DNA of 64,000 nt from Sphingopyxis sp. PAMC25046 (lineage in GTDB: Bacteria > Pseudomonadota > Alphaproteobacteria > Sphingomonadales > Sphingomonadaceae), in the NCBI RefSeq assembly GCF_004795895.1, contig NZ_CP039250.1, positions 2,790,001 to 2,854,000 of the forward strand. The letters are read 5' to 3'. Each line of letters starts with the position of its first letter. Within the stretch, counting starts at the first letter, position 1. The notes beneath the pieces were generated by a model that saw nothing but the letters and a program-made list of their open reading frames with translations, was not told where the DNA came from and searched no databases. The position numbers and the translations under genes were made by a program. This document shows, piece by piece, positions 1 through 64,000 of this stretch.

Positions 1-181
1 CGATGGTGGTGCTCGACGTGACCGTTCCGTCGAAGGTAACATCGCACGTTACTCTGAGCGTCTGTTCCAGGTCGGCATAGCCGGAGCTGCCGTTGGCGTT
101 GCCACTGAACGATTGCGCATTGGCAGCGAAGGGCATGGCGAGCGCTGCGACGGTTCCCATCAGGGCCGTGAATTTGTTCAT
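1..181 (-). CDS. Secreted protein of unknown function (C-terminus outside window)
   Basis: The reading frame starts at the ATG ending at 181 and runs off the left edge, leaving 60 codons. A Shine-Dalgarno-like GAGGAAG lies just upstream. Residues 1-22 form a clear Sec signal peptide (MNKF, a hydrophobic core, then an ANAQ cleavage site). The mature part begins SFSGNANGSSGYADLEQTL and then VTCDVTFDG, a Ser/Thr/Gly-rich beta-type sequence. The pattern loosely recalls small exported PraB-like proteins, but too little is visible to assign a family. Probably periplasmic, secreted or surface-exposed. Confidence 0.6.
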   Translation of the reverse strand, partial: MNKFTALMGTVAALAMPFAANAQSFSGNANGSSGYADLEQTLRVTCDVTFDGTVTSSTTI

Positions 182-400
182 GACACTTCCTCTTCCTAGT
201 CGATGTTGATTTGGAAAGGCGGGATGCCTCCCGACTCCTATGACGCACCCGATACGAAAGAGGGGGGATGGAATACGACTTTTTTTATATGTATTTTTAG
301 TATTTTGGTGGCGAGATCGAATAAGGTTTCGAAGAAATTCACCATCGCCTGCGGTCAATCTTCTTGAGCGCCGTGCGCCAAATCTGCATCGTCACCCAAC

Positions 401-482
401 CGTTCGTGCTGAGCTTGTCGAAGCACCGTATTTTTTGACGGCTGAAAGGAAGAACGGCCCTTCGACAAGCTCAGGGCGAATG
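401..482. repeat. REP-like inverted repeat (GAGCTTGTCGAAG family)
   Basis: The left arm at 401-423 contains GAGCTTGTCGAAG. The right arm at 460-482 contains its complement CTTCGACAAGCTC, and the arms match over about 23 bp with a few mismatches around a 36-nt spacer. Its intergenic position and imperfect palindromic form fit a REP element. The rest of 183-589 shows no convincing gene. Confidence 0.6.
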
Positions 483-589
483 GGTCATATTAAACGCATG
501 ACGCTCTGACGCCTTAACCTCGTTGCCGATCATGGAGCGATAGGCGTGATCCGACCGCATTCAGGCGCATCGCCCTCTATCGCGTAACC

Positions 590-626
590 AAAAACGGAGG
601 CCGCCGTCTCATAAGAAGCGGCGGCC
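590..626 (-). terminator. Probable intrinsic terminator of the TonB-receptor gene
   Basis: On the minus strand an 8-bp GGCCGCCG/CGGCGGCC stem (599-606 with 619-626) with a 12-nt loop is followed by TCCG and five T (590-594). It lies about 150 bp past the stop of the receptor gene at 779, in the right orientation to end that transcript. Confidence 0.6.
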
Positions 627-778
627 CCAGGGGAGAGGTTCGTGATACTCGCGCGGTCCGATTGCACGGAGAAACCGACACCCCTCCAATATCGCTTGTT
701 CCGAGCCGGCGCCGCGCCCCCTTCCCGACGCCCCTTCGGCCAGGTGTTTCGACCTGCTAGTTCCTGTCGATACTCCTC

Positions 779-3700
779 CTAGAATCGCACGGTAGCGTTC
801 AGGCCGACGATGCGAGGGTCGAGCGTGAAGACATTGGTGCTAAGCCCGGTATCGTCGCTGTTGGTGAAGGTGCCGGTGATCGGCGCCTTGTCGAACAGAT
901 TCTTGACATAGAGCTGGAGCGCGAAATCGCCTTCGCCGCGCGCGAGATTGACCGCCAGATTGACATTGTCCCACGCCTTCAGCCGGTCATATTCGGTGTT
1001 GAAAACCCGCGCATAGCTTTTGCCCTGACGATAATAGTCGCCGCGGAAGGTCAGCACCCAGTCGCCGCCTTCGAGGAAGACGCTATATTGGGCGCCGATG
1101 TTGAATGTATAATGCGGTGCATTGGGCAACTCGTTGCCGCCGAGGTCGGCATAAAAGCCCTTCCCGCCATTCGGCGCATCGGTCAGCGGATTATAGGTGA
1201 AACCCAGCAGCCGATTGAACTGGAACGCGGGGCTGACGTTGGGAAGCTCCGGATTGAACGTGCCGTAGCGCGCGGACCCGGCGCATAACGCCGAGAGCAT
1301 CAGCAGCTTCAGTTCCTCGGGCGCCCGATCATAGTCCAATATCTGCCCGACGAGCGCCGTGGGCGCGATGCAGTTGGAGGGGACCTGAAGCCACGGCCGC
1401 AGCAGCATCCAGTCGGGATTGCCCTGGGTGCGGTCCATCACGTCGATCGACTTCGCGCCCTTGTCGATCCGCGTGTCGAGCAGCCCGAGCGTGGCGTCGA
1501 GCCGGAAGTTGCGCGAGGGCCGCCATGCCGTCTCGAGTTCCAGCCCCCAGGTCTTGGCACTGAAATTCTCGTTGAGCGAGATGCGGTCGACGATCTGCGA
1601 AATCTGATAGTCCTGATAGGCGTTGAAAAAGGCCGCGGCGTTGAGCGTGAACCGGCCGCCGTCGAAGCTGTTCTTCGTCCCGATTTCGAACGCCGTCACA
1701 TATTCGGGTTTGAAGGTTTCGGGAAGCGGCTGATATTGAATCACCGTCTGATCGATATCGGCGCGCGGCGGGTTGGCGCCGCCGCCCTTGTAACCGCGCG
1801 ATCCCGAGGCATAGAGGAGCGTGTCGTCGGTGAAGGACAGGTCTGGCTTCCAGTCGACGACCAACCGTCCGGTCACCGCGTTCCATTTCTGCCGGATTTC
1901 GGGAAATTCTCGGAAACCGCGGCTGATCGTGCCGCCTGATATCGGGCCACCCTTGGCGGGGTTATTTTCGATCGCGCCGAGCAGCAACTGGCTGGGCACC
2001 GGCGTCGCGATCTTCTTGTCGCGCGTATAGCGCAGCCCCAGCGTGATTTTCAGGTCATCGGCCGCCTGCCAATAAAGTTCGCCGAATATCGCCTGCGATT
2101 CTGTCCGTACCGGATTCTTGCTGCGGAAATAATTATGGCCATCCTCGGGTCCTTCGCCGATCGGATTGGGATCGACCCAGACGCATTCGCGGCCCGTCGG
2201 CGTTCCTTCGCCGCAATTGCGGGTTATATCGCCGCCACCTTCACTGTCGCCATTAAAGTTATATTGGGCGATCAAGGTGAACAGGTTATTATAGACGAAA
2301 TAATCATCCTGCGATTTGAAATCGAGATAATTGGCGCCGATGTTGAAATTGATTGGGCCATCGTAGGCGGATTGCAGCCGCAGTTCCTGCGTCCATTGGC
2401 GATTGCGCGACCGGCTGAGATCGGCTGACAGAATTCGGTCCGACGCCCCCAGTTGCGGATCAGTGAAGATGCCCCCCGGGGTTGGCCCTGGCACCGTGAT
2501 CGGCCGCGGCGCGCCCGTCGGATTCTGAATCAGCCCCACCGAATCGTTGAAAACCGGCGCCGAGACGAAGCGGTTATAATCTTGCGACGAATAGTAACGA
2601 TCGCGAGCATAGGCGGTCTGCGACACGAGTTTCAGATCGTCGCCGAGTCCGAGTTCCATGTTGAATTGGAACACATCATTCTTGGCGCGGAACACTGGGT
2701 CATAGCTCGTCGCGACCTCCCGCAAATCACGCGACTGGACAACGTCGGCATAGGGATCAAAATTGCGAGCGATCGGAAAGACAAGCGGGCGGCGTCCCGG
2801 CGCGGTCGGGTCATAGCCCATGCTCATGTTGATCTGTGGAAACATGACATAGGCTAGCGCCTTGGCGTTGGGTGCACCAAAGGCCGCGTCGCCATAGAGC
2901 GACGCCGACTGGCATCCCTGGCTGAACCGGCTCTGCAGGAATTCGGGCACCGCGATATCGCCGACCTGCGACACGCCGGGATCGGTGGTGCAAAGCTGTT
3001 TGCCGGTGCGCGAGCGGTTGTCGTCTTCCTCGAAATGCTGCCAGATCGCATTGACCTTGAACCGGTCGCTCGGCTCCCACTGGACCGACGCGCGCGTCGA
3101 CCACAGGTCGCGGCCGTTAATCCGTTGCTGCGTGAACGTATTGTAGTCGAAGCCTTCGCGCTTGGTCATCGCGCCCGCGACGCGGACGGCCAGCGTGTCG
3201 GTGATCGGCACGTTGAGCATCCCCGAAAGGCGCCGCGTTTCGAAGCTGCCGGCCTCGGCTTTCACTTCGCCCCCGAAACTGTCGTCGGGCAGCGCCGGGA
3301 TGACGTTGACCACGCCCGCGGTCGCGTTGCGGCCATAGAGCGTCCCCTGCGGACCGCGCAGCACCTCGACGCGCTCGAGGTCGAAGAATTCAGCTTCGAA
3401 CAGGCGGTTGCGGATCAGCGGGGTGTTGTTGAAGCTGACCGCGACGGCGGGGTCGTTCGAGGCGGAAATCGCCTTGGTCCCGATGCCGCGGATCGTGAAG
3501 TCATAGCCGCTGAAATTGCTTTTGGAGAAATTGACGTTGGGCACCGCGCGCACCAGTTCGGCACCGGTCTCGATCTTGTGGTCGTCGAGCGCCTTGGGTG
3601 TGAAGGCGCTGATCGCGATCGGCACGTCGCTGATCTTCTCTTCGCGCTTCTGCGCCGTGACAACGATTTCAGTATCGTCCTCGATCTCACTGCCGGCGGC

Positions 3701-4039
3701 GAGCGGGGTTACGTTTCCCTCCCGCGTCACCACGAAGACATCGCCGTCGCGGCGATAGCCGAGGCCGGTGCCGAGCAAGAGCGCGCGCAGCGCCGTTTCG
3801 GGATCGGACCGCTTGCTGTGGCCCGCGGTGCGCTTGCCGTTGACGATCGCCGCATCGACGAGGATCGTCGCGCCGCTTTGCACGCCAAAGTCGCGCAGCG
3901 CCCGGTCGAGCGATTGCGCCGGAATGCGGTAACTCGTGACATGCTCGCGCGCCAGCGCCGTATTGCCCGACAGCACCAGGCAGCCGATCGCTGCACCACT
4001 CAACAGAAATTTGCGCAAATTGCATGCACGAACCCGCAT
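779..4039 (-). CDS. TonB-dependent receptor with N-terminal STN signalling domain (FecA type)
   Basis: A 1086-residue outer-membrane receptor. Residues 1-30 are a signal peptide ending ALA. Residues about 38-105 look like a secretin/TonB short N-terminal (STN) domain (YRIPAQSLDRALRDFGVQSG), the module that contacts a FecR-type protein in the periplasm. Next come the EIVVTAQKRE segment (TonB-box region), a plug domain with VEVLRGPQGTLYGRNATAG, and a long barrel ending in an aromatic residue (ATVRF). The sigma factor and FecR-like genes are divergent across a 303-bp gap, so this receptor probably both imports a ligand and signals its presence. The ligand is unknown (siderophore, glycan or other large molecule). 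The barrel is long for the family. Confidence 0.93.
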   Translation of the reverse strand: MRVRACNLRKFLLSGAAIGCLVLSGNTALAREHVTSYRIPAQSLDRALRDFGVQSGATILVDAAIVNGKRTAGHSKRSDPETALRALLLGTGLGYRRDGDVFVVTREGNVTPLAAGSEIEDDTEIVVTAQKREEKISDVPIAISAFTPKALDDHKIETGAELVRAVPNVNFSKSNFSGYDFTIRGIGTKAISASNDPAVAVSFNNTPLIRNRLFEAEFFDLERVEVLRGPQGTLYGRNATAGVVNVIPALPDDSFGGEVKAEAGSFETRRLSGMLNVPITDTLAVRVAGAMTKREGFDYNTFTQQRINGRDLWSTRASVQWEPSDRFKVNAIWQHFEEDDNRSRTGKQLCTTDPGVSQVGDIAVPEFLQSRFSQGCQSASLYGDAAFGAPNAKALAYVMFPQINMSMGYDPTAPGRRPLVFPIARNFDPYADVVQSRDLREVATSYDPVFRAKNDVFQFNMELGLGDDLKLVSQTAYARDRYYSSQDYNRFVSAPVFNDSVGLIQNPTGAPRPITVPGPTPGGIFTDPQLGASDRILSADLSRSRNRQWTQELRLQSAYDGPINFNIGANYLDFKSQDDYFVYNNLFTLIAQYNFNGDSEGGGDITRNCGEGTPTGRECVWVDPNPIGEGPEDGHNYFRSKNPVRTESQAIFGELYWQAADDLKITLGLRYTRDKKIATPVPSQLLLGAIENNPAKGGPISGGTISRGFREFPEIRQKWNAVTGRLVVDWKPDLSFTDDTLLYASGSRGYKGGGANPPRADIDQTVIQYQPLPETFKPEYVTAFEIGTKNSFDGGRFTLNAAAFFNAYQDYQISQIVDRISLNENFSAKTWGLELETAWRPSRNFRLDATLGLLDTRIDKGAKSIDVMDRTQGNPDWMLLRPWLQVPSNCIAPTALVGQILDYDRAPEELKLLMLSALCAGSARYGTFNPELPNVSPAFQFNRLLGFTYNPLTDAPNGGKGFYADLGGNELPNAPHYTFNIGAQYSVFLEGGDWVLTFRGDYYRQGKSYARVFNTEYDRLKAWDNVNLAVNLARGEGDFALQLYVKNLFDKAPITGTFTNSDDTGLSTNVFTLDPRIVGLNATVRF

Positions 4040-4342
4040 GTCCCCTCTCCCTCACCCTGTGCTGCGGGATTCATGTCCCGCTCTTCCGGCGTTCGATGCG
4101 ACGCCATTCGGATAGACGCCCCATTTTCAGACATGGGGGGATCGGTCGAATAATATTTTCAACAATGTTAATATCTACGCCGGTGAACGGGTCGTTAGGA
4201 AAATTCGTTGGCGGGCGCGTTTTTTATCCCCCCTCTTGCGAATTTTCCGCGTCTACCCTGTTAACTCCAGCACAGAGTGGAGCCGCAATGACCGTTTTGG
4301 GAATGATGCCGGGATGACACGTAGGGCTGGGAGCATCTCGCA
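4040..4342. promoter_or_regulatory. Divergent intergenic region between receptor and sigma factor genes
   Basis: This 303-bp gap is more AT-rich than its surroundings, especially 4130-4260. It must hold the start signals for the receptor (leftward) and the sigma/anti-sigma pair (rightward). No clear consensus promoter or longer palindrome was recognised. By analogy with fecI systems, the receptor promoter is the likely target of the adjacent sigma factor. Confidence 0.45.
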
Positions 4343-4885
4343 ATGCCTGTTTTGTCAGGATCATTATTGACGATGGCCGTCCCGCATCAGGACCGCGATC
4401 TGACCGCATGGATGACGGCCTATGGCCCGGGATTGCGCCGCTATTTCCGCCGCCGCGCCGACGATGCCGATGTCGACGATCTGGTGCAGGAGGTGTTCCT
4501 GCGCCTGCAATCGGCACAGCTCAGCGCGCCGATCGACAATGTCGAACGCTATCTGTTCACCGCCGCGCGCAACGCGCTGATCAGCCGGCACCGCCGGCAA
4601 AAGGCGCGCGCGACCCTGCTGCACGACGAGTTCGAAGACGGCATCGAAATCGCCGAGCAGCGGTCGCCCGAACGCATCGTGATCGGCCAGCAGGAATATC
4701 GCCGCGTGCTCGAGGCGATCCAGAATCTTCCGCCGCGCGCACGCGAGGCCTTTCAATATCACCGGTTCGAAAATCTGACCTATCAGGCCATCGCCCAGCG
4801 GATGGGCATTTCCAAGGAGGCGGTGAAGGAGCTGATGCACCGCGCGCTCGTGCGCATCGTCGAGGAAATGGAGCCCGACCTGTGA
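4343..4885 (+). CDS. ECF sigma factor, FecI-like
   Basis: A 180-residue sigma-70 family protein. Region 2 (around residues 25-90) holds the DVDDLVQEVFLRLQ and ERYLFTAARNALISRHRR segments. Region 4 (around 120-175) holds LPPRAREAFQYHRFENLTYQAIAQRMGIS, a helix-turn-helix, followed by VKELMHRAL. Length and motifs fit the iron-starvation/cell-surface-signalling ECF group. The ATG at 4343 has a GGAG about 10 nt upstream; a second possible start is the ATG at 4373. The gene overlaps the FecR-like gene by 4 nt (GTGA) and is divergent from an STN-bearing receptor, which together make a three-part surface-signalling system. Confidence 0.92.
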   Translation: MPVLSGSLLTMAVPHQDRDLTAWMTAYGPGLRRYFRRRADDADVDDLVQEVFLRLQSAQLSAPIDNVERYLFTAARNALISRHRRQKARATLLHDEFEDGIEIAEQRSPERIVIGQQEYRRVLEAIQNLPPRAREAFQYHRFENLTYQAIAQRMGISKEAVKELMHRALVRIVEEMEPDL

Positions 4886-5877
4886 GCGGCAACGGCGCCT
4901 TCGCCCGTGCCGCGCTCCGCGCCGAGGCGGTGCAATGGTTCAACCTCGAACGGTCGGGCGACATGACGGTCGACGACGAGCTGCGCTTCCTCGACTGGCT
5001 CGATCAGTCCGACGCGCATCGCGACGCCTATCGGCTCGTCGAGCGCGCCTGGCTGATCGCCGGAACGATTCCGCAGGAAGCCGAAATGCTGGCCCCGCCC
5101 GCGCTTGATGGCGAAGCGCGACATCGGCGGCCCGGCTGGCGCCGGCACCTGGCGCTGGCGGCCTCGCTACTGCTCGTCTTCACGGTCGGCTGGGCGGCCT
5201 ATCTCGATGGTTTTCCGGGCTTCGGTGCAACGCAGGATCAGCATTTCCGTACCGGAGTGGGCCAGACGTCAACCGTTACCCTTCCCGAAGGCTCGATCGT
5301 CACGCTCGACGCCGAAACCGAAATGCGGCTGCGCGAAATGCCGCGCGAGCGCCGGGTCGACCTGGTCGCCGGACGCGCCTTCTTTCGTGTGGCTCCCGAT
5401 CCGTCACGACCCTTTATCGTAAACGCCGGCGGGAAGAGCGTGCGCGCGATCGGTACCGCCTTCGAGGTCAGCTTCGAGCATGGCAACATGGTCGTCACGC
5501 TAGCCGAGGGGAAAGTGCGGGTCGAGGAGACCGAATCCGGGTCGGGCAGCGGCACCGACATGGTGCCCGGCGGTCAGCTCATCATCGGCGCCGACCATAA
5601 TTGGACGCTCAGCCGCGTCGACGTCGCGAAAGAGACGAGCTGGACCGAAGGGCGCCTGATCTTCATGCGCGACCCCTTGTCCGAAGCCGTTGCCGAAATG
5701 AACCGCTACTCGCCGCGCAAGCTCATTTTCAAGGACGGCAAGATTCCCGAAAAGCAGGTTGTCGGAGTGTTCCAGGCCGGCGACGTCGACGGCTTTGTAA
5801 AAGCAATGGAACTGAACGGCATCGCGCGCCGGGTGTCGGCGACCGACGATCAGATCCTGCTATCGGGAAGCGAGTAG
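4882..5877 (+). CDS. FecR-like anti-sigma factor / transmembrane signal transducer
   Basis: A 331-residue protein starting at a GTG that overlaps the sigma-factor stop (GTGA), which indicates translational coupling. The N-terminal cytoplasmic part (AVQWFNLERSGDMTVDDELRF, LDWLDQSDAHRDAYRLVERAW) is the DUF4880-type sigma-binding segment. One membrane helix (HLALAASLLLVFTVGWAAYL) lies near residues 90-110. The periplasmic FecR domain follows (GQTSTVTLPEGSIVTLDAETEM-type segment, RAFFRVAPDPSRPFIV), then a C-terminal STN-like part (MNRYSPRKLIFKD). It should hold the sigma factor inactive until the divergent receptor binds its ligand. Confidence 0.9.
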   Translation: MSGNGAFARAALRAEAVQWFNLERSGDMTVDDELRFLDWLDQSDAHRDAYRLVERAWLIAGTIPQEAEMLAPPALDGEARHRRPGWRRHLALAASLLLVFTVGWAAYLDGFPGFGATQDQHFRTGVGQTSTVTLPEGSIVTLDAETEMRLREMPRERRVDLVAGRAFFRVAPDPSRPFIVNAGGKSVRAIGTAFEVSFEHGNMVVTLAEGKVRVEETESGSGSGTDMVPGGQLIIGADHNWTLSRVDVAKETSWTEGRLIFMRDPLSEAVAEMNRYSPRKLIFKDGKIPEKQVVGVFQAGDVDGFVKAMELNGIARRVSATDDQILLSGSE

Positions 5878-5889
5878 AACCGGCGTAGG

Positions 5890-6516
5890 TCAGGCCGCGG
5901 CCGGCGGAGTTCCTGTCGGAATCAGGAACAGCGGCAGGATGCGGGCGATCAGGTCGCGCATCGCGTCGTCGGGCTGGTCGAGCATATCGCGCACATGCGG
6001 TCCGATCACCGCGTCGCCGAAAGCCGTCACCGCCATCATCAGCACCGCCGCGCGCACCCGGTCGGGTGCGGCTGCGTCGGTCGACTGCCCGACGATCGCC
6101 TCGACCAGCGCGCGCACCGCGGCGCGCACGGGTTCGAGATGTTCGACGTCGCCCGACAGGATGATCCATGCCGCGAGCGGTCCCGCGCCGCCCTTGTCGA
6201 AGGCATCGAACACGCGGTCGGCCACCGCGCGCGGCGCGGCGCTGTCGGTCTTCATCAGTTCGACGACATTGCCGAGCGCGTCGGTCAGATCGCGCACCAT
6301 CGATTCCATCAGCGCCGACTGGAGCCCCGCCGCCGATCCGAAATGGTGGAGCACATTCGCATGCGACATGCCGATCGCCTGCCCCACATTGGCGAGCGTC
6401 ACCGCGGCGGGCCCGCGATCGAGGAGCAGCCTGCGCGCCGCCGCCAGTCCCTCTCCGCGAACCTCGGCCCCTGTACGCTTGCGCCGTTTCTGATGCGGCC
6501 GCGCTTGCTTGTACAT
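5890..6516 (-). CDS. TetR/AcrR family transcriptional regulator
   Basis: A 208-residue regulator. The basic N-terminus (YKQARPHQKRRKRTG) leads into a TetR helix-turn-helix with AVTLANVGQAIGMSHANVLHHFGSAAGL at about residues 35-65, followed by a variable helical ligand-binding domain. The ATG ending at 6516 was chosen because AAGGAA lies about 8 nt upstream and the HTH sits at the usual distance. A longer frame reaches 6639 but crosses the probable operator. It is divergent from a PF10118-family gene, and a palindrome at 6635-6652 between them is the likely binding site, controlling both sides. Confidence 0.88.
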   Translation of the reverse strand: MYKQARPHQKRRKRTGAEVRGEGLAAARRLLLDRGPAAVTLANVGQAIGMSHANVLHHFGSAAGLQSALMESMVRDLTDALGNVVELMKTDSAAPRAVADRVFDAFDKGGAGPLAAWIILSGDVEHLEPVRAAVRALVEAIVGQSTDAAAPDRVRAAVLMMAVTAFGDAVIGPHVRDMLDQPDDAMRDLIARILPLFLIPTGTPPAAA

Positions 6517-6634
6517 GCACATTTTCCTTGCGGCCCCGCGCCCCGCGACGGCCTTCGCCTCAAAAGCCTTAGCCGAAAGCGGCAGATTGTCACCCTCATC
6601 GTCCACCTTGCGGGCCTTCCAATGTCGTGATATA

Positions 6635-6652
6635 TACATTGATGTTAATGTA
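6635..6652. promoter_or_regulatory. Palindromic operator, probable TetR site
   Basis: TACATT-GATGTT-AATGTA: perfect 6-bp arms around a 6-nt centre in the gap between the divergent TetR gene (start 6516) and the gene at 6678. The position, 25 bp before the ATG at 6678, and the symmetry fit a TetR dimer site that represses both genes. Confidence 0.6.
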
Positions 6653-6677
6653 ACTTTGATTGCAGAAAGGTTGCACG

Positions 6678-7535
6678 ATGCCCACTCTCCTCCGCACGCC
6701 CGACGACATCCGGATCGAAAAGCGCGACCTCAAATTCGGTCGCGAGACGCCGCCGCCGCGCTGGTGGCACAGCGGCGATCCAGGCCGCACCGCCTTTTTC
6801 AACGCGCTGTCGTCGACCTTCCCGGTCGGCGAGAAATTCTTCATGACCTCGGTGCGCCATTATCGCGAGGGCACGCCCCAGCCGCTGCGCGGCCAGATCG
6901 ACGATTTCCTCTATCAGGAATCGATGCACAGCCGCGAACATGTCGTGTTCAACCGCCAGGCCGAAGATGCCGGCTTCGACATCGCATCGGCCGAGGAGCG
7001 CGCACGGCGGACGATCGCCTGGGTCAAGCGCCGCTCGCCGATCCAGCAACTCGCCGCGACCTGCGCGCTCGAACATTTTACCGCGACGCTCGCTCACGAC
7101 GCGCTCGCCAACCCGGTCCATCTGGGCGGCGCGGCCGACGAGGCGCGGCAGCTGTGGCGCTGGCACGCGATCGAGGAGATCGAGCACAAGGCGGTCGCCT
7201 TCGACACCTATCTCCACGCCGCGCGCAGCATGACCCCGCTGCGCCGCTGGCTGAAGCGCAGCACGGTGATGTGCGTGACGACGATGCGCTTCCACTATGT
7301 TATCTTCCGCAACACCGCCGACCTGCTCGCGCAGGACGGCCGCAACAATTGGGCGACATGGAAAGGTCTGCTGGCATGGCTCTACGGCCGCGACGGGCTG
7401 ATGCGCGCGCTGCTGCGCGGCGTCTTCACCTATATGAAGCCGGGGTTCCATCCGTGGGAACTCGACGACCGGCCGCTTCTCGAAGAGGCGCTCCGCCTGC
7501 TCGAAGGCGGCAAGGCGAAGGAGCTGGCCGCATGA
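6678..7535 (+). CDS. Predicted metal-dependent hydrolase, PF10118 family
   Basis: A 285-residue cytoplasmic protein. It carries two E-x2-H type pairs expected of this putative di-metal family: QESMHSREH near residue 85 and HAIEEIEHKAVAFDTY near residue 170. The family's reaction is not established; a ferritin-like helical di-iron fold has been suggested for such motifs. The ATG at 6678 follows GAAAGG by about 7 nt and was preferred over an upstream frame start at 6660. It overlaps the DUF2147 gene by 4 nt and is divergent from a TetR regulator, so the two genes are probably induced by a small lipophilic compound. Confidence 0.82.
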   Translation: MPTLLRTPDDIRIEKRDLKFGRETPPPRWWHSGDPGRTAFFNALSSTFPVGEKFFMTSVRHYREGTPQPLRGQIDDFLYQESMHSREHVVFNRQAEDAGFDIASAEERARRTIAWVKRRSPIQQLAATCALEHFTATLAHDALANPVHLGGAADEARQLWRWHAIEEIEHKAVAFDTYLHAARSMTPLRRWLKRSTVMCVTTMRFHYVIFRNTADLLAQDGRNNWATWKGLLAWLYGRDGLMRALLRGVFTYMKPGFHPWELDDRPLLEEALRLLEGGKAKELAA

Positions 7536-7945
7536 CGCGGGCGCTGATCCTTCTCGCCGCCGCAGCCTTCGCGACGCCCGCCGCGGCGGCCGACATCACC
7601 GGCGTGTGGGCAACGGGCAGCGAGGGCGGGCGCGTCGAAATCTATCGCTGCGGCAATGCGCTATGCGGCAAGGTCGTCGACGCCAAAAGGCTGCGCGCCA
7701 ACCCCGACCTGCGTGACGTACGCAATTCGGACCCGGAGCTGCGCCACCGCAAGCTCAAGGGTCTCGTCGTCCTCAATGGCTTCACCGGTGGCCCGACCGA
7801 GTGGAAAGGCGGCCCCGTCTACGATCCCGAATCGGGCGACGGCGCCGCGAACGGCCGGCTGAAACTGCTTCCCAACGGCAAGCTCGAGCTCAAGGGCTGC
7901 ATCGCCTTTTTCTGCCGCACCAAGATCTGGACCCGCGCCGGCTAG
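7532..7945 (+). CDS. DUF2147 family secreted protein
   Basis: A 137-residue protein with a signal peptide (MTRALILLAAAAFATPAAAA) and a DUF2147 body: ITGVWATGSEGGRVEIYRC at the mature N-terminus, a C-x4-C pair (CGNALC), KLKGLVVLNGF and the C-terminal GCIAFFCRTKIWTR. The cysteines suggest a disulfide-stabilised periplasmic beta fold. Its start overlaps the previous stop (ATGA), so it is co-translated with the PF10118 protein. Function unknown; family members are often annotated simply as DUF2147. Confidence 0.85.
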   Translation: MTRALILLAAAAFATPAAAADITGVWATGSEGGRVEIYRCGNALCGKVVDAKRLRANPDLRDVRNSDPELRHRKLKGLVVLNGFTGGPTEWKGGPVYDPESGDGAANGRLKLLPNGKLELKGCIAFFCRTKIWTRAG

Positions 7946-7959
7946 AGTCGCCCGCCGGG

Positions 7960-8718
7960 TCAATGCTTCAAATACTGGCTCGGCGGGACGCCGAAGGCGC
8001 GGCGGAACATCGCGGCAAAGCCGCTGGGGCTGTCATAACCTACGTCGTAGGTGACCTGTGTGATCGACGCGCCTGCGGCGAGCAACGACAGCGCTTCCAT
8101 CAGCCGCACCTGCTGCCGCCAAACGGCAAGTCCCATCCCCGTTTCCTGCTTGAAGCTGCGCGTGAAGGTGCGCCGCCCCATCGCCGCGAGCGCCGCCCAG
8201 TCGTCGATGTCGCGCGGGTCCGACGGGTCGGCGATGATCGCGTTGCAGACACGCAGCAGCCGCGGGTTCGACGGCATCGACACCTGATAGGGCGCATTGG
8301 GCATCCGCCCGATCTCGTCGAGCAGAAGCGTAATGATCCGCCCCTCGCGCCCGTCGACGTCGTAAAGCGCTGGGAAATCGACGACCTCGAGGATCAAGGA
8401 TTTGACGAGATTCGACACTTCGAACACCCGGCATTGCTTCTCATGCTCGTGCCCCGCGCACGGCAGATAGAGCGTGCGCAGCGACACCGGGCCGCGGCAC
8501 GCGACCTCGTGCCGCGTGCCCGCGGGTAGCCATACCGCGCGCTGCGGCGGGATCACGAAGCTCGTCTCGGGCGTGCGCACCGACATCACCCCCGCCGAGG
8601 CATAGAGGATCTGGATATGGTCGTGGCTGTGCATCGGATCGACGAAACCCGCGGGATATTCATCCTGCAGCGCCATCACCGGCCGGCCGGTCGTCAGGAC
8701 ATCGACACTATGCTTCAT
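7960..8718 (-). CDS. AraC family transcriptional regulator
   Basis: A 252-residue regulator. It has an N-terminal cupin sensor (HSHDHIQILYASAGVMSV, then FVIPPQRAVWLPAGTRHEV) and a C-terminal pair of helix-turn-helices (WAALAAMGRRTFTRSFKQETG; ITQVTYDVGYDSPSGFAAMFRRAFGVPPSQY). The ATG ending at 8718 is preferred because a GAGGA precedes it and the cupin starts where expected; an earlier in-frame ATG lies at 8754. It is divergent from the esterase/PaiB/deacetylase operon at 8886 and is its likely regulator. Confidence 0.9.
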   Translation of the reverse strand: MKHSVDVLTTGRPVMALQDEYPAGFVDPMHSHDHIQILYASAGVMSVRTPETSFVIPPQRAVWLPAGTRHEVACRGPVSLRTLYLPCAGHEHEKQCRVFEVSNLVKSLILEVVDFPALYDVDGREGRIITLLLDEIGRMPNAPYQVSMPSNPRLLRVCNAIIADPSDPRDIDDWAALAAMGRRTFTRSFKQETGMGLAVWRQQVRLMEALSLLAAGASITQVTYDVGYDSPSGFAAMFRRAFGVPPSQYLKH

Positions 8719-8885
8719 GGCCCGATCCTCGCAGATATTGGACAAATACGCCATATAGGCCGAACGCCGCGCTGACCAGCCGCGCAGCCGCCGCTGGCCT
8801 GTCCCGTGCGGTGATTGGCCCGTTTGTGCGATAGAAGCGGCGCTGTAGAAGCTATCAGACGGTCAAAGGATCGTTTGGAGAGGAT

Positions 8886-9851
8886 ATGCCAATCATGTCA
8901 AAGGGCTTGAACGCCATGCAGGACGACATGGCCGACCCCGACATCCGCCGCTTCGTCGATGCGATCAACGCCGCCTATGCTGAACATGCCGCGACCCCGG
9001 GGGCGAGCATGGCCACGCGCCGCGAGGTCGCCGAACGCGTGCGCCGGCCGTGGCGCGAAGGTGGCCCGATCATGGCGGAGACCCGCGAAATGGACATCGA
9101 GGGCGCTCGCCTGCGCCTCCACCGTCCGGTCGCCGACGAAAAGCTGCCCGTCATGCTCTATATCCACGGCGGCGGCTGGATGCTGTTCAGCATCGACACG
9201 CACGACCGGCTGATGCGCGAATATGCAGCGCGCGCGGGAATCGCGGTGATCGGTATCGATTACAGCCTGTCGCCGGAGAATAAATTCCCCGTCGCGCTCG
9301 AAGAATGCGCGGCGGCGCTCGGCTGGATCGCTGCGCAGGCCGATGCGCTCGGCCTCGACGCCGACCGCGTCCTGATCGGCGGCGATTCCGCCGGCGCCAA
9401 CCTGTCGGTCGCGACCTGCCTTTTGCAACGCCAGCGCCGGCACCCGCTGCCGATTGCAATGCTGCTCAACTATGGCGCCTTCGCGCCCGAACATACGCCC
9501 AGCTATGCGCGCTTCGGCGCGGGCGATTATTCGCTCGAGGCCGACGAGATGGACGCTTTCTGGGCCGCTTATGTCGCCGACCCCGCACAGCTCGTCGACC
9601 CGCTCGTCGCGCCGCTGCGCGCCGACCTCACCGGCCTGCCCCCCGCTTTTCTGGCGATCGCCGATTGCGACATCCTCGCGGACTGCAACCATGAATTCGC
9701 CCGCAAGCTCGAAGAAGCCGGCGTCCCGACGCGCGCCGTCACCTATCAGGGCGCGACGCACAGCTTCCTCGAAGCCATGTCGATCGCGCCGCTCGCGCAG
9801 CGCGCGCTCGACGAGCAGGCGGCGTGGATCCGTGATACGCTGAAGATATGA
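8886..9851 (+). CDS. Alpha/beta hydrolase, hormone-sensitive-lipase type esterase
   Basis: A 321-residue esterase. The oxyanion motif HGGGW is at residues 94-98, the nucleophile elbow GDSAG at 166-170 (Ser168), the acidic residue lies in ADCDILAD and the catalytic His in GATHSFLE. No signal peptide. The ATG follows GGAGAGGAT closely; ATG codons at 8895 and 8916 are alternatives. It is the first gene of a three-gene operon overlapping the next by 4 nt, with PaiB-like and acetylpolyamine-amidohydrolase-like partners. It probably hydrolyses short-chain acyl esters. Confidence 0.9.
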   Translation: MPIMSKGLNAMQDDMADPDIRRFVDAINAAYAEHAATPGASMATRREVAERVRRPWREGGPIMAETREMDIEGARLRLHRPVADEKLPVMLYIHGGGWMLFSIDTHDRLMREYAARAGIAVIGIDYSLSPENKFPVALEECAAALGWIAAQADALGLDADRVLIGGDSAGANLSVATCLLQRQRRHPLPIAMLLNYGAFAPEHTPSYARFGAGDYSLEADEMDAFWAAYVADPAQLVDPLVAPLRADLTGLPPAFLAIADCDILADCNHEFARKLEEAGVPTRAVTYQGATHSFLEAMSIAPLAQRALDEQAAWIRDTLKI

Positions 9852-10426
9852 CCTCGCTCTACGATCCGCGCGACGCCGCCGACGTCGGCCGGCTCATCGC
9901 CGACTATCCGCTCGCGTGGCTCGTCTCGCGCGACTTTCACGCAAGCCCGCTGCCGCTGATCGCCGAGACCGACGCGAACGGCATGGTGACGGCGCTGTTC
10001 GGTCATTGCGCACGGCGCAACCCGCTTGTCGCCGATTTCCGCGCCGACCCGCGCGGGATGATCCTGTTCACCGGCCCCGAAGCCTATGTCCCGACGGCCT
10101 TGCTCTCGAAGCCCGACTGGGCGCCGACATGGAATTACGCCGTGCTGCGGTTCAAGGTCGAAATCGAATTTGTCGAAGGCGAAACCAAGGACGCCATCGA
10201 GCGGCTCGTCGCCAAGATGGAAGCCGGCGCCTGGTCGACCGCGAGCCTCGGCGCGCGTTATGACAAGATGCTCGCCCAGATCATCGCCTTCCGCGCGCAT
10301 GTCCGCTCGGCCGAACACAGCTTCAAGCTCGGCCAGGATGAAAGCGCAGAGGGCTTTGCCGAGATCGTCGCCGGTCTCAGCGACCGGATGCTCGCGACAT
10401 GGATGGAAGGACAGGCAAAAAGGTGA
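9848..10426 (+). CDS. PaiB-type FMN-binding protein
   Basis: A 192-residue protein matching the PaiB/FMN-binding split-barrel family: the N-terminal YDPRDAADVGRLIADYPLAWL, the central FGHCARRNPLV (H and N typical of PaiB), GPEAYVPTALLSK and the tryptophan-rich WAPTWNYAVLRFKV. In Bacillus, PaiB takes part with PaiA in negative regulation of degradative functions, and PaiA is a polyamine acetyltransferase. It overlaps both neighbours by 4 nt (ATGA and GTGA), so translation is coupled to the esterase and the amidohydrolase. Confidence 0.88.
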   Translation: MTSLYDPRDAADVGRLIADYPLAWLVSRDFHASPLPLIAETDANGMVTALFGHCARRNPLVADFRADPRGMILFTGPEAYVPTALLSKPDWAPTWNYAVLRFKVEIEFVEGETKDAIERLVAKMEAGAWSTASLGARYDKMLAQIIAFRAHVRSAEHSFKLGQDESAEGFAEIVAGLSDRMLATWMEGQAKR

Positions 10427-11436
10427 AGCTTTTCTTCGACGATCGCCAGATGGCGCATGCACCGGCACGCGAATTGCACAATGGCGACTGGGTGCCCTAT
10501 GCCGAAAATATCGAGCGGCCACGTTCGATCGTCGAAGCCTTCGCCGATTGGCGCGCGGTGCGCGACTTCGGCATGGCCCCGCTGCTCGCCGTGCACGACG
10601 CCGGCTATCTCGCCTTTCTCGAACGCGCGCATCGCGACTGGATCGCCGCAGGCCGGCACGGCGATGCGATCGGCTACACCTTTCCGATCAGGCGGCGTCG
10701 GCCGCTGAGTTTCGGGCGCATCGACGCCGATCTCGGCGCCTACAGCTATGACGCCGGCACGCCGATCGCGGCGGGAACGTGGCAGTCGACCTATTGGTCG
10801 GCGCAGGGCGCGCTGACCGCGCTCGACCATCTCGCGACGAGCGGCGAAAAACACGCCTTCGCGCTCTGCCGCCCGCCCGGCCATCACGCCGGACGCGACT
10901 ATATGGGCGGCTATTGCTACCTCAACAACGCCGCGATCGCGGCGCGCGCAGCGCAGGACCGCGGCCTCGGCCCGGTCGCGATCCTCGACATCGACTATCA
11001 CCACGGCAACGGGACGCAGGACATCTTCTACGAAGATGCCGATATCTTCTTCGCGTCGATCCACGCCGACCCGCGCACCGACTATCCCTTCTATTGGGGG
11101 CATGCCGACGAACGCGGCGAAGGCGCGGGCGAAGGCGCGACGCTCAACCTTCCCCTGCCCCGCGGCACCGACGGACGGAGCTATGCGCCCGCGCTCGATA
11201 CCGCGCTGGCCGCGATCTCGGACTGGGATGCAAAGTTTCTTGTGCTGTCATTCGGCGCCGATACGCACAGCAGCGATCCCATCTCGAGCTTCGCGCTCGA
11301 ACGCGCGGATTATGTCGAGCTGGCGGCGCGTATCGCAGCGCTCGGTGTTCCGACGCTGATCGTGATGGAGGGCGGTTATGCCGTCGGCGACCTCGGCAGG
11401 AATGTCGCCGCTTTCCTTGCGGGCTTCGAGGGGTAG
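10423..11436 (+). CDS. Histone-deacetylase family protein / acetylpolyamine amidohydrolase
   Basis: A 337-residue zinc-dependent deacylase. Motifs: RPPGHHAG at about residues 150-157 (the two active-site histidines), DIDYHHGNGT at about 189-198 (zinc Asp and His), SFGADTHSSDP (second zinc Asp) and GGYAV near the end. The family includes bacterial acetylpolyamine amidohydrolases, which remove acetyl groups from acetylputrescine or acetylspermidine. A GTG start at 10423 overlaps the preceding stop (GTGA) and was preferred over an upstream ATG at 10399 inside the PaiB gene. Placement after a PaiB homologue supports a role in polyamine turnover. Confidence 0.88.
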   Translation: MKLFFDDRQMAHAPARELHNGDWVPYAENIERPRSIVEAFADWRAVRDFGMAPLLAVHDAGYLAFLERAHRDWIAAGRHGDAIGYTFPIRRRRPLSFGRIDADLGAYSYDAGTPIAAGTWQSTYWSAQGALTALDHLATSGEKHAFALCRPPGHHAGRDYMGGYCYLNNAAIAARAAQDRGLGPVAILDIDYHHGNGTQDIFYEDADIFFASIHADPRTDYPFYWGHADERGEGAGEGATLNLPLPRGTDGRSYAPALDTALAAISDWDAKFLVLSFGADTHSSDPISSFALERADYVELAARIAALGVPTLIVMEGGYAVGDLGRNVAAFLAGFEG

Positions 11437-11478
11437 CGTCGGCTTTGAGGTGTTAGCGGACCTCCGTTTCCTCTCCTT

Positions 11479-11541
11479 CGTCATCCCGGACTTGATCCGG
11501 GATCCACCGCGGCGCTGACGTCATCCACCCCGGATCAAGTC
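11479..11541. repeat. REP-like repeat (CCCGGACTTGATCCGGGA family)
   Basis: CGTCATCCCGGACTTGATCC is followed by a second, inverted CCCGGATCAAGTC near 11529-11541. The first 45 nt or so, with flanks CCTCTCC and CGCGGCGCTGA, recur almost unchanged at 25955-26004. It lies between convergent genes. Confidence 0.7.
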
Positions 11542-11583
11542 TAACGAGCCAAGTGTCTCGTTAGTGGGTGACGAGGAAAGAAA

Positions 11584-11719
11584 AATCCTCCCTGTGCCGC
11601 AGGCATGGGGAGGTGGCAGCGCGAAGCGCTGACGGAGGGGCTTATGGCTCGACGTTGCCGCCCCTCCACCACCGCTTTGCGGCGGTCCCCCTCCCCACGG
11701 CTTCGCCGCAGGGAGGATT
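11584..11719. repeat. 136-bp inverted-repeat element (MITE-like)
   Basis: Exact 11-bp termini, AATCCTCCCTG at 11584 and CAGGGAGGATT ending at 11719. Just inside lie partly complementary blocks GGGGAGGTGG and CCCCTCCCCACGG, and a GCGCGAAGCGC hairpin. No coding capacity. It abuts the 3' end of the AHH-nuclease gene and could fold into one long hairpin in RNA of either strand. Confidence 0.5.
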
Positions 11720-11749
11720 ATACCTCCGCAGCCGGTCGCAAGCCGCCGC

Positions 11750-12226
11750 CTATTCCCCGAATAACCGGTCGATCGCTTCGTCCAGATAGGGGCGATCGAT
11801 GAACAGCCGCATCGGATCGCGCCGGTTGAGCCAGAATCCCGCTCCATGTCTGTCGGTCAACGCCCGCCGCGTCGTCTCCTGCAGCAACCTCAGACGCATA
11901 ACGGCGGTACGACGCGCAGCGCGGATGTCGGCCGGCGCCTGCAACGCAAAATGCGCCCTGATCCCTTCGACCCGCGCGGTAACGACGTCGCTGTAACCGC
12001 GATGCGGCCCCCGATGCAGGGCATGACCCGATCGCAGCGCCGCCGGCTCGCACGCCGGCAGCACCAGCCCGTTGCCCGCGAAATTCTGAAGCGCGAACCC
12101 CTCGTCGCGGAGATGATCGAACATCACCACCATTTGCGGTCGTCGCAGCAGGGCAATCGGGATCAGGTGATGACGTTGAAATCCGGATAGCGGCGGCGGC
12201 GCCCCATGCCAGCCGCGCCCGATCAA
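11750..12226 (-). CDS. Small AHH-type (HNH/Endo VII fold) nuclease protein
   Basis: About 158 residues. FQRHHLIPIALL followed by GFALQNFAGNGLVLPA and HRGPHRGYSD is the signature of the AHH nuclease family (PF14412): an HH pair, an Asn-Gly in the middle, and H-x-G-x-H near the end. These domains usually occur as toxin tips in polymorphic toxin systems; here the domain stands almost alone. The best start is a TTG at 12226 that overlaps the stop of the upstream gene (TTGA), just before GWHGAPPPLSG; an ATG at 12301 would overlap that gene by 79 nt. The C-terminal 70 residues (LRLLQETTRRAL, RRDPMRLFIDRPYLDEAIDRLF) are unassigned. No signal peptide. Confidence 0.75.
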   Translation of the reverse strand: MIGRGWHGAPPPLSGFQRHHLIPIALLRRPQMVVMFDHLRDEGFALQNFAGNGLVLPACEPAALRSGHALHRGPHRGYSDVVTARVEGIRAHFALQAPADIRAARRTAVMRLRLLQETTRRALTDRHGAGFWLNRRDPMRLFIDRPYLDEAIDRLFGE

Positions 12227-13068
12227 CCGTCGTGACCGAATTCGACGATCACGGTCGATCTTTGGCTCGCCCCGTCCATCGGCGGCAACAGGTCGATCCA
12301 CTCGCCCGCATCCAGCCCTCGCATCGTCCGCGCGGTCCGAACTGGGCCGTTGAGCATCATATCGAGCGCGAGCCGCGACAGCCGCCGTACCATTTCGGCG
12401 ACCGTCCAGCCCCCCGGTATGCGCGCCTCCAGTTCCTGTCCGGCGAAAAGCGCCAGCCCGCGCGTTCTGATGCTTGCGCCGCTCCCCAAATCCTGGCGCC
12501 GGAACGCGACCAGGTGCAGCACGGGCGGCATCCCGCTAACCAGCATTTCGGCGATCGAGGCACGGAACTGCGGCGCATCGGACCAGAGTCGCGCGGGCGA
12601 CCAGAAGAGATGGCCGGCATCGAACAGGTCGATCAACAGCACCATCATCTTGAAGAATTCGCGCATTCGCGTCGTCTGCGACGGCGATGCGCCACGATCG
12701 TTTTCAGGAACAAAAATCCAGCAGTCCCCGCTCTCGCGCCATCCGCGCGGCAGGCTGGCGGCGAGCAGGCTCGTCGACGGATGATCGGGATCGGCCAGAT
12801 CGAGCGCCGCGCTGGCGGCAGGGCCGGCGAGGATCGATATCGTCCCGAATGCCAAGCGAAAACAGGGTGCGGCGATCCGCGCATCGAGATCGGCGCCGAC
12901 ATCGCGAACCCGCTCGGGCTGCAACCCCATATGCCGAAGCGATGTTTCGATCGCGTCGTCCGATGCGCCGCGCATCGCGGGGCCGAGAATCAGTGCGAAG
13001 GGTTCCGGCGGAACCGGCAGGATCAACGCATCGCGGTCATCGACATCCATCTGTGGCGCGCCCTTCAT
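12223..13068 (-). CDS. Protein of unknown function, possibly DUF4261-like
   Basis: 281 residues, with no signal peptide or membrane segment. The order of segments recalls DUF4261: a central hydrophobic helix before GHLFWSPARLW, then MPPVLHLVAF, then RGLALFAGQELEARIPGG in the place of the tyGL..FG..ElE motif, and a late GEWIDL segment. This is memory-based and uncertain. The first ATG (13068) is used; a second at 13050 has an AAGG upstream. Its stop overlaps the TTG start of an AHH nuclease gene, so the two are probably co-translated. That pairing makes an immunity or accessory role possible, but nothing in the sequence proves it. Confidence 0.5.
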   Translation of the reverse strand: MKGAPQMDVDDRDALILPVPPEPFALILGPAMRGASDDAIETSLRHMGLQPERVRDVGADLDARIAAPCFRLAFGTISILAGPAASAALDLADPDHPSTSLLAASLPRGWRESGDCWIFVPENDRGASPSQTTRMREFFKMMVLLIDLFDAGHLFWSPARLWSDAPQFRASIAEMLVSGMPPVLHLVAFRRQDLGSGASIRTRGLALFAGQELEARIPGGWTVAEMVRRLSRLALDMMLNGPVRTARTMRGLDAGEWIDLLPPMDGASQRSTVIVEFGHDG

Positions 13069-13163
13069 GGGTTCGCCGATTGCATCGCAAGACCGATCCG
13101 AATGTTCAAATGCTTATCGACGCATGTCGGAAAGTTAATCGGACGGTCCATGCTCCGCCGGCG

Positions 13164-15125
13164 TCAGATCGCGACCTGGCTGCCCAGCTCGACGACCCGG
13201 TTCGTGGGCAGACGGAAATATTCCATCGCGCTTTCCGAGTTGCGGAGCATCCAGGCGAACAGCTTTTCGCGCCAGATCGGCATTCCCGGCTTGCTCGCCG
13301 CGATCAAGGTCTGGCGCGACAGGAAAAAGCTCGTTTCGAGCATCTTGAACTCGCCGCCGCAACTCGTCACGCGTTTGAGCGCGTCGGGCACGTCGATCGG
13401 CTGCATGAAGCCGTAGTTCAGGATCAGCCGGTGGAACCCCTGCCCCAGATCGTCGAGCGCGCACTTATTTTCCTCGCGCACATAGGGGACATCGGCGATC
13501 TTGATCGTCAGCAGGATGATCCGCTCATGCAGCACCTTGTTGTGCTTCAGATTGTGGAGCAGCGCGTGCGGCACCCCATCGCTGCTCGACGTCATGAACA
13601 CCGCGGTCCCGGGAACGCGCGTCGCACTGTTCGCCGCCGATTTCACGAACACCGGGATCGGCATTGCGCCCTCGGCCATTTCCTGCTGCATCAGCTTGCG
13701 CCCGCGCGACCAGGTGGTGAGCATGGTGAAGATCGTCAGGCCGATCGCCAGCGGCACCCAGCCGCCGTCGGGCACCTTGACCAGATTCGCGCCGAAATAG
13801 GCGATGTCGACGATGAAGAAGATAGCGAGGATCGGCAGCGCCTTCCACGCCGGCCACCTCCACAAGGTGAAGAGCACGACGCTCATCAGGCAGGTATCGA
13901 TGAACATCGCGCCGGTCACCGCGATGCCATAGGCGGCGGCGAGGTTGCTCGACGATCCAAAGCCGAGGACGAGCAGGGTTACCATCACCATCAGCCCCCA
14001 ATTAACCATCGGGATGTAGATCTGCCCCGCGGCCGAGGCGCTGGTATGTTCGACGCGCAGCCGCGGCATGAAGCCCAATTGGATCGCCTGCTGCGTCAGC
14101 GAAAAGGCACCCGAAATCACTGCCTGGCTCGCAATGATCGTCGCGAGGATCGCGAGGATGACGACAGGAATCTGCCACGCATCGGGCATCATCTGGAAAA
14201 AGGGATCGGCGATCAGGTCGCCGCGCGGCCCCATCTCCGCCTCAAGCACCATCGCGCCCTGCCCCATATAGTTGAGCATCAGCGCGGGCAGGACGAAGGT
14301 CAGCCAGCTCAATCCGATCGGCCCGCGCCCGAAATGCCCCATGTCGGCATAGAGCGCCTCGGCTCCCGTCACCGCGAGCACGACCGCGCCCAATGCGATA
14401 AAGGCCGTGAAACCATCGACGTAGAAGAAACGCAGCGCGTTCACTGGGTTCAGCGTTTCGAGGATGATCCCCGGATGATCGACGATATGGATGAGCCCGA
14501 GGATCGCGAGCATCGTGAAATAGGCGAGCATGATCGGCCCGAACAGCATCCCGACCTTCGCCGTCCCGCGCGACTGGATCGCGAACAGGCCGATCAGGAT
14601 CGCGAGCGCGATCGGCACGATATAGGGCTCGAACCCCTTGTTGACGTAGCTCAAGCCCTCGGTCGCCGAGAGCACCGACATCGCCGGCGTGATCATGCTG
14701 TCGCCATAGAAAAGCGCGGTAGCAAAGACGCCGAGCAGGATGATCGGCCACGTCCAGCGCTTCTCGCCGGACGAACGGCTGATCAATGCAAGCAAGGCGA
14801 GGCTGCCGCCCTCTCCCTTGTTGTCGGCACGCATGATCGTCATGACATATTTGAACGTCACGACGAGCATCATCGACCAGAAGACGAGGCTCAGCACGCC
14901 ATAGATGTGCAGCCGGTCGGCCTCGATCGGGTGGTGTCCCGCAAAGGTTTCGCGAAAGGCGTAAAGCGGGCTGGTGCCGATGTCGCCGAACACGACCCCG
15001 ATCGCGCCGACGGCCAGCTTCAGCCTGCCATCGCCATGATGTCCATGGCCGTGATGGCCGGTATCGGCGGCAGCCTCGATGGCGCTTTGCGCGCCTTCGG
15101 CCGCCTGTTGCGACTCAGCAGTCAT
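13164..15125 (-). CDS. kup: Kup-type low-affinity K+ uptake transporter
   Basis: A 653-residue inner-membrane K+/H+ symporter. After a 30-residue tail with a histidine cluster ([11 protein letters not shown]) comes the family signature [20 protein letters not shown], then about 12 membrane helices including [34 protein letters not shown] and NYMGQGA. A hydrophilic C-terminal domain of about 170 residues ends [30 protein letters not shown]. Length and order fit Kup exactly. The His-rich tail is unusual and might bind metal or protons. Monocistronic, running toward the DUF4261-like gene. Confidence 0.96.
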
Positions 15126-15164
15126 GGCGCGCCTTTAGACGAGCCTGCGCTTTTGGAACAGGTT

Positions 15165-15848
15165 TCAATTTGGGACGCCCCCCGCCGGGGCAGCGGTCGG
15201 GGTTTCGCCAGAAGTTTCAGGAGGAAGCTGCGGCCCCAGCGCCTGCCTGAGCTGCGCCAGCCGCACTTCGAGATCGCGCCGCCACGGCGCATCGGCGGGG
15301 CTGCGCGCGAGCAGCCCGCTCCACACCGCCTCGGCGCCCTTGAGGTCGCCGCCCTGCGCGAGCGCGAGTCCTGCAAAAAAGGGCGGCGCGGGATGCGACG
15401 GGTCGCGCTTCGCCGCCTCGTCGAACGCCAGCGCCGCCGCGGGCGACATCATTCCGCCGCCATGCGCCGCAAGCGCATTGCCAAGCCCGACCCACAGATC
15501 GACATTGTCGGGATATTTTTCGAGCCCCTTTTCGAGCGTCTTCGCCGCAAGTTCGGTCTTGCCCGTGCGCGCGAAACCGTCGGACATCCCCAGCCACTGC
15601 GCCGCGGGTCCGAAACGTTCGGCCATCCCCTGCCGCTGGTCGGTCAGCGCCTCGCCAAAGCCTTCGGGCTCCTCGAGCGCCGCGACGGGCTTGCCCGGCA
15701 GCGCCGGGCTCCCCTGCAGCGCATAGCCCGCGAGCCCCAGCATCACCGCCGCCCCCGCGAGCGGGCGCGCCGCCGCGGGCAGCCGGCCCAGCCAGAAAAT
15801 ACCGCCGATCGTCAGCGCAGCGGCCAGAAGGACCCAAAGCCAGATCAT
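15165..15848 (-). CDS. ccmI: CcmI-like cytochrome c biogenesis protein (TPR)
   Basis: 227 residues. Two N-terminal membrane helices (MIWLWVLLAAALTIGGIFWL; LAGAAVMLGLAGYAL) are followed by tetratricopeptide repeats (GFARTGKTELAAKTLEKGLEK, DNVDLWVGLGNALAAHG, AALAFDEAAKRDPSHP). In type I cytochrome c maturation, CcmI presents apocytochrome c to the haem lyase CcmF/H. It is shorter than the fused CcmI of enteric bacteria but normal for alphaproteobacteria with a split set. It is the last gene of the ccmCDEFGHI operon and overlaps ccmH by 4 nt. Confidence 0.85.
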   Translation of the reverse strand: MIWLWVLLAAALTIGGIFWLGRLPAAARPLAGAAVMLGLAGYALQGSPALPGKPVAALEEPEGFGEALTDQRQGMAERFGPAAQWLGMSDGFARTGKTELAAKTLEKGLEKYPDNVDLWVGLGNALAAHGGGMMSPAAALAFDEAAKRDPSHPAPPFFAGLALAQGGDLKGAEAVWSGLLARSPADAPWRRDLEVRLAQLRQALGPQLPPETSGETPTAAPAGGVPN

Positions 15849-16276
15849 GCGCTGTCCTCCGCATCATCCTTGCCGCGCCGGAACCGCCCGAACGCCAGCC
15901 ATCCGCCGATCGCAAGAAACAGCAGCGGCCCCAACCACAGCAACGCCGTCGCGCCGTCGAACGGCGGGTCATAACTCACCCAGTTGCCATAGCGTGCGAC
16001 GAGCCAGGCCTTGATCTCGTCCGGGCTCTCGCCCGCCGCGATCTTGCTCCGCACCTCGTGCCGCATATCGCCCGCGAGCGGTGCATCGCTGTCGGCAATC
16101 GACTGCCCCTGACAGACGAGGCAGCGCAATTCCTCCATCAACGCCTTGGCGCGCGCTTCCTTGGCCGGATCGTTCAGCTGCTGATAGGCATAGGGCGCCG
16201 GCGGCAAGCGGTCCTGCGCCGCCAGCGGCAGCGTCGTCGCGCCGAGCAGACAGAGCAGGATCAGCCGCAGGCTCAC
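15845..16276 (-). CDS. ccmH: CcmH, cytochrome c maturation thioreductase subunit
   Basis: 143 residues with a signal peptide (MSLRLILLCLLGATTLPLAA), the periplasmic motif LRCLVCQGQSIADSDAPLA containing the redox CxxC, and a single C-terminal membrane helix (ATALLWLGPLLFLAIGGWLAF) with a short cytoplasmic tail. CcmH keeps the haem-binding cysteines of apocytochrome c reduced and works with CcmF and CcmI. It overlaps both neighbours by 4 nt. Confidence 0.95.
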   Translation of the reverse strand: MSLRLILLCLLGATTLPLAAQDRLPPAPYAYQQLNDPAKEARAKALMEELRCLVCQGQSIADSDAPLAGDMRHEVRSKIAAGESPDEIKAWLVARYGNWVSYDPPFDGATALLWLGPLLFLAIGGWLAFGRFRRGKDDAEDSA

Positions 16277-16803
16277 TTCATCGCCTCCAGCTTCGCAACG
16301 ATCTCGGGCACCTGATCGGCGAGGATCACGCCCTGGATCTGCTCACGGATGATGCCCTTGCCGTCGATCAGGAAGGTTTCGGGCACGCCCGACGACCCGA
16401 GCGCGATCTGGACGCTCGACTGCATGTCGGCGCCGATGCGGTCGAAGGGATTGCCATATTCGCGCAGGAACATCTCGACATCCTCGGGCCGGTCGCGGAT
16501 CGCGATGCCGTCGATCGGCACCCCCGCGGCCTTCAGCGCCTCGAGCTGCGGCGCCTCGGCGCGGCACGGGATGCACCAGCTTGCAAAAACATTGACCAGC
16601 CGCGGCTTGCCGTCGGCAAGCTGGCTGCTCTTCAGCCCCTCGACCCCAGCGGTCGCGGGCGGCAGGTCGAACAAGGGCATCGGCTTGTCGATCCACTGCG
16701 ACTGGATCAGCGTCTCGGCGGGTGTAGTAAGCCGATAGATGAAGGCGCCGAACAGCAACCCCATGATCGCCAAAGGCACGAAAAGGACCCAGCGGTTCTT
16801 CAT
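16273..16803 (-). CDS. ccmG: CcmG/DsbE thiol:disulfide interchange protein
   Basis: 176 residues. An N-terminal anchor helix (WVLFVPLAIMGLLFGAFIY) is followed by a periplasmic thioredoxin fold with FASWCIPCRAEAPQL (active-site WCxxC), the family's acidic-loop region and the cis-proline segment GSSGVPETFLIDGKG. It passes electrons to CcmH or apocytochrome c. The ATG at 16803 overlaps the ccmF stop by 4 nt. Confidence 0.95.
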   Translation of the reverse strand: MKNRWVLFVPLAIMGLLFGAFIYRLTTPAETLIQSQWIDKPMPLFDLPPATAGVEGLKSSQLADGKPRLVNVFASWCIPCRAEAPQLEALKAAGVPIDGIAIRDRPEDVEMFLREYGNPFDRIGADMQSSVQIALGSSGVPETFLIDGKGIIREQIQGVILADQVPEIVAKLEAMK

Positions 16804-18770
16804 GGCGCGAAACGTTCCTGTAATTTGCGGGCACGGCGCGCGCGCCAGATTGCCAAAAGCTGCGCGCGGCCGAGCATTGACAGCGCCGCGCCGACGGCGA
16901 TCAAGCCGCCGCCGAGCCATATCCACCACACCAGCGGCTTCCACCACAGGCGGATCTGGTAGCGGTCGGCGCGGCCGTCGTCGCCCGTCACCGGCTGGCC
17001 GAGCACCGCATAAAGCTGCCCGCCCGGCCGCGTCAGCAGCGCCGCTTCGTTTGTCTCGGTCGGCGCGGTGCCCATCAGGCCCGGAAAGGTGCGCGCTTCG
17101 GGCTTCATCGTAAAGCTCGTCCCCGACGAGGTGGTCGCGACCAGCGTCCCCTCGATCGCGGTATAGTTCGGCCCCGCGACGGGCTTCACCCCAACGAACT
17201 TCACCGAAAAATCGCCGATCCTTATGTCGTCGCCCGGCGCCGCCGCGACCAGCCGCTCCTTGATGAACGCGCTTTCGGCGCCCATGCCGGCAAGGCACAC
17301 CGCGACGCCGAAATGCGCGACGACCATGCCCCAAGTCGGCAGCGGCGTGCGGCGCAGGTTGCGTCCCCACAACGGCGCTAGGCTCGCGACCGCGACGATG
17401 CCCGCGACGGTCATCCCGAGCAGCGGGAGAATCCCGACCTTGCCGCCGAACAGGATCAGCGCGAACAGCACCGCCGCACCGGCAAAGATCGCCAGCGGCA
17501 GGCGCGACCACAGCCTTTTGCCGTCATCCTTGCGCCAGCTCAAAAGCGGTCCCGCGACCATGACGAGGCAGAGAATCAGCGCGAGCGGACCCGCGACGCG
17601 ATTATAATAGGGCGGCCCGACCGAAATCTTCTCGCCCATCGCCTCGGCGACGATCGGATAGAGCGTTCCCAGGAGCACGAGCGCGAGGATCGTCGTGAGC
17701 AGCAGATTGTTGATGACGAGCGAGCCCTCGCGGCTCAGCAGCGCGAATTTCTTGCCCTCGGCGACCGCCCCGGCGCGCAGCGCGAACAAGGTCAGCGCGC
17801 CGCCGATATAGATCGCCATCAGCACGAGCAGGAAGGTGCCGCGCTCGGGATCGACCGCGAAACTATGAACGCTCGTCAGCAGCCCCGACCGCACGATGAA
17901 AGTGCCGACCATCGACATCGAAAAGCCGATCACGGCGAGCATCACCGTCCAGGCCCGCAGCGCGTTGCGCGTCGCGGTCACCGCGACCGAATGGAGCAGC
18001 GCCGCGCCCGCGAGCCATGGCACGAGCGACACATTCTCGACCGGGTCCCAGAACCACCAGCCGCCCCAGCCGAGCTCATAATAGGCCCAATAGCTGCCCG
18101 CAGTGATGCCGAGCGTCAGGAAAATCCAGCTCCCGAGCACCCACGGCCGCATCGCGCGCGCGAACGCCGGACCGATCTCGCGCGTGATCAGCGCGCCGAC
18201 GGCAAAGCTGAACGCGACCGACAGCCCGACATAGCCGACGTAGAGCGTGGGTGGGTGGAAGGCGAGCCCGATGTCCTGCAGCAGCGGGTTGAGCCCCTGC
18301 CCGTCAGGCGGCGCCACCGGCAGCCGCTTGAACGGGTTCGACGAAAAGAGCAGGAACGCAAAGAAGCCGAGGCTCAGCGCCGCCTGCGCCGCCAGCGTCG
18401 CGATCAGCGTATCCTCGCGCAGCCGTTTCTCGAAGATCGCGATCAGCCCGCCCGACAGCGACAGGATCATCAGCCACAGCAGCATCGACCCTTCGTGATT
18501 GCCCCACGTCCCGGCGATCTTGAAGATCATCGGCTTCAGGCTGTTGCTGTTGCGCGCGACGAGTTCGACCGACATGTCGGACCGCACGAACAGCGCGATC
18601 AGCAGTCCGAAGGCCGCGGTCGTCAGCCCGCCCTGCGCAACGCTCGCCGGCCGCACGAGCGCTGCCAGATCCTTCGAACCACCGCGAAGAAACAGCGTTC
18701 CCGCGATCAGCGACAGGCACGCAAGCGCCGCCGCGATCCACAACAGGGCCAGACCGAGTTCGGCGATCAT
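16800..18770 (-). CDS. ccmF: CcmF, haem lyase subunit
   Basis: A 656-residue polytopic inner-membrane protein. The tryptophan-rich WWD domain is present (ELGWGGWWFWDPVENVSLVPWLAG), with histidines for haem ligation in WGNHEGSMLLWLM and AGAALLHSV, and about 14-15 membrane helices. A periplasmic domain near residues 510-600 carries the FVGVKPVAGPNYTAIEGTL segment. CcmF attaches haem from holo-CcmE to apocytochrome c. It overlaps ccmE and ccmG by 4 nt each. Confidence 0.97.
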   Translation of the reverse strand: MIAELGLALLWIAAALACLSLIAGTLFLRGGSKDLAALVRPASVAQGGLTTAAFGLLIALFVRSDMSVELVARNSNSLKPMIFKIAGTWGNHEGSMLLWLMILSLSGGLIAIFEKRLREDTLIATLAAQAALSLGFFAFLLFSSNPFKRLPVAPPDGQGLNPLLQDIGLAFHPPTLYVGYVGLSVAFSFAVGALITREIGPAFARAMRPWVLGSWIFLTLGITAGSYWAYYELGWGGWWFWDPVENVSLVPWLAGAALLHSVAVTATRNALRAWTVMLAVIGFSMSMVGTFIVRSGLLTSVHSFAVDPERGTFLLVLMAIYIGGALTLFALRAGAVAEGKKFALLSREGSLVINNLLLTTILALVLLGTLYPIVAEAMGEKISVGPPYYNRVAGPLALILCLVMVAGPLLSWRKDDGKRLWSRLPLAIFAGAAVLFALILFGGKVGILPLLGMTVAGIVAVASLAPLWGRNLRRTPLPTWGMVVAHFGVAVCLAGMGAESAFIKERLVAAAPGDDIRIGDFSVKFVGVKPVAGPNYTAIEGTLVATTSSGTSFTMKPEARTFPGLMGTAPTETNEAALLTRPGGQLYAVLGQPVTGDDGRADRYQIRLWWKPLVWWIWLGGGLIAVGAALSMLGRAQLLAIWRARRARKLQERFAP

Positions 18771-19204
18771 GTCGCGGCCGGCGCTTTCATATTCTTCGGC
18801 ATCTCGCCCATCTGCGGCGGCATATAGCGCTCGTCATGCTTCGCGAGGATACGATCGGCAACGAACACCCCGTCGGCGCGCATCCGGCCGTCGGCGACCA
18901 TGCCGCTCTCCTCGCCGAACAGGTCGGGGACGATGCCCTTATATTCGACCGGCACCGACGCCTTGCCGTCGGTCGCGACGAAGCGGATCGTCAACCCGTC
19001 GGCCTGCCGCGCGATGCTGCCCTTTGCGACCATGCCGCCCAGCCGCATCGCCTCGCCGACTTCGGCCTTGCCGCCCTGCACTTCGATCGGCGTGCGGAAA
19101 TAGGCCGCCTCGTCGCGCAGCGCACTCGCCGCGAGCACGCCCGCACCGCCGATGCCCGCGAGTGCCACGGCAGCCAAAATCAATCTTTGATGTTTCGGTT
19201 TCAT
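18767..19204 (-). CDS. ccmE: CcmE, periplasmic haem chaperone
   Basis: 145 residues. One N-terminal membrane anchor (LILAAVALAGIGGAGVLAASAL), then an OB-fold beta barrel with EAMRLGGMVAKGS and VPDLFGEESGMVADG. The haem-attachment motif is AKHDERYMPP, where the His of HDERY bonds the haem covalently. It receives haem from CcmCD and passes it to CcmF. The start at 19204 overlaps the ccmD stop by 4 nt; a longer open frame upstream is not used. Confidence 0.95.
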   Translation of the reverse strand: MKPKHQRLILAAVALAGIGGAGVLAASALRDEAAYFRTPIEVQGGKAEVGEAMRLGGMVAKGSIARQADGLTIRFVATDGKASVPVEYKGIVPDLFGEESGMVADGRMRADGVFVADRILAKHDERYMPPQMGEMPKNMKAPAAT

Positions 19205-19356
19205 CGACGATCCCTGCGCAGCGCATCGCTGCGCTTCTCGGCCTTTTTCATCCCACGCCAGCTCGCCCACAGCACCGCCCCGGTCAGCACGGCCGTGAGC
19301 CCATAGGCCGCGGCGACGAACGCCCATTGGCCGCCCCCGCTGATCACCCCCGTCAC
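19201..19356 (-). CDS. ccmD: CcmD, small haem exporter subunit
   Basis: A 51-residue protein read between ccmC and ccmE: a GTG start at 19356 and a stop at 19201-19203. A single membrane helix (WAFVAAAYGLTAVLTGAVLWASW) is followed by a basic cytoplasmic tail (RGMKKAEKRSDALRRDRR), the normal CcmD layout. GAGGAGGG lies about 6 nt upstream of the GTG. The gene sits 3 nt after the ccmC stop and overlaps ccmE by 4 nt. CcmD helps release holo-CcmE from CcmC. Confidence 0.88.
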   Translation of the reverse strand: MTGVISGGGQWAFVAAAYGLTAVLTGAVLWASWRGMKKAEKRSDALRRDRR

Positions 19357-19359
19357 GCG

Positions 19360-20091
19360 TCAACCCTCCTCGTCGGCCAATCGCCGCAGCCGCGCCGCGA
19401 CGCGATTGTCGGCGATGATCCGCCGCATCCGCATCAATACGATCGCCCCGAATAGCAGCGAAAAGCCGAGCACGGTCAAGCCCAGCGGCCACAACAAGGC
19501 GCCGTCGATGCTCGAACCGCTCAGTGTGATGCTCGGCCCTTGATGCAGGCTGTTCCACCACACGACGCTGCGGTTGATTATCGGAATATTGATCGCGCCG
19601 ACGAGCGCATAGATCGCCGCGCCGCGCGACAGCGAACCGCCCTGCCGCTGGCCGTCATCGCCGCTCGTCAGCGCGATGAAGCCCGCGTAAAGGAACAGCA
19701 GGACGAGCATCGAGGTCATCCGCCCGTCCCACTCCCACCAGGTCCCCCAGGTCGGGCGGCCCCAGATCGATCCGGTCGCGAGGCACAGCGCGGTGAACAG
19801 CATCCCCGGCACCGCGGTCGCACGCGCCGCGATGCCGGACAAGGGATGGCGCCATACGAGCTGGACCAATCCCGCCACCGCCAGCGACGTCCAGCCGCCC
19901 ATGCCGAGCCAGGCCGAGGGGACATGGACATAAAGAATGCGCGCGGTTTCGCCCTGCTTGTAATCGCCCGGCACCATCGTCAGCCCGGCGAACGCACCGC
20001 CGAGCACGAGCAACAGCCCGGCGCCGAGCAACCACGGCGTCAGCGGCTTGGCGATCGCCAGAAAACGGGTCGGATTGGCATAGGCGTGCAT
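19360..20091 (-). CDS. ccmC: CcmC, haem handling protein
   Basis: 243 residues with six membrane helices and the WWD motif WGRPTWGTWWEWDGRMTS, plus the haem-ligand histidines in ILYVHVPSAWLGM and WWNSLHQGPSI. CcmC loads haem onto CcmE. The ATG ending at 20091 (MHAYANPTRF) matches the usual family N-terminus; a longer open frame to 20217 has a low-complexity start and was not used. First gene of the ccmCDEFGHI operon; ccmA and ccmB are not in this window. Confidence 0.95.
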   Translation of the reverse strand: MHAYANPTRFLAIAKPLTPWLLGAGLLLVLGGAFAGLTMVPGDYKQGETARILYVHVPSAWLGMGGWTSLAVAGLVQLVWRHPLSGIAARATAVPGMLFTALCLATGSIWGRPTWGTWWEWDGRMTSMLVLLFLYAGFIALTSGDDGQRQGGSLSRGAAIYALVGAINIPIINRSVVWWNSLHQGPSITLSGSSIDGALLWPLGLTVLGFSLLFGAIVLMRMRRIIADNRVAARLRRLADEEG

Positions 20092-20315
20092 CGGTTTCGC
20101 GTCGTCCTTAGGCGAGCCGGACAAGAGGGTCCAGCAATTTGCCCGGCGCGACCCGGCGGCGCGTGTGTTGCCTGCGCGGGCCCTCGCGTCAAGAGTCCCC
20201 TGCCTCGCCTTGCCCAAGCCCGTTCCGATAACGAATGGCAGGTTTCTAGGGGTTGGCGGCGTTGGCTCCGTCTAGCTCACCGACTACAGCGGACTCGCAG
20301 GATAAGGAGATGACG

Positions 20316-20738
20316 ATGACCACAGTGCTGGACGAGGGTCCCTTCTTTCACGGCACAATCGCGAATTTGCGCGTAGGTGACTTCCTTACCGCGGGATTCC
20401 GGTCAAACTATCGCCCCGAGGTGGTGATGAACCATATCTATTTCACCGCTCTTGTGGACGGCGCGGGACTTGCCGCAGAGATCGCGGCGGACCTCAGGGA
20501 AGGCGGCGCTGTCCCGCGTGTTTATGCCGTCGAGCCGACCGGGGCATTCGAAAACGACCCGAATGTGACCGACAAGAAATTTCCCGGGAATCCCACCCGT
20601 TCGTATCGAAGCAGCGCACCGCTCAAGATCATTGGCGAAATCGCCGATTGGGCCAGATTGACGCCCGAAGCATTGCAATTGTGGAGGGAAAGACTGGCCG
20701 CACTGCGCGCGGATGAACGAGCCGAAATCATCAACTAA
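20316..20738 (+). CDS. arr: Rifamycin ADP-ribosyltransferase (Arr)
   Basis: 140 residues, matching the Arr family over the full length: GPFFHGTIANLRVGDFL at the N-terminus (the H and G of the NAD pocket), NHIYFTALVDGA, VYAVEPTGAFENDPNVTDKK, FPGNPTRSYRS and PLKIIGEI. Arr enzymes transfer ADP-ribose from NAD+ to the C23 hydroxyl of rifampicin, inactivating it. The ATG at 20316 lies 6 nt after AAGGAG and is better placed than the ATG at 20310. It stands alone between ccmC (divergent) and a DUF454 gene (convergent), with no mobile-element sequence nearby, so it looks like a chromosomal intrinsic copy. Confidence 0.92.
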   Translation: MTTVLDEGPFFHGTIANLRVGDFLTAGFRSNYRPEVVMNHIYFTALVDGAGLAAEIAADLREGGAVPRVYAVEPTGAFENDPNVTDKKFPGNPTRSYRSSAPLKIIGEIADWARLTPEALQLWRERLAALRADERAEIIN

Positions 20739-20741
20739 GTC

Positions 20742-21095
20742 TCACCCCTCCGGCCGCGTCCAGATCCAGCTCCCGGTCACCACCGCGGCGAGCACCGGCA
20801 GCATCACCCACGGCCAGGGCGAAAAGATCGCGGCGAGTATGATGCTGAGTGCGAAAGCGGCCGTGGCGGCGAGCTTGCCCTTGCGGCTGATCGCCCCCTT
20901 CTCGCGCCACGCGACGATATGATGCCCGAAGTGCGGATGGGTGAGCAACCAGGTCTCGAGCCGCGGCGACGAGCGCGCAAAGCAGAAGGCCGCGAGGATG
21001 ACGAACGGCACGGTCGGCAACAGCGGCAGGAAGGCGCCGATCGCGCCAAGCCCCAACGACGCCCAGCCCGCGACCAGATAGAAATGCCGTTTCAT
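20742..21095 (-). CDS. DUF454 (YbaN-like) inner-membrane protein
   Basis: 117 residues with three hydrophobic stretches (FYLVAGWASLGLGAIGAFLP, TVPFVILAAFCF, AATAAFALSIILAAIF). The family motif is intact: GAFLPLLPTVPFVILAAFCFARSS, RLETWLLTHPHFG and WREKGAI. The ATG ending at 21095 was chosen because MKRHFYLVAGW matches the usual start. Function unknown. Confidence 0.88.
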   Translation of the reverse strand: MKRHFYLVAGWASLGLGAIGAFLPLLPTVPFVILAAFCFARSSPRLETWLLTHPHFGHHIVAWREKGAISRKGKLAATAAFALSIILAAIFSPWPWVMLPVLAAVVTGSWIWTRPEG

Positions 21096-21175
21096 TGAAA
21101 AAGGGCTTAGCGGAATTAAGCGCCCACGCCATCCACATACCGTCGCCCACGCCTTCGCGGGGGCGACGCTTGAGC

Positions 21176-22228
21176 TCAACCCCGCCCGATCAGCTTCTGC
21201 GCCATGCGGTCGGCGACGACCGACGCGGGGGTACCGCTCGCCTTGCTCTCGGCCCAGATTTCGGCCAGCCGGCCCGGGATCTGGTGGATGCGGCTCTCGA
21301 CTTCCTCGCGGCTGCCCTGCCCCAGATATTCGAGCGCGACGTTGATGATGCCGCCCGCGTTGATCACATAATCGGGGGCATAGACAATTCCGCGATCGTG
21401 GACGCGCTGGCCGTCGGCGGCGGTCGCGAGCTGGTTGTTCGCGCCGCCCGCGACGATCGGCACGCGCAGCTTCGCGATGCTTTGCTCGGTCAGGATCGCG
21501 CCGAGCGCGTTGGGGCTCAGCACATCGGCCTCGACCTCCATGATCGCCGCCGAATCGGCGAGCTCGGCGCCCAGTTCCTCGGCGAGCGCCTTCGCACGCG
21601 CCAGATTGACGTCGGCGAGGGTCAGCTTCGCGCCTTCGGCCGCCAGCCGCCGCGCAACGCCGCCGCCGACGCTGCCGACGCCCTGGATCGCGATGCGGAC
21701 ATCCTTTGCGCTATCGGTGTTCAGACCTTCGCGAATCGCCGCCTTGATGCCCAGATAGACGCCGAGCGCGGTGAACGGTCCCGGGTCGCCGCCGGCATCG
21801 GCGCCGCTCGCCACCGGCAACCCGCTGACATGCTTCGTCTGCTTGGCGATCTCGACCATGTCGGCGTCGGTGATCCCGACGTCCTCGGCGGTCACATAGG
21901 CGCCGCCGAGCGAATCGACCGCGCGGCCGAACGCCGCGAGCAGTTCGGGGGTCTTCGCGGCGCCCTCGTCGGCGAGGATCACGCCCTTGCCGCCGCCCAT
22001 CGGCAGGCCGGCCATCGCATTTTTGTAGCTCATCCCGCGCGACAGGCGCAGCGCATCGGTGATCGCCGCCGCGCGCTGCGGATAATGCCAGTACCGCACG
22101 CCGCCCGCGCCGGGGCCGAGGTGCGTCGAGTGGACGGCGATGACCGCGGTAAGTCCGCTCGCCCGATCGCGGAACATGTGGACATGCTCATGGTCGTCGA
22201 AATCGGCGAAATCCCAGACAGCAGACAT
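21176..22228 (-). CDS. Leu/Glu/Phe/Val dehydrogenase family (leucine-dehydrogenase-like)
   Basis: 350 residues. The dimerisation/substrate domain carries GGVRYWHYP and the catalytic-lysine motif PMGGGKGVIL. The aspartate-bearing TAEDVGITDADM follows, then an NAD-binding Rossmann fold (VRIAIQGVGSVGGGVARRL) and GGANNQLAT. Size and motifs fit the hexa/octameric leucine or valine dehydrogenase group, which interconverts branched-chain amino acids and 2-oxo acids with NAD+. In this lineage it probably feeds branched-chain amino acid catabolism. Substrate preference cannot be read from sequence alone. Confidence 0.9.
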   Translation of the reverse strand: MSAVWDFADFDDHEHVHMFRDRASGLTAVIAVHSTHLGPGAGGVRYWHYPQRAAAITDALRLSRGMSYKNAMAGLPMGGGKGVILADEGAAKTPELLAAFGRAVDSLGGAYVTAEDVGITDADMVEIAKQTKHVSGLPVASGADAGGDPGPFTALGVYLGIKAAIREGLNTDSAKDVRIAIQGVGSVGGGVARRLAAEGAKLTLADVNLARAKALAEELGAELADSAAIMEVEADVLSPNALGAILTEQSIAKLRVPIVAGGANNQLATAADGQRVHDRGIVYAPDYVINAGGIINVALEYLGQGSREEVESRIHQIPGRLAEIWAESKASGTPASVVADRMAQKLIGRG

Positions 22229-22326
22229 GCGCGGCTCCTCGCATTAGAAAATTACGTATATACGCAATAATCCAATAGAGATGGAGAGTCACCCCAAATC
22301 CCGCATATGCGCTAAAATCGAGAAAA

Positions 22327-22404
22327 TGGGGCGACCAACGGGGCTCGAACCCGCGACCTCCGGTACCACAAACCGGCGCTCTAACCAACTGAGCTATGGT
22401 CGCC
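22327..22404 (-). tRNA. tRNA-His (GTG anticodon)
   Basis: On the minus strand the 7-bp acceptor GCGACCA/TGGTCGC is preceded by the histidine-specific G(-1), paired with C73, and followed by an encoded CCA. The D-arm (GCTC/GAGC), the anticodon loop TTGTGGT with anticodon GTG, and the T-arm GCGGGTTCGAGCCCCGT are all intact. Confidence 0.97.
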
Positions 22405-22505
22405 ACATGCACGGCGAAACCGCCTGCGACAGCGCGCGGCGATAGGCGCGCCCACCCCCTTCGTCAAGCATTGTTCGCTCGGGCAGACGCCACTAAAAGC
22501 GCGCC

Positions 22506-23186
22506 ATGGCTGGCAATGATCATGTCGACATGGCGACCTCGGGCGCCGACCGCACCGCCGACCGGCTCGCCGCCGTCCCCGGCATCCGCCGCGCGCCGAC
22601 GCCGAAGCTCCAGCAGTTCATGCTCTCGGGGTTCCTCGACGCCGAGACCTGTACCGCGCTGATCGCGCAGATCGACCGCGACGTGCGCCCGTCGACCATC
22701 GCCGACCCGAATGGCGACGACGCCTTCCGCACCAGCACGACCTGCGATCTCGACCACCGCGACCCGCTGGTGATCGCAGTCAACAACCGGCTCCACAACC
22801 TCACCGGCATTCCGCTCGAATATGGCGAGCCGATGCAGGGCCAGCGCTACGACGTCGGGCAGGAGTTCAAGGCGCACACCGACTATTTCGACCCGCACGG
22901 TGCCGACTGGGAAACCTATTGCGCGGTGCCCGGCCAGCGCAGCTGGACCTTGATGATCTATCTCAACGAACCGGGTGCGGGCGGCGCGACCCGCTTCCTC
23001 GCGACCGGCAAGATGCACCAGCCCGAGGTCGGCAAGCTGCTCGCATGGAACAATGTGCGGCCCGACGGCCGCGCGAACCCCTACACGCTCCACCACGGGA
23101 TGAAGGTGCGCAAGGGCCGCAAATATATCATCACCAAATGGTTCCGCGAACGGCCCTGGCCGTGGGCGGAGGGAGAGCTGGGGTAG
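22506..23186 (+). CDS. 2-oxoglutarate/Fe(II)-dependent oxygenase, prolyl-4-hydroxylase type
   Basis: 226 residues. The double-stranded beta-helix core has the iron motif H-x-D in FKAHTDYFD, the distal His in the HHGMKV segment and the 2-oxoglutarate-binding Lys in VRKGRKYIITKWFRE. The GDDAFRTSTTCDL and GQRYDVGQEF segments are typical of the P4Hc subfamily. Bacterial members hydroxylate peptide or protein prolines or small molecules. It is monocistronic and convergent with the SIMPL gene. Target unknown. Confidence 0.88.
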   Translation: MAGNDHVDMATSGADRTADRLAAVPGIRRAPTPKLQQFMLSGFLDAETCTALIAQIDRDVRPSTIADPNGDDAFRTSTTCDLDHRDPLVIAVNNRLHNLTGIPLEYGEPMQGQRYDVGQEFKAHTDYFDPHGADWETYCAVPGQRSWTLMIYLNEPGAGGATRFLATGKMHQPEVGKLLAWNNVRPDGRANPYTLHHGMKVRKGRKYIITKWFRERPWPWAEGELG

Positions 23187-23199
23187 GCTAGCTTGCATA

Positions 23200-23249
23200 A
23201 AATCCGCTCGACACGAACGGATTTCGGGAGCCGGCTTACACCGGCTCCC
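23200..23249. terminator. Two stem-loops between convergent genes, probable bidirectional terminator
   Basis: AAATCCG/CGGATTT (23200-23206 with 23218-23224) is followed by a perfect 9-bp GGGAGCCGG/CCGGCTCCC stem with a 6-nt loop (23226-23249). It lies between the stops of the oxygenase and SIMPL genes. The first stem supplies short A/T tracts; no long U-run is present. Confidence 0.5.
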
Positions 23250-23256
23250 GGTCAAC

Positions 23257-24000
23257 TTACCGCACCAGGCGAAACTGAAAATTCAGCGTCAGCGTGTTCG
23301 CGACCTGCCCGGGTTCGACCGGCGTCGCTTTCGCCTCGGCCACCATCATCCCGCGCGCATAGGGCATCGGCGGCTGCGGGCCGCCAAAGCTGCCTTCGCT
23401 GATCGAGACCAGCTCGACCCCGCGATAGCCGGCCAGCCGCGCATAATCCGCCGCCTTGGCCTCGGCCGCCTTGATCGCCGCGCCGCGCGCGCCGACCAGC
23501 TGGGCGTCGGCATCCTTCATGCCGAACCACGGCCCGTCGATATTGGTGCCGCCGGCGGCGACCAGCGCGTCGAGCAGCGGGCCGATGTCGTCGATCTTGC
23601 CTGTGGTCGCGCGCACCGTATTGCTAACCTGATAGCCGAGGAAGCGCGGCGTCTGGCCGTCGGTGCGGTTGTTATAGTCATATTGCGGCGACAGGTTGAT
23701 ACCGCTCGTCTGGATGTCCTCGGCCTTGATCCCGCGCGCTTTCGCGGCGGCGATCAGTTTGTCCATCGCCGCGGCATTGGCGCGCATCGCTTCGACCGCG
23801 GTCGGCGCGGTCGTCGTCACGCCGGCTCCGACCGTCGCCTGGTCGGGACGCGAGCGCACCTCCTCGCTGACACTGAAGCTCAAAATCGGTCCCTGCGTCG
23901 TTGCTGCCGTCACCGTCGAACCTCCTTGTTGCGCGACGGCGGGCACCGCCGCTATCAGGGCCAGTCCGGATGCCATAGCGGCGAGCATTTGCTTCGTCAT
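23257..24000 (-). CDS. SIMPL domain (DUF541) periplasmic protein
   Basis: 247 residues with a signal peptide (MTKQMLAAMASGLALIAAVPAVAQQ) and a SIMPL/DUF541 domain: ILSFSVSEEVRSRPDQATVGAGV, the alternating GIKAEDIQTSGINLSPQYDY segment and GYQVSNTVRATTGKIDDIG. Members form oligomeric periplasmic or outer-membrane-associated assemblies of unclear role. The ATG ending at 24000 gives a proper signal peptide; an upstream in-frame ATG at 24033 would add a charged extension. Divergent from the ABC-F gene. Confidence 0.9.
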   Translation of the reverse strand: MTKQMLAAMASGLALIAAVPAVAQQGGSTVTAATTQGPILSFSVSEEVRSRPDQATVGAGVTTTAPTAVEAMRANAAAMDKLIAAAKARGIKAEDIQTSGINLSPQYDYNNRTDGQTPRFLGYQVSNTVRATTGKIDDIGPLLDALVAAGGTNIDGPWFGMKDADAQLVGARGAAIKAAEAKAADYARLAGYRGVELVSISEGSFGGPQPPMPYARGMMVAEAKATPVEPGQVANTLTLNFQFRLVR

Positions 24001-24134
24001 TTCATTCTCCTGCGAACCGGGCTTCCGGTTCATTATGATCTCCGCCCCGTAACGCAGACGGAGCGAACGCGTTCCGCCCTTTGCTCCCGTGGCGCTTGCA
24101 TCAGGCTGAACGTATCGGTAGCGCGCCGTTCATC

Positions 24135-25910
<1,776 letters not shown>

Positions 25911-25964
25911 CACCCGCCGCATGTCCGGTTCGGGGTGCGAAGCGGAGTTTCGCTTCCTCTCCTT

Positions 25965-26004
25965 CGTCATCCCGGACTTGATCCGGGATCCATCGCGGCG
26001 CTGA
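25965..26004. repeat. REP-like repeat, second copy of the 11479 family
   Basis: It repeats CGTCATCCCGGACTTGATCC and the following GGGATCCATCGCGGCGCTGA with one base changed from the copy at 11479. The upstream CTTCCTCTCCTT is also shared. It lies between convergent genes (ABC-F and GST). Confidence 0.7.
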
Positions 26005-26049
26005 AGATGTAAGAGGGGCAACTTCCGGTCGGTTTCGGATGCTCTGACC

Positions 26050-26775
26050 TCAATCATCCTTCACCGCAGCGTGATTGGCGTCGCCGAACATGTTCGACCA
26101 CTCCTTCTCGTCGAGCGCCTGGTGCCGGCCGATATATTTCGCTGGCGCCTTAAGCTCATCGCGCGCCATCGCGCGCGCCACGGCGGGACGTTCGCGGATA
26201 CGTTCGAACCAGCCGCGCATCGCAGGCCATTCGTCGAGCCCCGGCCCCATTACGAACGCCGAAGCGCGGCCGGGCCAGATCGCCATATCGGCGATGCTAT
26301 AGTCGTCGCCCGCGACATGGGCGCTCTTTTCCAGCCGTTTCTCGAGCACGGTAAGCAGGCGTGTGAGCTCCTTCGTATAGCGCTCGGTCGCATAATCCTG
26401 CCCCGCCGGGGCGTAACGCAGGAAATGGCTCGCCTGCCCGCCCATGGGCCCCAGCCCCGCGACCTGCCAGGTCAGCCACGACAGCGTCGCCGCGCGCGCC
26501 GCGCCCGACGCCGGCAGGAAACGCCCGCTTTTTTCCGCCAGATATTGCAGGATCGCGCCCGATTCGAACACCGTCACGGGTTCGCCGCTACCTGCCGGGG
26601 CATGATCGACGATTGCGGGCAATTTGTGGTTAGGGTTGATGCGCCCGAACTCGGCGGTCAGCTGGTCGCCCTCGAAAATGTCATAGGAGATGACGCGATA
26701 GGGGTCGCCGATCTCTTCGAGCATGATCGCTATCTTCTGTCCGTTCGGCGTCGCCGAATAATGCAGGTCGATCAT
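26050..26775 (-). CDS. Glutathione S-transferase, YfcG/Ure2p-like
   Basis: 241 residues. The thioredoxin-like N-domain has the TPNGQK motif (T and N of the Nu/Ure2p class active site), INPNHKLPAIVDH (cis-Pro) and FESGAILQYLAEK (Glu-Ser for glutathione). The helical C-domain has YSIADMAIWPG (N-capping motif). The ATG ending at 26775 shares one base with the stop of the upstream DUF3237 gene, so they form an operon. It is clearly paralogous to the GST at 30189. It may act in glutathione conjugation, glutathione-lyase or disulfide chemistry within the catabolic island. Confidence 0.92.
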   Translation of the reverse strand: MIDLHYSATPNGQKIAIMLEEIGDPYRVISYDIFEGDQLTAEFGRINPNHKLPAIVDHAPAGSGEPVTVFESGAILQYLAEKSGRFLPASGAARAATLSWLTWQVAGLGPMGGQASHFLRYAPAGQDYATERYTKELTRLLTVLEKRLEKSAHVAGDDYSIADMAIWPGRASAFVMGPGLDEWPAMRGWFERIRERPAVARAMARDELKAPAKYIGRHQALDEKEWSNMFGDANHAAVKDD

Positions 26776-27272
26776 CACAATATCTCGTGGATCACATGGC
26801 GCACGCCGAAACCGGTGCGTTCGCCGACGCCGACCGCGAGCACGCCGTTGAGCCAGCCATATGTCGCGCTGGCGGTTTCGAACACCGGCGCGATTCGCAG
26901 ATAGTAGCGCGAAGGGTCGGCATCGGGCACCGCGGGATCGGCAAAGGTCGCGCGGACATCGTCGGGAATGATATTTCGGCCGGTATAGCTCAGATAGATG
27001 AGCTCGCCGTCATCGGTCTGCCACACCGCACGCGCATCGAAGGTGCCGACCGACGCATCGCCGCCGAGCCGTCCGCTGCGGGACCAGTTGCCGCCACCCG
27101 GCAAGACTATCCCCTTGATCCGGGGCCCGAAAAAACGACCCCCGCTGATATAGCCCAATCGCTGGTCGCCGAACGGCGACGCGCCGATTCCGATGATCCC
27201 GCCGCCGACCTCGAACTCGACGGTACACAGATGACGCGTTGCGAGCGCCGCGTGCCGATTTTCTTCGTTCAT
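26775..27272 (-). CDS. DUF3237 family protein
   Basis: 165 residues, no signal peptide. DUF3237 features: LCTVEFEVGGGIIGIG near the N-terminus, GDASVGTFDARAVWQTDDGELIYLSYTGRN in the middle and YYLRIAPVFETASATYGWLNGVLAVGVG near the end. Its biochemical role is not established; members often sit in lipid or aromatic catabolic clusters. The ATG ending at 27272 (MNEENRHAAL) is used; the longer frame to 27332 would cross the operator at 27314. Forms an operon with the GST and is divergent from the TonB receptor. Confidence 0.85.
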   Translation of the reverse strand: MNEENRHAALATRHLCTVEFEVGGGIIGIGASPFGDQRLGYISGGRFFGPRIKGIVLPGGGNWSRSGRLGGDASVGTFDARAVWQTDDGELIYLSYTGRNIIPDDVRATFADPAVPDADPSRYYLRIAPVFETASATYGWLNGVLAVGVGERTGFGVRHVIHEIL

Positions 27273-27313
27273 GATGCGAATCCTCTTCCTGCCTATGGAC
27301 AAGCATAAAACCA

Positions 27314-27325
27314 TTAGTATACTAA
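27314..27325. promoter_or_regulatory. Perfect palindrome TTAGTATACTAA (island operator, site A)
   Basis: A perfect 12-bp palindrome between the divergent DUF3237-GST operon and the TonB receptor operon. It has the TTAG-N4-CTAA form known for SlyA/MarR binding sites (Salmonella SlyA consensus TTAGCAAGCTAA). Related sites occur at six other promoters of the island. Confidence 0.7.
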
Positions 27326-27395
27326 GGGTCAATCAGATTGACGGATCGGAAGGCTTTCCGGGACCGGCAGCGATCAGCTCTATGGGAGGGTGACA

Positions 27396-29684
27396 ATGAA
27401 GGCTCGCAACCAGTTTCTGCTGTCCGGCGTCGCGGGAATCGCGATGCTCGCCAACGCCGCACCGGCGTTTGCGCAGGCGGCGCCCGCCGACGCGGCCACT
27501 GTCGACGTGCCTGACGTCGACGACAGCAATACCAACGAAATCATCGTCACCGCGCAGAAGCGCGAGCAGAGCCTGCAGGATGTACCGATTTCGATGGAGG
27601 TCGTCAGCGGCGCCAAGCTCGCCGAATTCAACACGAGCGACATCAAGGCGGTGATGAACTACACGCCGAACGTCTTCGTTCAGTCGACCGCGGGCAACGA
27701 CGTCATCTATATCCGCGGCTTCGGCTCGCCGCCGGCGAACTTCGCCTTCGACCAGTCGGTCTCGCTCTATGTCGACGGTATCTATGCCGGTCGCAACCGG
27801 CAGGCGCAGGCCCCCTTCTTCGACCTCGAACGCGTCGAGGTTCTGCGCGGTCCGCAGGGCGCGCTGTTCGGCAAGAATACCGCTGCGGGCGCGGTCAGCG
27901 TCGTCTCGGCGGGGCCGACCAAGGATTTCGAAGGCGCGATCACGGGCCTCTATAATTTCGATCATAAGGGCACCGACTTCTCGGGCTATCTGTCGGGGCC
28001 GATCACCGACACGCTCGGCGCGCGCTTCGCGTACAAGATCGTCAACCAGGACGGCTACATCTATAACCGCGCGAAGGATCATGACGACCCCGAAATCAAG
28101 TCGCAGCTGCTGCGCCTGACGCTGAAGTGGGAACCATCGGACAATTTCGACTACACAGCGAAGGTCGAATATGGGAAGCGGACGGTCATCGGCGGCATCA
28201 CCGTGTCGAGCCCGCTGACCAGCGATCAGGACCCGCAGACCAACCGTTATCTCGAACGCTCGGCGCTCGGCGACGAAGGCAACAAGAACAAGTCGGTGAT
28301 GATATCGGGCGTCGGCAACCTCGCGCTCGGCGATTTCACGCTGACCTCGGTCACCGGCTACAGCTGGTTCAAGTCGAAGATCGTCAACGGCTTCGACCAG
28401 ACGATCCCGAACAGCGGCGGCGCCTTTACGGCCAATTCGGTCTACAACGCCTTCCCCGAGCGCTTCGACCAATTCTCGCAGGAAATCCGCATCCTGTCGC
28501 CGGTCGGGGAGACCTTCGAGTTCATCGGGGGCGCTTACTACGACAAGTCGAATTACACGCTGGAGCAATATCAGGGCTTCAACCTCCCGAGCCTGACGAT
28601 CCCCGGCGTATTTACCGGCCCCTATTTCGGCCGCATCGACAGCATCTTCAATCAGGAAGCCGAAAGCTGGTCGGTCTTCGGCCAGGGAACGCTCAACGCG
28701 ACCGATGCGCTCCGCGTCATCGGCAGCCTGCGCTACACCCACACCAAGAAGGACGGCGATTTCGCCGCGCGGCTGGTCTACGGCTCGAACGGCCTCAACG
28801 GACAGCCCTTTGCGCTGCGCCCGATTTCCAGCGCGGTGGGCAAGATCAGCGAAGGCAACGTCGATCCCTCGGTCACTGTGCAATATGACGTCGCGCCGCG
28901 CGTCATGCTCTACGCGACCTGGGGCCGCGGGTCGAAATCGGGCGGCTTCGTCTCGAACACGCTCGGCACCGTCGACAGCACCTTCACCTTCGAGCCCGAA
29001 CAGTCGGAGAATTTCGAGGCGGGCATCAAATCGACGCTGTTCGACGGCAAAGTCGTCGCGAACGTTTCGGCCTATCACACGCAGTTCAAGGATCTGCAGG
29101 TATCGGTCTATCAGCCCGCGACGTCGAGCTATCTGACCGGCAATGCGGCGAGCGCAACGTCGAAGGGGATCGAGGGATCGCTCAGCGTCTTCCCCATTCC
29201 CAATTTCGACATCAACGCGTCGGCCGCCTATTCGGACATCAAATATGACGATTATCCTGGCGCGGCTTGCCTCGCGTCGCAACCGGCTACCTGTACCCCG
29301 GCGACGAACAATCTCGCGGGCTATCCGGTCGCCTATTCGTCGAAATGGACCGGCAGCGTCACGGCGCACGCGCGCTTCGACATGTCGGACGCGCTGAAGC
29401 TCGATGTCACCGGCGTCGCTGCCGGCCGGTCGAAATATTTCAATTCGGACAATCAGAGCCCGGTGTTCGGTGTCCAGAACGGCTATGTGAAGCTCGACCT
29501 GCGCGTCCAGCTCGCCGATCAGGACGACCGCTGGCACGTCGCGCTCGTCGGCAAGAATCTGACGAACCAGAAGACGATTGGCAGCGCCTTCAACCTGCCT
29601 TTCCCGATCACGCCGGTACCGCGCGCGATCCTGTACCTCGAACCGACCCGCAATATTTCGGTCGAGGCCGGGATCAAGTTCTAG
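27396..29684 (+). CDS. TonB-dependent receptor of the catabolic island
   Basis: A 762-residue outer-membrane transporter with a signal peptide (LSGVAGIAMLANAAPAFAQ), the TonB-box region NEIIVTAQKREQSLQDVPIS, a plug with IYIRGFGSPPANFAFDQSV and VEVLRGPQGALFGKNTAAGAV, and a beta barrel ending SVEAGIKF. There is no STN domain, so unlike the receptor at 779 it is not expected to signal. The ATG at 27396 is 5 nt after GGAGGG; a GTG at 27390 is an alternative. It heads an operon with an NTF2-fold protein and a GST, under site A. The ligand is unknown, probably the organic substrate of the island. Confidence 0.94.
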   Translation: MKARNQFLLSGVAGIAMLANAAPAFAQAAPADAATVDVPDVDDSNTNEIIVTAQKREQSLQDVPISMEVVSGAKLAEFNTSDIKAVMNYTPNVFVQSTAGNDVIYIRGFGSPPANFAFDQSVSLYVDGIYAGRNRQAQAPFFDLERVEVLRGPQGALFGKNTAAGAVSVVSAGPTKDFEGAITGLYNFDHKGTDFSGYLSGPITDTLGARFAYKIVNQDGYIYNRAKDHDDPEIKSQLLRLTLKWEPSDNFDYTAKVEYGKRTVIGGITVSSPLTSDQDPQTNRYLERSALGDEGNKNKSVMISGVGNLALGDFTLTSVTGYSWFKSKIVNGFDQTIPNSGGAFTANSVYNAFPERFDQFSQEIRILSPVGETFEFIGGAYYDKSNYTLEQYQGFNLPSLTIPGVFTGPYFGRIDSIFNQEAESWSVFGQGTLNATDALRVIGSLRYTHTKKDGDFAARLVYGSNGLNGQPFALRPISSAVGKISEGNVDPSVTVQYDVAPRVMLYATWGRGSKSGGFVSNTLGTVDSTFTFEPEQSENFEAGIKSTLFDGKVVANVSAYHTQFKDLQVSVYQPATSSYLTGNAASATSKGIEGSLSVFPIPNFDINASAAYSDIKYDDYPGAACLASQPATCTPATNNLAGYPVAYSSKWTGSVTAHARFDMSDALKLDVTGVAAGRSKYFNSDNQSPVFGVQNGYVKLDLRVQLADQDDRWHVALVGKNLTNQKTIGSAFNLPFPITPVPRAILYLEPTRNISVEAGIKF

Positions 29685-29691
29685 GTTCGAT

Positions 29692-30192
29692 ATGATGTCC
29701 CAGGGATCGGCCGCGGCCCAAGCTTTCCTCGACAGGGAAGCGGCAGCCGCGGTCGTGACCTGTTATGCGGCCGCGCTCGATGCACGCGACTGGGCCGCCT
29801 ATCGCGCGCTCTTCATCGACGAGATCGCGATCGATTATGGCGCGATTGGCTCGCTCGTCGCCACCGTGTCCGCCGACGAGTGGACGAAGCGTTGCAAGGC
29901 GCTCGAAGGCTTCGACGCGACCGCGCACCAGCTCCATAACGTCATCGCGACGATCGACGGCGACCGCGCGACGGTGACGAGCATCGTCGATGCCGTCCAT
30001 GTCGTCGGCGTCGAGGACCGTGCGCTCCTCGGCGATCTGATCGGCCGCTACACGCATCGCCTTGTGCGTCAGGAAGGATGGAAGATCGCGGGCGTGACCC
30101 TGACCGTCGTCGCCTATCCCGCCGGGAAGGAGGCTTTCGAAGCCGCCTTCGCCGCCGCGCGCGCCATTTTCGCCGAAGGGAACCTCGCATGA
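29692..30192 (+). CDS. NTF2-fold protein (SnoaL_4-like)
   Basis: 166 residues forming an NTF2/SnoaL-like cone fold: FLDREAAAAVVTCYAAALDARDWAAYRALFIDEIAIDYG is the typical helix-turn-Asp entry, followed by TAHQLHNVIATIDGDRATVTSIVDAVHV. The His in AHQLHN and the Asp in DARDW match the positions that act in related dehydratases and isomerases. Adjacent ATGs at 29692 and 29695 are both possible starts. It lies 7 nt after the receptor stop and overlaps the GST by 3 nt. Likely a hydratase, isomerase or cyclase for the island substrate. Confidence 0.82.
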   Translation: MMSQGSAAAQAFLDREAAAAVVTCYAAALDARDWAAYRALFIDEIAIDYGAIGSLVATVSADEWTKRCKALEGFDATAHQLHNVIATIDGDRATVTSIVDAVHVVGVEDRALLGDLIGRYTHRLVRQEGWKIAGVTLTVVAYPAGKEAFEAAFAAARAIFAEGNLA

Positions 30193-30899
30193 TCGACGTC
30201 TATTTCACGCCCACACCCAACGGCCACAAGGTGTCGATCATGCTCGAAGAAGTCGGCCTGCCGCATCAACTTCTCGCGATGAACATGCTCGAGGGCGACC
30301 ATCTGACCCCCGAATATCGCCGCATCAACCCGAACGGCCGCTTGCCCGCGATCGTCGACCATGATCCGGTCTGCGGCGCCGCGCCGCTACCGGTGTTCGA
30401 GAGCGGCGCGATCCTGCTCTATCTTGCCGAGAAGAGCGGGCAGCTGCTTCCGGCCGACCCGCGCCGGCGCAGCCAGGCGCAGCAATGGCTGATGTGGCAG
30501 ATGGCGAGCTTCGGCCCGATGCAGGGTCAGGCGCATCATTTCATCCGCTACGCGCCCGAGGGGCAGACCTATCCCGTCGAACGCTATCGCAACGAGACGC
30601 TGCGGCTGCTCCACGTCCTCAACGGGCGGCTGGCCGAGGCCGGCTTTCTAGCCGAAGAATATTCGATCGCCGATATCGCGGCATGGCCGTGGACGCGCGC
30701 GATCCGCGCGATCGGTTTGACCCTCGACGATTATCCTGCCGTCGCCGACTGGTTCGCGCGCATCGGCGAACGCCCTGCGGTGATCGCCGGGACCGACGTT
30801 AAAAATGCCGCCAACCTGTCGAGCGCGCGCCCGGTGCTGACAGAAGCGCAATGGTCGAATTTGTTCGGCAAGAATATGCTGGAAGCGCCGACGCGCTAG
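30189..30899 (+). CDS. Glutathione S-transferase, YfcG/Ure2p-like (second copy)
   Basis: 236 residues, colinear with the GST at 26050: TPNGHK active-site motif, EYRRINPNGRLPAIVDHDP, FESGAILLYLAEKSGQLLPA, HHFIRYAPEGQTYPVERY and EEYSIADIAAWPW. The two copies flank the TonB receptor on opposite strands, evidence of duplication within the island. The ATG overlaps the NTF2-protein stop. It may handle a different intermediate or stereoisomer from its sister. Confidence 0.92.
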   Translation: MIDVYFTPTPNGHKVSIMLEEVGLPHQLLAMNMLEGDHLTPEYRRINPNGRLPAIVDHDPVCGAAPLPVFESGAILLYLAEKSGQLLPADPRRRSQAQQWLMWQMASFGPMQGQAHHFIRYAPEGQTYPVERYRNETLRLLHVLNGRLAEAGFLAEEYSIADIAAWPWTRAIRAIGLTLDDYPAVADWFARIGERPAVIAGTDVKNAANLSSARPVLTEAQWSNLFGKNMLEAPTR

Positions 30900-30912
30900 T
30901 CATCTCAAATTT

Positions 30913-30984
30913 CGTCATTCCCGCGAAAGCGGGAACCCAGCGAGCCAGCGTAGCCACTGGGTTCCCGCTTTCGCGGGAATGACG
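30913..30984. repeat. Long perfect palindrome between convergent genes
   Basis: 28-bp perfectly complementary arms (30913-30940 and 30957-30984) with a 16-nt loop, starting CGTCATTCCCGCGAAAGCGG. Sister copy at 40269-40340. Positioned to end both the GST operon and the SDR gene. Confidence 0.8.
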
Positions 30985-30991
30985 AGGGTGG

Positions 30992-31759
30992 CTAGATGCT
31001 GTCCGCGTGCCCCCACTGATATTCGACCTTGCCGTCGAGCCGCCGCACGGCGACCCAGTCGCCGCCCGCAAGGCTGTCGTCCTCGATCAGCGCCATGACG
31101 CCCCCGGCGATATCCTCGGGTCGGCACGCCTCATTGTTCGCCAGCACGGCCTTCATCCATTCGGACTTGCCGCCCGCGCCCGTCGTGTCGAGGATCGGCG
31201 TGTCGACCAGACCCGGCAACATGCCCGCGACGCGGACATTGCACTCCTCCTTCAAAGGTGCGCAGCAGCGCGTGAACATCATCACCGCGGCCTTGGTCGT
31301 CGCATACATCGCGTCGTAGAAGCCGGTGCCGAGCGCGACCGTCGACACGGTATTGATAATCACCCCGCCGCCGCGCTTCTTCATCTTCTGCACCGCGATC
31401 TGCGTTGCCGCGACGAGCGAGGTGATGTTGACGTCGATGATCCAGCGGATGCGCGCGGCATCGACATCGGGGAATTGCGGCAGGCCCGACACGACCCCGG
31501 CGTTGTTGTGCAATATATCGACGTCGCCATGCACCTCAAACCAGGCTTCGACCGCCGGGACGTCGGAAAGGTCCAGAACATGGGTTGTGACCCGCGCGCC
31601 CTTTGCCGCGACGAGCCGCGCGGTTTCGGCGAGGGCATCTTCCTTGACATCGACCAGCCTGATTTCCGCCGCGCCGCGTTCCACGAGCATCACGGCGGTT
31701 GCACGGCCGATGCCGCCCGCCGAACCCGTCACAATGGCGCTTTTGCCTTGGATCTCCAT
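30992..31759 (-). CDS. Short-chain dehydrogenase/reductase
   Basis: 255 residues. Classical SDR: cofactor motif TGSAGGIGRA, an Asp (RLVDV) after the second strand favouring NAD(H), NNAGV, Ser in NTVSTV, and the catalytic Y-x3-K in MYATTKAAV. The ATG ending at 31759 follows GGGAGAGAAG directly; an alternative ATG lies at 31777. The open frame continues far upstream, but that part is antisense to the MFS gene and has no coding character. Divergent from the MFS operon across site B. Confidence 0.92.
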   Translation of the reverse strand: MEIQGKSAIVTGSAGGIGRATAVMLVERGAAEIRLVDVKEDALAETARLVAAKGARVTTHVLDLSDVPAVEAWFEVHGDVDILHNNAGVVSGLPQFPDVDAARIRWIIDVNITSLVAATQIAVQKMKKRGGGVIINTVSTVALGTGFYDAMYATTKAAVMMFTRCCAPLKEECNVRVAGMLPGLVDTPILDTTGAGGKSEWMKAVLANNEACRPEDIAGGVMALIEDDSLAGGDWVAVRRLDGKVEYQWGHADSI

Positions 31760-31812
31760 CTCTTCTCTCCCGCTCATCTTGCCGCTACCGTAAAGCACAT
31801 TGACAGATAAAC

Positions 31813-31824
31813 TTAAATATCTAA
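31813..31824. promoter_or_regulatory. Imperfect island operator (site B), TTAAATATCTAA
   Basis: Lies between the divergent SDR gene and the MFS operon. It keeps the outer TTA/CTAA of the island palindrome but differs in the centre; extended to CTTAAATATCTAAG it is a 14-bp near-palindrome. The weakest of the seven sites. Confidence 0.4.
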
Positions 31825-31867
31825 GTATTTTTCGACCGAGAAGACTCGTGCGTTTTTGGGGAGAGTT

Positions 31868-33163
31868 ATGACCGAGGCCACCGCCCTCAGTGCAGGCAGC
31901 GCAGCGCCGGACAGCGGCCATGCGCTCCGCCGCAACGTCGCGCTCGCGATGCTGTTCGTCGTCGGAACGATCAACTTCGTCGACCGTCAGCTCCTGTCGG
32001 TGCTCGTCGAGCCGATCCGCGCCGAAATGGATTTCAGCGACACGCAATTCGGGCTGCTCACGGGCTTTGCGTTCGCACTCTTCTATGCCGCCGCCGGAGT
32101 GCCGGTGGCGATGATCGCCGACCGCTGGAACCGGGTGAAGCTGATCGGCATCGCCTGCGTCGTTTGGAGCGGCTTCACCGCGGCGTGCGGTATGGTCTCG
32201 AATTTCTGGCAACTCGCGCTGATGCGCTTCGGCGTCGGCGCCGGCGAAGCCGGCGGCACCGCGCCCTCGCTGTCGGTGATCGCCGATTATTATCCGCCCG
32301 CGCGGCGCCCGCTTGCGATCGGCCTGTTCACGCTCAACGGCCCGTTCGGGGTGTTCGTCGGCGCAACCTTCGGCGCATGGGCGGCCGCGAATATCGGCTG
32401 GCGCAACGCCTTCATCGTCATCGGGATCGTCGGCATCCTCGTCGCGCCGCTTTTGGTCTGGCTCGTCCGCGAACCCGCGCGCGGGGCGATGGACGCGCAC
32501 AAGCCCGCCGACGAAGCCCTGCCCTTTTCGCAGAGCCTCGCGATGTTTATCCGCCGTCCGTCGCTCCGCATGGTGATGATCGGCAGCGGGCTCGCCGCCT
32601 TCGTGAGCTATGGCATGCTCAACTGGATCCCCGCTTTCCTGATGCGCACCCAGAAGATGCCGTTGGAAGCGATGGCCACATATTTCGGTCCCGCCGCGGG
32701 CATCACCTTCGGCATCGGCATCCTCGGCGGCGGCTGGCTCGTCAGTCACCGCGCGAAGGTGTCGGCGCGTGCCTACGGCACCATCCCCGCGCTCGCGACC
32801 GCGGTGCTGATCCCGACCTTCATCGCGGCGCTTCTCGTCGATAGCTGGCAGGTCTCGCTCGCGCTGATGCTGATTCCGATGGCGGCATGTACCGCCTATG
32901 TCGCCCCCGCACTCGCGCTGGTGCAGAACCTCACGCCGCCGCGCAGCCGCGCGACCGCCGCCGCGGTGCTGATGCTGATGTTCAACATCATCGGGCTGGG
33001 GCTCGGCCCGCTTTTCGCCGGGGTCGTCAGCGATAGTCTGAAGCCGGTCCACGGCGACGAAAGTCTCCGCTGGGCATTGATGGCGCTGATGCCTTTCGCC
33101 GCCGCCGCCGGTCTCGCCCAATATCGAATGACGCGTTATCTCGAAAAGGATTTCGCCGAATGA
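31868..33163 (+). CDS. MFS transporter
   Basis: 431 residues with 12 predicted membrane helices. GTINFVDRQLLSVLVEPI is the helix-1 motif of the spinster-like/aromatic-acid MFS group, with the conserved loop motif AMIADRWNRVKLIG between helices 2 and 3 and RFGVGAGEAGGTAP in helix 4. The ATG at 31868 follows GGGGAGAG. It overlaps the SDR at 33160 by 4 nt and heads a five-gene operon. It probably imports an organic acid or the product taken up by the receptor. Confidence 0.92.
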   Translation: MTEATALSAGSAAPDSGHALRRNVALAMLFVVGTINFVDRQLLSVLVEPIRAEMDFSDTQFGLLTGFAFALFYAAAGVPVAMIADRWNRVKLIGIACVVWSGFTAACGMVSNFWQLALMRFGVGAGEAGGTAPSLSVIADYYPPARRPLAIGLFTLNGPFGVFVGATFGAWAAANIGWRNAFIVIGIVGILVAPLLVWLVREPARGAMDAHKPADEALPFSQSLAMFIRRPSLRMVMIGSGLAAFVSYGMLNWIPAFLMRTQKMPLEAMATYFGPAAGITFGIGILGGGWLVSHRAKVSARAYGTIPALATAVLIPTFIAALLVDSWQVSLALMLIPMAACTAYVAPALALVQNLTPPRSRATAAAVLMLMFNIIGLGLGPLFAGVVSDSLKPVHGDESLRWALMALMPFAAAAGLAQYRMTRYLEKDFAE

Positions 33164-34047
33164 CCGAGGTCGCGGGGAAGACCGCTTTCATCACCGGCGG
33201 TGCGAGCGGGCTCGGGCTCGCAACCGCTAAGGCGCTGGTCGCCAAGGGCGCTTCGGTGATCCTCGCCGACATCGACGCGGCGGGCGCAGAAAATGCTGCG
33301 GCGATGCTGCGCAGCGAGGGTGCCAACGCGCTCGGCGTCCTGCTCGACGTCACCAGCGAGGAGAGCTGGTCCGAAGCCGGTGCGAAGGCGCGTGACTGCG
33401 GCCCGGTCCGTATCCTGTTCAGCAACGCGGGCGTCGGCGGCGGATCGGGACCGTTCGAACGGTATGACACCGACGTCTGGCGCTGGAACTATGCGGTCAA
33501 CGCGCACGCGCATCTCTATGCCTGCCGCACCTTCCTCGGCGAGATGAAGGCGTCGGGCGAGCCGAGCCATCTCGTCATCACCTCGTCGATGGTCGCGATC
33601 GTGCCGCCGCCGATCTCGGTCGCCTATATCAGTTCCAAATATGCGACGCTCGGCATCGCGATGGCGTTGCGCAACGAGCTGGCCGAAAGCTGCGTCGACA
33701 TTTCGGTGCTGATGCCCGGCATGTCGGCGACGCGGATCGTCGAGACGACGCGCGAGCTGCGCCCCGTCGAGGTCGAGGTCGGCAAGGCTGCGGCAACGAG
33801 CCAGGCGATGCAGGGCGTGCTCGCCGGCGGCATGTCGCCCAACAAGATCGGCGCGCGCGTCGTGCAGGCGATCGAGGCGGGCGAATACTGGATCTTCACC
33901 CATCCCGAATGGAAGGCGATGGCCGAACTGGTGACGCAGGATATGCTGGCGTCCTTCGGCCCCTCGGCTGATCCGGCGTACAGAGGCGACGATATCGACG
34001 GACTGATCGCGGCCAACGGCGGCCGCATGTTCGGCGCCAAGGTTTAA
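33160..34047 (+). CDS. Short-chain dehydrogenase/reductase
   Basis: 295 residues. SDR with TGGASGLGLA, ADIDAAGAEN (Asp favouring NAD), SNAGVGGGSG, Ser in ITSSMVA and Y-x3-K in AYISSKYAT. The C-terminal extension (ANGGRMFGAKV) is longer than in the minimal fold, as in larger SDRs of sphingomonad catabolic clusters. Starts within the MFS stop (ATGA) and is followed 10 nt later by an NTF2-fold gene. Confidence 0.92.
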   Translation: MTEVAGKTAFITGGASGLGLATAKALVAKGASVILADIDAAGAENAAAMLRSEGANALGVLLDVTSEESWSEAGAKARDCGPVRILFSNAGVGGGSGPFERYDTDVWRWNYAVNAHAHLYACRTFLGEMKASGEPSHLVITSSMVAIVPPPISVAYISSKYATLGIAMALRNELAESCVDISVLMPGMSATRIVETTRELRPVEVEVGKAAATSQAMQGVLAGGMSPNKIGARVVQAIEAGEYWIFTHPEWKAMAELVTQDMLASFGPSADPAYRGDDIDGLIAANGGRMFGAKV

Positions 34048-34057
34048 GGAGAGCATT

Positions 34058-34453
34058 ATGGCAGAGCAGGACGACATCCGCGCGATGGCGCAGCGTTTCT
34101 TCGACGCGATCGAGGCGGGCGACATCGAAACGATGCAGAACAGCTTCACCCCCGACGCCGAGATCTGGCACAATACCGACGAGCTGATCGTCACCGCCGC
34201 GCAGACCGCGCAGACGCTTACCGGCATGGTCGCGCGCATCAAGGACCGCGAATATGCCGAGCGCCAGCTCACCACCTTCCCCGGCGGTTTCGTCCAGCAG
34301 CATGTGCTGAAGGGCAAGCGCGTCCACGACGACGGCGCCGTCCGCCTCCCCTGCGCGATCATCTGCAAGGTCGAGGATGGCAAGATCACGCGGCTCGATG
34401 AATATTTCGACAGCGCGCATGTCGCCGAATTCCGCAAATTTGCGAACGCCTGA
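34058..34453 (+). CDS. NTF2-fold protein, limonene-epoxide-hydrolase/SnoaL-like
   Basis: 131 residues. Helical entry AMAQRFFDAIEAGDIETMQNSFTPDAEIWHN, then a beta-sheet cone with CAIICKVEDGKITRLDEYFDSAHVAEF. The Asp-Arg-Asp layout of limonene-1,2-epoxide hydrolase is only partly matched (TRLDEYFD), so catalysis is plausible but not shown. Preceded by AAGGAGAGC. Inside the MFS-SDR-CMD-SMP30 operon. Confidence 0.82.
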   Translation: MAEQDDIRAMAQRFFDAIEAGDIETMQNSFTPDAEIWHNTDELIVTAAQTAQTLTGMVARIKDREYAERQLTTFPGGFVQQHVLKGKRVHDDGAVRLPCAIICKVEDGKITRLDEYFDSAHVAEFRKFANA

Positions 34454-34463
34454 GGAGTCAATC

Positions 34464-35111
34464 ATGCCCGTGTTGCGCCAGGTTCCCCGTTCGGAAGTCA
34501 CCGACGAGACCGTCCTCGCCTATTACAACCGCCTGTTCGGCGATCGTGATCCCGTCGCCGAACCCGGCACCGCGACCGGCACGCCCGGCGACTGGTGGAC
34601 GGTGTTCGCGCTGTCGCCCGACATCTTCGAACATGCGGTCAAGGGTTTCGCCGTCTATCGCAACCCGGCGCGCACGATCGACCCGGTGCTCCGCGAGCTC
34701 GGCCAGACGCGCGCGGGCTGGGTCAAGGGCAGCCAGTTCGTCTTTTCGCAGCACTGCAAGTCGCTCCGCGGCCTTGGTGTCAGCGAGGAGAAGATCGCCG
34801 CCATCGCGCACTGGCAGGTCGCCGACTGCTATGACGAACAGGAACGCACCGTGCTCGCCTATGCCGATTGCCTGAGCCAGGCGGGCGGGCGCGTGCCGCT
34901 CGAGGTGTTCGACAAGCTCAAGAGTTTCTGGAACGACGAGCAGATCTTCGAATTCACCTACATCACCTGCCTTTATGACATGCACGCCGTGATCACCCGC
35001 GCGCTGCGCATGGAATATGATGCGCGCGAGGACCCGATCGTCGAGGTCGCGGCGCCCGAAGGCTTCAACGCCGCCGACTTCCTCAGCGCGCCGCGTCCCG
35101 CAAACGGATGA
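34464..35111 (+). CDS. Carboxymuconolactone decarboxylase family protein
   Basis: 215 residues with an AhpD/CMD-like all-helical core: VFALSPDIFEHAVKGFAVYR, then QFVFSQHCKSLRGLGVSEEKI, where the His and Cys lie at the family's active-site position. Only one Cys is present, not the CxxC of AhpD, so peroxiredoxin reduction is unlikely. Members act as decarboxylases or as ring- or lactone-processing proteins. The ATG at 34464 (MPVLRQVPRS) follows GAGGAG. It overlaps the SMP-30 gene by 4 nt. Confidence 0.85.
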   Translation: MPVLRQVPRSEVTDETVLAYYNRLFGDRDPVAEPGTATGTPGDWWTVFALSPDIFEHAVKGFAVYRNPARTIDPVLRELGQTRAGWVKGSQFVFSQHCKSLRGLGVSEEKIAAIAHWQVADCYDEQERTVLAYADCLSQAGGRVPLEVFDKLKSFWNDEQIFEFTYITCLYDMHAVITRALRMEYDAREDPIVEVAAPEGFNAADFLSAPRPANG

Positions 35112-36034
35112 GCGATTACGGCCCGCCCGAGGTCTTCGCGACAGGCCTTCGCTTCCCCGAAGGCCCGGTGCCGATGCCCGACGGATCGGTGCTGCTCGTC
35201 GAGATCGCGCGCGGGACGCTGACGCGCGTCGCCCCCGATGGCGCGCTTTCGGTCGTTGCCGAACTTGGCGGCGGGCCGAACGGGCTCGCGATCGGCCCCG
35301 ATGGCGCGGCCTATGTCTGCAACAACGGCGGGTTCGAATGGATCGAGGCGGGTCCCCTCCTCTTTCCCGGCCATGCCGCGAACGCCGAACCTTGCGGCTC
35401 GATCCAGCGCGTCGACCTGACCACCGGTGCGGCGACCACGCTTTACGACAGTTTCGAGGGCGAGCGCCTGAAAGGCCCGAACGACATCGTCTTCGACGCT
35501 TGGGGCGGTTTCTGGTTCACCGATCATGGACAAGTTCGTGCCAGCGGCCGCGACCACGGCGCCATCTATTACGCCGCCGCCGACGGATCGCGGATCAGCC
35601 GCCAGCGCGCCGACATGATGGGGCCGAACGGCATCGGCCTCTCGCCCGATGGCAAGACGCTCTATGTCAGCGAGACGATGACCGCGCGTGTCTGGGCGAT
35701 GGACATCGTCGCGCCCGGCAAGCTGGCACCGCCACCGCCCTGGGCGCCCGGCCGTTTCGTCGGCACCCCGCCCGCCTTTCGCCTGCTCGACAGCCTCGCG
35801 GTCGAGGAAAGCGGGCGCATCTGCGTCGGGACGATGGTCGAGGGTGGGATCACGATATTCGACCCCGAAGGCGGCGGATCGGAATTCCTGCCGCTCCCCG
35901 ACGTCGGAATCACCAATATCGCCTTCGGCGGTGCCGGTCACCGCGACGCCTGGATCACGGCGTCGACCACCGGCACGCTCCACCGCGTCCGCTGGGCACG
36001 TCCGGGGTTGCGGCTGCATAAACCGTCAAGTTAG
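35108..36034 (+). CDS. SMP-30/gluconolactonase family lactonase
   Basis: 308 residues forming a six-bladed propeller. Metal-site residues are visible in RFPEGPVPMPDGSVLLVEI (first Glu), KGPNDIVFDAWGGFWFTDHG (Asn, Asp) and NGIGLSPDGKTLYVSET (Asn, Asp). No signal peptide, so cytoplasmic. The family opens sugar and other lactones to hydroxy acids. It overlaps the preceding CMD gene by 4 nt and ends the MFS operon proper. In context it could yield the hydroxy acid that the CoA ligase and kinase enzymes of the island then process. Confidence 0.9.
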   Translation: MSDYGPPEVFATGLRFPEGPVPMPDGSVLLVEIARGTLTRVAPDGALSVVAELGGGPNGLAIGPDGAAYVCNNGGFEWIEAGPLLFPGHAANAEPCGSIQRVDLTTGAATTLYDSFEGERLKGPNDIVFDAWGGFWFTDHGQVRASGRDHGAIYYAAADGSRISRQRADMMGPNGIGLSPDGKTLYVSETMTARVWAMDIVAPGKLAPPPPWAPGRFVGTPPAFRLLDSLAVEESGRICVGTMVEGGITIFDPEGGGSEFLPLPDVGITNIAFGGAGHRDAWITASTTGTLHRVRWARPGLRLHKPSS

Positions 36035-36039
36035 TTGAC
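36025..36039. promoter_or_regulatory. Small palindrome GTCAA-N5-TTGAC
   Basis: Exact 5-bp arms around 5 nt, overlapping the SMP-30 stop and 42 bp before the GST start at 36081. It may be an operator or part of a weak terminator. It does not match the TTAG-N4-CTAA sites, although a CTAA half-site lies at 36057-36060. Confidence 0.3.
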
Positions 36040-36080
36040 GATTATGTCGAAAAATGCTAAGACTCGCGTGAGAGGACAGG

Positions 36081-36698
36081 ATGAAATTCTATAATAGTGT
36101 CGGCCCCAACCCACGCGTCGTGAAGCTGTTCATGGCCGAAAAGGGTATCGAGATCCCCGAGGTCACAATCGACCTGCGCGGCGGCGAGAACCGGCGCGCA
36201 CCCTATAATGTCGATGTGAACCCCGCCGGGCAGACGCCCGCGCTCGAACTCGACGACGGCAGCTTCCTTTGCGAGATCACCGCGATCTGCGAATATCTCG
36301 ACGAGAAATATCCCGATCCGACGCTGATCGGCTCGACGCCCGAGGAACGCGCGAACACGCGCATGTGGACGCGCCGCGTCGATCTCAAGATTTGCGAGCC
36401 GCTGACCAACGGCTTCCGCTTTGCCGAAGGGCTGCCGCTGTTCGAGGCACGGCTGCGCTGCCTTCCCGAAGCGGCCGACGGATTGAAGGCGATCGCGCAG
36501 GACGGGGTCGCATGGCTCGACGCACAGATCGCCGGGCGCGAATTCATCGCGGGCGACGCTCTCAGCCTCGCCGACATCATGCTGTTCGCGTTCCTCGATT
36601 TCGGCGCGTCGGTCGGCCAGCCGATCGCCCCTGCCCACACGAATATTCTCGGCTGGTACGAGCGGATGAAAAGCCGCCCCAGCGCCACTGCAAACTAA
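36081..36698 (+). CDS. Glutathione S-transferase
   Basis: 205 residues. The N-terminal thioredoxin fold begins MKFYNSVGPNPRVVKLFMAE, with VNPAGQTPALELDDG (cis-Pro) and LCEITAICEYLDEKYP (Glu and Thr for glutathione). The helical domain has GDALSLADIMLFAF. It belongs to a different GST subgroup from the two YfcG-like copies. Followed 11 nt later by a VOC-family gene, and the pair ends at a strong terminator. A GST/glyoxalase-type pair suggests a glutathione-linked step. Confidence 0.92.
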   Translation: MKFYNSVGPNPRVVKLFMAEKGIEIPEVTIDLRGGENRRAPYNVDVNPAGQTPALELDDGSFLCEITAICEYLDEKYPDPTLIGSTPEERANTRMWTRRVDLKICEPLTNGFRFAEGLPLFEARLRCLPEAADGLKAIAQDGVAWLDAQIAGREFIAGDALSLADIMLFAFLDFGASVGQPIAPAHTNILGWYERMKSRPSATAN

Positions 36699-36709
36699 GG
36701 AGACGGATC

Positions 36710-37303
36710 ATGGCTGCAACCAATAGCGAATTCGAATTCTGCGGGGTCAACCACCTCGCGCTCGTGTGCAAGGATATGGCGAAGACGGTCGAATTCTACC
36801 GCGACAAGCTCGGCATGCCGCTCACCAAGACGATCGACCTGCCCGGCGGGCGCGGCCAGCATTTCTTCTTCGACATCGGCAACGGCGACAGCCTCGCCTT
36901 CTTCTGGTTCCCCAACGCGCCCGAAGCGGTTCCGGGCATCTCCGCCCCCGCCGCGCTGCCGACGCGGGGCAGCTTTGTGTCGGCGCACGGATCGATGAAC
37001 CATATCGCGATCAACATCCGCGCCGACAAATTCGACGATTATTACAACCGCCTGATCGAAAAGGGCATCGAGGTGACGCCGGTGCTCAACCACGACGACA
37101 GCCCGACCCAGTCGTCCGCCGAACTACACCCCGGCGTCTTCGTGCGGTCGGTCTATTTCTTCGATCCCGACGGCGTGTGCCTGGAATTCGCGGCGTGGAC
37201 CAAGGAGTTCGACGAGAGCGACGTCGCGCACGACCCGGTGCAGGCCGACGGCACGAAGCGCGACGGCTTCATCACCGGCCGCACGCCGGTGCCCGCCGAA
37301 TAG
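36710..37303 (+). CDS. VOC superfamily protein (glyoxalase/dioxygenase fold)
   Basis: 197 residues with paired beta-alpha-beta3 modules. Metal-ligand positions include the His of CGVNHLALVCKDM, the second-module His of GSMNHIAINI and the Glu of DPDGVCLEFAAW. MAKTVEFYRDKLGMPLTKTI is the classical first-module helix. The ATG at 36710 follows AAGGAGACGG. The family includes glyoxalase I, epimerases and extradiol dioxygenases; single-chain size and a neighbouring GST favour a glyoxalase-like or isomerase role. Confidence 0.88.
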   Translation: MAATNSEFEFCGVNHLALVCKDMAKTVEFYRDKLGMPLTKTIDLPGGRGQHFFFDIGNGDSLAFFWFPNAPEAVPGISAPAALPTRGSFVSAHGSMNHIAINIRADKFDDYYNRLIEKGIEVTPVLNHDDSPTQSSAELHPGVFVRSVYFFDPDGVCLEFAAWTKEFDESDVAHDPVQADGTKRDGFITGRTPVPAE

Positions 37304-37337
37304 AATTCCCGAAGACACCACTGGGAACTCCTCCTGG

Positions 37338-37365
37338 ACCCGGCCTTTTGGCCGGGTTCTTTTTT
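37338..37365 (+). terminator. Rho-independent terminator of the GST-VOC genes
   Basis: A perfect 8-bp ACCCGGCC/GGCCGGGT stem with a TTTT loop, followed at once by TCTTTTTT. It starts 35 nt after the VOC stop. The clearest intrinsic terminator in the window. Confidence 0.92.
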
Positions 37366-37414
37366 GCGGAATGAGGAATGGCAGCTTGCGGCCGGTTGCT
37401 GCCGTCTCATTATT

Positions 37415-37506
37415 CGTCACCCCCGACTTGATCCGGGGTCCAGCTTGATGCCGAAGACTGGTCGACGCCCCAAAAAGCGGGATCCCGGGTCAAGCCCGGG
37501 ATGACG
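37415..37506. repeat. REP-like inverted repeat pair
   Basis: CGTCACCCCCGACTTGATCC at the left and GGGTCAAGCCCGGGATGACG at the right are imperfect inverted copies around a 40-nt or so spacer. The same design recurs at 63669-63757 and its half-unit resembles the 11479 family. It lies between convergent genes (VOC and acyl-CoA ligase). Confidence 0.7.
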
Positions 37507-37555
37507 GAAGTGGAGGAGAGCAACGACAGCTCTCCACCCCATTGCGCGCCTTCCC

Positions 37556-39121
37556 CTACCCCACCGCGCGATCGCGCCCTTCCCAATAGGGCGCGCGCAG
37601 TTCGCGGCGCAGCACTTTGCCCGACGGGTTGCGCGGCAACGCATCGATGAGTTCGATGCTCTTGGGCACCTTGTACGCCGCGATCCGTGTCCGCGCCCAA
37701 GCGATGACGTCGGCGGGGTCGAGCGTCGCGCCCGCGGCAGGCACGATCAGCGCCTTCACCCCCTCCCCCCATTTGTCGTCGGGTACGCCGATCACCGCGA
37801 CGTCGGCGACGCCGGGGCAGCCCATGATCGCGCTCTCCACCTCGGCGGGATAGACATTTTCGCCGCCCGACACGATCATGTCCTTGATGCGGTCGTGGAC
37901 ATAATAGAAGCCGTCGGCATCGCGATATCCGACGTCGCCAGTGTGCAGCCAGCCGCCGGCCAGCGTCTCTTCGGTCGCCGCAGCGCGGTTCCAATATTCC
38001 TTCATTACAATGCCGCCGCGGATCGCAATTTCGCCGATCTCGTCCACACCAAGCTCGTTCCCCTCGCCATCGAGGATCGCCATCGCGGCGCCCGGCCACG
38101 GCTGGCCGCACGAAGTGAGCTTGCCCGGCAGATCGTGCGCGGCGGGCGAGAGATAGGAGCCACCGCCGGCCGACTCGGTCATCCCGTAAAATTGCACGAA
38201 ATCGCAGCCGAAGGTCGCGCGCGCTCGGCGCAGCACATCCTCTGCTATCGGCGAGGCGCCATAAGCGATCGACTTGAGCTTTGAATAAACGCCGTCATTC
38301 GCCGCGGGCTGGAGCAGCATCATCTGGATCATCGCGGGGGCGAGGAAGGCGTGCGCAACATCCTCCTCGCGCATCATGCGCACCGCGTCGGCCGCGGTGA
38401 AATCCTTGACGAGCACGAGCCGCCCACCCTGCGCGAGTCCCGAGAAGCTGACGTTCGTCCCCGCAACGTGGAACAGGGGCATGACGATCATCACCGTCTC
38501 GTCCTCGCCATAAGCGAAACCATCGACCTTGGTCGCGGCCTCCAGGAAAGTGCGATAATTGGCGTTGGTGAGAACGACACCCTTTGGTAGGCCGGTCGTG
38601 CCGCTCGTGTAGAGCTGGAGCACATCGTCCGAAAGCTGCGGCGGATCGGCGAGCGGCGCATCGGACGCCGTGCCCAGCCAGACGTCGAATGGCTCGAACG
38701 CCGGATGCTCACCATAGAGCGCGATCAGCCGCGGCGGCGCGGCCAGATCGGCGACCGCGGCGAGCGCGCAGTCAAAGAAATCCTCGCCGACAAACAGCAG
38801 CTTCGGCCCGGCATCGCCAAGGATGAAGCCAATCTCGGCGGGGGCGAGCCGGCAGTTGATCGGCGCGAAGCAGGCGCGTGCGCGCGCGGCGCCGAAGAAG
38901 AGCGGATACCAGCTGTCGTGGTTCTTGGTGAGCGCCGACACGCGGTCGCCGGGCGCAATGCCCGAAGCGGCCAGCGCGTGCGCGACGCGGTTCGACCGCG
39001 CATCGAGTTCGGCAAAACTCGTCTCGCGCTCTCCGAATTTCACCGCGGTCGCGCGCCCCCGCATTTTCGCCTGTGCCGCCGGAATGTCCGCCAGCGTCCG
39101 GATGGCCTCCAGATCGATCAT
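37556..39121 (-). CDS. Acyl-CoA synthetase (AMP-forming)
   Basis: 521 residues of the ANL superfamily: P-loop YTSGTTGLPKGVVLT, the YGMTESAGG motif, GWLHTGDVGYRDADGF with the adenylate-binding Asp, the DRIKDMIVSGGENVYPAEVE hinge and the catalytic lysine in NPSGKVLRRELR. It activates a carboxylic acid to its CoA thioester using ATP. The ATG ending at 39121 (MIDLEAIRTL) is used; the frame extends to 39172 across the operator. Divergent from the MetE-like gene over site C. Confidence 0.93.
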   Translation of the reverse strand: MIDLEAIRTLADIPAAQAKMRGRATAVKFGERETSFAELDARSNRVAHALAASGIAPGDRVSALTKNHDSWYPLFFGAARARACFAPINCRLAPAEIGFILGDAGPKLLFVGEDFFDCALAAVADLAAPPRLIALYGEHPAFEPFDVWLGTASDAPLADPPQLSDDVLQLYTSGTTGLPKGVVLTNANYRTFLEAATKVDGFAYGEDETVMIVMPLFHVAGTNVSFSGLAQGGRLVLVKDFTAADAVRMMREEDVAHAFLAPAMIQMMLLQPAANDGVYSKLKSIAYGASPIAEDVLRRARATFGCDFVQFYGMTESAGGGSYLSPAAHDLPGKLTSCGQPWPGAAMAILDGEGNELGVDEIGEIAIRGGIVMKEYWNRAAATEETLAGGWLHTGDVGYRDADGFYYVHDRIKDMIVSGGENVYPAEVESAIMGCPGVADVAVIGVPDDKWGEGVKALIVPAAGATLDPADVIAWARTRIAAYKVPKSIELIDALPRNPSGKVLRRELRAPYWEGRDRAVG

Positions 39122-39156
39122 TTTGCTCTCCCAACCGTCGTTTCGACTTGAATTAG

Positions 39157-39168
39157 ATAGAATACTAA
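39157..39168. promoter_or_regulatory. Island operator (site C), ATAGAATACTAA
   Basis: 10 of 12 bases match TTAGTATACTAA. Lies between the divergent acyl-CoA synthetase and MetE-like genes. A TTAGAT at 39153 just upstream may extend the protected region. Confidence 0.55.
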
Positions 39169-39207
39169 GCAAATGTTTGGCCAGCCCAAAAATCGAGAGG
39201 ATTGGCC

Positions 39208-40260
39208 TTGTTCGACCACCCCATATTGCCGACGACGATCGTCGGAAGCTACCCCCAGCCTGACTGGCTGATCGACCGCGAGCGGCTGAACGCCAGCCTG
39301 CCCCCGCGCGTGCGCGCCGAGACGCTGTGGCGCATTCCCGAACCCTGGCTCGCGGACGCGCAGGAAGCGGCGACGCTGATGGCGATCCGCGACCAGGAAG
39401 AGGTCGGCATCGACATCGTCGGCGACGGCGAGATGCGCCGCGAAAGCTATTCGAACCGGCTCGCGACCGCGCTCTCGGGAATCGACCGCGAGAAGCACGG
39501 CACCGCGATCGACCGCACGGGCAACGCCAACCCGGTGCCGCTCGTCTCGGGCCCGATCCGCCGCGTCGCGCCGATCGAGGCGCAGGATGCGGCGTTCCTG
39601 CGCCGTCATTCGACCAAGCCGGTGAAGCTCACCCTCCCCGGCCCGTTCACGATGACGCAGCAAGCCGAGAACGGATATTATCCCGACGCGCGCGCGCTGG
39701 CGATGGACTATGCCGATGCGGTCAATGCCGAGGTCAAGGATCTGTTCGCGGCGGGCGTCGACGTCGTCCAGCTCGACGAACCCTATCTGCAGGCACGCGC
39801 TGCCGAGGCGAACAGCTATGCGATCGAGGCGATCAACCGCGCGCTCGACGGCGTCGGCGGCACCACCGCGCTCCATATCTGCTTCGGCTACGCAATGGTG
39901 CATCACGGCGCGGGCGCGACGGGACCGAAGCCCAAGGCTTATGACTTCCTTGCCGAACTCGAAGCGTCGGCGATCGACGTGATTTCGATCGAGGCCGCGC
40001 AGCCCGGACTCGACCCCGCGATCCTCGCCGAACTGCCGACCAAGACGATCATGTACGGCGTGCTCGACCTGTCGATCCCCGAGGTGGAGACGCCCGAAGT
40101 CGTCGCCGGACGCATTCGCGAGGCGTTGCGTTATGTCGACGCCGAGCGCCTCTGGATCGCGCCCGATTGCGGGATGAAATATCACAGCCGCGAGCATAGC
40201 CAGGCAAAGCTGAAGGCGATGGTTGACGGGGCGGAGCTGGTGCGGGCGGAGCTAAGATAA
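39208..40260 (+). CDS. MetE C-terminal-domain-like zinc methyl/alkyltransferase
   Basis: 350 residues, equal to the catalytic half only of cobalamin-independent methionine synthase. Zinc ligands are visible in order: H-x-C in ALHICFGY, Glu in SIEAAQPG and Cys in APDCGMKYHSR. VVQLDEPYLQ and GDGEMRRESY are also conserved. The full-length MetE N-terminal folate domain is missing, so homocysteine methylation from folate is not assured; relatives transfer alkyl groups to other thiols (for example epoxyalkane:coenzyme M transferase). The start is a TTG at 39208, 7 nt after GAGAGG (a TTG at 39202 is too close). Divergent from the CoA ligase under site C. Confidence 0.85.
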   Translation: MFDHPILPTTIVGSYPQPDWLIDRERLNASLPPRVRAETLWRIPEPWLADAQEAATLMAIRDQEEVGIDIVGDGEMRRESYSNRLATALSGIDREKHGTAIDRTGNANPVPLVSGPIRRVAPIEAQDAAFLRRHSTKPVKLTLPGPFTMTQQAENGYYPDARALAMDYADAVNAEVKDLFAAGVDVVQLDEPYLQARAAEANSYAIEAINRALDGVGGTTALHICFGYAMVHHGAGATGPKPKAYDFLAELEASAIDVISIEAAQPGLDPAILAELPTKTIMYGVLDLSIPEVETPEVVAGRIREALRYVDAERLWIAPDCGMKYHSREHSQAKLKAMVDGAELVRAELR

Positions 40261-40268
40261 ACTCACCT

Positions 40269-40340
40269 CGTTATTCCCGCGAAAGCGAGAACCCAGCGAG
40301 CAAGCGTCGCCACTGGGTTCTCGCTTTCGCGGGAATAACG
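40269..40340. repeat. Long perfect palindrome, sister of 30913
   Basis: 28-bp perfectly complementary arms (40269-40296 and 40313-40340) with a 16-nt loop. Relative to the copy at 30913 both arms changed together (C to T with G to A, and G to A with C to T), so pairing is preserved. It lies between convergent genes. Confidence 0.8.
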
Positions 40341-40345
40341 AAGGT

Positions 40346-41038
40346 TTATTGGTCGATGAAGGCCGTCAACAGCGGCACCACCACCTCGGGCACCTCGACC
40401 GTCGGCAGATGCCCTGCCCCCGCGATCACCTCAAGCCGCGCGCCGGGGATCGCCTCCGCGATCTCGTCATGGTGCGCCCGGCTGGTGATTCCGTCCTTTT
40501 CGCCCCAGATCAGCAACGTCGGCACCGCGATCTCATGCAAACGCGGGCGGCTGTCGATGCGCGCCATGATCGCGCGCTGCTGCGCGAGGAAGGTATCGGC
40601 GCCGGTATCGGCCGCCATCTGCCGCGCGATGCCGAGCAGGCGCTCGTCGCCGCGCTTCTCTTCGGGAAACAGGATCGGAATGCGTTCCTCGACGACCTGA
40701 TCGAAATTGCCGCTCTCGACGAGGTCGATATAGCCCTGCCGCCGCGCGGTCTGCGCGGGGCCGTCGGCGGAGGCGAGCGTCGAAATCAGGACGAGCTTCG
40801 CGACACGCTCGGGCGCACGGCGCATGACCTCGAATGCGATAAAGCCGCCCATCGCATGGCCGACCAGCACGAATTTCGGCGGCGCATTGTCGAGGAGGCG
40901 CTGCGCAAAACCCTCGATCCTATCGTCGCTGCGGTTGTCGGCGACGATCACCTGCCGGTCGCCCCACGCATCGAGCAAAGGCTGCCAGACGGCATTGGTC
41001 AAAAGCTGGCCGGTGATGAGGACGATGGGAAGCGACAT
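40346..41038 (-). CDS. Alpha/beta hydrolase-fold protein with Ala in the nucleophile elbow
   Basis: 230 residues with a canonical alpha/beta-hydrolase layout: LVGHAMGGFIAFEVMRRAPERV after strand 5, LLIWGEKDGITSRAHHDEI (acid region) and GAGHLPTVEVPE (catalytic-His region). The elbow reads G-H-A-M-G, with GCG (Ala) where Ser is expected, so normal ester hydrolysis is unlikely. It starts right after the D-2-hydroxyacid dehydrogenase stop (TGAATG) and is the last gene of the site D operon. It may be a non-hydrolytic member of the fold or have a shifted catalytic residue. Confidence 0.85.
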   Translation of the reverse strand: MSLPIVLITGQLLTNAVWQPLLDAWGDRQVIVADNRSDDRIEGFAQRLLDNAPPKFVLVGHAMGGFIAFEVMRRAPERVAKLVLISTLASADGPAQTARRQGYIDLVESGNFDQVVEERIPILFPEEKRGDERLLGIARQMAADTGADTFLAQQRAIMARIDSRPRLHEIAVPTLLIWGEKDGITSRAHHDEIAEAIPGARLEVIAGAGHLPTVEVPEVVVPLLTAFIDQ

Positions 41039-41959
41039 TCAGACCACCTGATGGAGGAAGGGTTCGCCAGCGGCGAGCCGGCGGCAATTTTCGTGCGCGA
41101 CCGTCAGGCTGCGAACGAGCGTTTCGGGGGTGAGCCATGCGATATGCGGCGCGAGCACCGCATTCGGCAGTCCGAGCAGCGGATTGCCGCGCGGTAGCGG
41201 TTCCTCGGCGAAGACGTCGAGCCCGGCGCCGTGCAGATGGCCCGAGGTCAGCGCGTCGACGAGCCGAGCCTCGTCGACCAGCTCGCCGCGCGCGGTATTC
41301 ACCAGCACCGCGCCCTTCTTCATAGCAAAGGGGTCGATGCTGGCGCGCGTGTCGTCGGTCAGCGGGATATGCAGCGATACGACGTCGCTTTCGGCGAGCA
41401 GGCGATCGAGCGGCCAATATTCGTAGGGCACGTCGCGCTCGCTCCGCGCCGTATAGACGACTTTTGCGCCGAGCGCCGAGAGCACCGGCGCCAGCAATTG
41501 TGCCGAATTGCCGAAACCAACCAGGCCGATCGTGCGACCGGCGATTTCGCCGACCTGATCGAGCTCGGACGGATCGGCGGTCCAGCCCTCTCCGCTACGC
41601 GTTCGCGCGTCGAAGAAGCAGGTGCGGCGCAGCACCGCCATCATCAGCGACAGCGCCATTTCGGCGACCGCCTGGCTGTTGGTGCCGGGCATGTTGCACA
41701 CCGCGACGCCAGCCCCATGCGCCGCATCGAGCGCGATCGTGTTCACCCCGACGCCGAGCTTCTGGATCAGCTTCAATTTGGGTGCCGAAGCAATGAACTC
41801 GGGGGTCACCGGGGTCAGCACATGGAGCAGTGCGGTGATGTCGGGGGCTATCTCATCGAGCGGCGCGGCCTCGTCGATATGCGTCACAACGCCGGCGCCA
41901 AAGATCGCATCGACCGCGTCGCGAAAACCGGGGCTGGGACGCGCGTGGAGGACGATCAT
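41039..41959 (-). CDS. D-2-hydroxyacid dehydrogenase family protein
   Basis: 306 residues. Catalytic Arg in NTARGELVDEARLV, Glu in GLDVFAEEPLPRG and His in LAPHIAWLTPET. The Rossmann motif GLVGFGNSAQLLAPVL has Ser-Ala in place of the common I-G, and the following segment binds NAD(P). The family reduces 2-oxo acids or oxidises D-2-hydroxy acids. The ATG ending at 41959 overlaps the enolase-like stop by 4 nt, which suggests it acts on the product of that enzyme. Confidence 0.92.
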   Translation of the reverse strand: MIVLHARPSPGFRDAVDAIFGAGVVTHIDEAAPLDEIAPDITALLHVLTPVTPEFIASAPKLKLIQKLGVGVNTIALDAAHGAGVAVCNMPGTNSQAVAEMALSLMMAVLRRTCFFDARTRSGEGWTADPSELDQVGEIAGRTIGLVGFGNSAQLLAPVLSALGAKVVYTARSERDVPYEYWPLDRLLAESDVVSLHIPLTDDTRASIDPFAMKKGAVLVNTARGELVDEARLVDALTSGHLHGAGLDVFAEEPLPRGNPLLGLPNAVLAPHIAWLTPETLVRSLTVAHENCRRLAAGEPFLHQVV

Positions 41960-43254
41960 GCCGCCACCCGTCCGATCGATCCGGTAAAGGCCGAGAAGCC
42001 GGCGAACACGGCATCGCCGCCCATCGCTTCCTCGATCCGCAGCATCTCGTTCCACTTCGCCATGCGTTCCGACCGCGTGAAGCTGCCGACCTTCAATTGC
42101 CCGGCGTTCCAGCCGGTCGCGAGATGCGCGATCGTGACATCCTCGCTCTCGCCCGAGCGCGCCGAAACGATCGCGCCCCAACCGCGCGCTACCGCCGCGT
42201 CGAGCGCGGCTTTCGCCTCGGTCACGGTGCCGACCTGATTGACCTTGATCAGCGCCGCGTTGCACACCGCCGCCTCGCCCGCGCGCGCGACGCGTTCGGC
42301 ATCGGTGACGAGCACATCGTCGCCGATGATCTGCACCGTATTGCCGATCGCCGCGGTCACCGCCGCCATCGTCGTCCAGTCGTCCTGCCCCGCCGGGTCC
42401 TCGATCGACAGGATCGGATAGCGCTTCGCCCATTCGACGATGCGCGCCGTCATTTCCTCGCCCGACAGGCGCCCTTCGTCGAGCGCGAGATGATAGCCGC
42501 CCGCGTCGCCGAGTTCGTTCGCCGCAATATCGAGCGAGATGAAGACCTCATCACCCGCACGGTGCCCGCTCGCCTCGATCGCCTTAGTCAGCGTATCGAG
42601 CGCATCCTCGTTCGACGCGAAATTCGGCCACCAGCCGCCTTCGTCGGCCACCCCCGACAGAGGCCCTTTCGCTTCCATCAGCTTGCCCGCGGCGCGATAG
42701 ACGTCGTCGGTGATCTCGAGCGCGCGGCGAAAGCTGCCGGCCTTCGGGCACATCACCATGAAATCCTGCACATCGGTGCGCCGCCCGGCGTGCGCGCCAC
42801 CGCCGAAAATCTGGATCTCGGGCAGCGGCACTCGCACCTTGTGCCCGCCCGCGAGATAGCGCCATAGCGGCTCGCGCGCATCGGCGGCTGCGGCATGCAG
42901 CACCGCCATCGACACGGCGACGATGGCGTTCGCACCAAGCCGCGCCTTGTTCGCCGTATTATCGAGCGCACAGAGTGTCGCGTCGACCGCCGCCTGATCG
43001 CGCGCGTCCATCCCGGCGATCGCGCCCGCAATCTCCGACCCGATCCCGGCGACCGCGCGGTTGACCCCGAAGCCGCCGAACGCGTCGCCCCCATCGCGCA
43101 GGTCGATCGCCTCATGCGCGCCGCGCGAGGCGCCCGCGGGGGCGATGGCGCGCCCGATGGCGCCCGATTCGAGCTGCACCTCGGCCTCGACAGTGGGCCG
43201 GCCGCGCGAATCCCAGAGCTGGCGGCCAGTGACGGAGGCGATACGCGAAGTCAT
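41956..43254 (-). CDS. Divergent enolase-family protein
   Basis: 432 residues, colinear with enolase. Metal ligands are conserved (Asp in SLDIAANEL, Glu in SIEDPAG, Asp in IIGDDVLVT), as are the catalytic lysines (ALIKVNQVG; QLKVGSF) and ADEGGWWPN. Several active-site positions differ from housekeeping enolase: the QEFM glutamate is Asp (VQDFMV), SHRSGE is SARSGE (His lost), and the mobile-loop PSGASTG is PAGASRG. It therefore probably uses another phospho- or carboxylate substrate. Overlaps the APH kinase and the D-2-hydroxyacid dehydrogenase by 4 nt on each side. The housekeeping eno gene is presumably elsewhere. Confidence 0.88.
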   Translation of the reverse strand: MTSRIASVTGRQLWDSRGRPTVEAEVQLESGAIGRAIAPAGASRGAHEAIDLRDGGDAFGGFGVNRAVAGIGSEIAGAIAGMDARDQAAVDATLCALDNTANKARLGANAIVAVSMAVLHAAAADAREPLWRYLAGGHKVRVPLPEIQIFGGGAHAGRRTDVQDFMVMCPKAGSFRRALEITDDVYRAAGKLMEAKGPLSGVADEGGWWPNFASNEDALDTLTKAIEASGHRAGDEVFISLDIAANELGDAGGYHLALDEGRLSGEEMTARIVEWAKRYPILSIEDPAGQDDWTTMAAVTAAIGNTVQIIGDDVLVTDAERVARAGEAAVCNAALIKVNQVGTVTEAKAALDAAVARGWGAIVSARSGESEDVTIAHLATGWNAGQLKVGSFTRSERMAKWNEMLRIEEAMGGDAVFAGFSAFTGSIGRVAA

Positions 43255-44228
43255 GGGAGGTTCCTTTTCCAGTTGGCGACCATTTCGCCCAGCGGCGACG
43301 GGCGGGCGATCAGCGCCCGCGCCTGATCGCGCACGATGTTTTTATGTTCGGGGTCGGTCAGATAAGGCGCCGGCGACTTGCCCTCGACCCGGGCGAGAAG
43401 CAGCGCAGCGGTCAATTTGCCCGCGCGCAGCATCAGCCCGTCGGCGTCTTCCCAGTCGATCCCCGTGCGATAGGCGCCGACCAGCGCCGCCGCAGCTTCG
43501 TTCAGCCGCGCATCGCCCGACCACACCGCCTTGAGCAACAGGTGCGTGGTGCAAAAGGCCAGATCGAAAGCCGGATCACCATAGACGGCGCATTCGGCGT
43601 CGAGAAACACCGGACCATCGGCGCTGACGAGGATATTCTTCGGGCTGACGTCGCCATGGGCTAGCGCGATCTTGCGCCCCGAAAGATCGTCGGCAAGCGC
43701 GGTGAGCACGGGCGCGAGTTCGGCGTCGTGTCGCGCGACATGGAGCAGAAAGGGATCGACGCGCAGCGCGCGGAACATCTCGTCGTTGGGAAAGGCGGCG
43801 CGGTCGCGATCATTATGCGCGGTTGCAGCGTGCACAACGGCGATCCCCTGCCCCACCTGCGCCGCAAATGCGAGATCGATACGCCCCGCCATCAGCTCGT
43901 CCTTCCACACCGGGCAACCGGGGAGGAAGCGCATCGCGAAGGCGTGGCCCGGCAATTCGGCGAGCACCTCGGGCGCGATATGCGGATCGACACCGCGCGC
44001 GCGGCGCAGCCAGCGCACCTCGCTCGTCCCGCGTTCGACCGGCGCGAGCCATTCGGCCGCGACGCGGAGCTGCGGCAGTGGGCGTTTGACGACGATCGGC
44101 CCCGACGGCGTTTCGACCTTCCACACATCGCACGACACACCGCCGGTGAGCGGTTCGAGGACGATATCGCCCTCGCCAGCCAAGCCGGCGCCGCGCAACC
44201 CGTCCACGATGTCGGCGTCCACCGTCAC
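43251..44228 (-). CDS. APH-fold phosphotransferase (small-molecule kinase)
   Basis: 325 residues. The N-lobe has LEPLTGGVSCDVWKVETPSG and the ATP-binding Lys in IVVKRPLP. The Brenner-type catalytic motif is LAHGDVSPKNILV, followed by VFLDAECAVYGDPAFDLAF (metal Asp). The family phosphorylates hydroxyls of small molecules. The GTG ending at 44228 starts one base after the upstream hydrolase stop and was preferred over an upstream ATG at 44273 inside that gene. It overlaps the enolase-like gene by 4 nt, so a kinase-then-eliminase sequence is plausible. Confidence 0.88.
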   Translation of the reverse strand: MTVDADIVDGLRGAGLAGEGDIVLEPLTGGVSCDVWKVETPSGPIVVKRPLPQLRVAAEWLAPVERGTSEVRWLRRARGVDPHIAPEVLAELPGHAFAMRFLPGCPVWKDELMAGRIDLAFAAQVGQGIAVVHAATAHNDRDRAAFPNDEMFRALRVDPFLLHVARHDAELAPVLTALADDLSGRKIALAHGDVSPKNILVSADGPVFLDAECAVYGDPAFDLAFCTTHLLLKAVWSGDARLNEAAAALVGAYRTGIDWEDADGLMLRAGKLTAALLLARVEGKSPAPYLTDPEHKNIVRDQARALIARPSPLGEMVANWKRNLP

Positions 44229-44229
44229 G

Positions 44230-45360
44230 TCACAGCTTCTCCCGGATCCATGCGCCGACGAGGTCGGCGGCATTCTGCCGTTCCTCGATCGAATCCTCGA
44301 AATAATGCGCCCCGGGGATCAATTCGAGCTTCTTGTCGCTGCTCCCCAGGAAATCGAAGATCTTGCGCGCGTCGCTGGGGAAAACGCCGGTGTCCGCCGT
44401 TCCCTGCACGACGAGCGCGGGCGTATCATGTTTGGCGAGGTGCGGCTGCCCCTGGCACGGCGAGGTTTCGAGGCTCCACATGTTGAGCCAGGTCTTGATC
44501 GTGTTAGCGCGTCCGATGCTCGGCGTGCGGTTCGCGACCGCCGGATCGCCGCGATAGCACCAGTTGGGTTTGCGGTCCGACGGATCGATCGCCGGATCGA
44601 CGCAGCGGATGTCGCCCCAGCAACGGAACATCGGAAAGATGCGATCGGGGATGCCCGCATCGTTGAGCCGCTTCAGTTCGGCTTTCGCCCAGTCGGTGAT
44701 GCGCTGGTTGCGCGCGCGCTGCGCGGCGCGGTATTTTTCGATGAACGCATCCGAATAGGGCGGCCCGTTGTCGGGGTTGAACGGATCGAGTTCGGGATCG
44801 GTCAGCGTCGGATCATTCTCGTCGATCACCGACGCGTCCATCCAGTCGGTCAGCACTTCGGGCCGCCCCTGATGCGCGTTGAAGCTGATGTAGAGATCGC
44901 CTTTGACGAGGTTCGCAAGCGCGTCCTGTCCGACCGATGGCAGGCGATCGGTGAGCGTCGGCGCGATCGCCTCGGCCTGATAGGCACCCATCAGCGAACC
45001 GCCGCCCGAATTGCCGAGAATGACGATCTGTTCGACGCCCGCCTCTTCCTTGAGCCACTTCATCCCGACGCCGATGTCGAGCACCGCATGTTCGAGCAGA
45101 AACTGGTCCTCGACGCCTCGATAACGCGTGTTCCAGCCGAGGAAACCGAACCCCTGCCGGGCAAAATAGGGCGCGATATAATGTTCGGAGAAATCGACGT
45201 TGTAATGCGTCGCGATGATCGCGACCTTCGGCCGCTTGCCGCTTTGGGTCCAATAGATACCCTGGCACGGATGCCCGCCCGCCTGGATGCGCGGCGCCGT
45301 CGGCGACACTCGCCCGATAAATTGCGCGTCCAGTCCTTCGATCCCGTTCGGGTCCATCAT
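44230..45360 (-). CDS. Alpha/beta hydrolase
   Basis: 376 residues. The nucleophile elbow G-N-S-G-G is in VILGNSGGGSLMGAY, with an acid region in VVQGTADTGVFPSDARKIFDF and the catalytic His in LIPGAHYFEDSIEE. A roughly 120-residue insertion (cap) between the elbow and the acid contains cysteine- and proline-rich segments (RCWGDIRCVDPAIDPSDR). No signal peptide. It follows the acyl-CoA ligase by 23 nt in the site D operon. Substrate unknown; an ester, lactone or thioester is possible. Confidence 0.88.
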   Translation of the reverse strand: MMDPNGIEGLDAQFIGRVSPTAPRIQAGGHPCQGIYWTQSGKRPKVAIIATHYNVDFSEHYIAPYFARQGFGFLGWNTRYRGVEDQFLLEHAVLDIGVGMKWLKEEAGVEQIVILGNSGGGSLMGAYQAEAIAPTLTDRLPSVGQDALANLVKGDLYISFNAHQGRPEVLTDWMDASVIDENDPTLTDPELDPFNPDNGPPYSDAFIEKYRAAQRARNQRITDWAKAELKRLNDAGIPDRIFPMFRCWGDIRCVDPAIDPSDRKPNWCYRGDPAVANRTPSIGRANTIKTWLNMWSLETSPCQGQPHLAKHDTPALVVQGTADTGVFPSDARKIFDFLGSSDKKLELIPGAHYFEDSIEERQNAADLVGAWIREKL

Positions 45361-45383
45361 CGTCTCTCCTGTTTGTAATTATG

Positions 45384-47018
45384 TCAGCGGGTGACTTCAA
45401 AGGGCAGCTCATAGCCTGCCAGCCCCGCACGGATTGCCTTCTTGTCGATCTTGCCCGTCGGCCCGAGCGGGATATCCGCGACGAACAGCACGTCGTCGGG
45501 CATCCACCAGCGCGCGATCTTGCCGTCGAGAAAGTCCTTGAGGTCGTCGGCGGAGGCGCTGGCGCCGGGCTTCAACTGGCACAACAGAATCGGCCGCTCG
45601 TCCCATTTGGGATGCGCAACCCCGACGACCGCGGCGTTGGCGACCGCCTCATGCCCCATCGCGATATTTTCGATCTCGATCGAACTGATCCACTCGCCGC
45701 CCGACTTCACGACATCCTTCGCGCGATCGGTGATCTGCATATAGCCTTCGGCGTCGATCGTGCTGACGTCGCCGGTGTCGAAAAAGCCCTCGTCGTCGAG
45801 CACCTCGCCGCCCTCGCCGCCATAATAGGCGCCCGCGATCGTCGGCCCCTTGATCATCAGCCGCCCCGGCGTCGTGCCGTCGTGCGGCAGGCGATTTCCC
45901 GCGTCGTCGATTAGCTTCATCTCGAGCCCGCAGAGCAACCGCCCCTGCTTGAGCTTGTACGCCATCTGCGCGTCATCGCCCTTCGCAGCAACCGACGCAT
46001 TGGGGACCGACACGGTCCCGAGCGGCGAGGTTTCGGTCATGCCCCAGCCCTGGACGACGTCGACGCCATAGTCGTCGCGGAAGGTGCGGATGATCGATTC
46101 GGGGCACGCCGACCCACCGATCGTCACGCGCTCCAAAGTCGTGAAACGCTTCCCATTTTCCTGCATATAGGTGAGCAGCATCTGCCATACCGTCGGCACC
46201 GCGGCCGAGTAAGTGACGCCTTCCTGCTCGATCAGATTATAGATCGATTCGCCGTCCATCCGCTGCCCGGGCAGCACGAGCTTCGCGCCGACTGCGGGCG
46301 CCGAATAGACCACGCCCCACGCATTGGCATGATACATCGGCACGACCAGCAGCACCGTATCGCGCGCCGACAGCGCGAGCGCGTCGCGCTGCAAGGTCAT
46401 CAGCGCGTGGATATAATTGGAACGGTGCGAATAGAGCACACCCTTCGGATTGCCCGTCGTCCCGCTGGTGTAGCAGAGCCCGCACGCCGCATTTTCGCCG
46501 AACCCGCCCCAATCATATTCGTCGCTATGGCCCGCGATCCAATCGTCGAACGCGACCGCGGCAAAGCTGGTTTCGGGCATCGACGCAGCGTCGCAAAAGA
46601 AGATCACCTTCTCGATGCTCGGCACCTGCGGCAACAGTTCTTCCACCAGATCGGCGGTCGCCGGATCGGCGATCAGCAATCGGTCGCCGGCATGGTTCGC
46701 AATATAGGCGATCTGTTCGGGAAACAGCCGCGGATTGAGCGTGTGAAGCACCGCCCCCATGCCCGCGGCGCCATACCAGGCGCCAAGGTGCCGCGCGCCG
46801 TTCCACGCCATCGTCGCGACGCGGTCGCCCGGCTTGATCCCCTCGGCGGCGAGCGCATTCGACACGCGCTTCGCGTCGGCATGGACGTCGGCATAGGTGG
46901 CGCGGGTGACACGCCCCTCGGCATCGCGCGACACCACCTCGCGCGCGCCGTGCCAGGTCGCCGCATGGTCGATGATCCGGTCGACCGTCAGCGGCACATT
47001 CTGCATCAACCCGTCCAT
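45384..47018 (-). CDS. Fatty-acid/aryl-CoA ligase (AMP-forming)
   Basis: 544 residues of the ANL superfamily: P-loop YTSGTTGNPKGVLYSH, GWGMTETSPLG, FFDTGDVSTIDAEGYMQITD, the hinge RAKDVVKSGGEWISSIEIEN and the catalytic Lys in GPTGKIDKKAIR. The ISSIEIEN ending of the hinge is typical of medium- and long-chain fatty-acyl-CoA ligases. First gene of a six-gene operon (ligase, hydrolase, kinase, enolase-like, dehydrogenase, hydrolase) divergent from a MarR gene across site D. Confidence 0.93.
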   Translation of the reverse strand: MDGLMQNVPLTVDRIIDHAATWHGAREVVSRDAEGRVTRATYADVHADAKRVSNALAAEGIKPGDRVATMAWNGARHLGAWYGAAGMGAVLHTLNPRLFPEQIAYIANHAGDRLLIADPATADLVEELLPQVPSIEKVIFFCDAASMPETSFAAVAFDDWIAGHSDEYDWGGFGENAACGLCYTSGTTGNPKGVLYSHRSNYIHALMTLQRDALALSARDTVLLVVPMYHANAWGVVYSAPAVGAKLVLPGQRMDGESIYNLIEQEGVTYSAAVPTVWQMLLTYMQENGKRFTTLERVTIGGSACPESIIRTFRDDYGVDVVQGWGMTETSPLGTVSVPNASVAAKGDDAQMAYKLKQGRLLCGLEMKLIDDAGNRLPHDGTTPGRLMIKGPTIAGAYYGGEGGEVLDDEGFFDTGDVSTIDAEGYMQITDRAKDVVKSGGEWISSIEIENIAMGHEAVANAAVVGVAHPKWDERPILLCQLKPGASASADDLKDFLDGKIARWWMPDDVLFVADIPLGPTGKIDKKAIRAGLAGYELPFEVTR

Positions 47019-47045
47019 GCGGCACTCTCCCTCGTCGTTGAATAG

Positions 47046-47057
47046 GTAGTATACTAA
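47046..47057. promoter_or_regulatory. Island operator (site D), GTAGTATACTAA
   Basis: 11 of 12 bases match TTAGTATACTAA. Lies 28 bp upstream of the ligase-operon start and 105 bp before the divergent MarR gene, so it could serve repression and autoregulation together. Confidence 0.65.
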
Positions 47058-47161
47058 GTATTTTACCTTTGCAACGCCGCCCGGCCTTGCTTCGCCCGCA
47101 TCGCTCTTCTAGCGTGACGGCGTCGACACCCGCCGGCAACAGGGGCACAACATAGCGTCAT

Positions 47162-47608
47162 ATGCGCACAAACCAGCTTATCATCGCGCTTTTTCAACGC
47201 TTCTGCTGGCTCGACGAAGGGCTGCAGGCGCGGCTTCACGATCATGGCTGGCCCGATGTCAATCGTCCGCAATCGATGATAATGACCAATATCGTCAGCG
47301 GCGTCGTGCGCCCGTCGGACATCGCGCGCAATCTCGGCGTGTCGCGGCAGGCGGTCCACAGCACTATCAACCAGATGGTGAAGCTCGGCATCGTTCGGCT
47401 CGACGTCGATCCCGACGACCGCCGCCACATGATCGTGTCGCTGACCGACCTTGGCGCACGCATGCGCAAGGATGCGCAGCGATCGATGGACGCGCTCACC
47501 GCACAGATCGCCGACCGCCTCGGTCAGGACAAGTTCGACGCGCTGCTCGCCGCGCTCGAGGCTGACTGGGGCGACAATATCGCGCGCGCGGCTTCGCGCA
47601 CTCGCTAG
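47162..47608 (+). CDS. MarR family transcriptional regulator
   Basis: 148 residues with a winged helix: VVRPSDIARNLGVSRQAVHSTINQMVKLGIVRLDVDPDDRRHMIVSLTDLG (recognition helix SRQAVHSTINQM and the wing with DDRR). Flanking N- and C-terminal helices form the dimer, as in MarR/SlyA. It lies beside the strongest cluster of TTAG-N4-CTAA sites and next to a CoA-ligase promoter, so it is one of two candidate regulators of the island. It converges on the FMN reductase gene, the stop codons overlapping. Confidence 0.92.
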   Translation: MRTNQLIIALFQRFCWLDEGLQARLHDHGWPDVNRPQSMIMTNIVSGVVRPSDIARNLGVSRQAVHSTINQMVKLGIVRLDVDPDDRRHMIVSLTDLGARMRKDAQRSMDALTAQIADRLGQDKFDALLAALEADWGDNIARAASRTR

Positions 47609-48180
47609 ACGGCAAGCGCCTTCGCGACAGCGACCAGCCGCGCGGCGGTCATATCCACCAGCGACGCGGGCAACGGCTCCTTCAGACTGCCATCGTCGGC
47701 AAAGGCCGCGTGCGCGTTCGGCACCAGCACCTGTTCGGGAATCACGAGCATCTGGATCGTCGACAAAATCTGGCGCAGGTGCATCAGCCCGCGCAGCCCC
47801 CCAAAGGGGCTGATCGACGCCGACATGATCGCCGCCGCCTTGCCGCGATAGGCGGAAAGCGCGACAAGGCTCTCGTCGCCGGTGGGCCGCGATGCCCAGT
47901 CGATCGCATTCTTGAGCAGCGGCGACAGCGAACCATTATATTCGGGCGACACGAACAGCAGCCCGTCCTGCGCGGCGAACAGTGTCTTGAGCTTCAACGC
48001 GCCAGGCGGAAAGGCGCCGGCTTCGAGCGCCGCCGAATAGACCGGCAGGTCGAAAGCCGCGAGATCGACCCGCGTGACGCTTGCGCCCTGCGCTTCGAGG
48101 CTCGCGGCGGCGAGTTCGCCCAAGGCGCGATTGAACGACCCCTCTCGGGTGCTCCCGACGATGACGGCGATGCTGGTCAT
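47605..48180 (-). CDS. NADPH-dependent FMN reductase family protein
   Basis: 191 residues with a flavodoxin-like fold: phosphate loop GSTREGSFNRALG, and FVSPEYNGSLSPLLKNAIDWAS (the family's isoalloxazine-binding motif). Members reduce FMN or quinones with NAD(P)H. The start is preceded by GGGAGGG. Site E lies 22 bp upstream of the ATG. It may supply reduced flavin or detoxify quinone intermediates. Confidence 0.92.
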   Translation of the reverse strand: MTSIAVIVGSTREGSFNRALGELAAASLEAQGASVTRVDLAAFDLPVYSAALEAGAFPPGALKLKTLFAAQDGLLFVSPEYNGSLSPLLKNAIDWASRPTGDESLVALSAYRGKAAAIMSASISPFGGLRGLMHLRQILSTIQMLVIPEQVLVPNAHAAFADDGSLKEPLPASLVDMTAARLVAVAKALAV

Positions 48181-48201
48181 TTTCCCTCCCGGACAATATA
48201 A

Positions 48202-48213
48202 TTAGAATACTAA
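48202..48213. promoter_or_regulatory. Island operator (site E), TTAGAATACTAA
   Basis: 11 of 12 bases match TTAGTATACTAA. Located 22-33 bp upstream of the FMN reductase start, overlapping where its -10 region or transcription start would be. Confidence 0.65.
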
Positions 48214-48244
48214 CCTATTGTCCGGTCGCGGCAAGATCAAGCGC

Positions 48245-48751
48245 TCAGGCCTTGATGTCCGAAAGCACCGCGAGCTTGCGCGTTTCGTCGGCGAGATTGT
48301 CGATCACGCGGCGCATCAGCCCCTGCAGCACTTCGACCTCCTCGTCGCTCATGCCCTTGGTCGCGATCTCGTGAATCTCGGCGTTCATCGGCGCGAGGAT
48401 CAGCTCGAGCTTCTTCGCATGCGGGGTCAGATGAATGAAGGTCTTGCGCCGGTCGTCGGTCGTCTTCTTGCGCGTGATCAGCCCTGCCTTTTCCAGCCCT
48501 TTCAGCGCGACAACGGTGGTCGGCTCGCGCATCCCCACGCGTTCGCTCAGTTCGCGCTGGGTAATGCCGTCCTCGCGCCAGAGCTGGCGCAGGAAACGCC
48601 ACTGCCCCGCCGAAACGTCGTGCGTCAGCGTGCGGCGTTCGAGCAACCGCGAAAAGGAACGGAAGACGACGCGCGCGAGGTAGCCGATGCTGTTTTCAGG
48701 ATCGGTATAATATTCGGCGGGATGCCTATAATCCTTTGTTTTCTTTATCAA
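48245..48751 (-). CDS. MarR family transcriptional regulator
   Basis: 168 residues with a winged helix: GITQRELSERVGMREPTTVVALKGLEKAGLITRKKTTDDRRKTFIHLT, a better match to the SlyA-type wing (DDRRK) than the other MarR here. The start is inferred as TTG at 48751 (LIKKTKDYRHPAEYY), downstream of AGGGGAG. The frame continues to 48904, but that part is unlike MarR proteins and would cover site F. Lies between the FMN reductase and leuD-like genes, divergent from the latter. Confidence 0.88.
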   Translation of the reverse strand: MIKKTKDYRHPAEYYTDPENSIGYLARVVFRSFSRLLERRTLTHDVSAGQWRFLRQLWREDGITQRELSERVGMREPTTVVALKGLEKAGLITRKKTTDDRRKTFIHLTPHAKKLELILAPMNAEIHEIATKGMSDEEVEVLQGLMRRVIDNLADETRKLAVLSDIKA

Positions 48752-48909
48752 AATCCTGCTCCCCTGTCGCAGCGCCGGGTGCCGACCCCACCGCGTGTCA
48801 AATCTTAGGACGCGAAGGTTCGCGCGGCAACCATCTTCGTCGCCGCGTCCTGTCCTGTCACCGTTCCAACCCCGCGATAATGTTGGACAAGATTCGCCAA
48901 TCAATATAC

Positions 48910-48921
48910 TTAGAATACTAA
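48910..48921. promoter_or_regulatory. Island operator (site F), TTAGAATACTAA
   Basis: 11 of 12 bases match TTAGTATACTAA. Only 16 bp upstream of the leuD-like GTG and between it and the divergent MarR gene, where bound protein would block transcription or initiation. Confidence 0.65.
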
Positions 48922-48936
48922 GCTAATGGAGGCGAT

Positions 48937-49521
48937 GTGCAAAGATTCATTCGGACGAAAGCGGTCGCGGCGCCCTTGCCGCTCGCCAATGTCGACACGG
49001 ACATGATCATTCCCGCCGAATATATGAAGGCGCTGACGCGTTCGGGCCTTGGTCGCCATCTCTTCCGCGAGTTGCGCTTCGACGGGAATGGCCGTGAACG
49101 CGGGGATTTTATCCTCAACCGGCCTGCCTGCCGCGACGCGCGGATTCTGGTCGCCGACCGCAATTTCGGCTGCGGCTCGTCGCGCGAACATGCCGTGTGG
49201 GCGCTCACCGATTTCGGGATTCGCTGCATCATCGCGCCGAGTTTCGGCGATATCTTTGCCGGCAATGCGCGCAAGAACGGCCTACTGCTCATCCGCTTGC
49301 CCGACGATAGCTGCGCCCGCCTGCGCAGCGAGATCGAATATACCCGATATGCGCCCATCGAGGTCGACCTCGAAACGCAGCGCATCCGCCTCGTCTCGGG
49401 TGAGACGATCGCTTTCAAGGTCGATCCCGACGACCGGCGCATATTGATGGAGGGGCTCGACGATATCGCCCGCACGCTGCGTCACGCCGACGCCATCGCG
49501 CGGTTCGAGGCCGCAACCTAG
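48937..49521 (+). CDS. leuD: Small subunit of an isopropylmalate-dehydratase-type hydro-lyase (LeuD-like)
   Basis: 194 residues with the LeuD swivel-domain signature: [59 protein letters not shown] start at 48937 follows GGAGG. With LeuC this family adds or removes water on 2-alkylmalates (isopropylmalate, citramalate, dimethylmaleate). Unusually it faces leuC, the two genes meeting tail to tail with overlapping stops, under separate copies of the island operator. A catabolic role in the island is at least as likely as leucine synthesis. Confidence 0.9.
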
Positions 49522-50930
49522 TCGAGCATCGTCGGCGACGCGACGCAGCCCGCTATCGCACTCGCCGCCGCCAGCGCCGGGCTCATCAGGTGGGTGCGTC
49601 CGCCGCGCCCCTGGCGATTCTCGAAATTGCGGTTCGAGGTCGCGGCGCAGCGTTCGCCGGGTTGCAGCCGGTCGGCATTCATCCCGACGCACATCGAACA
49701 ACCCGGTTCGCGCCAATCGAAACCTGCGGCGCGCAGCGTGTCGGCGACACCCTCCGCCTCGGCCTGCCTTTTGACCAGCCCCGATCCCGGCACGACCATC
49801 GCGCGGACGTGCGGCGCGATGCGGCGTCCGCGCACGATGTCGGCGGCGATGCGCAAATCCTCGATCCGGCTGTTGGTGCAGCTGCCGATGAAAATGCGGT
49901 CGAGCCGCTGGCCGGCAATCGCCCGCCCGGGGGCAAGGTCCATATAGGCGAGCGCGCGCTCGGCCGCGGCGCGCGCGTCGGGATCGGCCAGCGCCGCCGG
50001 GTCGGGAACGGGATCGTCGATCGCGACGACCTGCGACGGATTGGTCCCCCAGCTCACCATCGGCCGCACGTCGCGCGCATCAAATTCCAGTTCGCGGTCG
50101 AACGCCGCGTCGGCGTCGCTCGCCAGCGCCGCCCAGCGCGCCACGGCCGCATCCCACGCGTCGCCGCGCGGCGCCGCCGGGCGCCCGTTCAGATAGGCGA
50201 GCGTCGTCGCATCGGGCGCGACCAGCCCGGCGCGCGCGCCCATCTCGATGCTGAGGTTGCACAGCGTCATCCGCGCTTCCATCGACAGCGCGCGCACGGC
50301 CTCGCCGGCATATTCGATGACATGCCCCCCCGCGCCGTCGACGCCGATCGCGCCGAGCAAATGAAGCGCGAGGTCCTTGGCATGGACATGCGGCGCCAGC
50401 GCGCCCTCGACGGTCACGCGCATGTTGCGCGAGCGGCGCTGGCGGATCGTCTGCGTCGCCAGCACATGTTCGACCTCCGACGTACCGATCCCGAAGGCGA
50501 GCGCGCCGAACGCGCCGTGGGTCGAGGTGTGGCTGTCGCCGCAGACGATCGTCATCCCGGGCTGCGAGCGCCCCTGTTCGGGGCCGACGACATGGACGAT
50601 CCCGCCGCGCGGATCGCCCATCGGGAAATTCTCGATGCCGAAGCGGCCCGTATTTTCGACCAGCACCTCCAGCTGCGCCCGCGCCTCGCGGTCGGCGACG
50701 CCGGCGGGGCCTGCCGCCTGCCCCGCCGTCGGGACATTATGGTCGGACAGGGCCAGCGCGCGCTCGGGACGCCGCACCGCCCGCCCCGCGGCCGCAAGGC
50801 CGGCAAAGGCCTGCGGCGACGTGACCTCGTGCAGCAGATGCAGGTCGATATAGAGCAGGGTCTCGCCATCGTCCTCGGCGACGGCGTGCGCATCCCATAT
50901 CTTGTCGTAAAGCGTGCGCGGGCGGGTCAC
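49518..50930 (-). CDS. leuC: Large subunit of an isopropylmalate-dehydratase-type hydro-lyase (LeuC-like)
   Basis: 470 residues. [12 protein letters not shown] at the start, [26 protein letters not shown], and the iron-sulfur ligands Cys in [14 protein letters not shown] and C-x2-C in GCSMCVGMN, then [24 protein letters not shown]. All ligands of the [4Fe-4S] cluster are present. The GTG start at 50930 overlaps the acyl-CoA dehydrogenase stop (GTGA), so it is the third gene of the APH-ACAD-leuC operon. The open frame continues upstream without coding character and is not used. Confidence 0.92.
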
Positions 50931-52222
50931 AATTTCCCCAGCGTCTCTTTCCGGGGCCCCAGATAACCGAAGAGATAGGCTGCGACTTTCCGCATCTGGA
51001 TCTCTTCGGCGCCTTCGGTGATGCGATAGCGACGATGGTGGCGGTAGATATGTTCGAAGGGTTTGTGGCGCGAGTATCCGATGCCGCCATGGACCTGCAT
51101 GGCGCGGTCGGCGGCTTCGCAGACAAGGCGGTTCGCCCAATAGTTGCACATGCTGACCTTGTCGGACAGCGTGCGCTCGATTTCCTTGTGCGGCGTGTTG
51201 TCCATGTCCCACGCGGTTTTGCGGATGAGCAGGCGCAGCATCTCGGCCTGCGTTGCCAGCTCGACCAGCGGGAACTGGATCGCCTGGTTCTTCGCCAGCG
51301 CCTCGCCGAACGGCTTGCGCGTCCGGGCGTATTTCACGCTTTCCTCGATGCAGTAGACGGCGGCGCCCAGCGAGCTTGCCGCCTGGCGAATGCGATTCTG
51401 GTGGACGAAACTTTGCGCGATCGCGAGCGCGCCGCCCTCGGGGCCGAGCCGCGCGCTGTCGGGCACCCACACATCGGTGAACGTCATGCGCGGATGGTCG
51501 GTCGGCATGTTGAACGTCCACATATATTCGTCGACGCTCATTCCCGGCGTTCCCGTCGGAACGAGCAGGCAGGTGATGCCCTTCGCCTCGCCGTCGGCGC
51601 CGCTCGTGCGGCAAAAGGTCGCGCAGTGCGTCGCGACGTGCATGCCGGTGATCCACATCTTGCGCCCGTCGATGCGCCAGCCGTCGACGCCATCGCGCGT
51701 TTCTCGCACGCCGCGCGTCTCCATATGCGTCGCGTCGCTGCCGTGATCGGGTTCGGTCAGGCCGAAGGCGGTGCGCCGCCTGCCCTCGAACCCGCCGAGG
51801 ATGAACTCGGCCTTCTGTTCGTCGCTGACCCCGAACTGCTCGAACATCTCCACAAAGGGGAAGTTGCCGACGATGCTGTGCTCGTTCTGAAGGTCGTTGT
51901 GGAGCCCCAGCCCCTTCGCCGCCAGATGCTCGCGGATCACCGCCATCCAGAGGTTGCTACCGTCCTTGCCGCCATATTTCTTAGGCGCCGAAAAGCGCCA
52001 GTGGCCCGCGGCGTCGGCTTTGCGCGTCGCGGCCTTGAGCAGCTCTTCCCACTCGTGCCGCGGCAACCCCTGATTGTCCCAGTCGGTGCGCGCATGCTCG
52101 CGGCGATGGTCGAAGAAGCGGATATTGTCGTCTGCAAGCTCGAGCGGCTTGATCTCGGCCGCGATAAAGCGATCGAGTTCTTCCAGATAGGCCGCAAGGT
52201 CGGCGGGCATCGCAAAATCCAT
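50927..52222 (-). CDS. Acyl-CoA dehydrogenase family protein, paired with APH kinase
   Basis: 431 residues of the ACAD fold: helical N-domain ([20 protein letters not shown]), middle beta-domain ([26 protein letters not shown] for FAD/acyl binding), helical C-domain (GRIRQ-like [35 protein letters not shown]) and [35 protein letters not shown], which holds the region of the catalytic Glu. It lies 21 nt after an APH kinase gene. In Pseudomonas levulinate catabolism (LvaA/LvaC) and mammalian ACAD10/11, an APH kinase and an ACAD together turn 4-hydroxyacyl-CoA into beta-oxidation intermediates; a similar use is inferred here. Confidence 0.9.
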
Positions 52223-52243
52223 CGTCTCTCTCCCTGATCTATC

Positions 52244-53635
52244 TTATCCGCGCCACGCCGCGCGCGCCGCGGCCAGCGGCGCGTATTTGGGGCTGTCGAC
52301 CGCGCATTTGCTCAGCACATCGCGCCGCAGCTTTGCGAGCAGCGCGGGTTCGGACAGCGTCCGCTCGCCCGACAGCAGCGCATCCGCGAGCGCCTTGTCC
52401 TCCGCGCGGCATCCGGCGCCCAGATCGCGCAGCACGATGCCGAGCGCGTTCATCGCCACCACCGCCTCGAACTTGGCATGGCCTTGCGCACCCGGTTTGA
52501 TCGCGCCTTCGATCCAACCCCGCACCGCCTCGACCATCTCGGCGTTCGTCGGCTCGCCCGTCGGCGCGTGTGCGGCCTCCGGCGACGCGGGAAGTGCCCG
52601 GTCGCGCTCGGCATCGGGCGCCTCCACCTCGAGCAGCCGGACAAGGTCGAGCTCCTGCTCGGCCGTCCGCCGCCCGACGACAACGCGCTCGATCGTCCTG
52701 TCGGCGCCGCTCCGCCATGCCTGCCCCATCTGCAGGCACCCAAGCGCCCACCAGAGCGTCCGGTAGATCAGCCAGAAGCGGAAGCGGTCGCGGTCGACCT
52801 TCACGCCCCCCGCGCCCTCATAGGCCGCAAAATAGTCATCGAGGCTGCCGAGCCCGAACGCCGGCCGATCGAGCTGCCCGAAGCGCCACACGCTCATGCA
52901 GCCGAACGCCAGATCCTCGTGCGCGTCGCCGCGGTGCGCCAGCTCCCAGTCGAGCACCGCGGCCAGGCCATCCGGCCCCGCCATCACGTTGCCCATCCGG
53001 TAGTCGCCATGCACCAGCACCGGCGGCGCCGGGTCGGGCAGATGATCCTCGCACCAGCGGATCGCGAGCGCGATCGCCGGGCGGTCGCCGCCGTAAGACA
53101 GAAAGCGCGCCTTGAGCTCGGCGAGCGCTGCGCCCGTGTCCATCAGCGGGATCGCGTCGGGAACCGTATCCAGCGGAATGGCGTGGATATGCGCCAGCTC
53201 GCGGCCGAGATCGCCGAGCAACGACGCGGGCGGATCGGCCAGTATCTTCGCCGGCGACACCTCGCCGACCACCCGCCGCATGACATAGCCGGTGCCGAGA
53301 GCGTCGCCCGGCTCCAGCGCCCCCACCACCTCCGGCGCCCGAACCCCCGCCGCAAAGGCCGCCATCACCAGCGCCGCCTCGTCGCGATGGCCGAACGGAC
53401 GATCGGCCATATAAGCGGCCGATGGCGCGCGGCGCAGGACATAACCCGCCGTCCGGCCCTCCGCCTCCCAGTCGAACGACCAGCTCTCCATATTCGCGCC
53501 GCCCGAAAGGCGCGATAAGCCGGAAAGCGCGCCGGCGCCAACGATACGCAGCATCAACAGGGAAAGCAGATCGGAGAAATCCGTCACAGGGCCGGCGGCC
53601 GGCGCAGCATCGGGTTTCGTCGGTATCTCGCGCAT
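52244..53635 (-). CDS. APH-fold kinase fused to a DUF6285-like C-terminal domain
   Basis: 463 residues. Residues about 35-320 are an APH-type kinase: LSRLSGGANMESWSFDW, the Brenner motif VLVHGDYRMGNVM and AAVLDWELAHRGDAHEDLAF, close to the ACAD10/11 kinase. Residues about 355-463 (EMVEAVRGWIEGAI, FEAVVAMNALGIVLRDLG) look like DUF6285, which is often a separate small protein next to such kinases; this resemblance is from memory. First gene of the operon with ACAD and leuC, under site G. Likely phosphorylates a hydroxyacyl-CoA for the ACAD to act on. Confidence 0.88.
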   Translation of the reverse strand: MREIPTKPDAAPAAGPVTDFSDLLSLLMLRIVGAGALSGLSRLSGGANMESWSFDWEAEGRTAGYVLRRAPSAAYMADRPFGHRDEAALVMAAFAAGVRAPEVVGALEPGDALGTGYVMRRVVGEVSPAKILADPPASLLGDLGRELAHIHAIPLDTVPDAIPLMDTGAALAELKARFLSYGGDRPAIALAIRWCEDHLPDPAPPVLVHGDYRMGNVMAGPDGLAAVLDWELAHRGDAHEDLAFGCMSVWRFGQLDRPAFGLGSLDDYFAAYEGAGGVKVDRDRFRFWLIYRTLWWALGCLQMGQAWRSGADRTIERVVVGRRTAEQELDLVRLLEVEAPDAERDRALPASPEAAHAPTGEPTNAEMVEAVRGWIEGAIKPGAQGHAKFEAVVAMNALGIVLRDLGAGCRAEDKALADALLSGERTLSEPALLAKLRRDVLSKCAVDSPKYAPLAAARAAWRG

Positions 53636-53672
53636 AGCCCTTGCTTCCCACCCCCGTCGCCCGACACTTTAC

Positions 53673-53684
53673 TTAGTATGCTAA
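53673..53684. promoter_or_regulatory. Island operator (site G), TTAGTATGCTAA
   Basis: 11 of 12 bases match TTAGTATACTAA. Located 38-49 bp upstream of the APH kinase start, at the right edge of the island. Confidence 0.65.
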
Positions 53685-53828
53685 CTATAAGCGAGGAATC
53701 GGTTCGCGGCAAGCCAGCTCGACAGGCCGAATAACAGATTTGGCGTCAATCGACGAAGCGCGGTTCGGTTTCGCCCGCGACTGCGCCGATCCGCTCGACG
53801 CGTGGGACAGCCTCGCCCGGCCTCGGTG

Positions 53829-54731
53829 CTATTCGCCGTCGAAGGGCGGTTCGGCCCGCGAATAATTGGCTGCGCCCTTCGCCGTGCCGATCGACGACAA
53901 TATGATCAGGCCGATCGCAAACCATTGCGTGAACGAAAGCAATTCGCCGAGAAGGAAGAAACCCATCAGCGCCCCGACCGCGGGTTCGGCGCTGAGCAGC
54001 GTGCCGAAACTGTTCGGCGGCAGGCGGCGCAGCGCGACCATTTCGAATCCGTATGGAATCGCGCTCGAAACGAGGCCGACGACCAGCCCCAGCGCCAGTA
54101 TCTCCGGCTGGAGCAATTCGGCGCCGGCCTGGATGACGCCGACTGGCGCCGCGACGACGGCCGCGACGATCGTGCCGCCCGCCGCCGCAGCGGGCCCGTG
54201 CTGCGCGCCTGCGCGCTTGCCGAGCAATATATAGGCGGCCCAGCAGAGGCCCGCGAACAGCGCCAGCGCGACGCCCCGCCAGTCGAGATGCGCCGTGCCC
54301 GCACGAATCGGCAGCAGGAGCAGCAGGCCGAACACCGCGATCCCGATCCAGAGGAAATCCGCGCGCCGACGCGAGGTCAGCACCGCGACGCTGAGCGGAC
54401 CGATGAATTCGATCGCGATCGCGATGCCGAGCGGAATATAGCTCAGCGCATTATAGAAGCTGAGGTTCATCGCGCCGAGCACGACGCCATAGGCAAGGAT
54501 CGAGCGCCAGCCCGCACGATAGTTCAGCCGCCACGGGCGGAGCACCGCCGACAGCAGGATCGCGCCGAAAATCAGGCGCAGCGCCGTGGTCCCCGCCGGC
54601 CCGACCAGCGGGAACAGGCTCTTCGCCAGCGCCGCACCGCCCGTCACCGACACGAGCGACAGGAACAGCGCGCCGAGCGCGAGCAAATCGATCGTTCCGC
54701 GGGCGGGAGTCCTGGGGTCGGAAAAGGTCAT
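53829..54731 (-). CDS. EamA/DMT family permease (RhtA-like)
   Basis: 300 residues with ten predicted membrane helices in two EamA repeats, for example [18 protein letters not shown] and [42 protein letters not shown]. The motif [20 protein letters not shown] matches the RhtA/threonine-homoserine exporter subgroup. Probably exports amino acids or related metabolites. Outside the operator-defined island; monocistronic. Confidence 0.9.
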
Positions 54732-54906
54732 GGCCGCTTGTCGTTGGACAAGACCGGGTCAATTCGCAAGATGCGTTCGGCGTGACCGTGGACACCGGCC
54801 GGACCCGCAACGGAAATGTTCCGTCTGGGCCATCAAGCCATTCTTTCGGCGCCTCGAACAGGATGGTGCTGGAAGATTCGAACATCTCCGCGTAAGGCGC
54901 GACTTT

Positions 54907-55350
54907 CATGTCCAAATCCGTCCCGGGATCACCGCCGCGAGCGCCGCCACCGCATCGGCGGGCATGTCGCTGTCGCTGCGCGGCGTCGCGCGTGAGGTTC
55001 GCTTCGTCACCGCGCACAGCCGCTGCGGCGCCGCGCTCGACATCGACTGGTCTTCGCTGGCGCGCGGTGGATCGACCCTCGCCTTCTACATGGGCTGCGA
55101 GGCCGCGGGCGAAATCCGGCGCGGCCTGATGCGGGCGGGGATGCCGGGCGAAATGCCGGTGATGATCGCATACGAGGCCAGCGGCCCCGGCGAGCGGCGG
55201 CTCGTCACCCGGCTCGATCTTCTCGACCTTGCGACCAAATCCTTCGCCGCCGGCGCCCCGACGCTCATTCTGGTCGGCGCTGCCGTGATGGTCGCCGGCG
55301 GCGCCGCAGCGCTACCCGCGAACAGCTCGCTCGCGGCCTATGGGCAATAA
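54907..55350 (+). pseudogene. C-terminal remnant of a uroporphyrinogen-III C-methyltransferase (siroheme synthase)
   Basis: Reading from about 54907, VQIRPGITAASAATASAGMSL, the RGVAREVRFVTAH segment, GSTLAFYMGC, GLMRAGMPGEMPVMIAYEAS and RLVTRLDLLDLA match in order the second half of the SUMT/CobA family (motifs PGitaa, LThRg, vTgH, lvfYMG, TgLadLa). The SAM-binding N-terminal half (GAGPGDPELLT and following) is absent, and upstream sequence shows no coding continuation. An internal ATG at 54964 would give 128 residues but no complete enzyme. The C-terminus (ALPANSSLAAYGQ) is not family-like. A truncated relic rather than a working gene. Confidence 0.7.
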
Positions 55351-55416
55351 TTGGCGTCCGCGCAGTCTGCGCCGCCGGGGTACATGATCTTACCGCTCAT
55401 CGCCCCAAAGCGGATA

Positions 55417-55854
55417 TCACCTTAGCACGCCTTTCGACGTCTGCGCCCGAGCGTAAAGGAACAGTGCGATTACGATGACCCAGATCACCGCGGTGAAGAT
55501 CATCGGGAAAGTCCCGAACATCCGCTCCAGATCGGAATAGTGCATCCCGAACTGATAGATGCTGCTGATCGCGAGGCCGACAAGCGACAGTAGGAAAGCG
55601 GTTACGGCGTGACGACTGCGCGCGAGCAGCAGAAGCGATCCAAGTACAGATCCCCACACTCCCAAAGCCCAGCCGACATTGGCCCACAGCGGGAAGCTGG
55701 TGAAATAGGCCTGTTGTTCGGGCGTAAAGGCGGCCATATATTCGGCATTGCCCATCTTGGTCATCACATAGTCGAACGCGCCAAAAGCGTTCCACAGCAG
55801 CGATACGACGCCGACGGCCCACAGGTGCCACGGTGTTTTCACGGCTTCGGTCAT
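55417..55854 (-). CDS. Small four-helix membrane protein of unknown function
   Basis: 145 residues with four hydrophobic helices (WAVGVVSLLWNAFGAFDYVM, ANVGWALGVWGSVLGSLLLL, AVTAFLLSLVGLAISSIYQF, PMIFTAVIWVIVIALFLYA). The N-terminal FDYVMTKMGNAEYMAAFTPEQ and tryptophan-rich first helix recur in proteins of sphingomonads annotated only as hypothetical. The ATG at 55854 follows GGAGGTGATT. Downstream of, and possibly in an operon with, the TetR gene at 55878. Confidence 0.78.
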   Translation of the reverse strand: MTEAVKTPWHLWAVGVVSLLWNAFGAFDYVMTKMGNAEYMAAFTPEQQAYFTSFPLWANVGWALGVWGSVLGSLLLLARSRHAVTAFLLSLVGLAISSIYQFGMHYSDLERMFGTFPMIFTAVIWVIVIALFLYARAQTSKGVLR

Positions 55855-55877
55855 AATCACCTCCCCCTCCAGAAAGA

Positions 55878-56486
55878 TCAGGCGAAACTATCATCCTTTG
55901 CCGTCGCCAGCAATATGGTGATATAGTCGCGCAATACAGCGATATTGCGGTCGAAATAGCCGATGTCGCGATAGGTGCGCGCCTGCATCACGGCGCCCTC
56001 CATCACCGTCAGCACGAACTCGCCGAGCGCTTTGCGGTCGGTGCGCTTGGGCAGGCGGTCGGCGGCCGCCTCGAAGCAGTTCGCGATCGCCGCCGACCAA
56101 TTGCTGAAATTCGCCGCCATCAGTTCGCGCACCACCGGATCGGGCTCGTGGATTTCGAGCGCGAGACTGCCGATCGGGCAGCCATAGGTGCAGTCGGTGA
56201 CGATCAGATGCGTGCGATAGCCCGCGAGCAGCGCGAAGATGCGCTCGATCGGATCGTCGACACCCGCCCAATTGGGTGCGAGCAGCATCGCGTCGATGCC
56301 GTCGCGATAGAGTTCGAGCACGCCGACGAGCACGTCCTGCTTGCCCGGAAAGAAATGATAGAGGCTGCCCGAATGGACCTGGCTGCGCGACAAGATGTCG
56401 GCCACCGAGGTCGAGAGATAGCCCTTCTCCCAGAACAGCTCCATCGCGGTCATCAGGATGCGCTGGCGCGTGTCGGCGGCGTTCAT
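55878..56486 (-). CDS. TetR/AcrR family transcriptional regulator
   Basis: 202 residues. The N-terminal HTH is TRQRILMTAMELFWEKGYLSTSVADILSRSQVHSGSLYHFFPGKQDVLVGVL; the C-terminal domain includes CTYGCPIGSLALEIHEPDPVVRELM, typical of the TetR_C subgroup of YcdC/LmrA-like regulators. It starts 3 nt after the DUF4287 gene stop, so it is co-expressed with it. The palindrome at 57073 upstream of that operon is its likely operator. Confidence 0.92.
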   Translation of the reverse strand: MNAADTRQRILMTAMELFWEKGYLSTSVADILSRSQVHSGSLYHFFPGKQDVLVGVLELYRDGIDAMLLAPNWAGVDDPIERIFALLAGYRTHLIVTDCTYGCPIGSLALEIHEPDPVVRELMAANFSNWSAAIANCFEAAADRLPKRTDRKALGEFVLTVMEGAVMQARTYRDIGYFDRNIAVLRDYITILLATAKDDSFA

Positions 56487-56488
56487 GC

Positions 56489-57043
56489 CTATCCCGCCCG
56501 GTCATAGGCGGCGCGGAGCCAGCCGGCGACATCGCCTTCCGCATCCTCACCCGCCGCGATCCGCACGCGATGCGACACCATCGCGTTCCAGCTTCCCGCC
56601 AGTTCGAGCTTGCCTGCCGGCTCCTCGCCCTTGAGCGCGAGGCCGATGTCGAAGCGATCCTTGGTCGAGGGCTGGAGCAGCGCGAACTGCTTCTTGCGGC
56701 GGAGGCTCACATAGCCCTTCTTCGGCGCCAGCTCGACGTCATCGCCGAAACCCTGCACGAGCAGGATCAGCCGGTCGTAGAGCGGCCGCCAATGCGCCTT
56801 CGCGCCGTCGAACGCCGCTTCGACCAGCGCCTCATCGTCCTGCGACAGCGACGAGGAGGCGTTCGCGGCATGAACGATCATATTGGCATAGCCGTGGCCA
56901 AGCCCATGTTCGGATTTGAGATGGTTCACCAGCGCCATATGGCCGGCGATTCCCGTCGCGCGCGCGGTGGCGACCCATTCATCGAGTCCCTTGCCGGTCT
57001 TCGCCCGCAAATTCTCGCCCATCTTCTCGAATTCGTCGGCCAT
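56489..57043 (-). CDS. DUF4287/DUF5655 domain protein
   Basis: 184 residues. Residues about 10-65 are a DUF4287 module (GLDEWVATARATG, HMALVNHLKSEHGLGHGYANMIVHA), a helical domain often described as SAM-like. Residues about 75-175 are a DUF5655 module (VQGFGDDVELAPKKGYVSLRRKKQFALLQPS, a presumed ligand- or DNA-binding fold). First gene of an operon with a TetR regulator and divergent from the NRDE gene. Function unknown. Confidence 0.85.
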   Translation of the reverse strand: MADEFEKMGENLRAKTGKGLDEWVATARATGIAGHMALVNHLKSEHGLGHGYANMIVHAANASSSLSQDDEALVEAAFDGAKAHWRPLYDRLILLVQGFGDDVELAPKKGYVSLRRKKQFALLQPSTKDRFDIGLALKGEEPAGKLELAGSWNAMVSHRVRIAAGEDAEGDVAGWLRAAYDRAG

Positions 57044-57072
57044 GGCCGTCCTCCCTCGTCAAGATGAGTTGA

Positions 57073-57084
57073 TTGAACATTCAA
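57073..57084. promoter_or_regulatory. TTGAA-CA-TTCAA operator, probable TetR site
   Basis: A 5-bp inverted repeat 30 bp upstream of the DUF4287-TetR operon and 57 bp before the divergent NRDE gene. The sequence context (GATTGAACATTCAACC) is the classic form of many TetR/FabR-type sites, supporting autoregulation. Confidence 0.55.
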
Positions 57085-57140
57085 CCAAGCATTTTGTCAA
57101 GAGACTTGGCAACCGCGCCCCACAACCCGATATGCGCCCC

Positions 57141-57839
57141 ATGTGTGTCGTCGCCCTTGCTCACCGCGTCCATCCCGACTGGCCGCTCATCCTCATCGGC
57201 AACCGCGACGAGTTTCACGAACGCCCCGCCGCGCCGCTTCATGAGTGGGACGACGGCAGCGGCCTCGTCGCCGGGCGCGACCTGCAGGCTGGTGGCACCT
57301 GGCTCGGCGTCCATCGCCCGAGCGGCCGCGCCGTCGTCGTCACCAACGTCCGCGGCGCAATGCCCGATCCCGCAAAGGAATCGCGCGGCGCGCTCGTATC
57401 CGACCTGCTGCGCGGCGAAGGGCGCTTCGCCGATCCGGCTGCCGAAGACATGCCGCGCTTCAACGCCTTCAACCTGTTCGCCGTGGACGGCAGCGCGGCG
57501 CGGCTGCTGACCAACCGGCCTGTCCCGCTGATCATGCCGCTCGAACCCGGCGTCCACGCGCTCGCCAACGAACCCGTCGACGCCCCCTGTCCGCGTGCCG
57601 AGCGCTTGCGCGCTGCGCTCGAAGCTACGGTCGAGGCGAGCGCCGATCCCGCCGGCCTGCTCGACACGCTGATGGCCGAGGACGACCCCGCGCTGTTCCT
57701 GCGCGGCGACGTCTATGGCACGCGCGCCTCAACGCTCGTGCTGATCGCGGCGAATGGCGCGGTCCGGATGACCGAGCGCCGATATGAAGCGGGCGGCCGT
57801 CCCGCTGGAACGACCGCCCTCGAATTTCAACTCGGCTGA
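57141..57839 (+). CDS. NRDE family protein (TANGO2-like)
   Basis: 232 residues. Starts MCVVALAHRVHPDWPLILIGNRDEFHERPAAPLHEW: the N-terminal Met-Cys and the NRDE tetrad define the family, in which the Cys may be an Ntn-type nucleophile. GGTWLGVHRPSGRAVVVTNVRG and FNLFAVDGSAARLLTNRP follow. The ATG at 57141 puts Cys at position 2, so it is preferred over the ATG at 57132. The family has been linked to haem/lipid metabolism in eukaryotes; the bacterial role is unclear. Confidence 0.9.
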   Translation: MCVVALAHRVHPDWPLILIGNRDEFHERPAAPLHEWDDGSGLVAGRDLQAGGTWLGVHRPSGRAVVVTNVRGAMPDPAKESRGALVSDLLRGEGRFADPAAEDMPRFNAFNLFAVDGSAARLLTNRPVPLIMPLEPGVHALANEPVDAPCPRAERLRAALEATVEASADPAGLLDTLMAEDDPALFLRGDVYGTRASTLVLIAANGAVRMTERRYEAGGRPAGTTALEFQLG

Positions 57840-57850
57840 GCCGGCGAAAC

Positions 57851-58399
57851 TTATTTCGGCGCGAGCACCATCAGCATCTGGCGGCCTTCGGTGCGCGGGT
57901 GCGCCTCGACCTTCGCAACTTCGGCGGTCATCTCGGCGACGCGCTGGAGCACGTTGAGGCCCAGCTGGGTGTGGCTCATCTCGCGGCCGCGGAAGCGCAT
58001 GGTCATCTTGACCTTGTCGCCTTCCTCGAGGAAGTCGAAGACCTTCTTCATCTTCACGTCGAAATCATGATCGTCGATGTTCGGACGCATCTTGATCTCT
58101 TTGATTTCCTGCGTCTTCTGGCTCTTGCGTGCGAGGTTCGCCTTTTTCTGCGCCTCGTATTTGAACTTGCCGACGTCGAGGAATTTGCACACCGGCGGAT
58201 CGGCGTTTGGAGATACTTCGACCAGGTCGAGCCCGACCTCGGCCGCCTGCTCGATCGCCTCGGCTGTTAGCATGACGCCCAGATTTTCGCCTTCCTCATC
58301 GATCACGCGGACTTTGGGAGAGGCGATGAATTCATTGTAACGCGGGCCGTTCTTGGGCGGCATCGGCGCCATCGGGCGACGGGTCATGGGCGGTGGTAT
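57851..58399 (-). CDS. infC: Translation initiation factor IF-3, probable AUA start
   Basis: The core is a complete IF-3: N-domain [29 protein letters not shown] and [23 protein letters not shown], linker [12 protein letters not shown], and C-domain [41 protein letters not shown]. The first in-frame ATG ends at 58387, but the AGGAG at 58408-58412 is 20 nt away from it. It is 8 nt from an in-frame ATA at 58399, which would give [13 protein letters not shown] and 182 residues. Rare start codons (AUU in E. coli infC) are the basis of IF-3 autoregulation, so the ATA is preferred. Confidence 0.9.
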
Positions 58400-58407
58400 A
58401 GCTGTAT

Positions 58408-58412
58408 CTCCT
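58408..58412 (-). promoter_or_regulatory. infC Shine-Dalgarno site that decides the start
   Basis: AGGAG on the minus strand, 8 nt from ATA (58399) and 20 nt from the first ATG (58387). The spacing points to initiation at AUA. Confidence 0.6.
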
Positions 58413-58475
58413 GAAACATATTAAACGCGCGCGCGGAATCGACGCCGATACACGCGCGACTGTCATATAGTGATC

Positions 58476-58502
58476 GCGCGGCGGGCGTAAAGGCCGCCGC
58501 GC
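58476..58502. terminator. GC-rich stem-loop between the LpoA-type and infC genes
   Basis: A 9-bp perfect GCGCGGCGG/CCGCCGCGC stem with a 9-nt loop. It follows the LpoA-type stop (58559) by about 60 bp on the minus strand and precedes infC. It could end that transcript or lie in the infC leader. The only T-run (TTTT) is on the plus-strand side. Confidence 0.4.
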
Positions 58503-58558
58503 TTTTCCGATAGCGGTTTTCGGCCGACTGTGGCCGGTCTGCCACGCTCAATCGCGGC

Positions 58559-59761
58559 TCACCATTTGGTCGGCGCGGCGTCGATAACGCGGAAGCCGCC
58601 GGCCCCGATTTCGCTGACCTCGAGCGCGCGCTCGGCGATGCCGCGGTTGCTGAAGCGAAAGATGCCGTCGATCCCGCCGAAGCCGTCGGCGGCGAGCAGG
58701 CGGCTCGTCGGGAAATTGCTCCCCGGCTTCCAGTCCCGCGCGATGCGCACCGTCAGCAGCACCGAATCATAGCCGAGGCTGGCGAGCCGGTAAGGCGGCC
58801 GGCCGAAACGGGTGCGATATTTGGTCGCGAGCTGGCCGTAGAGGCCGTCGGAGACGCTGGCGAACCATGCCCCGCGCATCGCGGCATTGCTGCCCAGCGC
58901 CGCGTCGGTGTTCCACAGCTCGGTGCCGAGGATCTGCTTGCTCCCCGTGCCCTTGATCACCGGCACGGCGCGAATGGCATTGCCGCCGCTGTCGGCGATG
59001 AGCACCGCGTCGATCGCGCCCGCGTTGGCGAGCCGCCGCGCCGCACCCGACAGCGCGGTCGCGCTGCGGTCATAGCTTTCGACCGCGACCAGCGTGCCGC
59101 CCGCCTTGGCGACCGCGGCGCGGAACGAGGCGGCCGAACGGTCGCCATAGACATTCTTGGGCACGAGCGCGCCGAAGCGCTGATGGCCTTTCGATCGCGA
59201 AAAGGCGACGATACGCTCGACCGACTGGCCGGGGACAAAGCCCATGATGAAGACGCCGTTGCCCGCGACGCTGCTGTCGTTCGAGAAGCTCAGCACCGGA
59301 ACCTTGGCCGCGCGCGCAACCGGCGCAACCGCCGAGACATCCTCGCTGAGCAGCGGGCCGAGGATCAGCTTGTTGCCGTCGGCGACCGCCTGCCGCGCCG
59401 CCGCGGCAGCGCCGAGCGCGGTGTCGTAAGTCGTGATGCGCACGCGCTCGGTGCGCGTATCGAGCAGCGCCAGCGTCGTCGCATTGGCGATCGCGTTGCC
59501 GACGTCGGCATTGGCGCCCGTCTGCGGCACGAGCAGCGCGACGCGGTGACGATCGGTATCGGTGGGCAGCCCGGGGCCGACATTGTCGGTCGGGTCGGTC
59601 GGTGGCGGCGGAGTCGCCGGGCCGCCGGTCTTCGGCACCACCTGGCACGCCGCGAGCAGCCCCGCCATCGCCATCACGCCGAGCCCGCGCAGCATCGCGC
59701 GACGCGGCGACGCATTCGCCTGGCGCGCGCCACCATGGCAGTCTGGGGCAGTTTCTGCCAT
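58559..59761 (-). CDS. LpoA-type penicillin-binding-protein activator lipoprotein
   Basis: 400 residues. A long N-terminal leader ends in MLRGLGVMAMAGLLAACQ: the lipobox LLAAC marks an outer-membrane lipoprotein. A Pro-rich linker follows (PATPPPPTDPTD), then a periplasmic-binding-protein fold (RVALLVPQTGANADVGNAIAN, LGPLLSEDVSAVAPVA, SFSNDSSVAGNGVFIMGF). This is the LppC/LpoA C-terminal module, which activates PBP1a in enterobacteria; the helical N-module of E. coli LpoA is missing. The start is uncertain (59761, or 59788 overlapping rsmI). The divergent rsmI-yraN neighbourhood is the same as in E. coli. Confidence 0.82.
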   Translation of the reverse strand: MAETAPDCHGGARQANASPRRAMLRGLGVMAMAGLLAACQVVPKTGGPATPPPPTDPTDNVGPGLPTDTDRHRVALLVPQTGANADVGNAIANATTLALLDTRTERVRITTYDTALGAAAAARQAVADGNKLILGPLLSEDVSAVAPVARAAKVPVLSFSNDSSVAGNGVFIMGFVPGQSVERIVAFSRSKGHQRFGALVPKNVYGDRSAASFRAAVAKAGGTLVAVESYDRSATALSGAARRLANAGAIDAVLIADSGGNAIRAVPVIKGTGSKQILGTELWNTDAALGSNAAMRGAWFASVSDGLYGQLATKYRTRFGRPPYRLASLGYDSVLLTVRIARDWKPGSNFPTSRLLAADGFGGIDGIFRFSNRGIAERALEVSEIGAGGFRVIDAAPTKW

Positions 59762-59771
59762 TTTCGGCGTC

Positions 59772-60632
59772 ATGCCAGATTCGAACATCTCAGATTCTCC
59801 CTTGCCCGGTCTCTATATCGTCGCGACGCCCATCGGCAACCTCGGCGACATCGGCGCGCGCGCGGCCAGCACGCTCGCCTCCGCCGACGTGATCGCCGCC
59901 GAGGATACGCGCGTGACCGCGAAACTGCTGTCGCATCTGGGTTTGCGTGTGCCGATGACCCCCTATCATGATCACAGCGACGAACGCACCCGCGCCGCGC
60001 TGGTTGCGCGCATGGAAGGGGAAGTTGTCGTTTTGGTGTCGGATGCGGGCACGCCGCTGATTTCGGACCCCGGTTACAAGCTCGTCCGCGACGCGCGCGC
60101 GGCGGGGCGCCATGTCACCACCCTGCCCGGCCCCTGCGCCGCGATCGCGGGCATCACCCTGTCGGGTCTGCCGAGCGACCGCTTTCTCTTCGCGGGATTC
60201 CTCCCCAACAAGGCAAAGGCGCGCGCCGACACGATCGCCGAATTCGCCGCCCTGCGCGCAACATTGGTCTTCTACGAAAGCGGCCCGCGCCTCACCGCCG
60301 CGCTCGCCGCGCTCGCCGAGGGATTGGGCGACCGCGAGGCCGCGGTCGCGCGCGAGATCAGCAAGATGTTCGAGGAATGCGTCACCGGCACGCTAACCGA
60401 GCTTTCCGCGCGCTATGCCGACGCGCCACCCAAAGGCGAGATCGTCGTCATCGTCGGCCCGCCGGGCGAGGCAAAGGCCGAAGACGCCGACGACGCGACG
60501 CTCGACGCCGCGCTGCGCGAGGCGATGGCGGACAAGCCCGTCGCACAGGCGGCCAAGGCGGTCGCCAAACGCTTCGGCCTCGACCGGCACGACATCTACG
60601 CCCGCGCGCTCGCACTAAAGGAACAGGCTTGA
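59772..60632 (+). CDS. rsmI: 16S rRNA (cytidine-1402-2'-O)-methyltransferase RsmI
   Basis: 286 residues: GLYIVATPIGNLGDIGARA at the start, the EDTRVTAKLLSHLG motif, VVVLVSDAGTPLISDPGYKLVRDA (SAM-pocket motif), VTTLPGPCAAIAGITLSGLPSDRFLFAGFLP and FYESGPRLTAALAAL. It methylates C1402 of 16S rRNA together with RsmH. The start is ATG at 59772, only 10 bp from the divergent LpoA-type start. Its stop overlaps the yraN start (TTGA). Confidence 0.94.
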   Translation: MPDSNISDSPLPGLYIVATPIGNLGDIGARAASTLASADVIAAEDTRVTAKLLSHLGLRVPMTPYHDHSDERTRAALVARMEGEVVVLVSDAGTPLISDPGYKLVRDARAAGRHVTTLPGPCAAIAGITLSGLPSDRFLFAGFLPNKAKARADTIAEFAALRATLVFYESGPRLTAALAALAEGLGDREAAVAREISKMFEECVTGTLTELSARYADAPPKGEIVVIVGPPGEAKAEDADDATLDAALREAMADKPVAQAAKAVAKRFGLDRHDIYARALALKEQA

Positions 60633-60979
60633 ACCGCGCCGCCGCCGAAGCGCGCGGGCGCAAGGCCGAACGTCGCGCCGCCTGGTGGCTGCGTCTTCAC
60701 GGCTGGCGCATAATCGGCGAGCGGCTGCGCGTCCCCGTCGGCGAAGTCGATCTCGTCGCCCGGCGCGGGCGGATGATCGCCTTCGTCGAAGTCAAATGGC
60801 GCGACCGCGCGGAAGACCTCGACCTCGCGATCGACCCGTACCGCCTCCGCCGCGTCGCCGCGGCCGCGGAAATGCTCGCCCCGCGCTTCGCGGGCCCGCG
60901 CGACGACATCCGGATCGACGTGATGCTCCTTGCACCGCGCCGCCTGCCGCGCCATCTGGTCCACGTCTGGCAGCTGTGA
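60629..60979 (+). CDS. yraN: YraN family protein (UPF0102)
   Basis: 116 residues with an endonuclease-like (PD-D/ExK) fold: GRKAERRAAWWLRLHGWRII, GEVDLVARRGRMIAFVEVKWR (the E-V-D and E-V-K core) and IRIDVMLLAPRRLPRHLVHV. The TTG at 60629 overlaps the rsmI stop and follows AAAGGA. The nuclease role is suggested by the fold but not demonstrated for the family. Confidence 0.88.
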   Translation: MNRAAAEARGRKAERRAAWWLRLHGWRIIGERLRVPVGEVDLVARRGRMIAFVEVKWRDRAEDLDLAIDPYRLRRVAAAAEMLAPRFAGPRDDIRIDVMLLAPRRLPRHLVHVWQL

Positions 60980-61008
60980 GGACGCCGGCCTTGAAGATGG
61001 AGAAAAGC

Positions 61009-61959
61009 ATGACCCTGCGCGCCGCGGTACAAATGGACCCGATGGACAATATCAATATCGGGGGCGACAGCAGCTTTGCTTTGATCCTGAAGGCGCTCGA
61101 GCGCGGGTACGAACTCTATCACTACGACGTCCGCGGCCTGACGTGGGAGGCCGGGCGGCTGACCACCAAGGCGCACCGCATCGTCGAGGCAAAGCGCGAG
61201 GCTGGCGATCACTACCGCTTCGGCGACCCGGTGACGCTCGACCTTGGCCGCGATATCGACGTCGTGTTGATGCGGCAGGACCCGCCCTTCGATCTCGGTT
61301 ACCTCACCGGCACCTGGCTGCTCGAACGCATCGCGGGCGAGACGCTGGTCGTCAACGATCCCGTCTCGGTCCGCAACGCGCCCGAAAAGGTCTTCGTCCT
61401 CGACTTTCCCGAGTTCATGCCGCCGACGATGGTCACGCGCGATCTCGACGCGGTGAAAGATTTTCAGGCGCGCCACGGCGCGGTCGTCGTCAAGCCGCTG
61501 CACGGCAACGGCGGCAAGGCGGTGTTCCGCATCGACGCCGACGGCGGCAATCTGGGCGCGCTCGTCGAACTGTTCGGACAGGTGTGGCCCGAACCCTTCA
61601 TGGTCCAGCAATTCCTGCCCAGCGTTGCCCAAGGCGACAAGCGCATCGTGCTCGTCGACGGCGAGGTCGCGGGGGCGATCAACCGCAAGCCCGGCGAAGG
61701 CGAGTTCCGCTCGAACCTCGCGGTCGGCGGCTATGCCGAGGCCGCCGAACTCACCCCACGCGAACAGGAAATCTGCGACGTGCTCGGGCCCGCCTTGCGC
61801 GAACGCGGGCTGGTCTTCGTCGGCATCGACGTGATCGGCGGCGAGTGGCTGACCGAGATCAACGTCACCTCACCCACCGGTATCGTCGCGATCGACCGTT
61901 TCAACAACAGCGATACGGCGGGAATGATCTGGGACGCGATCAAGCGACGCATCGGCTGA
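61009..61959 (+). CDS. gshB: Glutathione synthetase
   Basis: 316 residues: N-terminal AVQMDPMDNINIGGDSSFALILKA (typical GshB start), VLMRQDPPFDLGYLTGTWLLE, ATP-grasp domain VVKPLHGNGGKAVFRI, FLPSVAQGDKRIVLVDGEVAGAINRKP and GLVFVGIDVIGGEWLTEINVTSPTG. It joins gamma-glutamylcysteine and glycine using ATP. The ATG at 61009 lies 6 nt after GGAG (an ATG at 60997 is also possible). Glutathione made here would serve the three GSTs of the island. Confidence 0.95.
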   Translation: MTLRAAVQMDPMDNINIGGDSSFALILKALERGYELYHYDVRGLTWEAGRLTTKAHRIVEAKREAGDHYRFGDPVTLDLGRDIDVVLMRQDPPFDLGYLTGTWLLERIAGETLVVNDPVSVRNAPEKVFVLDFPEFMPPTMVTRDLDAVKDFQARHGAVVVKPLHGNGGKAVFRIDADGGNLGALVELFGQVWPEPFMVQQFLPSVAQGDKRIVLVDGEVAGAINRKPGEGEFRSNLAVGGYAEAAELTPREQEICDVLGPALRERGLVFVGIDVIGGEWLTEINVTSPTGIVAIDRFNNSDTAGMIWDAIKRRIG

Positions 61960-61981
61960 CCGCGCGAAGCGTTGCTCCCCC

Positions 61982-62590
61982 ATGACCGATTTCATCCTGA
62001 ACCTGATCCAGAGCTGGGGCTATGCGGGGATTTTCATCCTCATGTTCATCGAGAACGTGTTTCCGCCTATCCCGTCCGAAGTGATCATGGGGCTGGGCGG
62101 GATCGCCGTCGCGCAGGGCCGATTCGATTTCTGGACGCTCGTCGCGGTCGCGGTCGCGGGCACGACTGCCGGCAACTGGATTTGGTACGCGATCGGGCGC
62201 TGGATCGGGTATGAGCGGCTCAAACCCTTCATCGACCGCCACGGCCGCTGGCTGACGCTCGACTGGGACGAAGTCGAACGGATGCACAATTTCTTCCTGA
62301 AATATGGCCCGGCCATCGTGTTCATCGCGCGTTTCATGCCCGTCGCGCGAACGATGGTATCGCTGCCCGCGGGCATGGTGCGGATGAACCAGCTGAAATT
62401 CCTGATCTGGACCGCCGCCGGGTCGACGATCTGGATCGCCGCGCTCGCCGGCGCGGGCAACTGGTTCGGCGGGAAGTTCGCCAATCTAGACGCGTTTGTC
62501 GGCCCGGTGGCGCTAGTCGCGATCGGCTCGCTGATCGCGCTCTATATCTACCGGGTCGTCACCTGGAAGTCGAAAACGAAGGGCGAATGA
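61982..62590 (+). CDS. DedA family membrane protein
   Basis: 202 residues. The DedA/SNARE-associated fold: FIENVFPPIPSEVIMGLGGIA (the reentrant E-x-x-x-P-x-P-E motif), WIWYAIGRWIGYERLKPFIDRHG, and FFLKYGPAIVFIARFMPVARTMVSLPAGM (F-x-R-x3-x-R motif), with four to five hydrophobic segments. The family is tied to lipid flipping and membrane potential. Starts 22 nt after gshB and is probably co-transcribed. Confidence 0.92.
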   Translation: MTDFILNLIQSWGYAGIFILMFIENVFPPIPSEVIMGLGGIAVAQGRFDFWTLVAVAVAGTTAGNWIWYAIGRWIGYERLKPFIDRHGRWLTLDWDEVERMHNFFLKYGPAIVFIARFMPVARTMVSLPAGMVRMNQLKFLIWTAAGSTIWIAALAGAGNWFGGKFANLDAFVGPVALVAIGSLIALYIYRVVTWKSKTKGE

Positions 62591-62736
62591 CTGGCCTTTT
62601 GCCGCAGCGGCGACGGCTGCTATCGGTTGTTAGCGGCCATCGCATCCCGATCGGCCGTGATCGACCAAAACGGGGTGGAAAGCGGGCGTAGCACTCCTAG
62701 CTAAACCGGCTCAAATCTACGCTGCGAACTACGCCG

Positions 62737-63573
62737 CTAAATTCGCGCCCGCTCAACTGTTTCCGTCATGACCTCACGCTCGACCTCGCCACCGGCTTCG
62801 GTCTTCGTTTTTTCAATTGAGATCGTTCGCTTCCAAACTCGGCCCTGCGCATTCGCTCTCAGGATCACTTCGATCGTGCCGGTAACCTGTTCAGCTTTTC
62901 GTTTCGCGTATGCCTCTTCAAAGGAGATTGGCTTCCCCATGATTTTACCAACGATGACATCGCTTTGCGCGTCAGCACGATGAAAATAATCCTCGTTAGC
63001 AGCCATATCGACGGAGAATGTATGGCTCTCGCCATCGACACTTTGAAGCCGGCCAGAATCGATGGCTGCGGGGTGGCTGAAGGTCGCCCCTTCAATTAAA
63101 TGATCCGGCTGAATCTTGATGGCCCGGATCGTTTCCAGGATGGCATCGGGATCGCATTCCACCTGGAACGCATTCCAGGTGAAGTACCAAGTGCCACACG
63201 CATCCACGGGAATTTCAGCGGCTTTGAGCCATGCGTCGCGACGCTCTTCTAACTCGCCTCGATTGAGAAGCTTCATGCTACCATTGCTGGCCTCAAAAAT
63301 GCGCACCGGAAATTGCCAGTTGATGAGGCGTGCTTTGTCGTCAGGCTCAGCTATTTCATAGAGCCGTTCGACTCCGTTGTCGCGGAGAGCCAAAATCTGT
63401 TCGAGATATTCATGCCCGCCGCTGCTGCTCGAGGATGAACCGTTCTCTCCCTTACTCTCAGATTGATGGAACAAAGTAATTCGAAACTGATCGCCAATCT
63501 TCTCGTCTTGCGCCTGCCCCCAAACTGGCGCCGACAGAAAGACCAGAAGAACGCATAGTGTTGCAAGTTTCAT
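62737..63573 (-). CDS. Secreted protein of unknown function
   Basis: 278 residues with a signal peptide (MKLATLCVLLVFLSAPVWGQ), a Ser/Gly-rich linker (SKGENGSSSSSSGGHEYL) and a mixed charged body including CGTWYFTWNAFQVECDPDA, which has two cysteines for a possible disulfide. Base composition is less GC-rich and codon use differs from its neighbours, suggesting later acquisition. No recognisable family. The ATG ending at 63573 gives the signal peptide; the frame extends to 63609. Confidence 0.72.
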   Translation of the reverse strand: MKLATLCVLLVFLSAPVWGQAQDEKIGDQFRITLFHQSESKGENGSSSSSSGGHEYLEQILALRDNGVERLYEIAEPDDKARLINWQFPVRIFEASNGSMKLLNRGELEERRDAWLKAAEIPVDACGTWYFTWNAFQVECDPDAILETIRAIKIQPDHLIEGATFSHPAAIDSGRLQSVDGESHTFSVDMAANEDYFHRADAQSDVIVGKIMGKPISFEEAYAKRKAEQVTGTIEVILRANAQGRVWKRTISIEKTKTEAGGEVEREVMTETVERARI

Positions 63574-63668
63574 CGTCGGAACGTTATGTTGGTTCACTCC
63601 AATTTCCAAGGTTCATTCCTCTCCGATGCGAGCGTCCGCAACCGACCGGAAGAGGGCATTCCCATTAC

Positions 63669-63757
63669 CGTCACCCCGGGCTTGACCCGGGGCCTGCCTT
63701 GCCTTTTCGCCGTCGTCAGGAAGAAAAGGCGGGTCCCGGGTCAAGCCCGGGATGACG
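63669..63757. repeat. REP-like inverted repeat pair, second copy of the 37415 type
   Basis: CGTCACCCCGGGCTTGACCC at the left and GGGTCAAGCCCGGGATGACG at the right, inverted copies around a spacer that itself contains CTTTTC/GAAAAG. Same organisation as 37415-37506. Confidence 0.72.
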
Positions 63758-63801
63758 AAAGTGAGAGCATGCAATGGCAGCCCCCCACCTCAAAGCGGCT
63801 C

Positions 63802-64000
63802 TCACGCCCGCGGATGCGCGCTCCGATAAATGTCGAGCAAATGCGCGGCATCGACCGCCGTATAGACCTGCGTCGAGGCAAGGCTCGCATGGCCGAGCAA
63901 TTCCTGCAAACTCCGCAGATCGGCGCCGCCCGCGAGCAGGTGCGTCGCGAAGCTGTGGCGCAGCGCGTGCGGCGTCGTGCGTTCGGGCAGGCCCAGCGCG
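63802..64000 (-). CDS. XerC/XerD-type tyrosine recombinase, C-terminal end (N-terminus outside window)
   Basis: The visible 65 residues end a tyrosine recombinase: [25 protein letters not shown] (the H-x-x-R motif), then [23 protein letters not shown] with the second His and the nucleophilic Tyr, ending [12 protein letters not shown]. This is the pattern of XerC/XerD, which resolve chromosome dimers at dif. No dif-like site or mobile element is visible nearby, so it is probably the housekeeping gene. Confidence 0.85.

Follow-up and report, generated by a model that had tools for sequence, protein, structure and literature searches.

A conserved palindrome points to a candidate MarR2-repressed catabolic regulon in Sphingopyxis sp. 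PAMC25046

In the stretch of the Sphingopyxis sp. PAMC25046 genome analysed here (the window, 64,000 nucleotides), a short palindrome recurs beside the starts of genes from many different enzyme families, raising the question of whether these genes answer to one regulator and, if so, to which. The original prediction was of a regulon under one repressor. A single MarR-type regulon remains the favoured reading, sharpened to one regulator and extended beyond the window: with a probability of about 75%, judged from sequence comparison, the island is one catabolic regulon that a dimer of the MarR-family protein MarR2 represses from the palindrome, together with a locus elsewhere in the genome. About thirty genes appear to stand under this one palindrome (Table 1).

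Table 1. Predicted operators and genes of the island, with positions in the window
Feature	Position	Strand	Remarks
GSTa, glutathione transferase	26050..26778	-	Pfam
DUF3237 protein, candidate decarboxylase	26775..27272	-	Pfam PF11578 1e-31; domain common to PinX
Predicted operator, TTAGTATACTAA	27314..27325		exact; between DUF3237 (-) and TonB receptor (+)
TonB-dependent receptor	27396..29684	+	Pfam
SnoaL_4 protein	29692..30192	+	Pfam
GSTb	30189..30899	+	related to YfcG-type GSTs
SDRa	30992..31762	-	Pfam
Predicted degenerate operator, CTTAAatatCTAAG	31813..31824		3 mismatches to strict consensus; between SDRa (-) and MFS (+)
MFS transporter	31868..33163	+	Pfam
SDRb, SnoaL_2, CMD-domain protein, SMP-30 lactonase-like	33160..36034	+	Pfam
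GSTc and VOC/glyoxalase-fold protein	36081..37303	+	Pfam
CoA ligase A	37556..39121	-	Pfam AMP-binding
Predicted operator, ATAGAATACTAA	39157..39168		between CoA ligase A (-) and MetE-like (+)
MetE C-domain-like protein	39202..40260	+	His/Cys/Glu/Cys invariant in 53/53 sequences
Alpha/beta hydrolase ABHa	40346..41038	-	nearest NCBIfam models PcaD-type, below their cut-offs
D-2-hydroxyacid dehydrogenase (2HDH)	41039..41959	-	Arg in 64/64, His in 63/64
Enolase paralog (ENO), E168D + H373A (yeast numbering)	41956..43254	-	TIGR01060 464 bits, cut-off 300
APH-fold kinase APHa	43251..44273	-	Pfam APH
Alpha/beta hydrolase ABHb	44230..45360	-	among best-conserved proteins of set
CoA ligase B	45384..47018	-	NCBIfam PRK06018 858 bits, cut-off 766
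Predicted operator, GTAGTATACTAA	47046..47057		between CoA ligase B (-) and MarR1 (+)
MarR1, second MarR protein in regulon	47162..47608	+	Pfam MarR_2 4e-10
NADPH-dependent FMN reductase (FMNr)	47605..48180	-	Pfam FMN_red
Predicted operator, TTAGAATACTAA	48202..48213		upstream of FMN reductase (-)
MarR2, proposed regulator	48245..48751	-	Pfam MarR PF01047 2e-15, above cut-off
Predicted double operator	48901..48921		TCAATATACTTA at 48901 and TTAGAATACTAA at 48910, 9 bp offset; between MarR2 (-) and LeuD (+)
LeuD paralog	48937..49521	+	TIGR00171 204 bits, cut-off 116
LeuC paralog	49518..50930	-	TIGR00170 694 bits, cut-off 560
Acyl-CoA dehydrogenase (ACAD)	50927..52222	-	Pfam
APH kinase fused to DUF6285 (APHLva)	52244..53635	-	Pfam
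Predicted operator, TTAGTATGCTAA	53673..53684		upstream of APH-DUF6285 / ACAD / LeuC operon (-)

When the window was scanned with TTAGTATACTAA at up to three mismatches, seven matches were found, against a mean of 0.99 and a maximum of 4 in dinucleotide shuffles of the window, none of which (0/100) reached seven. The match at 27314 is perfect, those at 47046, 48202, 48910 and 53673 carry one mismatch, that at 39157 carries two, and that at 48901, which overlaps the 48910 match, carries three. All but the last are the six sites predicted to agree with the consensus in at least 10 of 12 positions, and every island site is, as had been claimed, intergenic and adjoins a gene start. The palindrome is not evenly spread through the genome, a check that had been asked of it: TTAGNATACTAA at up to one mismatch occurs at eight distinct places in the 4,497,392 bases, six of which fall in the ~26 kb from 27314 to 53684. 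The control, TTAGNATACTAA read backwards, gave four forward and four reverse matches genome-wide, and the Poisson probability of six in 26.4 kb is ~2e-13 if the control is counted as four places and ~1e-11 if as eight. Exact TTAG-N4-CTAA occurs at eight places genome-wide, four of them in the island, with 23 for the control. The number of bracketed genes, put at 22, was an undercount, as 26 ORFs lie between 27314 and 53673 and 28 when the divergent left operon is included. The site proposed at 31813 (TTAAATATCTAA) and described as weak is absent from the three-mismatch list for TTAGTATACTAA, and in relatives the strict pattern is found at 0/8 SDRa and 1/6 MFS promoters. Its counterparts there are instead palindromes resembling CTTA(A/G)-N4-(C/T)TAAG, and a match to TTAG-N4-CTAA with no more than one mismatch is present in 16 of 17 gene rows; the rows represent about 12 different promoters, SDRa and MFS sharing one, and a half-site match is estimated to arise by chance about 0.1 times in a region of 250 bp if all bases are equally frequent.

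Conservation was followed through 80 loci, retained from the 102 found; the relatives are not independent, and 32 of these 80 records are named Sphingopyxis. Sites occur at the same promoters from Sphingopyxis to Phenylobacterium. Among distinct orthologous regions, a site with at most one mismatch is present between CoA ligase A and the MetE-like gene in 31/31, between MarR1 and CoA ligase B in 37/39, between LeuD and MarR2 in 30/36, and between DUF3237 and the TonB receptor in 4/5, the last being exact in 10/10 further stretches. Counted by upstream region, the same threshold holds in 37 of 57 for FMNr (33 exact), 8 of 8 for APHLva (7 exact) and 43 of 64 for MarR2. Of 179 half-site-permuted control palindromes, counted per promoter, none equals the real count for CoA ligase A, MetE, FMNr, MarR2, LeuD, APHLva, TonB or DUF3237, and one does so for CoA ligase B and likewise for MarR1. 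Genes within operons carry no site (ENO 0/62, 2HDH 0/62, ABHa 0/64), and enrichment is lacking upstream of ACAD (0/8), SDRb (0/8), CMD (0/33), SMP30 (0/18), GSTb (0/7), SnoaL2 (1/28) and GSTc (1/27). Outside the sphingomonads, in Caulobacteraceae and other alphaproteobacteria, MetE and MarR2 form a divergent pair that flanks the site, which is present at up to one mismatch in 6/8 and up to two in 8/8. Some controls score high, as with MetE (43 of 51, versus 47 for the real palindrome), which we think is due to certain permutations resembling the real site. Few controls reach the counts upstream of LeuC (9/36; 4/179 controls) or of VOC (6/49), ABHb (5/80) and APHa (7/64; 1/179 controls for each).

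A palindrome kept in this way could, in place of an operator, be a promoter element of the -10-like type or a palindromic repeat that is mobile. The commonest bases at site positions 5-8 are T, A, T and T/A (distinct orthologous regions), and the core TATACT/TATTCT looks like a -10 box that, at several promoters, is suitably spaced from -35-like hexamers. The site at 27314 overlaps the pair TGGACA-16-TATACT; by our own reading, with loose hexamers, a site is covered or touched by the best -35/-10-like pair at 9 of 11 promoters and contains the -10 hexamer at 5 of 11, the MetE and MarR1 promoters having no good pair over the site. However, conservation of TTAG and CTA exceeds that of the -10-like core, the palindrome form is rare in the rest of the genome, and flanks vary from site to site, which disfavours a repeat element; a promoter element or repeat is highly improbable. 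As an operator on or beside the -10-like element of most promoters, the palindrome would allow the bound MarR2 dimer to block RNA polymerase.

Both MarR-family genes of the original prediction (47162 and 48245) are confirmed by Pfam, and their distribution across loci suggests that the regulator of the palindrome is most likely MarR2 rather than both. MarR2 at ≥53% identity is found in 62 of 80 loci, 60 of which have a site anywhere in the locus (in L137, the sole site is far from MarR2), while 20 unrelated control palindromes occur in 0-6 of the 62 (mean 2.95). Among the 18 loci without MarR2 at this cut-off, seven have a site; L104, one such locus, contains a low-coverage match to MarR2 at 88%. 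That MarR1, by itself or jointly with MarR2, reads the palindrome is decidedly unlikely. MarR1 does belong to the regulon and adjoins the operator at 47046, its promoter is kept (42/58 upstream regions with a site at up to one mismatch), a site occurs in three loci with MarR1 and without MarR2 at the cut-offs, and three of the 15 MarR2 loci counted as lacking MarR1 at ≥53% identity (L144, L148, L153) have a 52-53% MarR1-like gene. Yet 14 of those 15 have a site, as do 9 of the 10 (of 62) MarR2-bearing loci without any MarR1-like gene at ≥35%, and genome G074, in which MarR1 was not found at E<=1e-15, has ten cluster matches of at least 10 bits. In three genomes with a MarR2 ortholog of 69-72% identity (G085, G242, G021), no exact site was found genome-wide and none convincing near MarR2, the one 10-bit match in G021 being 10 kb away; in G101, MarR2 is present and all sites carry mismatches. 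Of the genomes lacking a MarR2 ortholog, 22 contain exact TTAGNATNCTAA; one of these, G016, has ten matches, the eight listed all being TTAGGATACTAA/TTAGTATCCTAA.

We infer from these patterns that MarR2 binds the palindrome and represses from it. The dimer would recognize TTAGNATNCTAA, in an extended form of approximately ATACTTAGNATNCTAAGTAT, at seven island promoter regions and at the off-island locus, and would regulate its own gene through the site in its promoter. An inducer derived from the substrate, perhaps an acid or a CoA ester, would free MarR2 from DNA, making MarR2 a handle, in that whatever frees it from TTAGNATNCTAA points to the substrate. By our own reading, MarR2 starts at the TTG at 48751, after GGGGAG.

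The resemblance to SlyA that had been proposed holds for the half-sites TTAG...CTAA, which the island palindrome has in common with the SlyA site TTAGCAAGCTAA, and for membership of the MarR family, but not for the spacer, NATN in the island and CAAG in SlyA, nor is MarR2 nearer to SlyA than many other MarR proteins are. Among solved chains, the best for MarR2 is PA3341 (1e-13), a 'SlyA-like' chain ranks third (2e-10), and SlyA-named chains rank 7, 8, 9 and 11 (E 6e-9 to 2e-8). SlyA is reported to be an antagonist of H-NS. DesR of Sphingobium SYK-6 is likewise a sphingomonad MarR protein that acts at inverted repeats on separate catabolic genes, repressing vanillate/syringate genes and itself, but its operator GTTTGTGT(C/A)ACATAC is unrelated to the island consensus and its target genes differ (PMC6888825).

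The eighth locus predicted to be regulated lies outside the window at ~1.613 Mb, ~1.2 Mb from the island, between an HMG-CoA-lyase-like gene and a CaiB CoA-transferase-GST operon, and has the site in 30/30 loci examined. GSTa neighbours the CaiB-GST operon in 17 of the 30. A weak match lies at genome position 1615366. Two other genome positions were rejected as regulon members. At 4239090 (a TonB receptor), TTAGNATNCTAA is present at up to one mismatch in 5/25 ortholog loci and exact TTAG-N4-CTAA with a free spacer in 10/25, some as TTGGTTAG-N4-CTAACCAA, a partly kept site of different form, and the gene was not counted. At 3041606, the operator is related but different, TACTTAG-N4-CTAAGTA with a free spacer and exact half-sites in 12/12, and perhaps belongs to another MarR protein. 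Position 4402033 was a further one considered.

Whether one regulon means one pathway is a separate matter, since a shared regulator could govern several unrelated pathways, such as a xenobiotic response with GSTs. The broad enzyme mix would fit this, as would a gene set that, within the stretches read, is smaller outside sphingomonads than in Sphingopyxis; but gene order is strongly kept, with APHa-ENO (59/59), ENO-2HDH (60/60) and 2HDH-ABHa (61/61) adjacent wherever both genes are found, and the locus set apart in PAMC25046 is directly joined to the island in 10/10 relatives read, which were selected because GSTa adjoins the CaiB-GST locus. Several unrelated pathways are unlikely, and a single catabolic pathway is the reading followed here.

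The most unusual part of this gene set is the run of kinase, enolase paralog and dehydrogenase. The paralog passes the family model for enolase (phosphopyruvate hydratase), but its catalytic residue set is incomplete and it is flanked by a kinase and a dehydrogenase. E168D and H373A are invariant in 63/63 paralog sequences, while metal ligands, Lys345, Lys396 and the phosphate-binding Arg/Ser are retained (yeast numbering); a separate housekeeping enolase in the genome has both residues intact. APHa carries HGD/N/DAE in 60/63 rows, the remaining three being gapped. A Glu checked in the dehydrogenase fell in a column that varies and was probably not the right one, and no weight is placed on it. 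The two enolase changes suggest that the run uses ATP to drive the dehydration of a dihydroxy acid that is new as a substrate. More tentatively, an undescribed route common to alphaproteobacteria from Sphingopyxis to Phenylobacterium may spend ATP to dehydrate a 2,3-dihydroxy acid, such as a glycerate with an aryl or alkyl substituent: APHa would phosphorylate the 2-hydroxyl, the E168D/H373A enolase, with its changed leaving-group pocket, would expel the 3-hydroxyl, and the enol phosphate would yield a 2-oxo acid for the neighbouring dehydrogenase and hydrolase. If so, an enolase branch has moved from glycolysis to substrate-specific degradation under a MarR switch, and the altered enolase with its own kinase would clearly exemplify how an enzyme of central glycolysis can be taken over for new chemistry. 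The novelty would lie in the catabolic use alone, since phosphinothricin biosynthesis already employs enolase homologs in other roles.

In the levulinate pathway (LvaABCDE) of Pseudomonas putida, an APH kinase, DUF6285 and an acyl-CoA dehydrogenase adjoin. The three are side by side in the island too, but there the kinase and DUF6285 are fused, presumably resembling LvaA-LvaB, and form just one module of a larger set. The DUF3237 domain also occurs in sphingomonad catabolism of pinoresinol (PinX) and phenylcoumaran (PhcF/PhcG), although enolase, SnoaL and MarR are absent from the main text of that report (PMC12607616). In agreement with the original prediction, no described cluster matching the island in gene content or substrate, and no description of this MarR-repressed regulon, was found in the open-access literature searched. 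Since the set and its own operator are kept across several alphaproteobacterial families, a common natural substrate, named nowhere that was found, is indicated.

The order of the enzymes is a guess. Uptake would involve the TonB receptor and the MFS transporter; the DUF3237 decarboxylase-like protein, SnoaL, GST, SDR, CMD, lactonase and VOC proteins would act early, followed by CoA activation by the two ligases. The kinase-enolase-dehydrogenase module and a 4-hydroxyacyl-CoA module of APH-DUF6285 and acyl-CoA dehydrogenase would then lead to an end module in which LeuCD, the CoA transferase and the HMG-CoA-lyase-like enzyme release an acyl-CoA and a small oxo acid. GSTb is taken to be of the Nu class, and the invariant MetE-like positions to be zinc ligands. 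A homology search for ABHb scored 7999 candidates and gave 4612 proteins, with generic names alone in the best 120, and its AlphaFold model (mean pLDDT 74.6) matched a monoacylglycerol-lipase-like alpha/beta hydrolase in a fold search that gave no hint of substrate. LeuC and LeuD pass the family models for 3-isopropylmalate isomerase, but the island LeuC is not the sole copy, a second, 60% identical, being encoded at 542962.

The original prediction placed a SlyA-like palindrome, perhaps bound by one repressor, at seven promoters of a catabolic island (about 26050-53684). The sequences claimed are present at all seven positions, and six are close matches. Within the window, TTAGTATACTAA with at most three mismatches occurs seven times; shuffled sequence gives 0.99 on average, and seven was not reached in any of 100 shuffles. 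A scan of the whole genome (4,497,392 bases) found TTAGNATACTAA with at most one mismatch at eight distinct places, six within the island at 27314-53684 and two elsewhere; its backwards control gave four forward and four reverse matches. Exact TTAG-N4-CTAA is rare in the genome, since it occupies eight palindromic places (four in the island), fewer than the 23 of its control.

Positions of operators and genes (window coordinates unless otherwise stated)
Feature	Position	Strand or detail
Site	27314	
Site	31813	weak
Site	39157	
Site	47046	
Site	48202	
Double site	48901/48910 (48901-48921)	overlapping palindromes, 9-bp offset
Site	53673	
Overlapping pair, locus L028	7414-7434	9-bp offset
Overlapping pair, genome G122 (stretch L063+L064)	21515-21535	9-bp offset
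MarR1	47162..47608	+
MarR2	48245..48751	-
Inverted repeat, left arm	48189-48198	CCGGACAATA
Inverted repeat, right arm	48216-48225	TATTGTCCGG
APH-DUF6285 protein	52244-53635	
Double site, CaiB locus	1613412 (genome)	palindromes 9 bp apart
Second-cluster operator	3041606 (genome); L029 5607	TACTTAG-N4-CTAAGTA, spacer free

Relatives were collected through the island's alpha/beta hydrolase ABHb, which is 97-98% identical to its best named relatives (Sphingopyxis). Scanning named genomes gave 102 loci encoding a relative, of which 80 were kept, from Sphingopyxis, Novosphingobium, Sphingomonas, Polymorphobacter, Phenylobacterium, other Caulobacteraceae, and Hyphomonadaceae. The same promoters carry the site again across these relatives. 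Allowing at most one mismatch, and compared with 179 palindromes from half-site permutation, the site lies upstream of MetE (47/51), CoA ligase A (35/40), CoA ligase B (40/54), MarR1 (42/58), the FMN reductase (37/57), MarR2 (43/64), LeuD (31/42), the APH-DUF6285 fusion (8/8), the TonB receptor (4/6), and DUF3237 (5/14). No such site was found upstream of the operon-internal genes for the enolase paralog ENO (0/62), the D-2-hydroxyacid dehydrogenase (0/62), and the hydrolase ABHa (0/64). Counted as distinct intergenic sequences at the same threshold, the site is present between MetE and CoA ligase A in 31/31, MarR1 and CoA ligase B in 37/39, LeuD and MarR2 in 30/36, and DUF3237 and TonB in 4/5, as well as in 6/8 of the MetE/MarR2 arrangement of Phenylobacterium, another Caulobacteraceae, and further alphaproteobacteria. 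When the 116 sites with up to two mismatches are pooled, conservation of TTAG and CTA is 99-100%, and the outer bases read CTTAG...CTA(T/A)(C/G)TA, though best-match selection favours these columns. At the weak site, relatives do not keep the strict pattern, and a looser form is found in 16 of 17 gene rows. The predicted single MarR-type regulon appears both real and conserved; the label "SlyA" should be dropped.

With permissive hexamers, the best-fitting -35/-10-like pair overlies or adjoins the palindrome at nine of the 11 promoters examined, the exceptions being those of MetE and MarR1, and a -10 hexamer (TATACT, TAGTAT, or TATACA) falls inside the palindrome at five of the 11. These placements fit simple repression by the regulator, though activation may operate in its place. 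The overlapping palindrome pair is found at three different promoters. A larger inverted repeat encloses the operator at 48202 directly after the MarR2 stop codon, and may be a hairpin of terminator type or a further element.

Several comparisons bear on MarR2 as the proposed regulator. Across the 80 named loci, the site is present in 60 of the 62 that encode MarR2 at 53% identity or more, whereas it is present in 7 of the 18 that do not; 20 control palindromes were found in 0-6 of the 62. Of 15 MarR2 loci lacking MarR1 at 53% identity or above, 14 carry the site, including seven in which it precedes MarR2 by about 90-210 bp. A MarR1-like gene with 52-53% identity is present in three of the 15, and 9 of 10 loci without any MarR1-like gene at 35% or above retain the site. 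Among 249 family genomes, MarR2 orthologs (at least 67% identity) occur in nine, PAMC25046 included, and MarR1 orthologs (at least 62%) in five; genome G074 has MarR2 and ten site-like matches, and MarR1 was not found there. Two results count against MarR2: no convincing site was found near it in G085, G242, and G021, and an exact match exists somewhere in 22 genomes without it. In G085 and G242 (L071, L074), MarR2 adjoins an ortholog of the APH-fold kinase APHa, and the rest of the island and the operator are absent from the 40 kb read. G016, of the same family, has ten exact TTAGNATNCTAA matches and no MarR2 ortholog; all eight listed are TTAGGATACTAA or its complement, perhaps marking another regulon with a near operator.

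Beyond the window, a double site laid out like that at 48901/48910 separates an HMG-CoA-lyase-like gene (299 bits against a cut-off of 246) from an operon encoding a CaiB-type CoA transferase and a GST. Of 80 genomes of the genus, 61 have a CaiB ortholog, and all 30 loci fetched, PAMC25046 included, keep the site and divergent lyase. The locus adjoins an ortholog of GSTa in 17/30 and of DUF3237 in 2/30. Of these 17 GSTa-adjoining loci, ten were read further, and in 10/10 the order is CaiB - GST - GSTa - DUF3237 - site - TonB, then the rest of the island, with TTAGTATACTAA ahead of TonB in each. Since the CaiB locus, 1.2 Mb from the island in PAMC25046, is contiguous with it in these ten relatives, this provides independent support for one system. 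A second cluster (MFS / TonB-DUF3237) carries a related operator whose half-sites are exact in 12/12 loci of the genus, and is perhaps a sister regulon.

From first to last site the island has 26 ORFs, or 28 counting the divergent left operon. By Pfam and NCBIfam, these encode a TonB receptor, SnoaL_4, SnoaL_2, DUF3237, MFS, CMD, SMP-30, and VOC proteins, three GSTs (GSTb of YfcG type), two each of SDR, CoA ligase, alpha/beta hydrolase, and MarR, a MetE-like protein, D-2-hydroxyacid dehydrogenase, enolase paralog, APH kinase, FMN reductase, LeuD, LeuC, acyl-CoA dehydrogenase, and the APH-DUF6285 fusion, a single protein adjoining the acyl-CoA dehydrogenase. The regulatory architecture is of an already known type; both the pathway and this enolase are new variants. 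In all 63 ENO sequences, Glu168 is replaced by Asp and His373 by Ala, while Ser39, His159, Glu211, the metal ligands, Lys345, Arg374, Ser375, and Lys396 are retained; the residue roles are presumed from yeast enolase. The housekeeping enolase, 43-44% identical to ENO, retains Glu168 and His373. APHa adjoins ENO in all 59 loci in which both genes were detected (a further three each yielded just one of the pair). The kinase motif of APHa is intact in 60 rows of 63 and gapped in the remaining three. Next come the dehydrogenase (60/60) and the hydrolase (61/61). Such a module would carry out phosphorylation, elimination, and then reduction or oxidation of a dihydroxy acid other than glycerate.

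The presence of LeuCD, CaiB, and the lyase points to cleavage of a substituted dicarboxylic acid, with an acyl-CoA and an oxo acid as products. A 4-hydroxyacyl-CoA is suggested by APH-DUF6285 together with the acyl-CoA dehydrogenase. PinX, PhcF, and PhcG are reported to be DUF3237 proteins of lignin-dimer pathways (PMC12607616), which gives a lignan- or aryl-propane-type substrate as a lead, and no more. A Rieske oxygenase and a Gfo/Idh dehydrogenase lie near the island in nine loci (L117, L118, L120, L121, L128, L140, L141, L142, and L153). In the same nine and L133, there is a neighbor that we take to be dihydroxyphthalate-decarboxylase-like, for which NCBIfam gave no match. Some of these loci also carry a MarR2 paralog with 36-38% identity.
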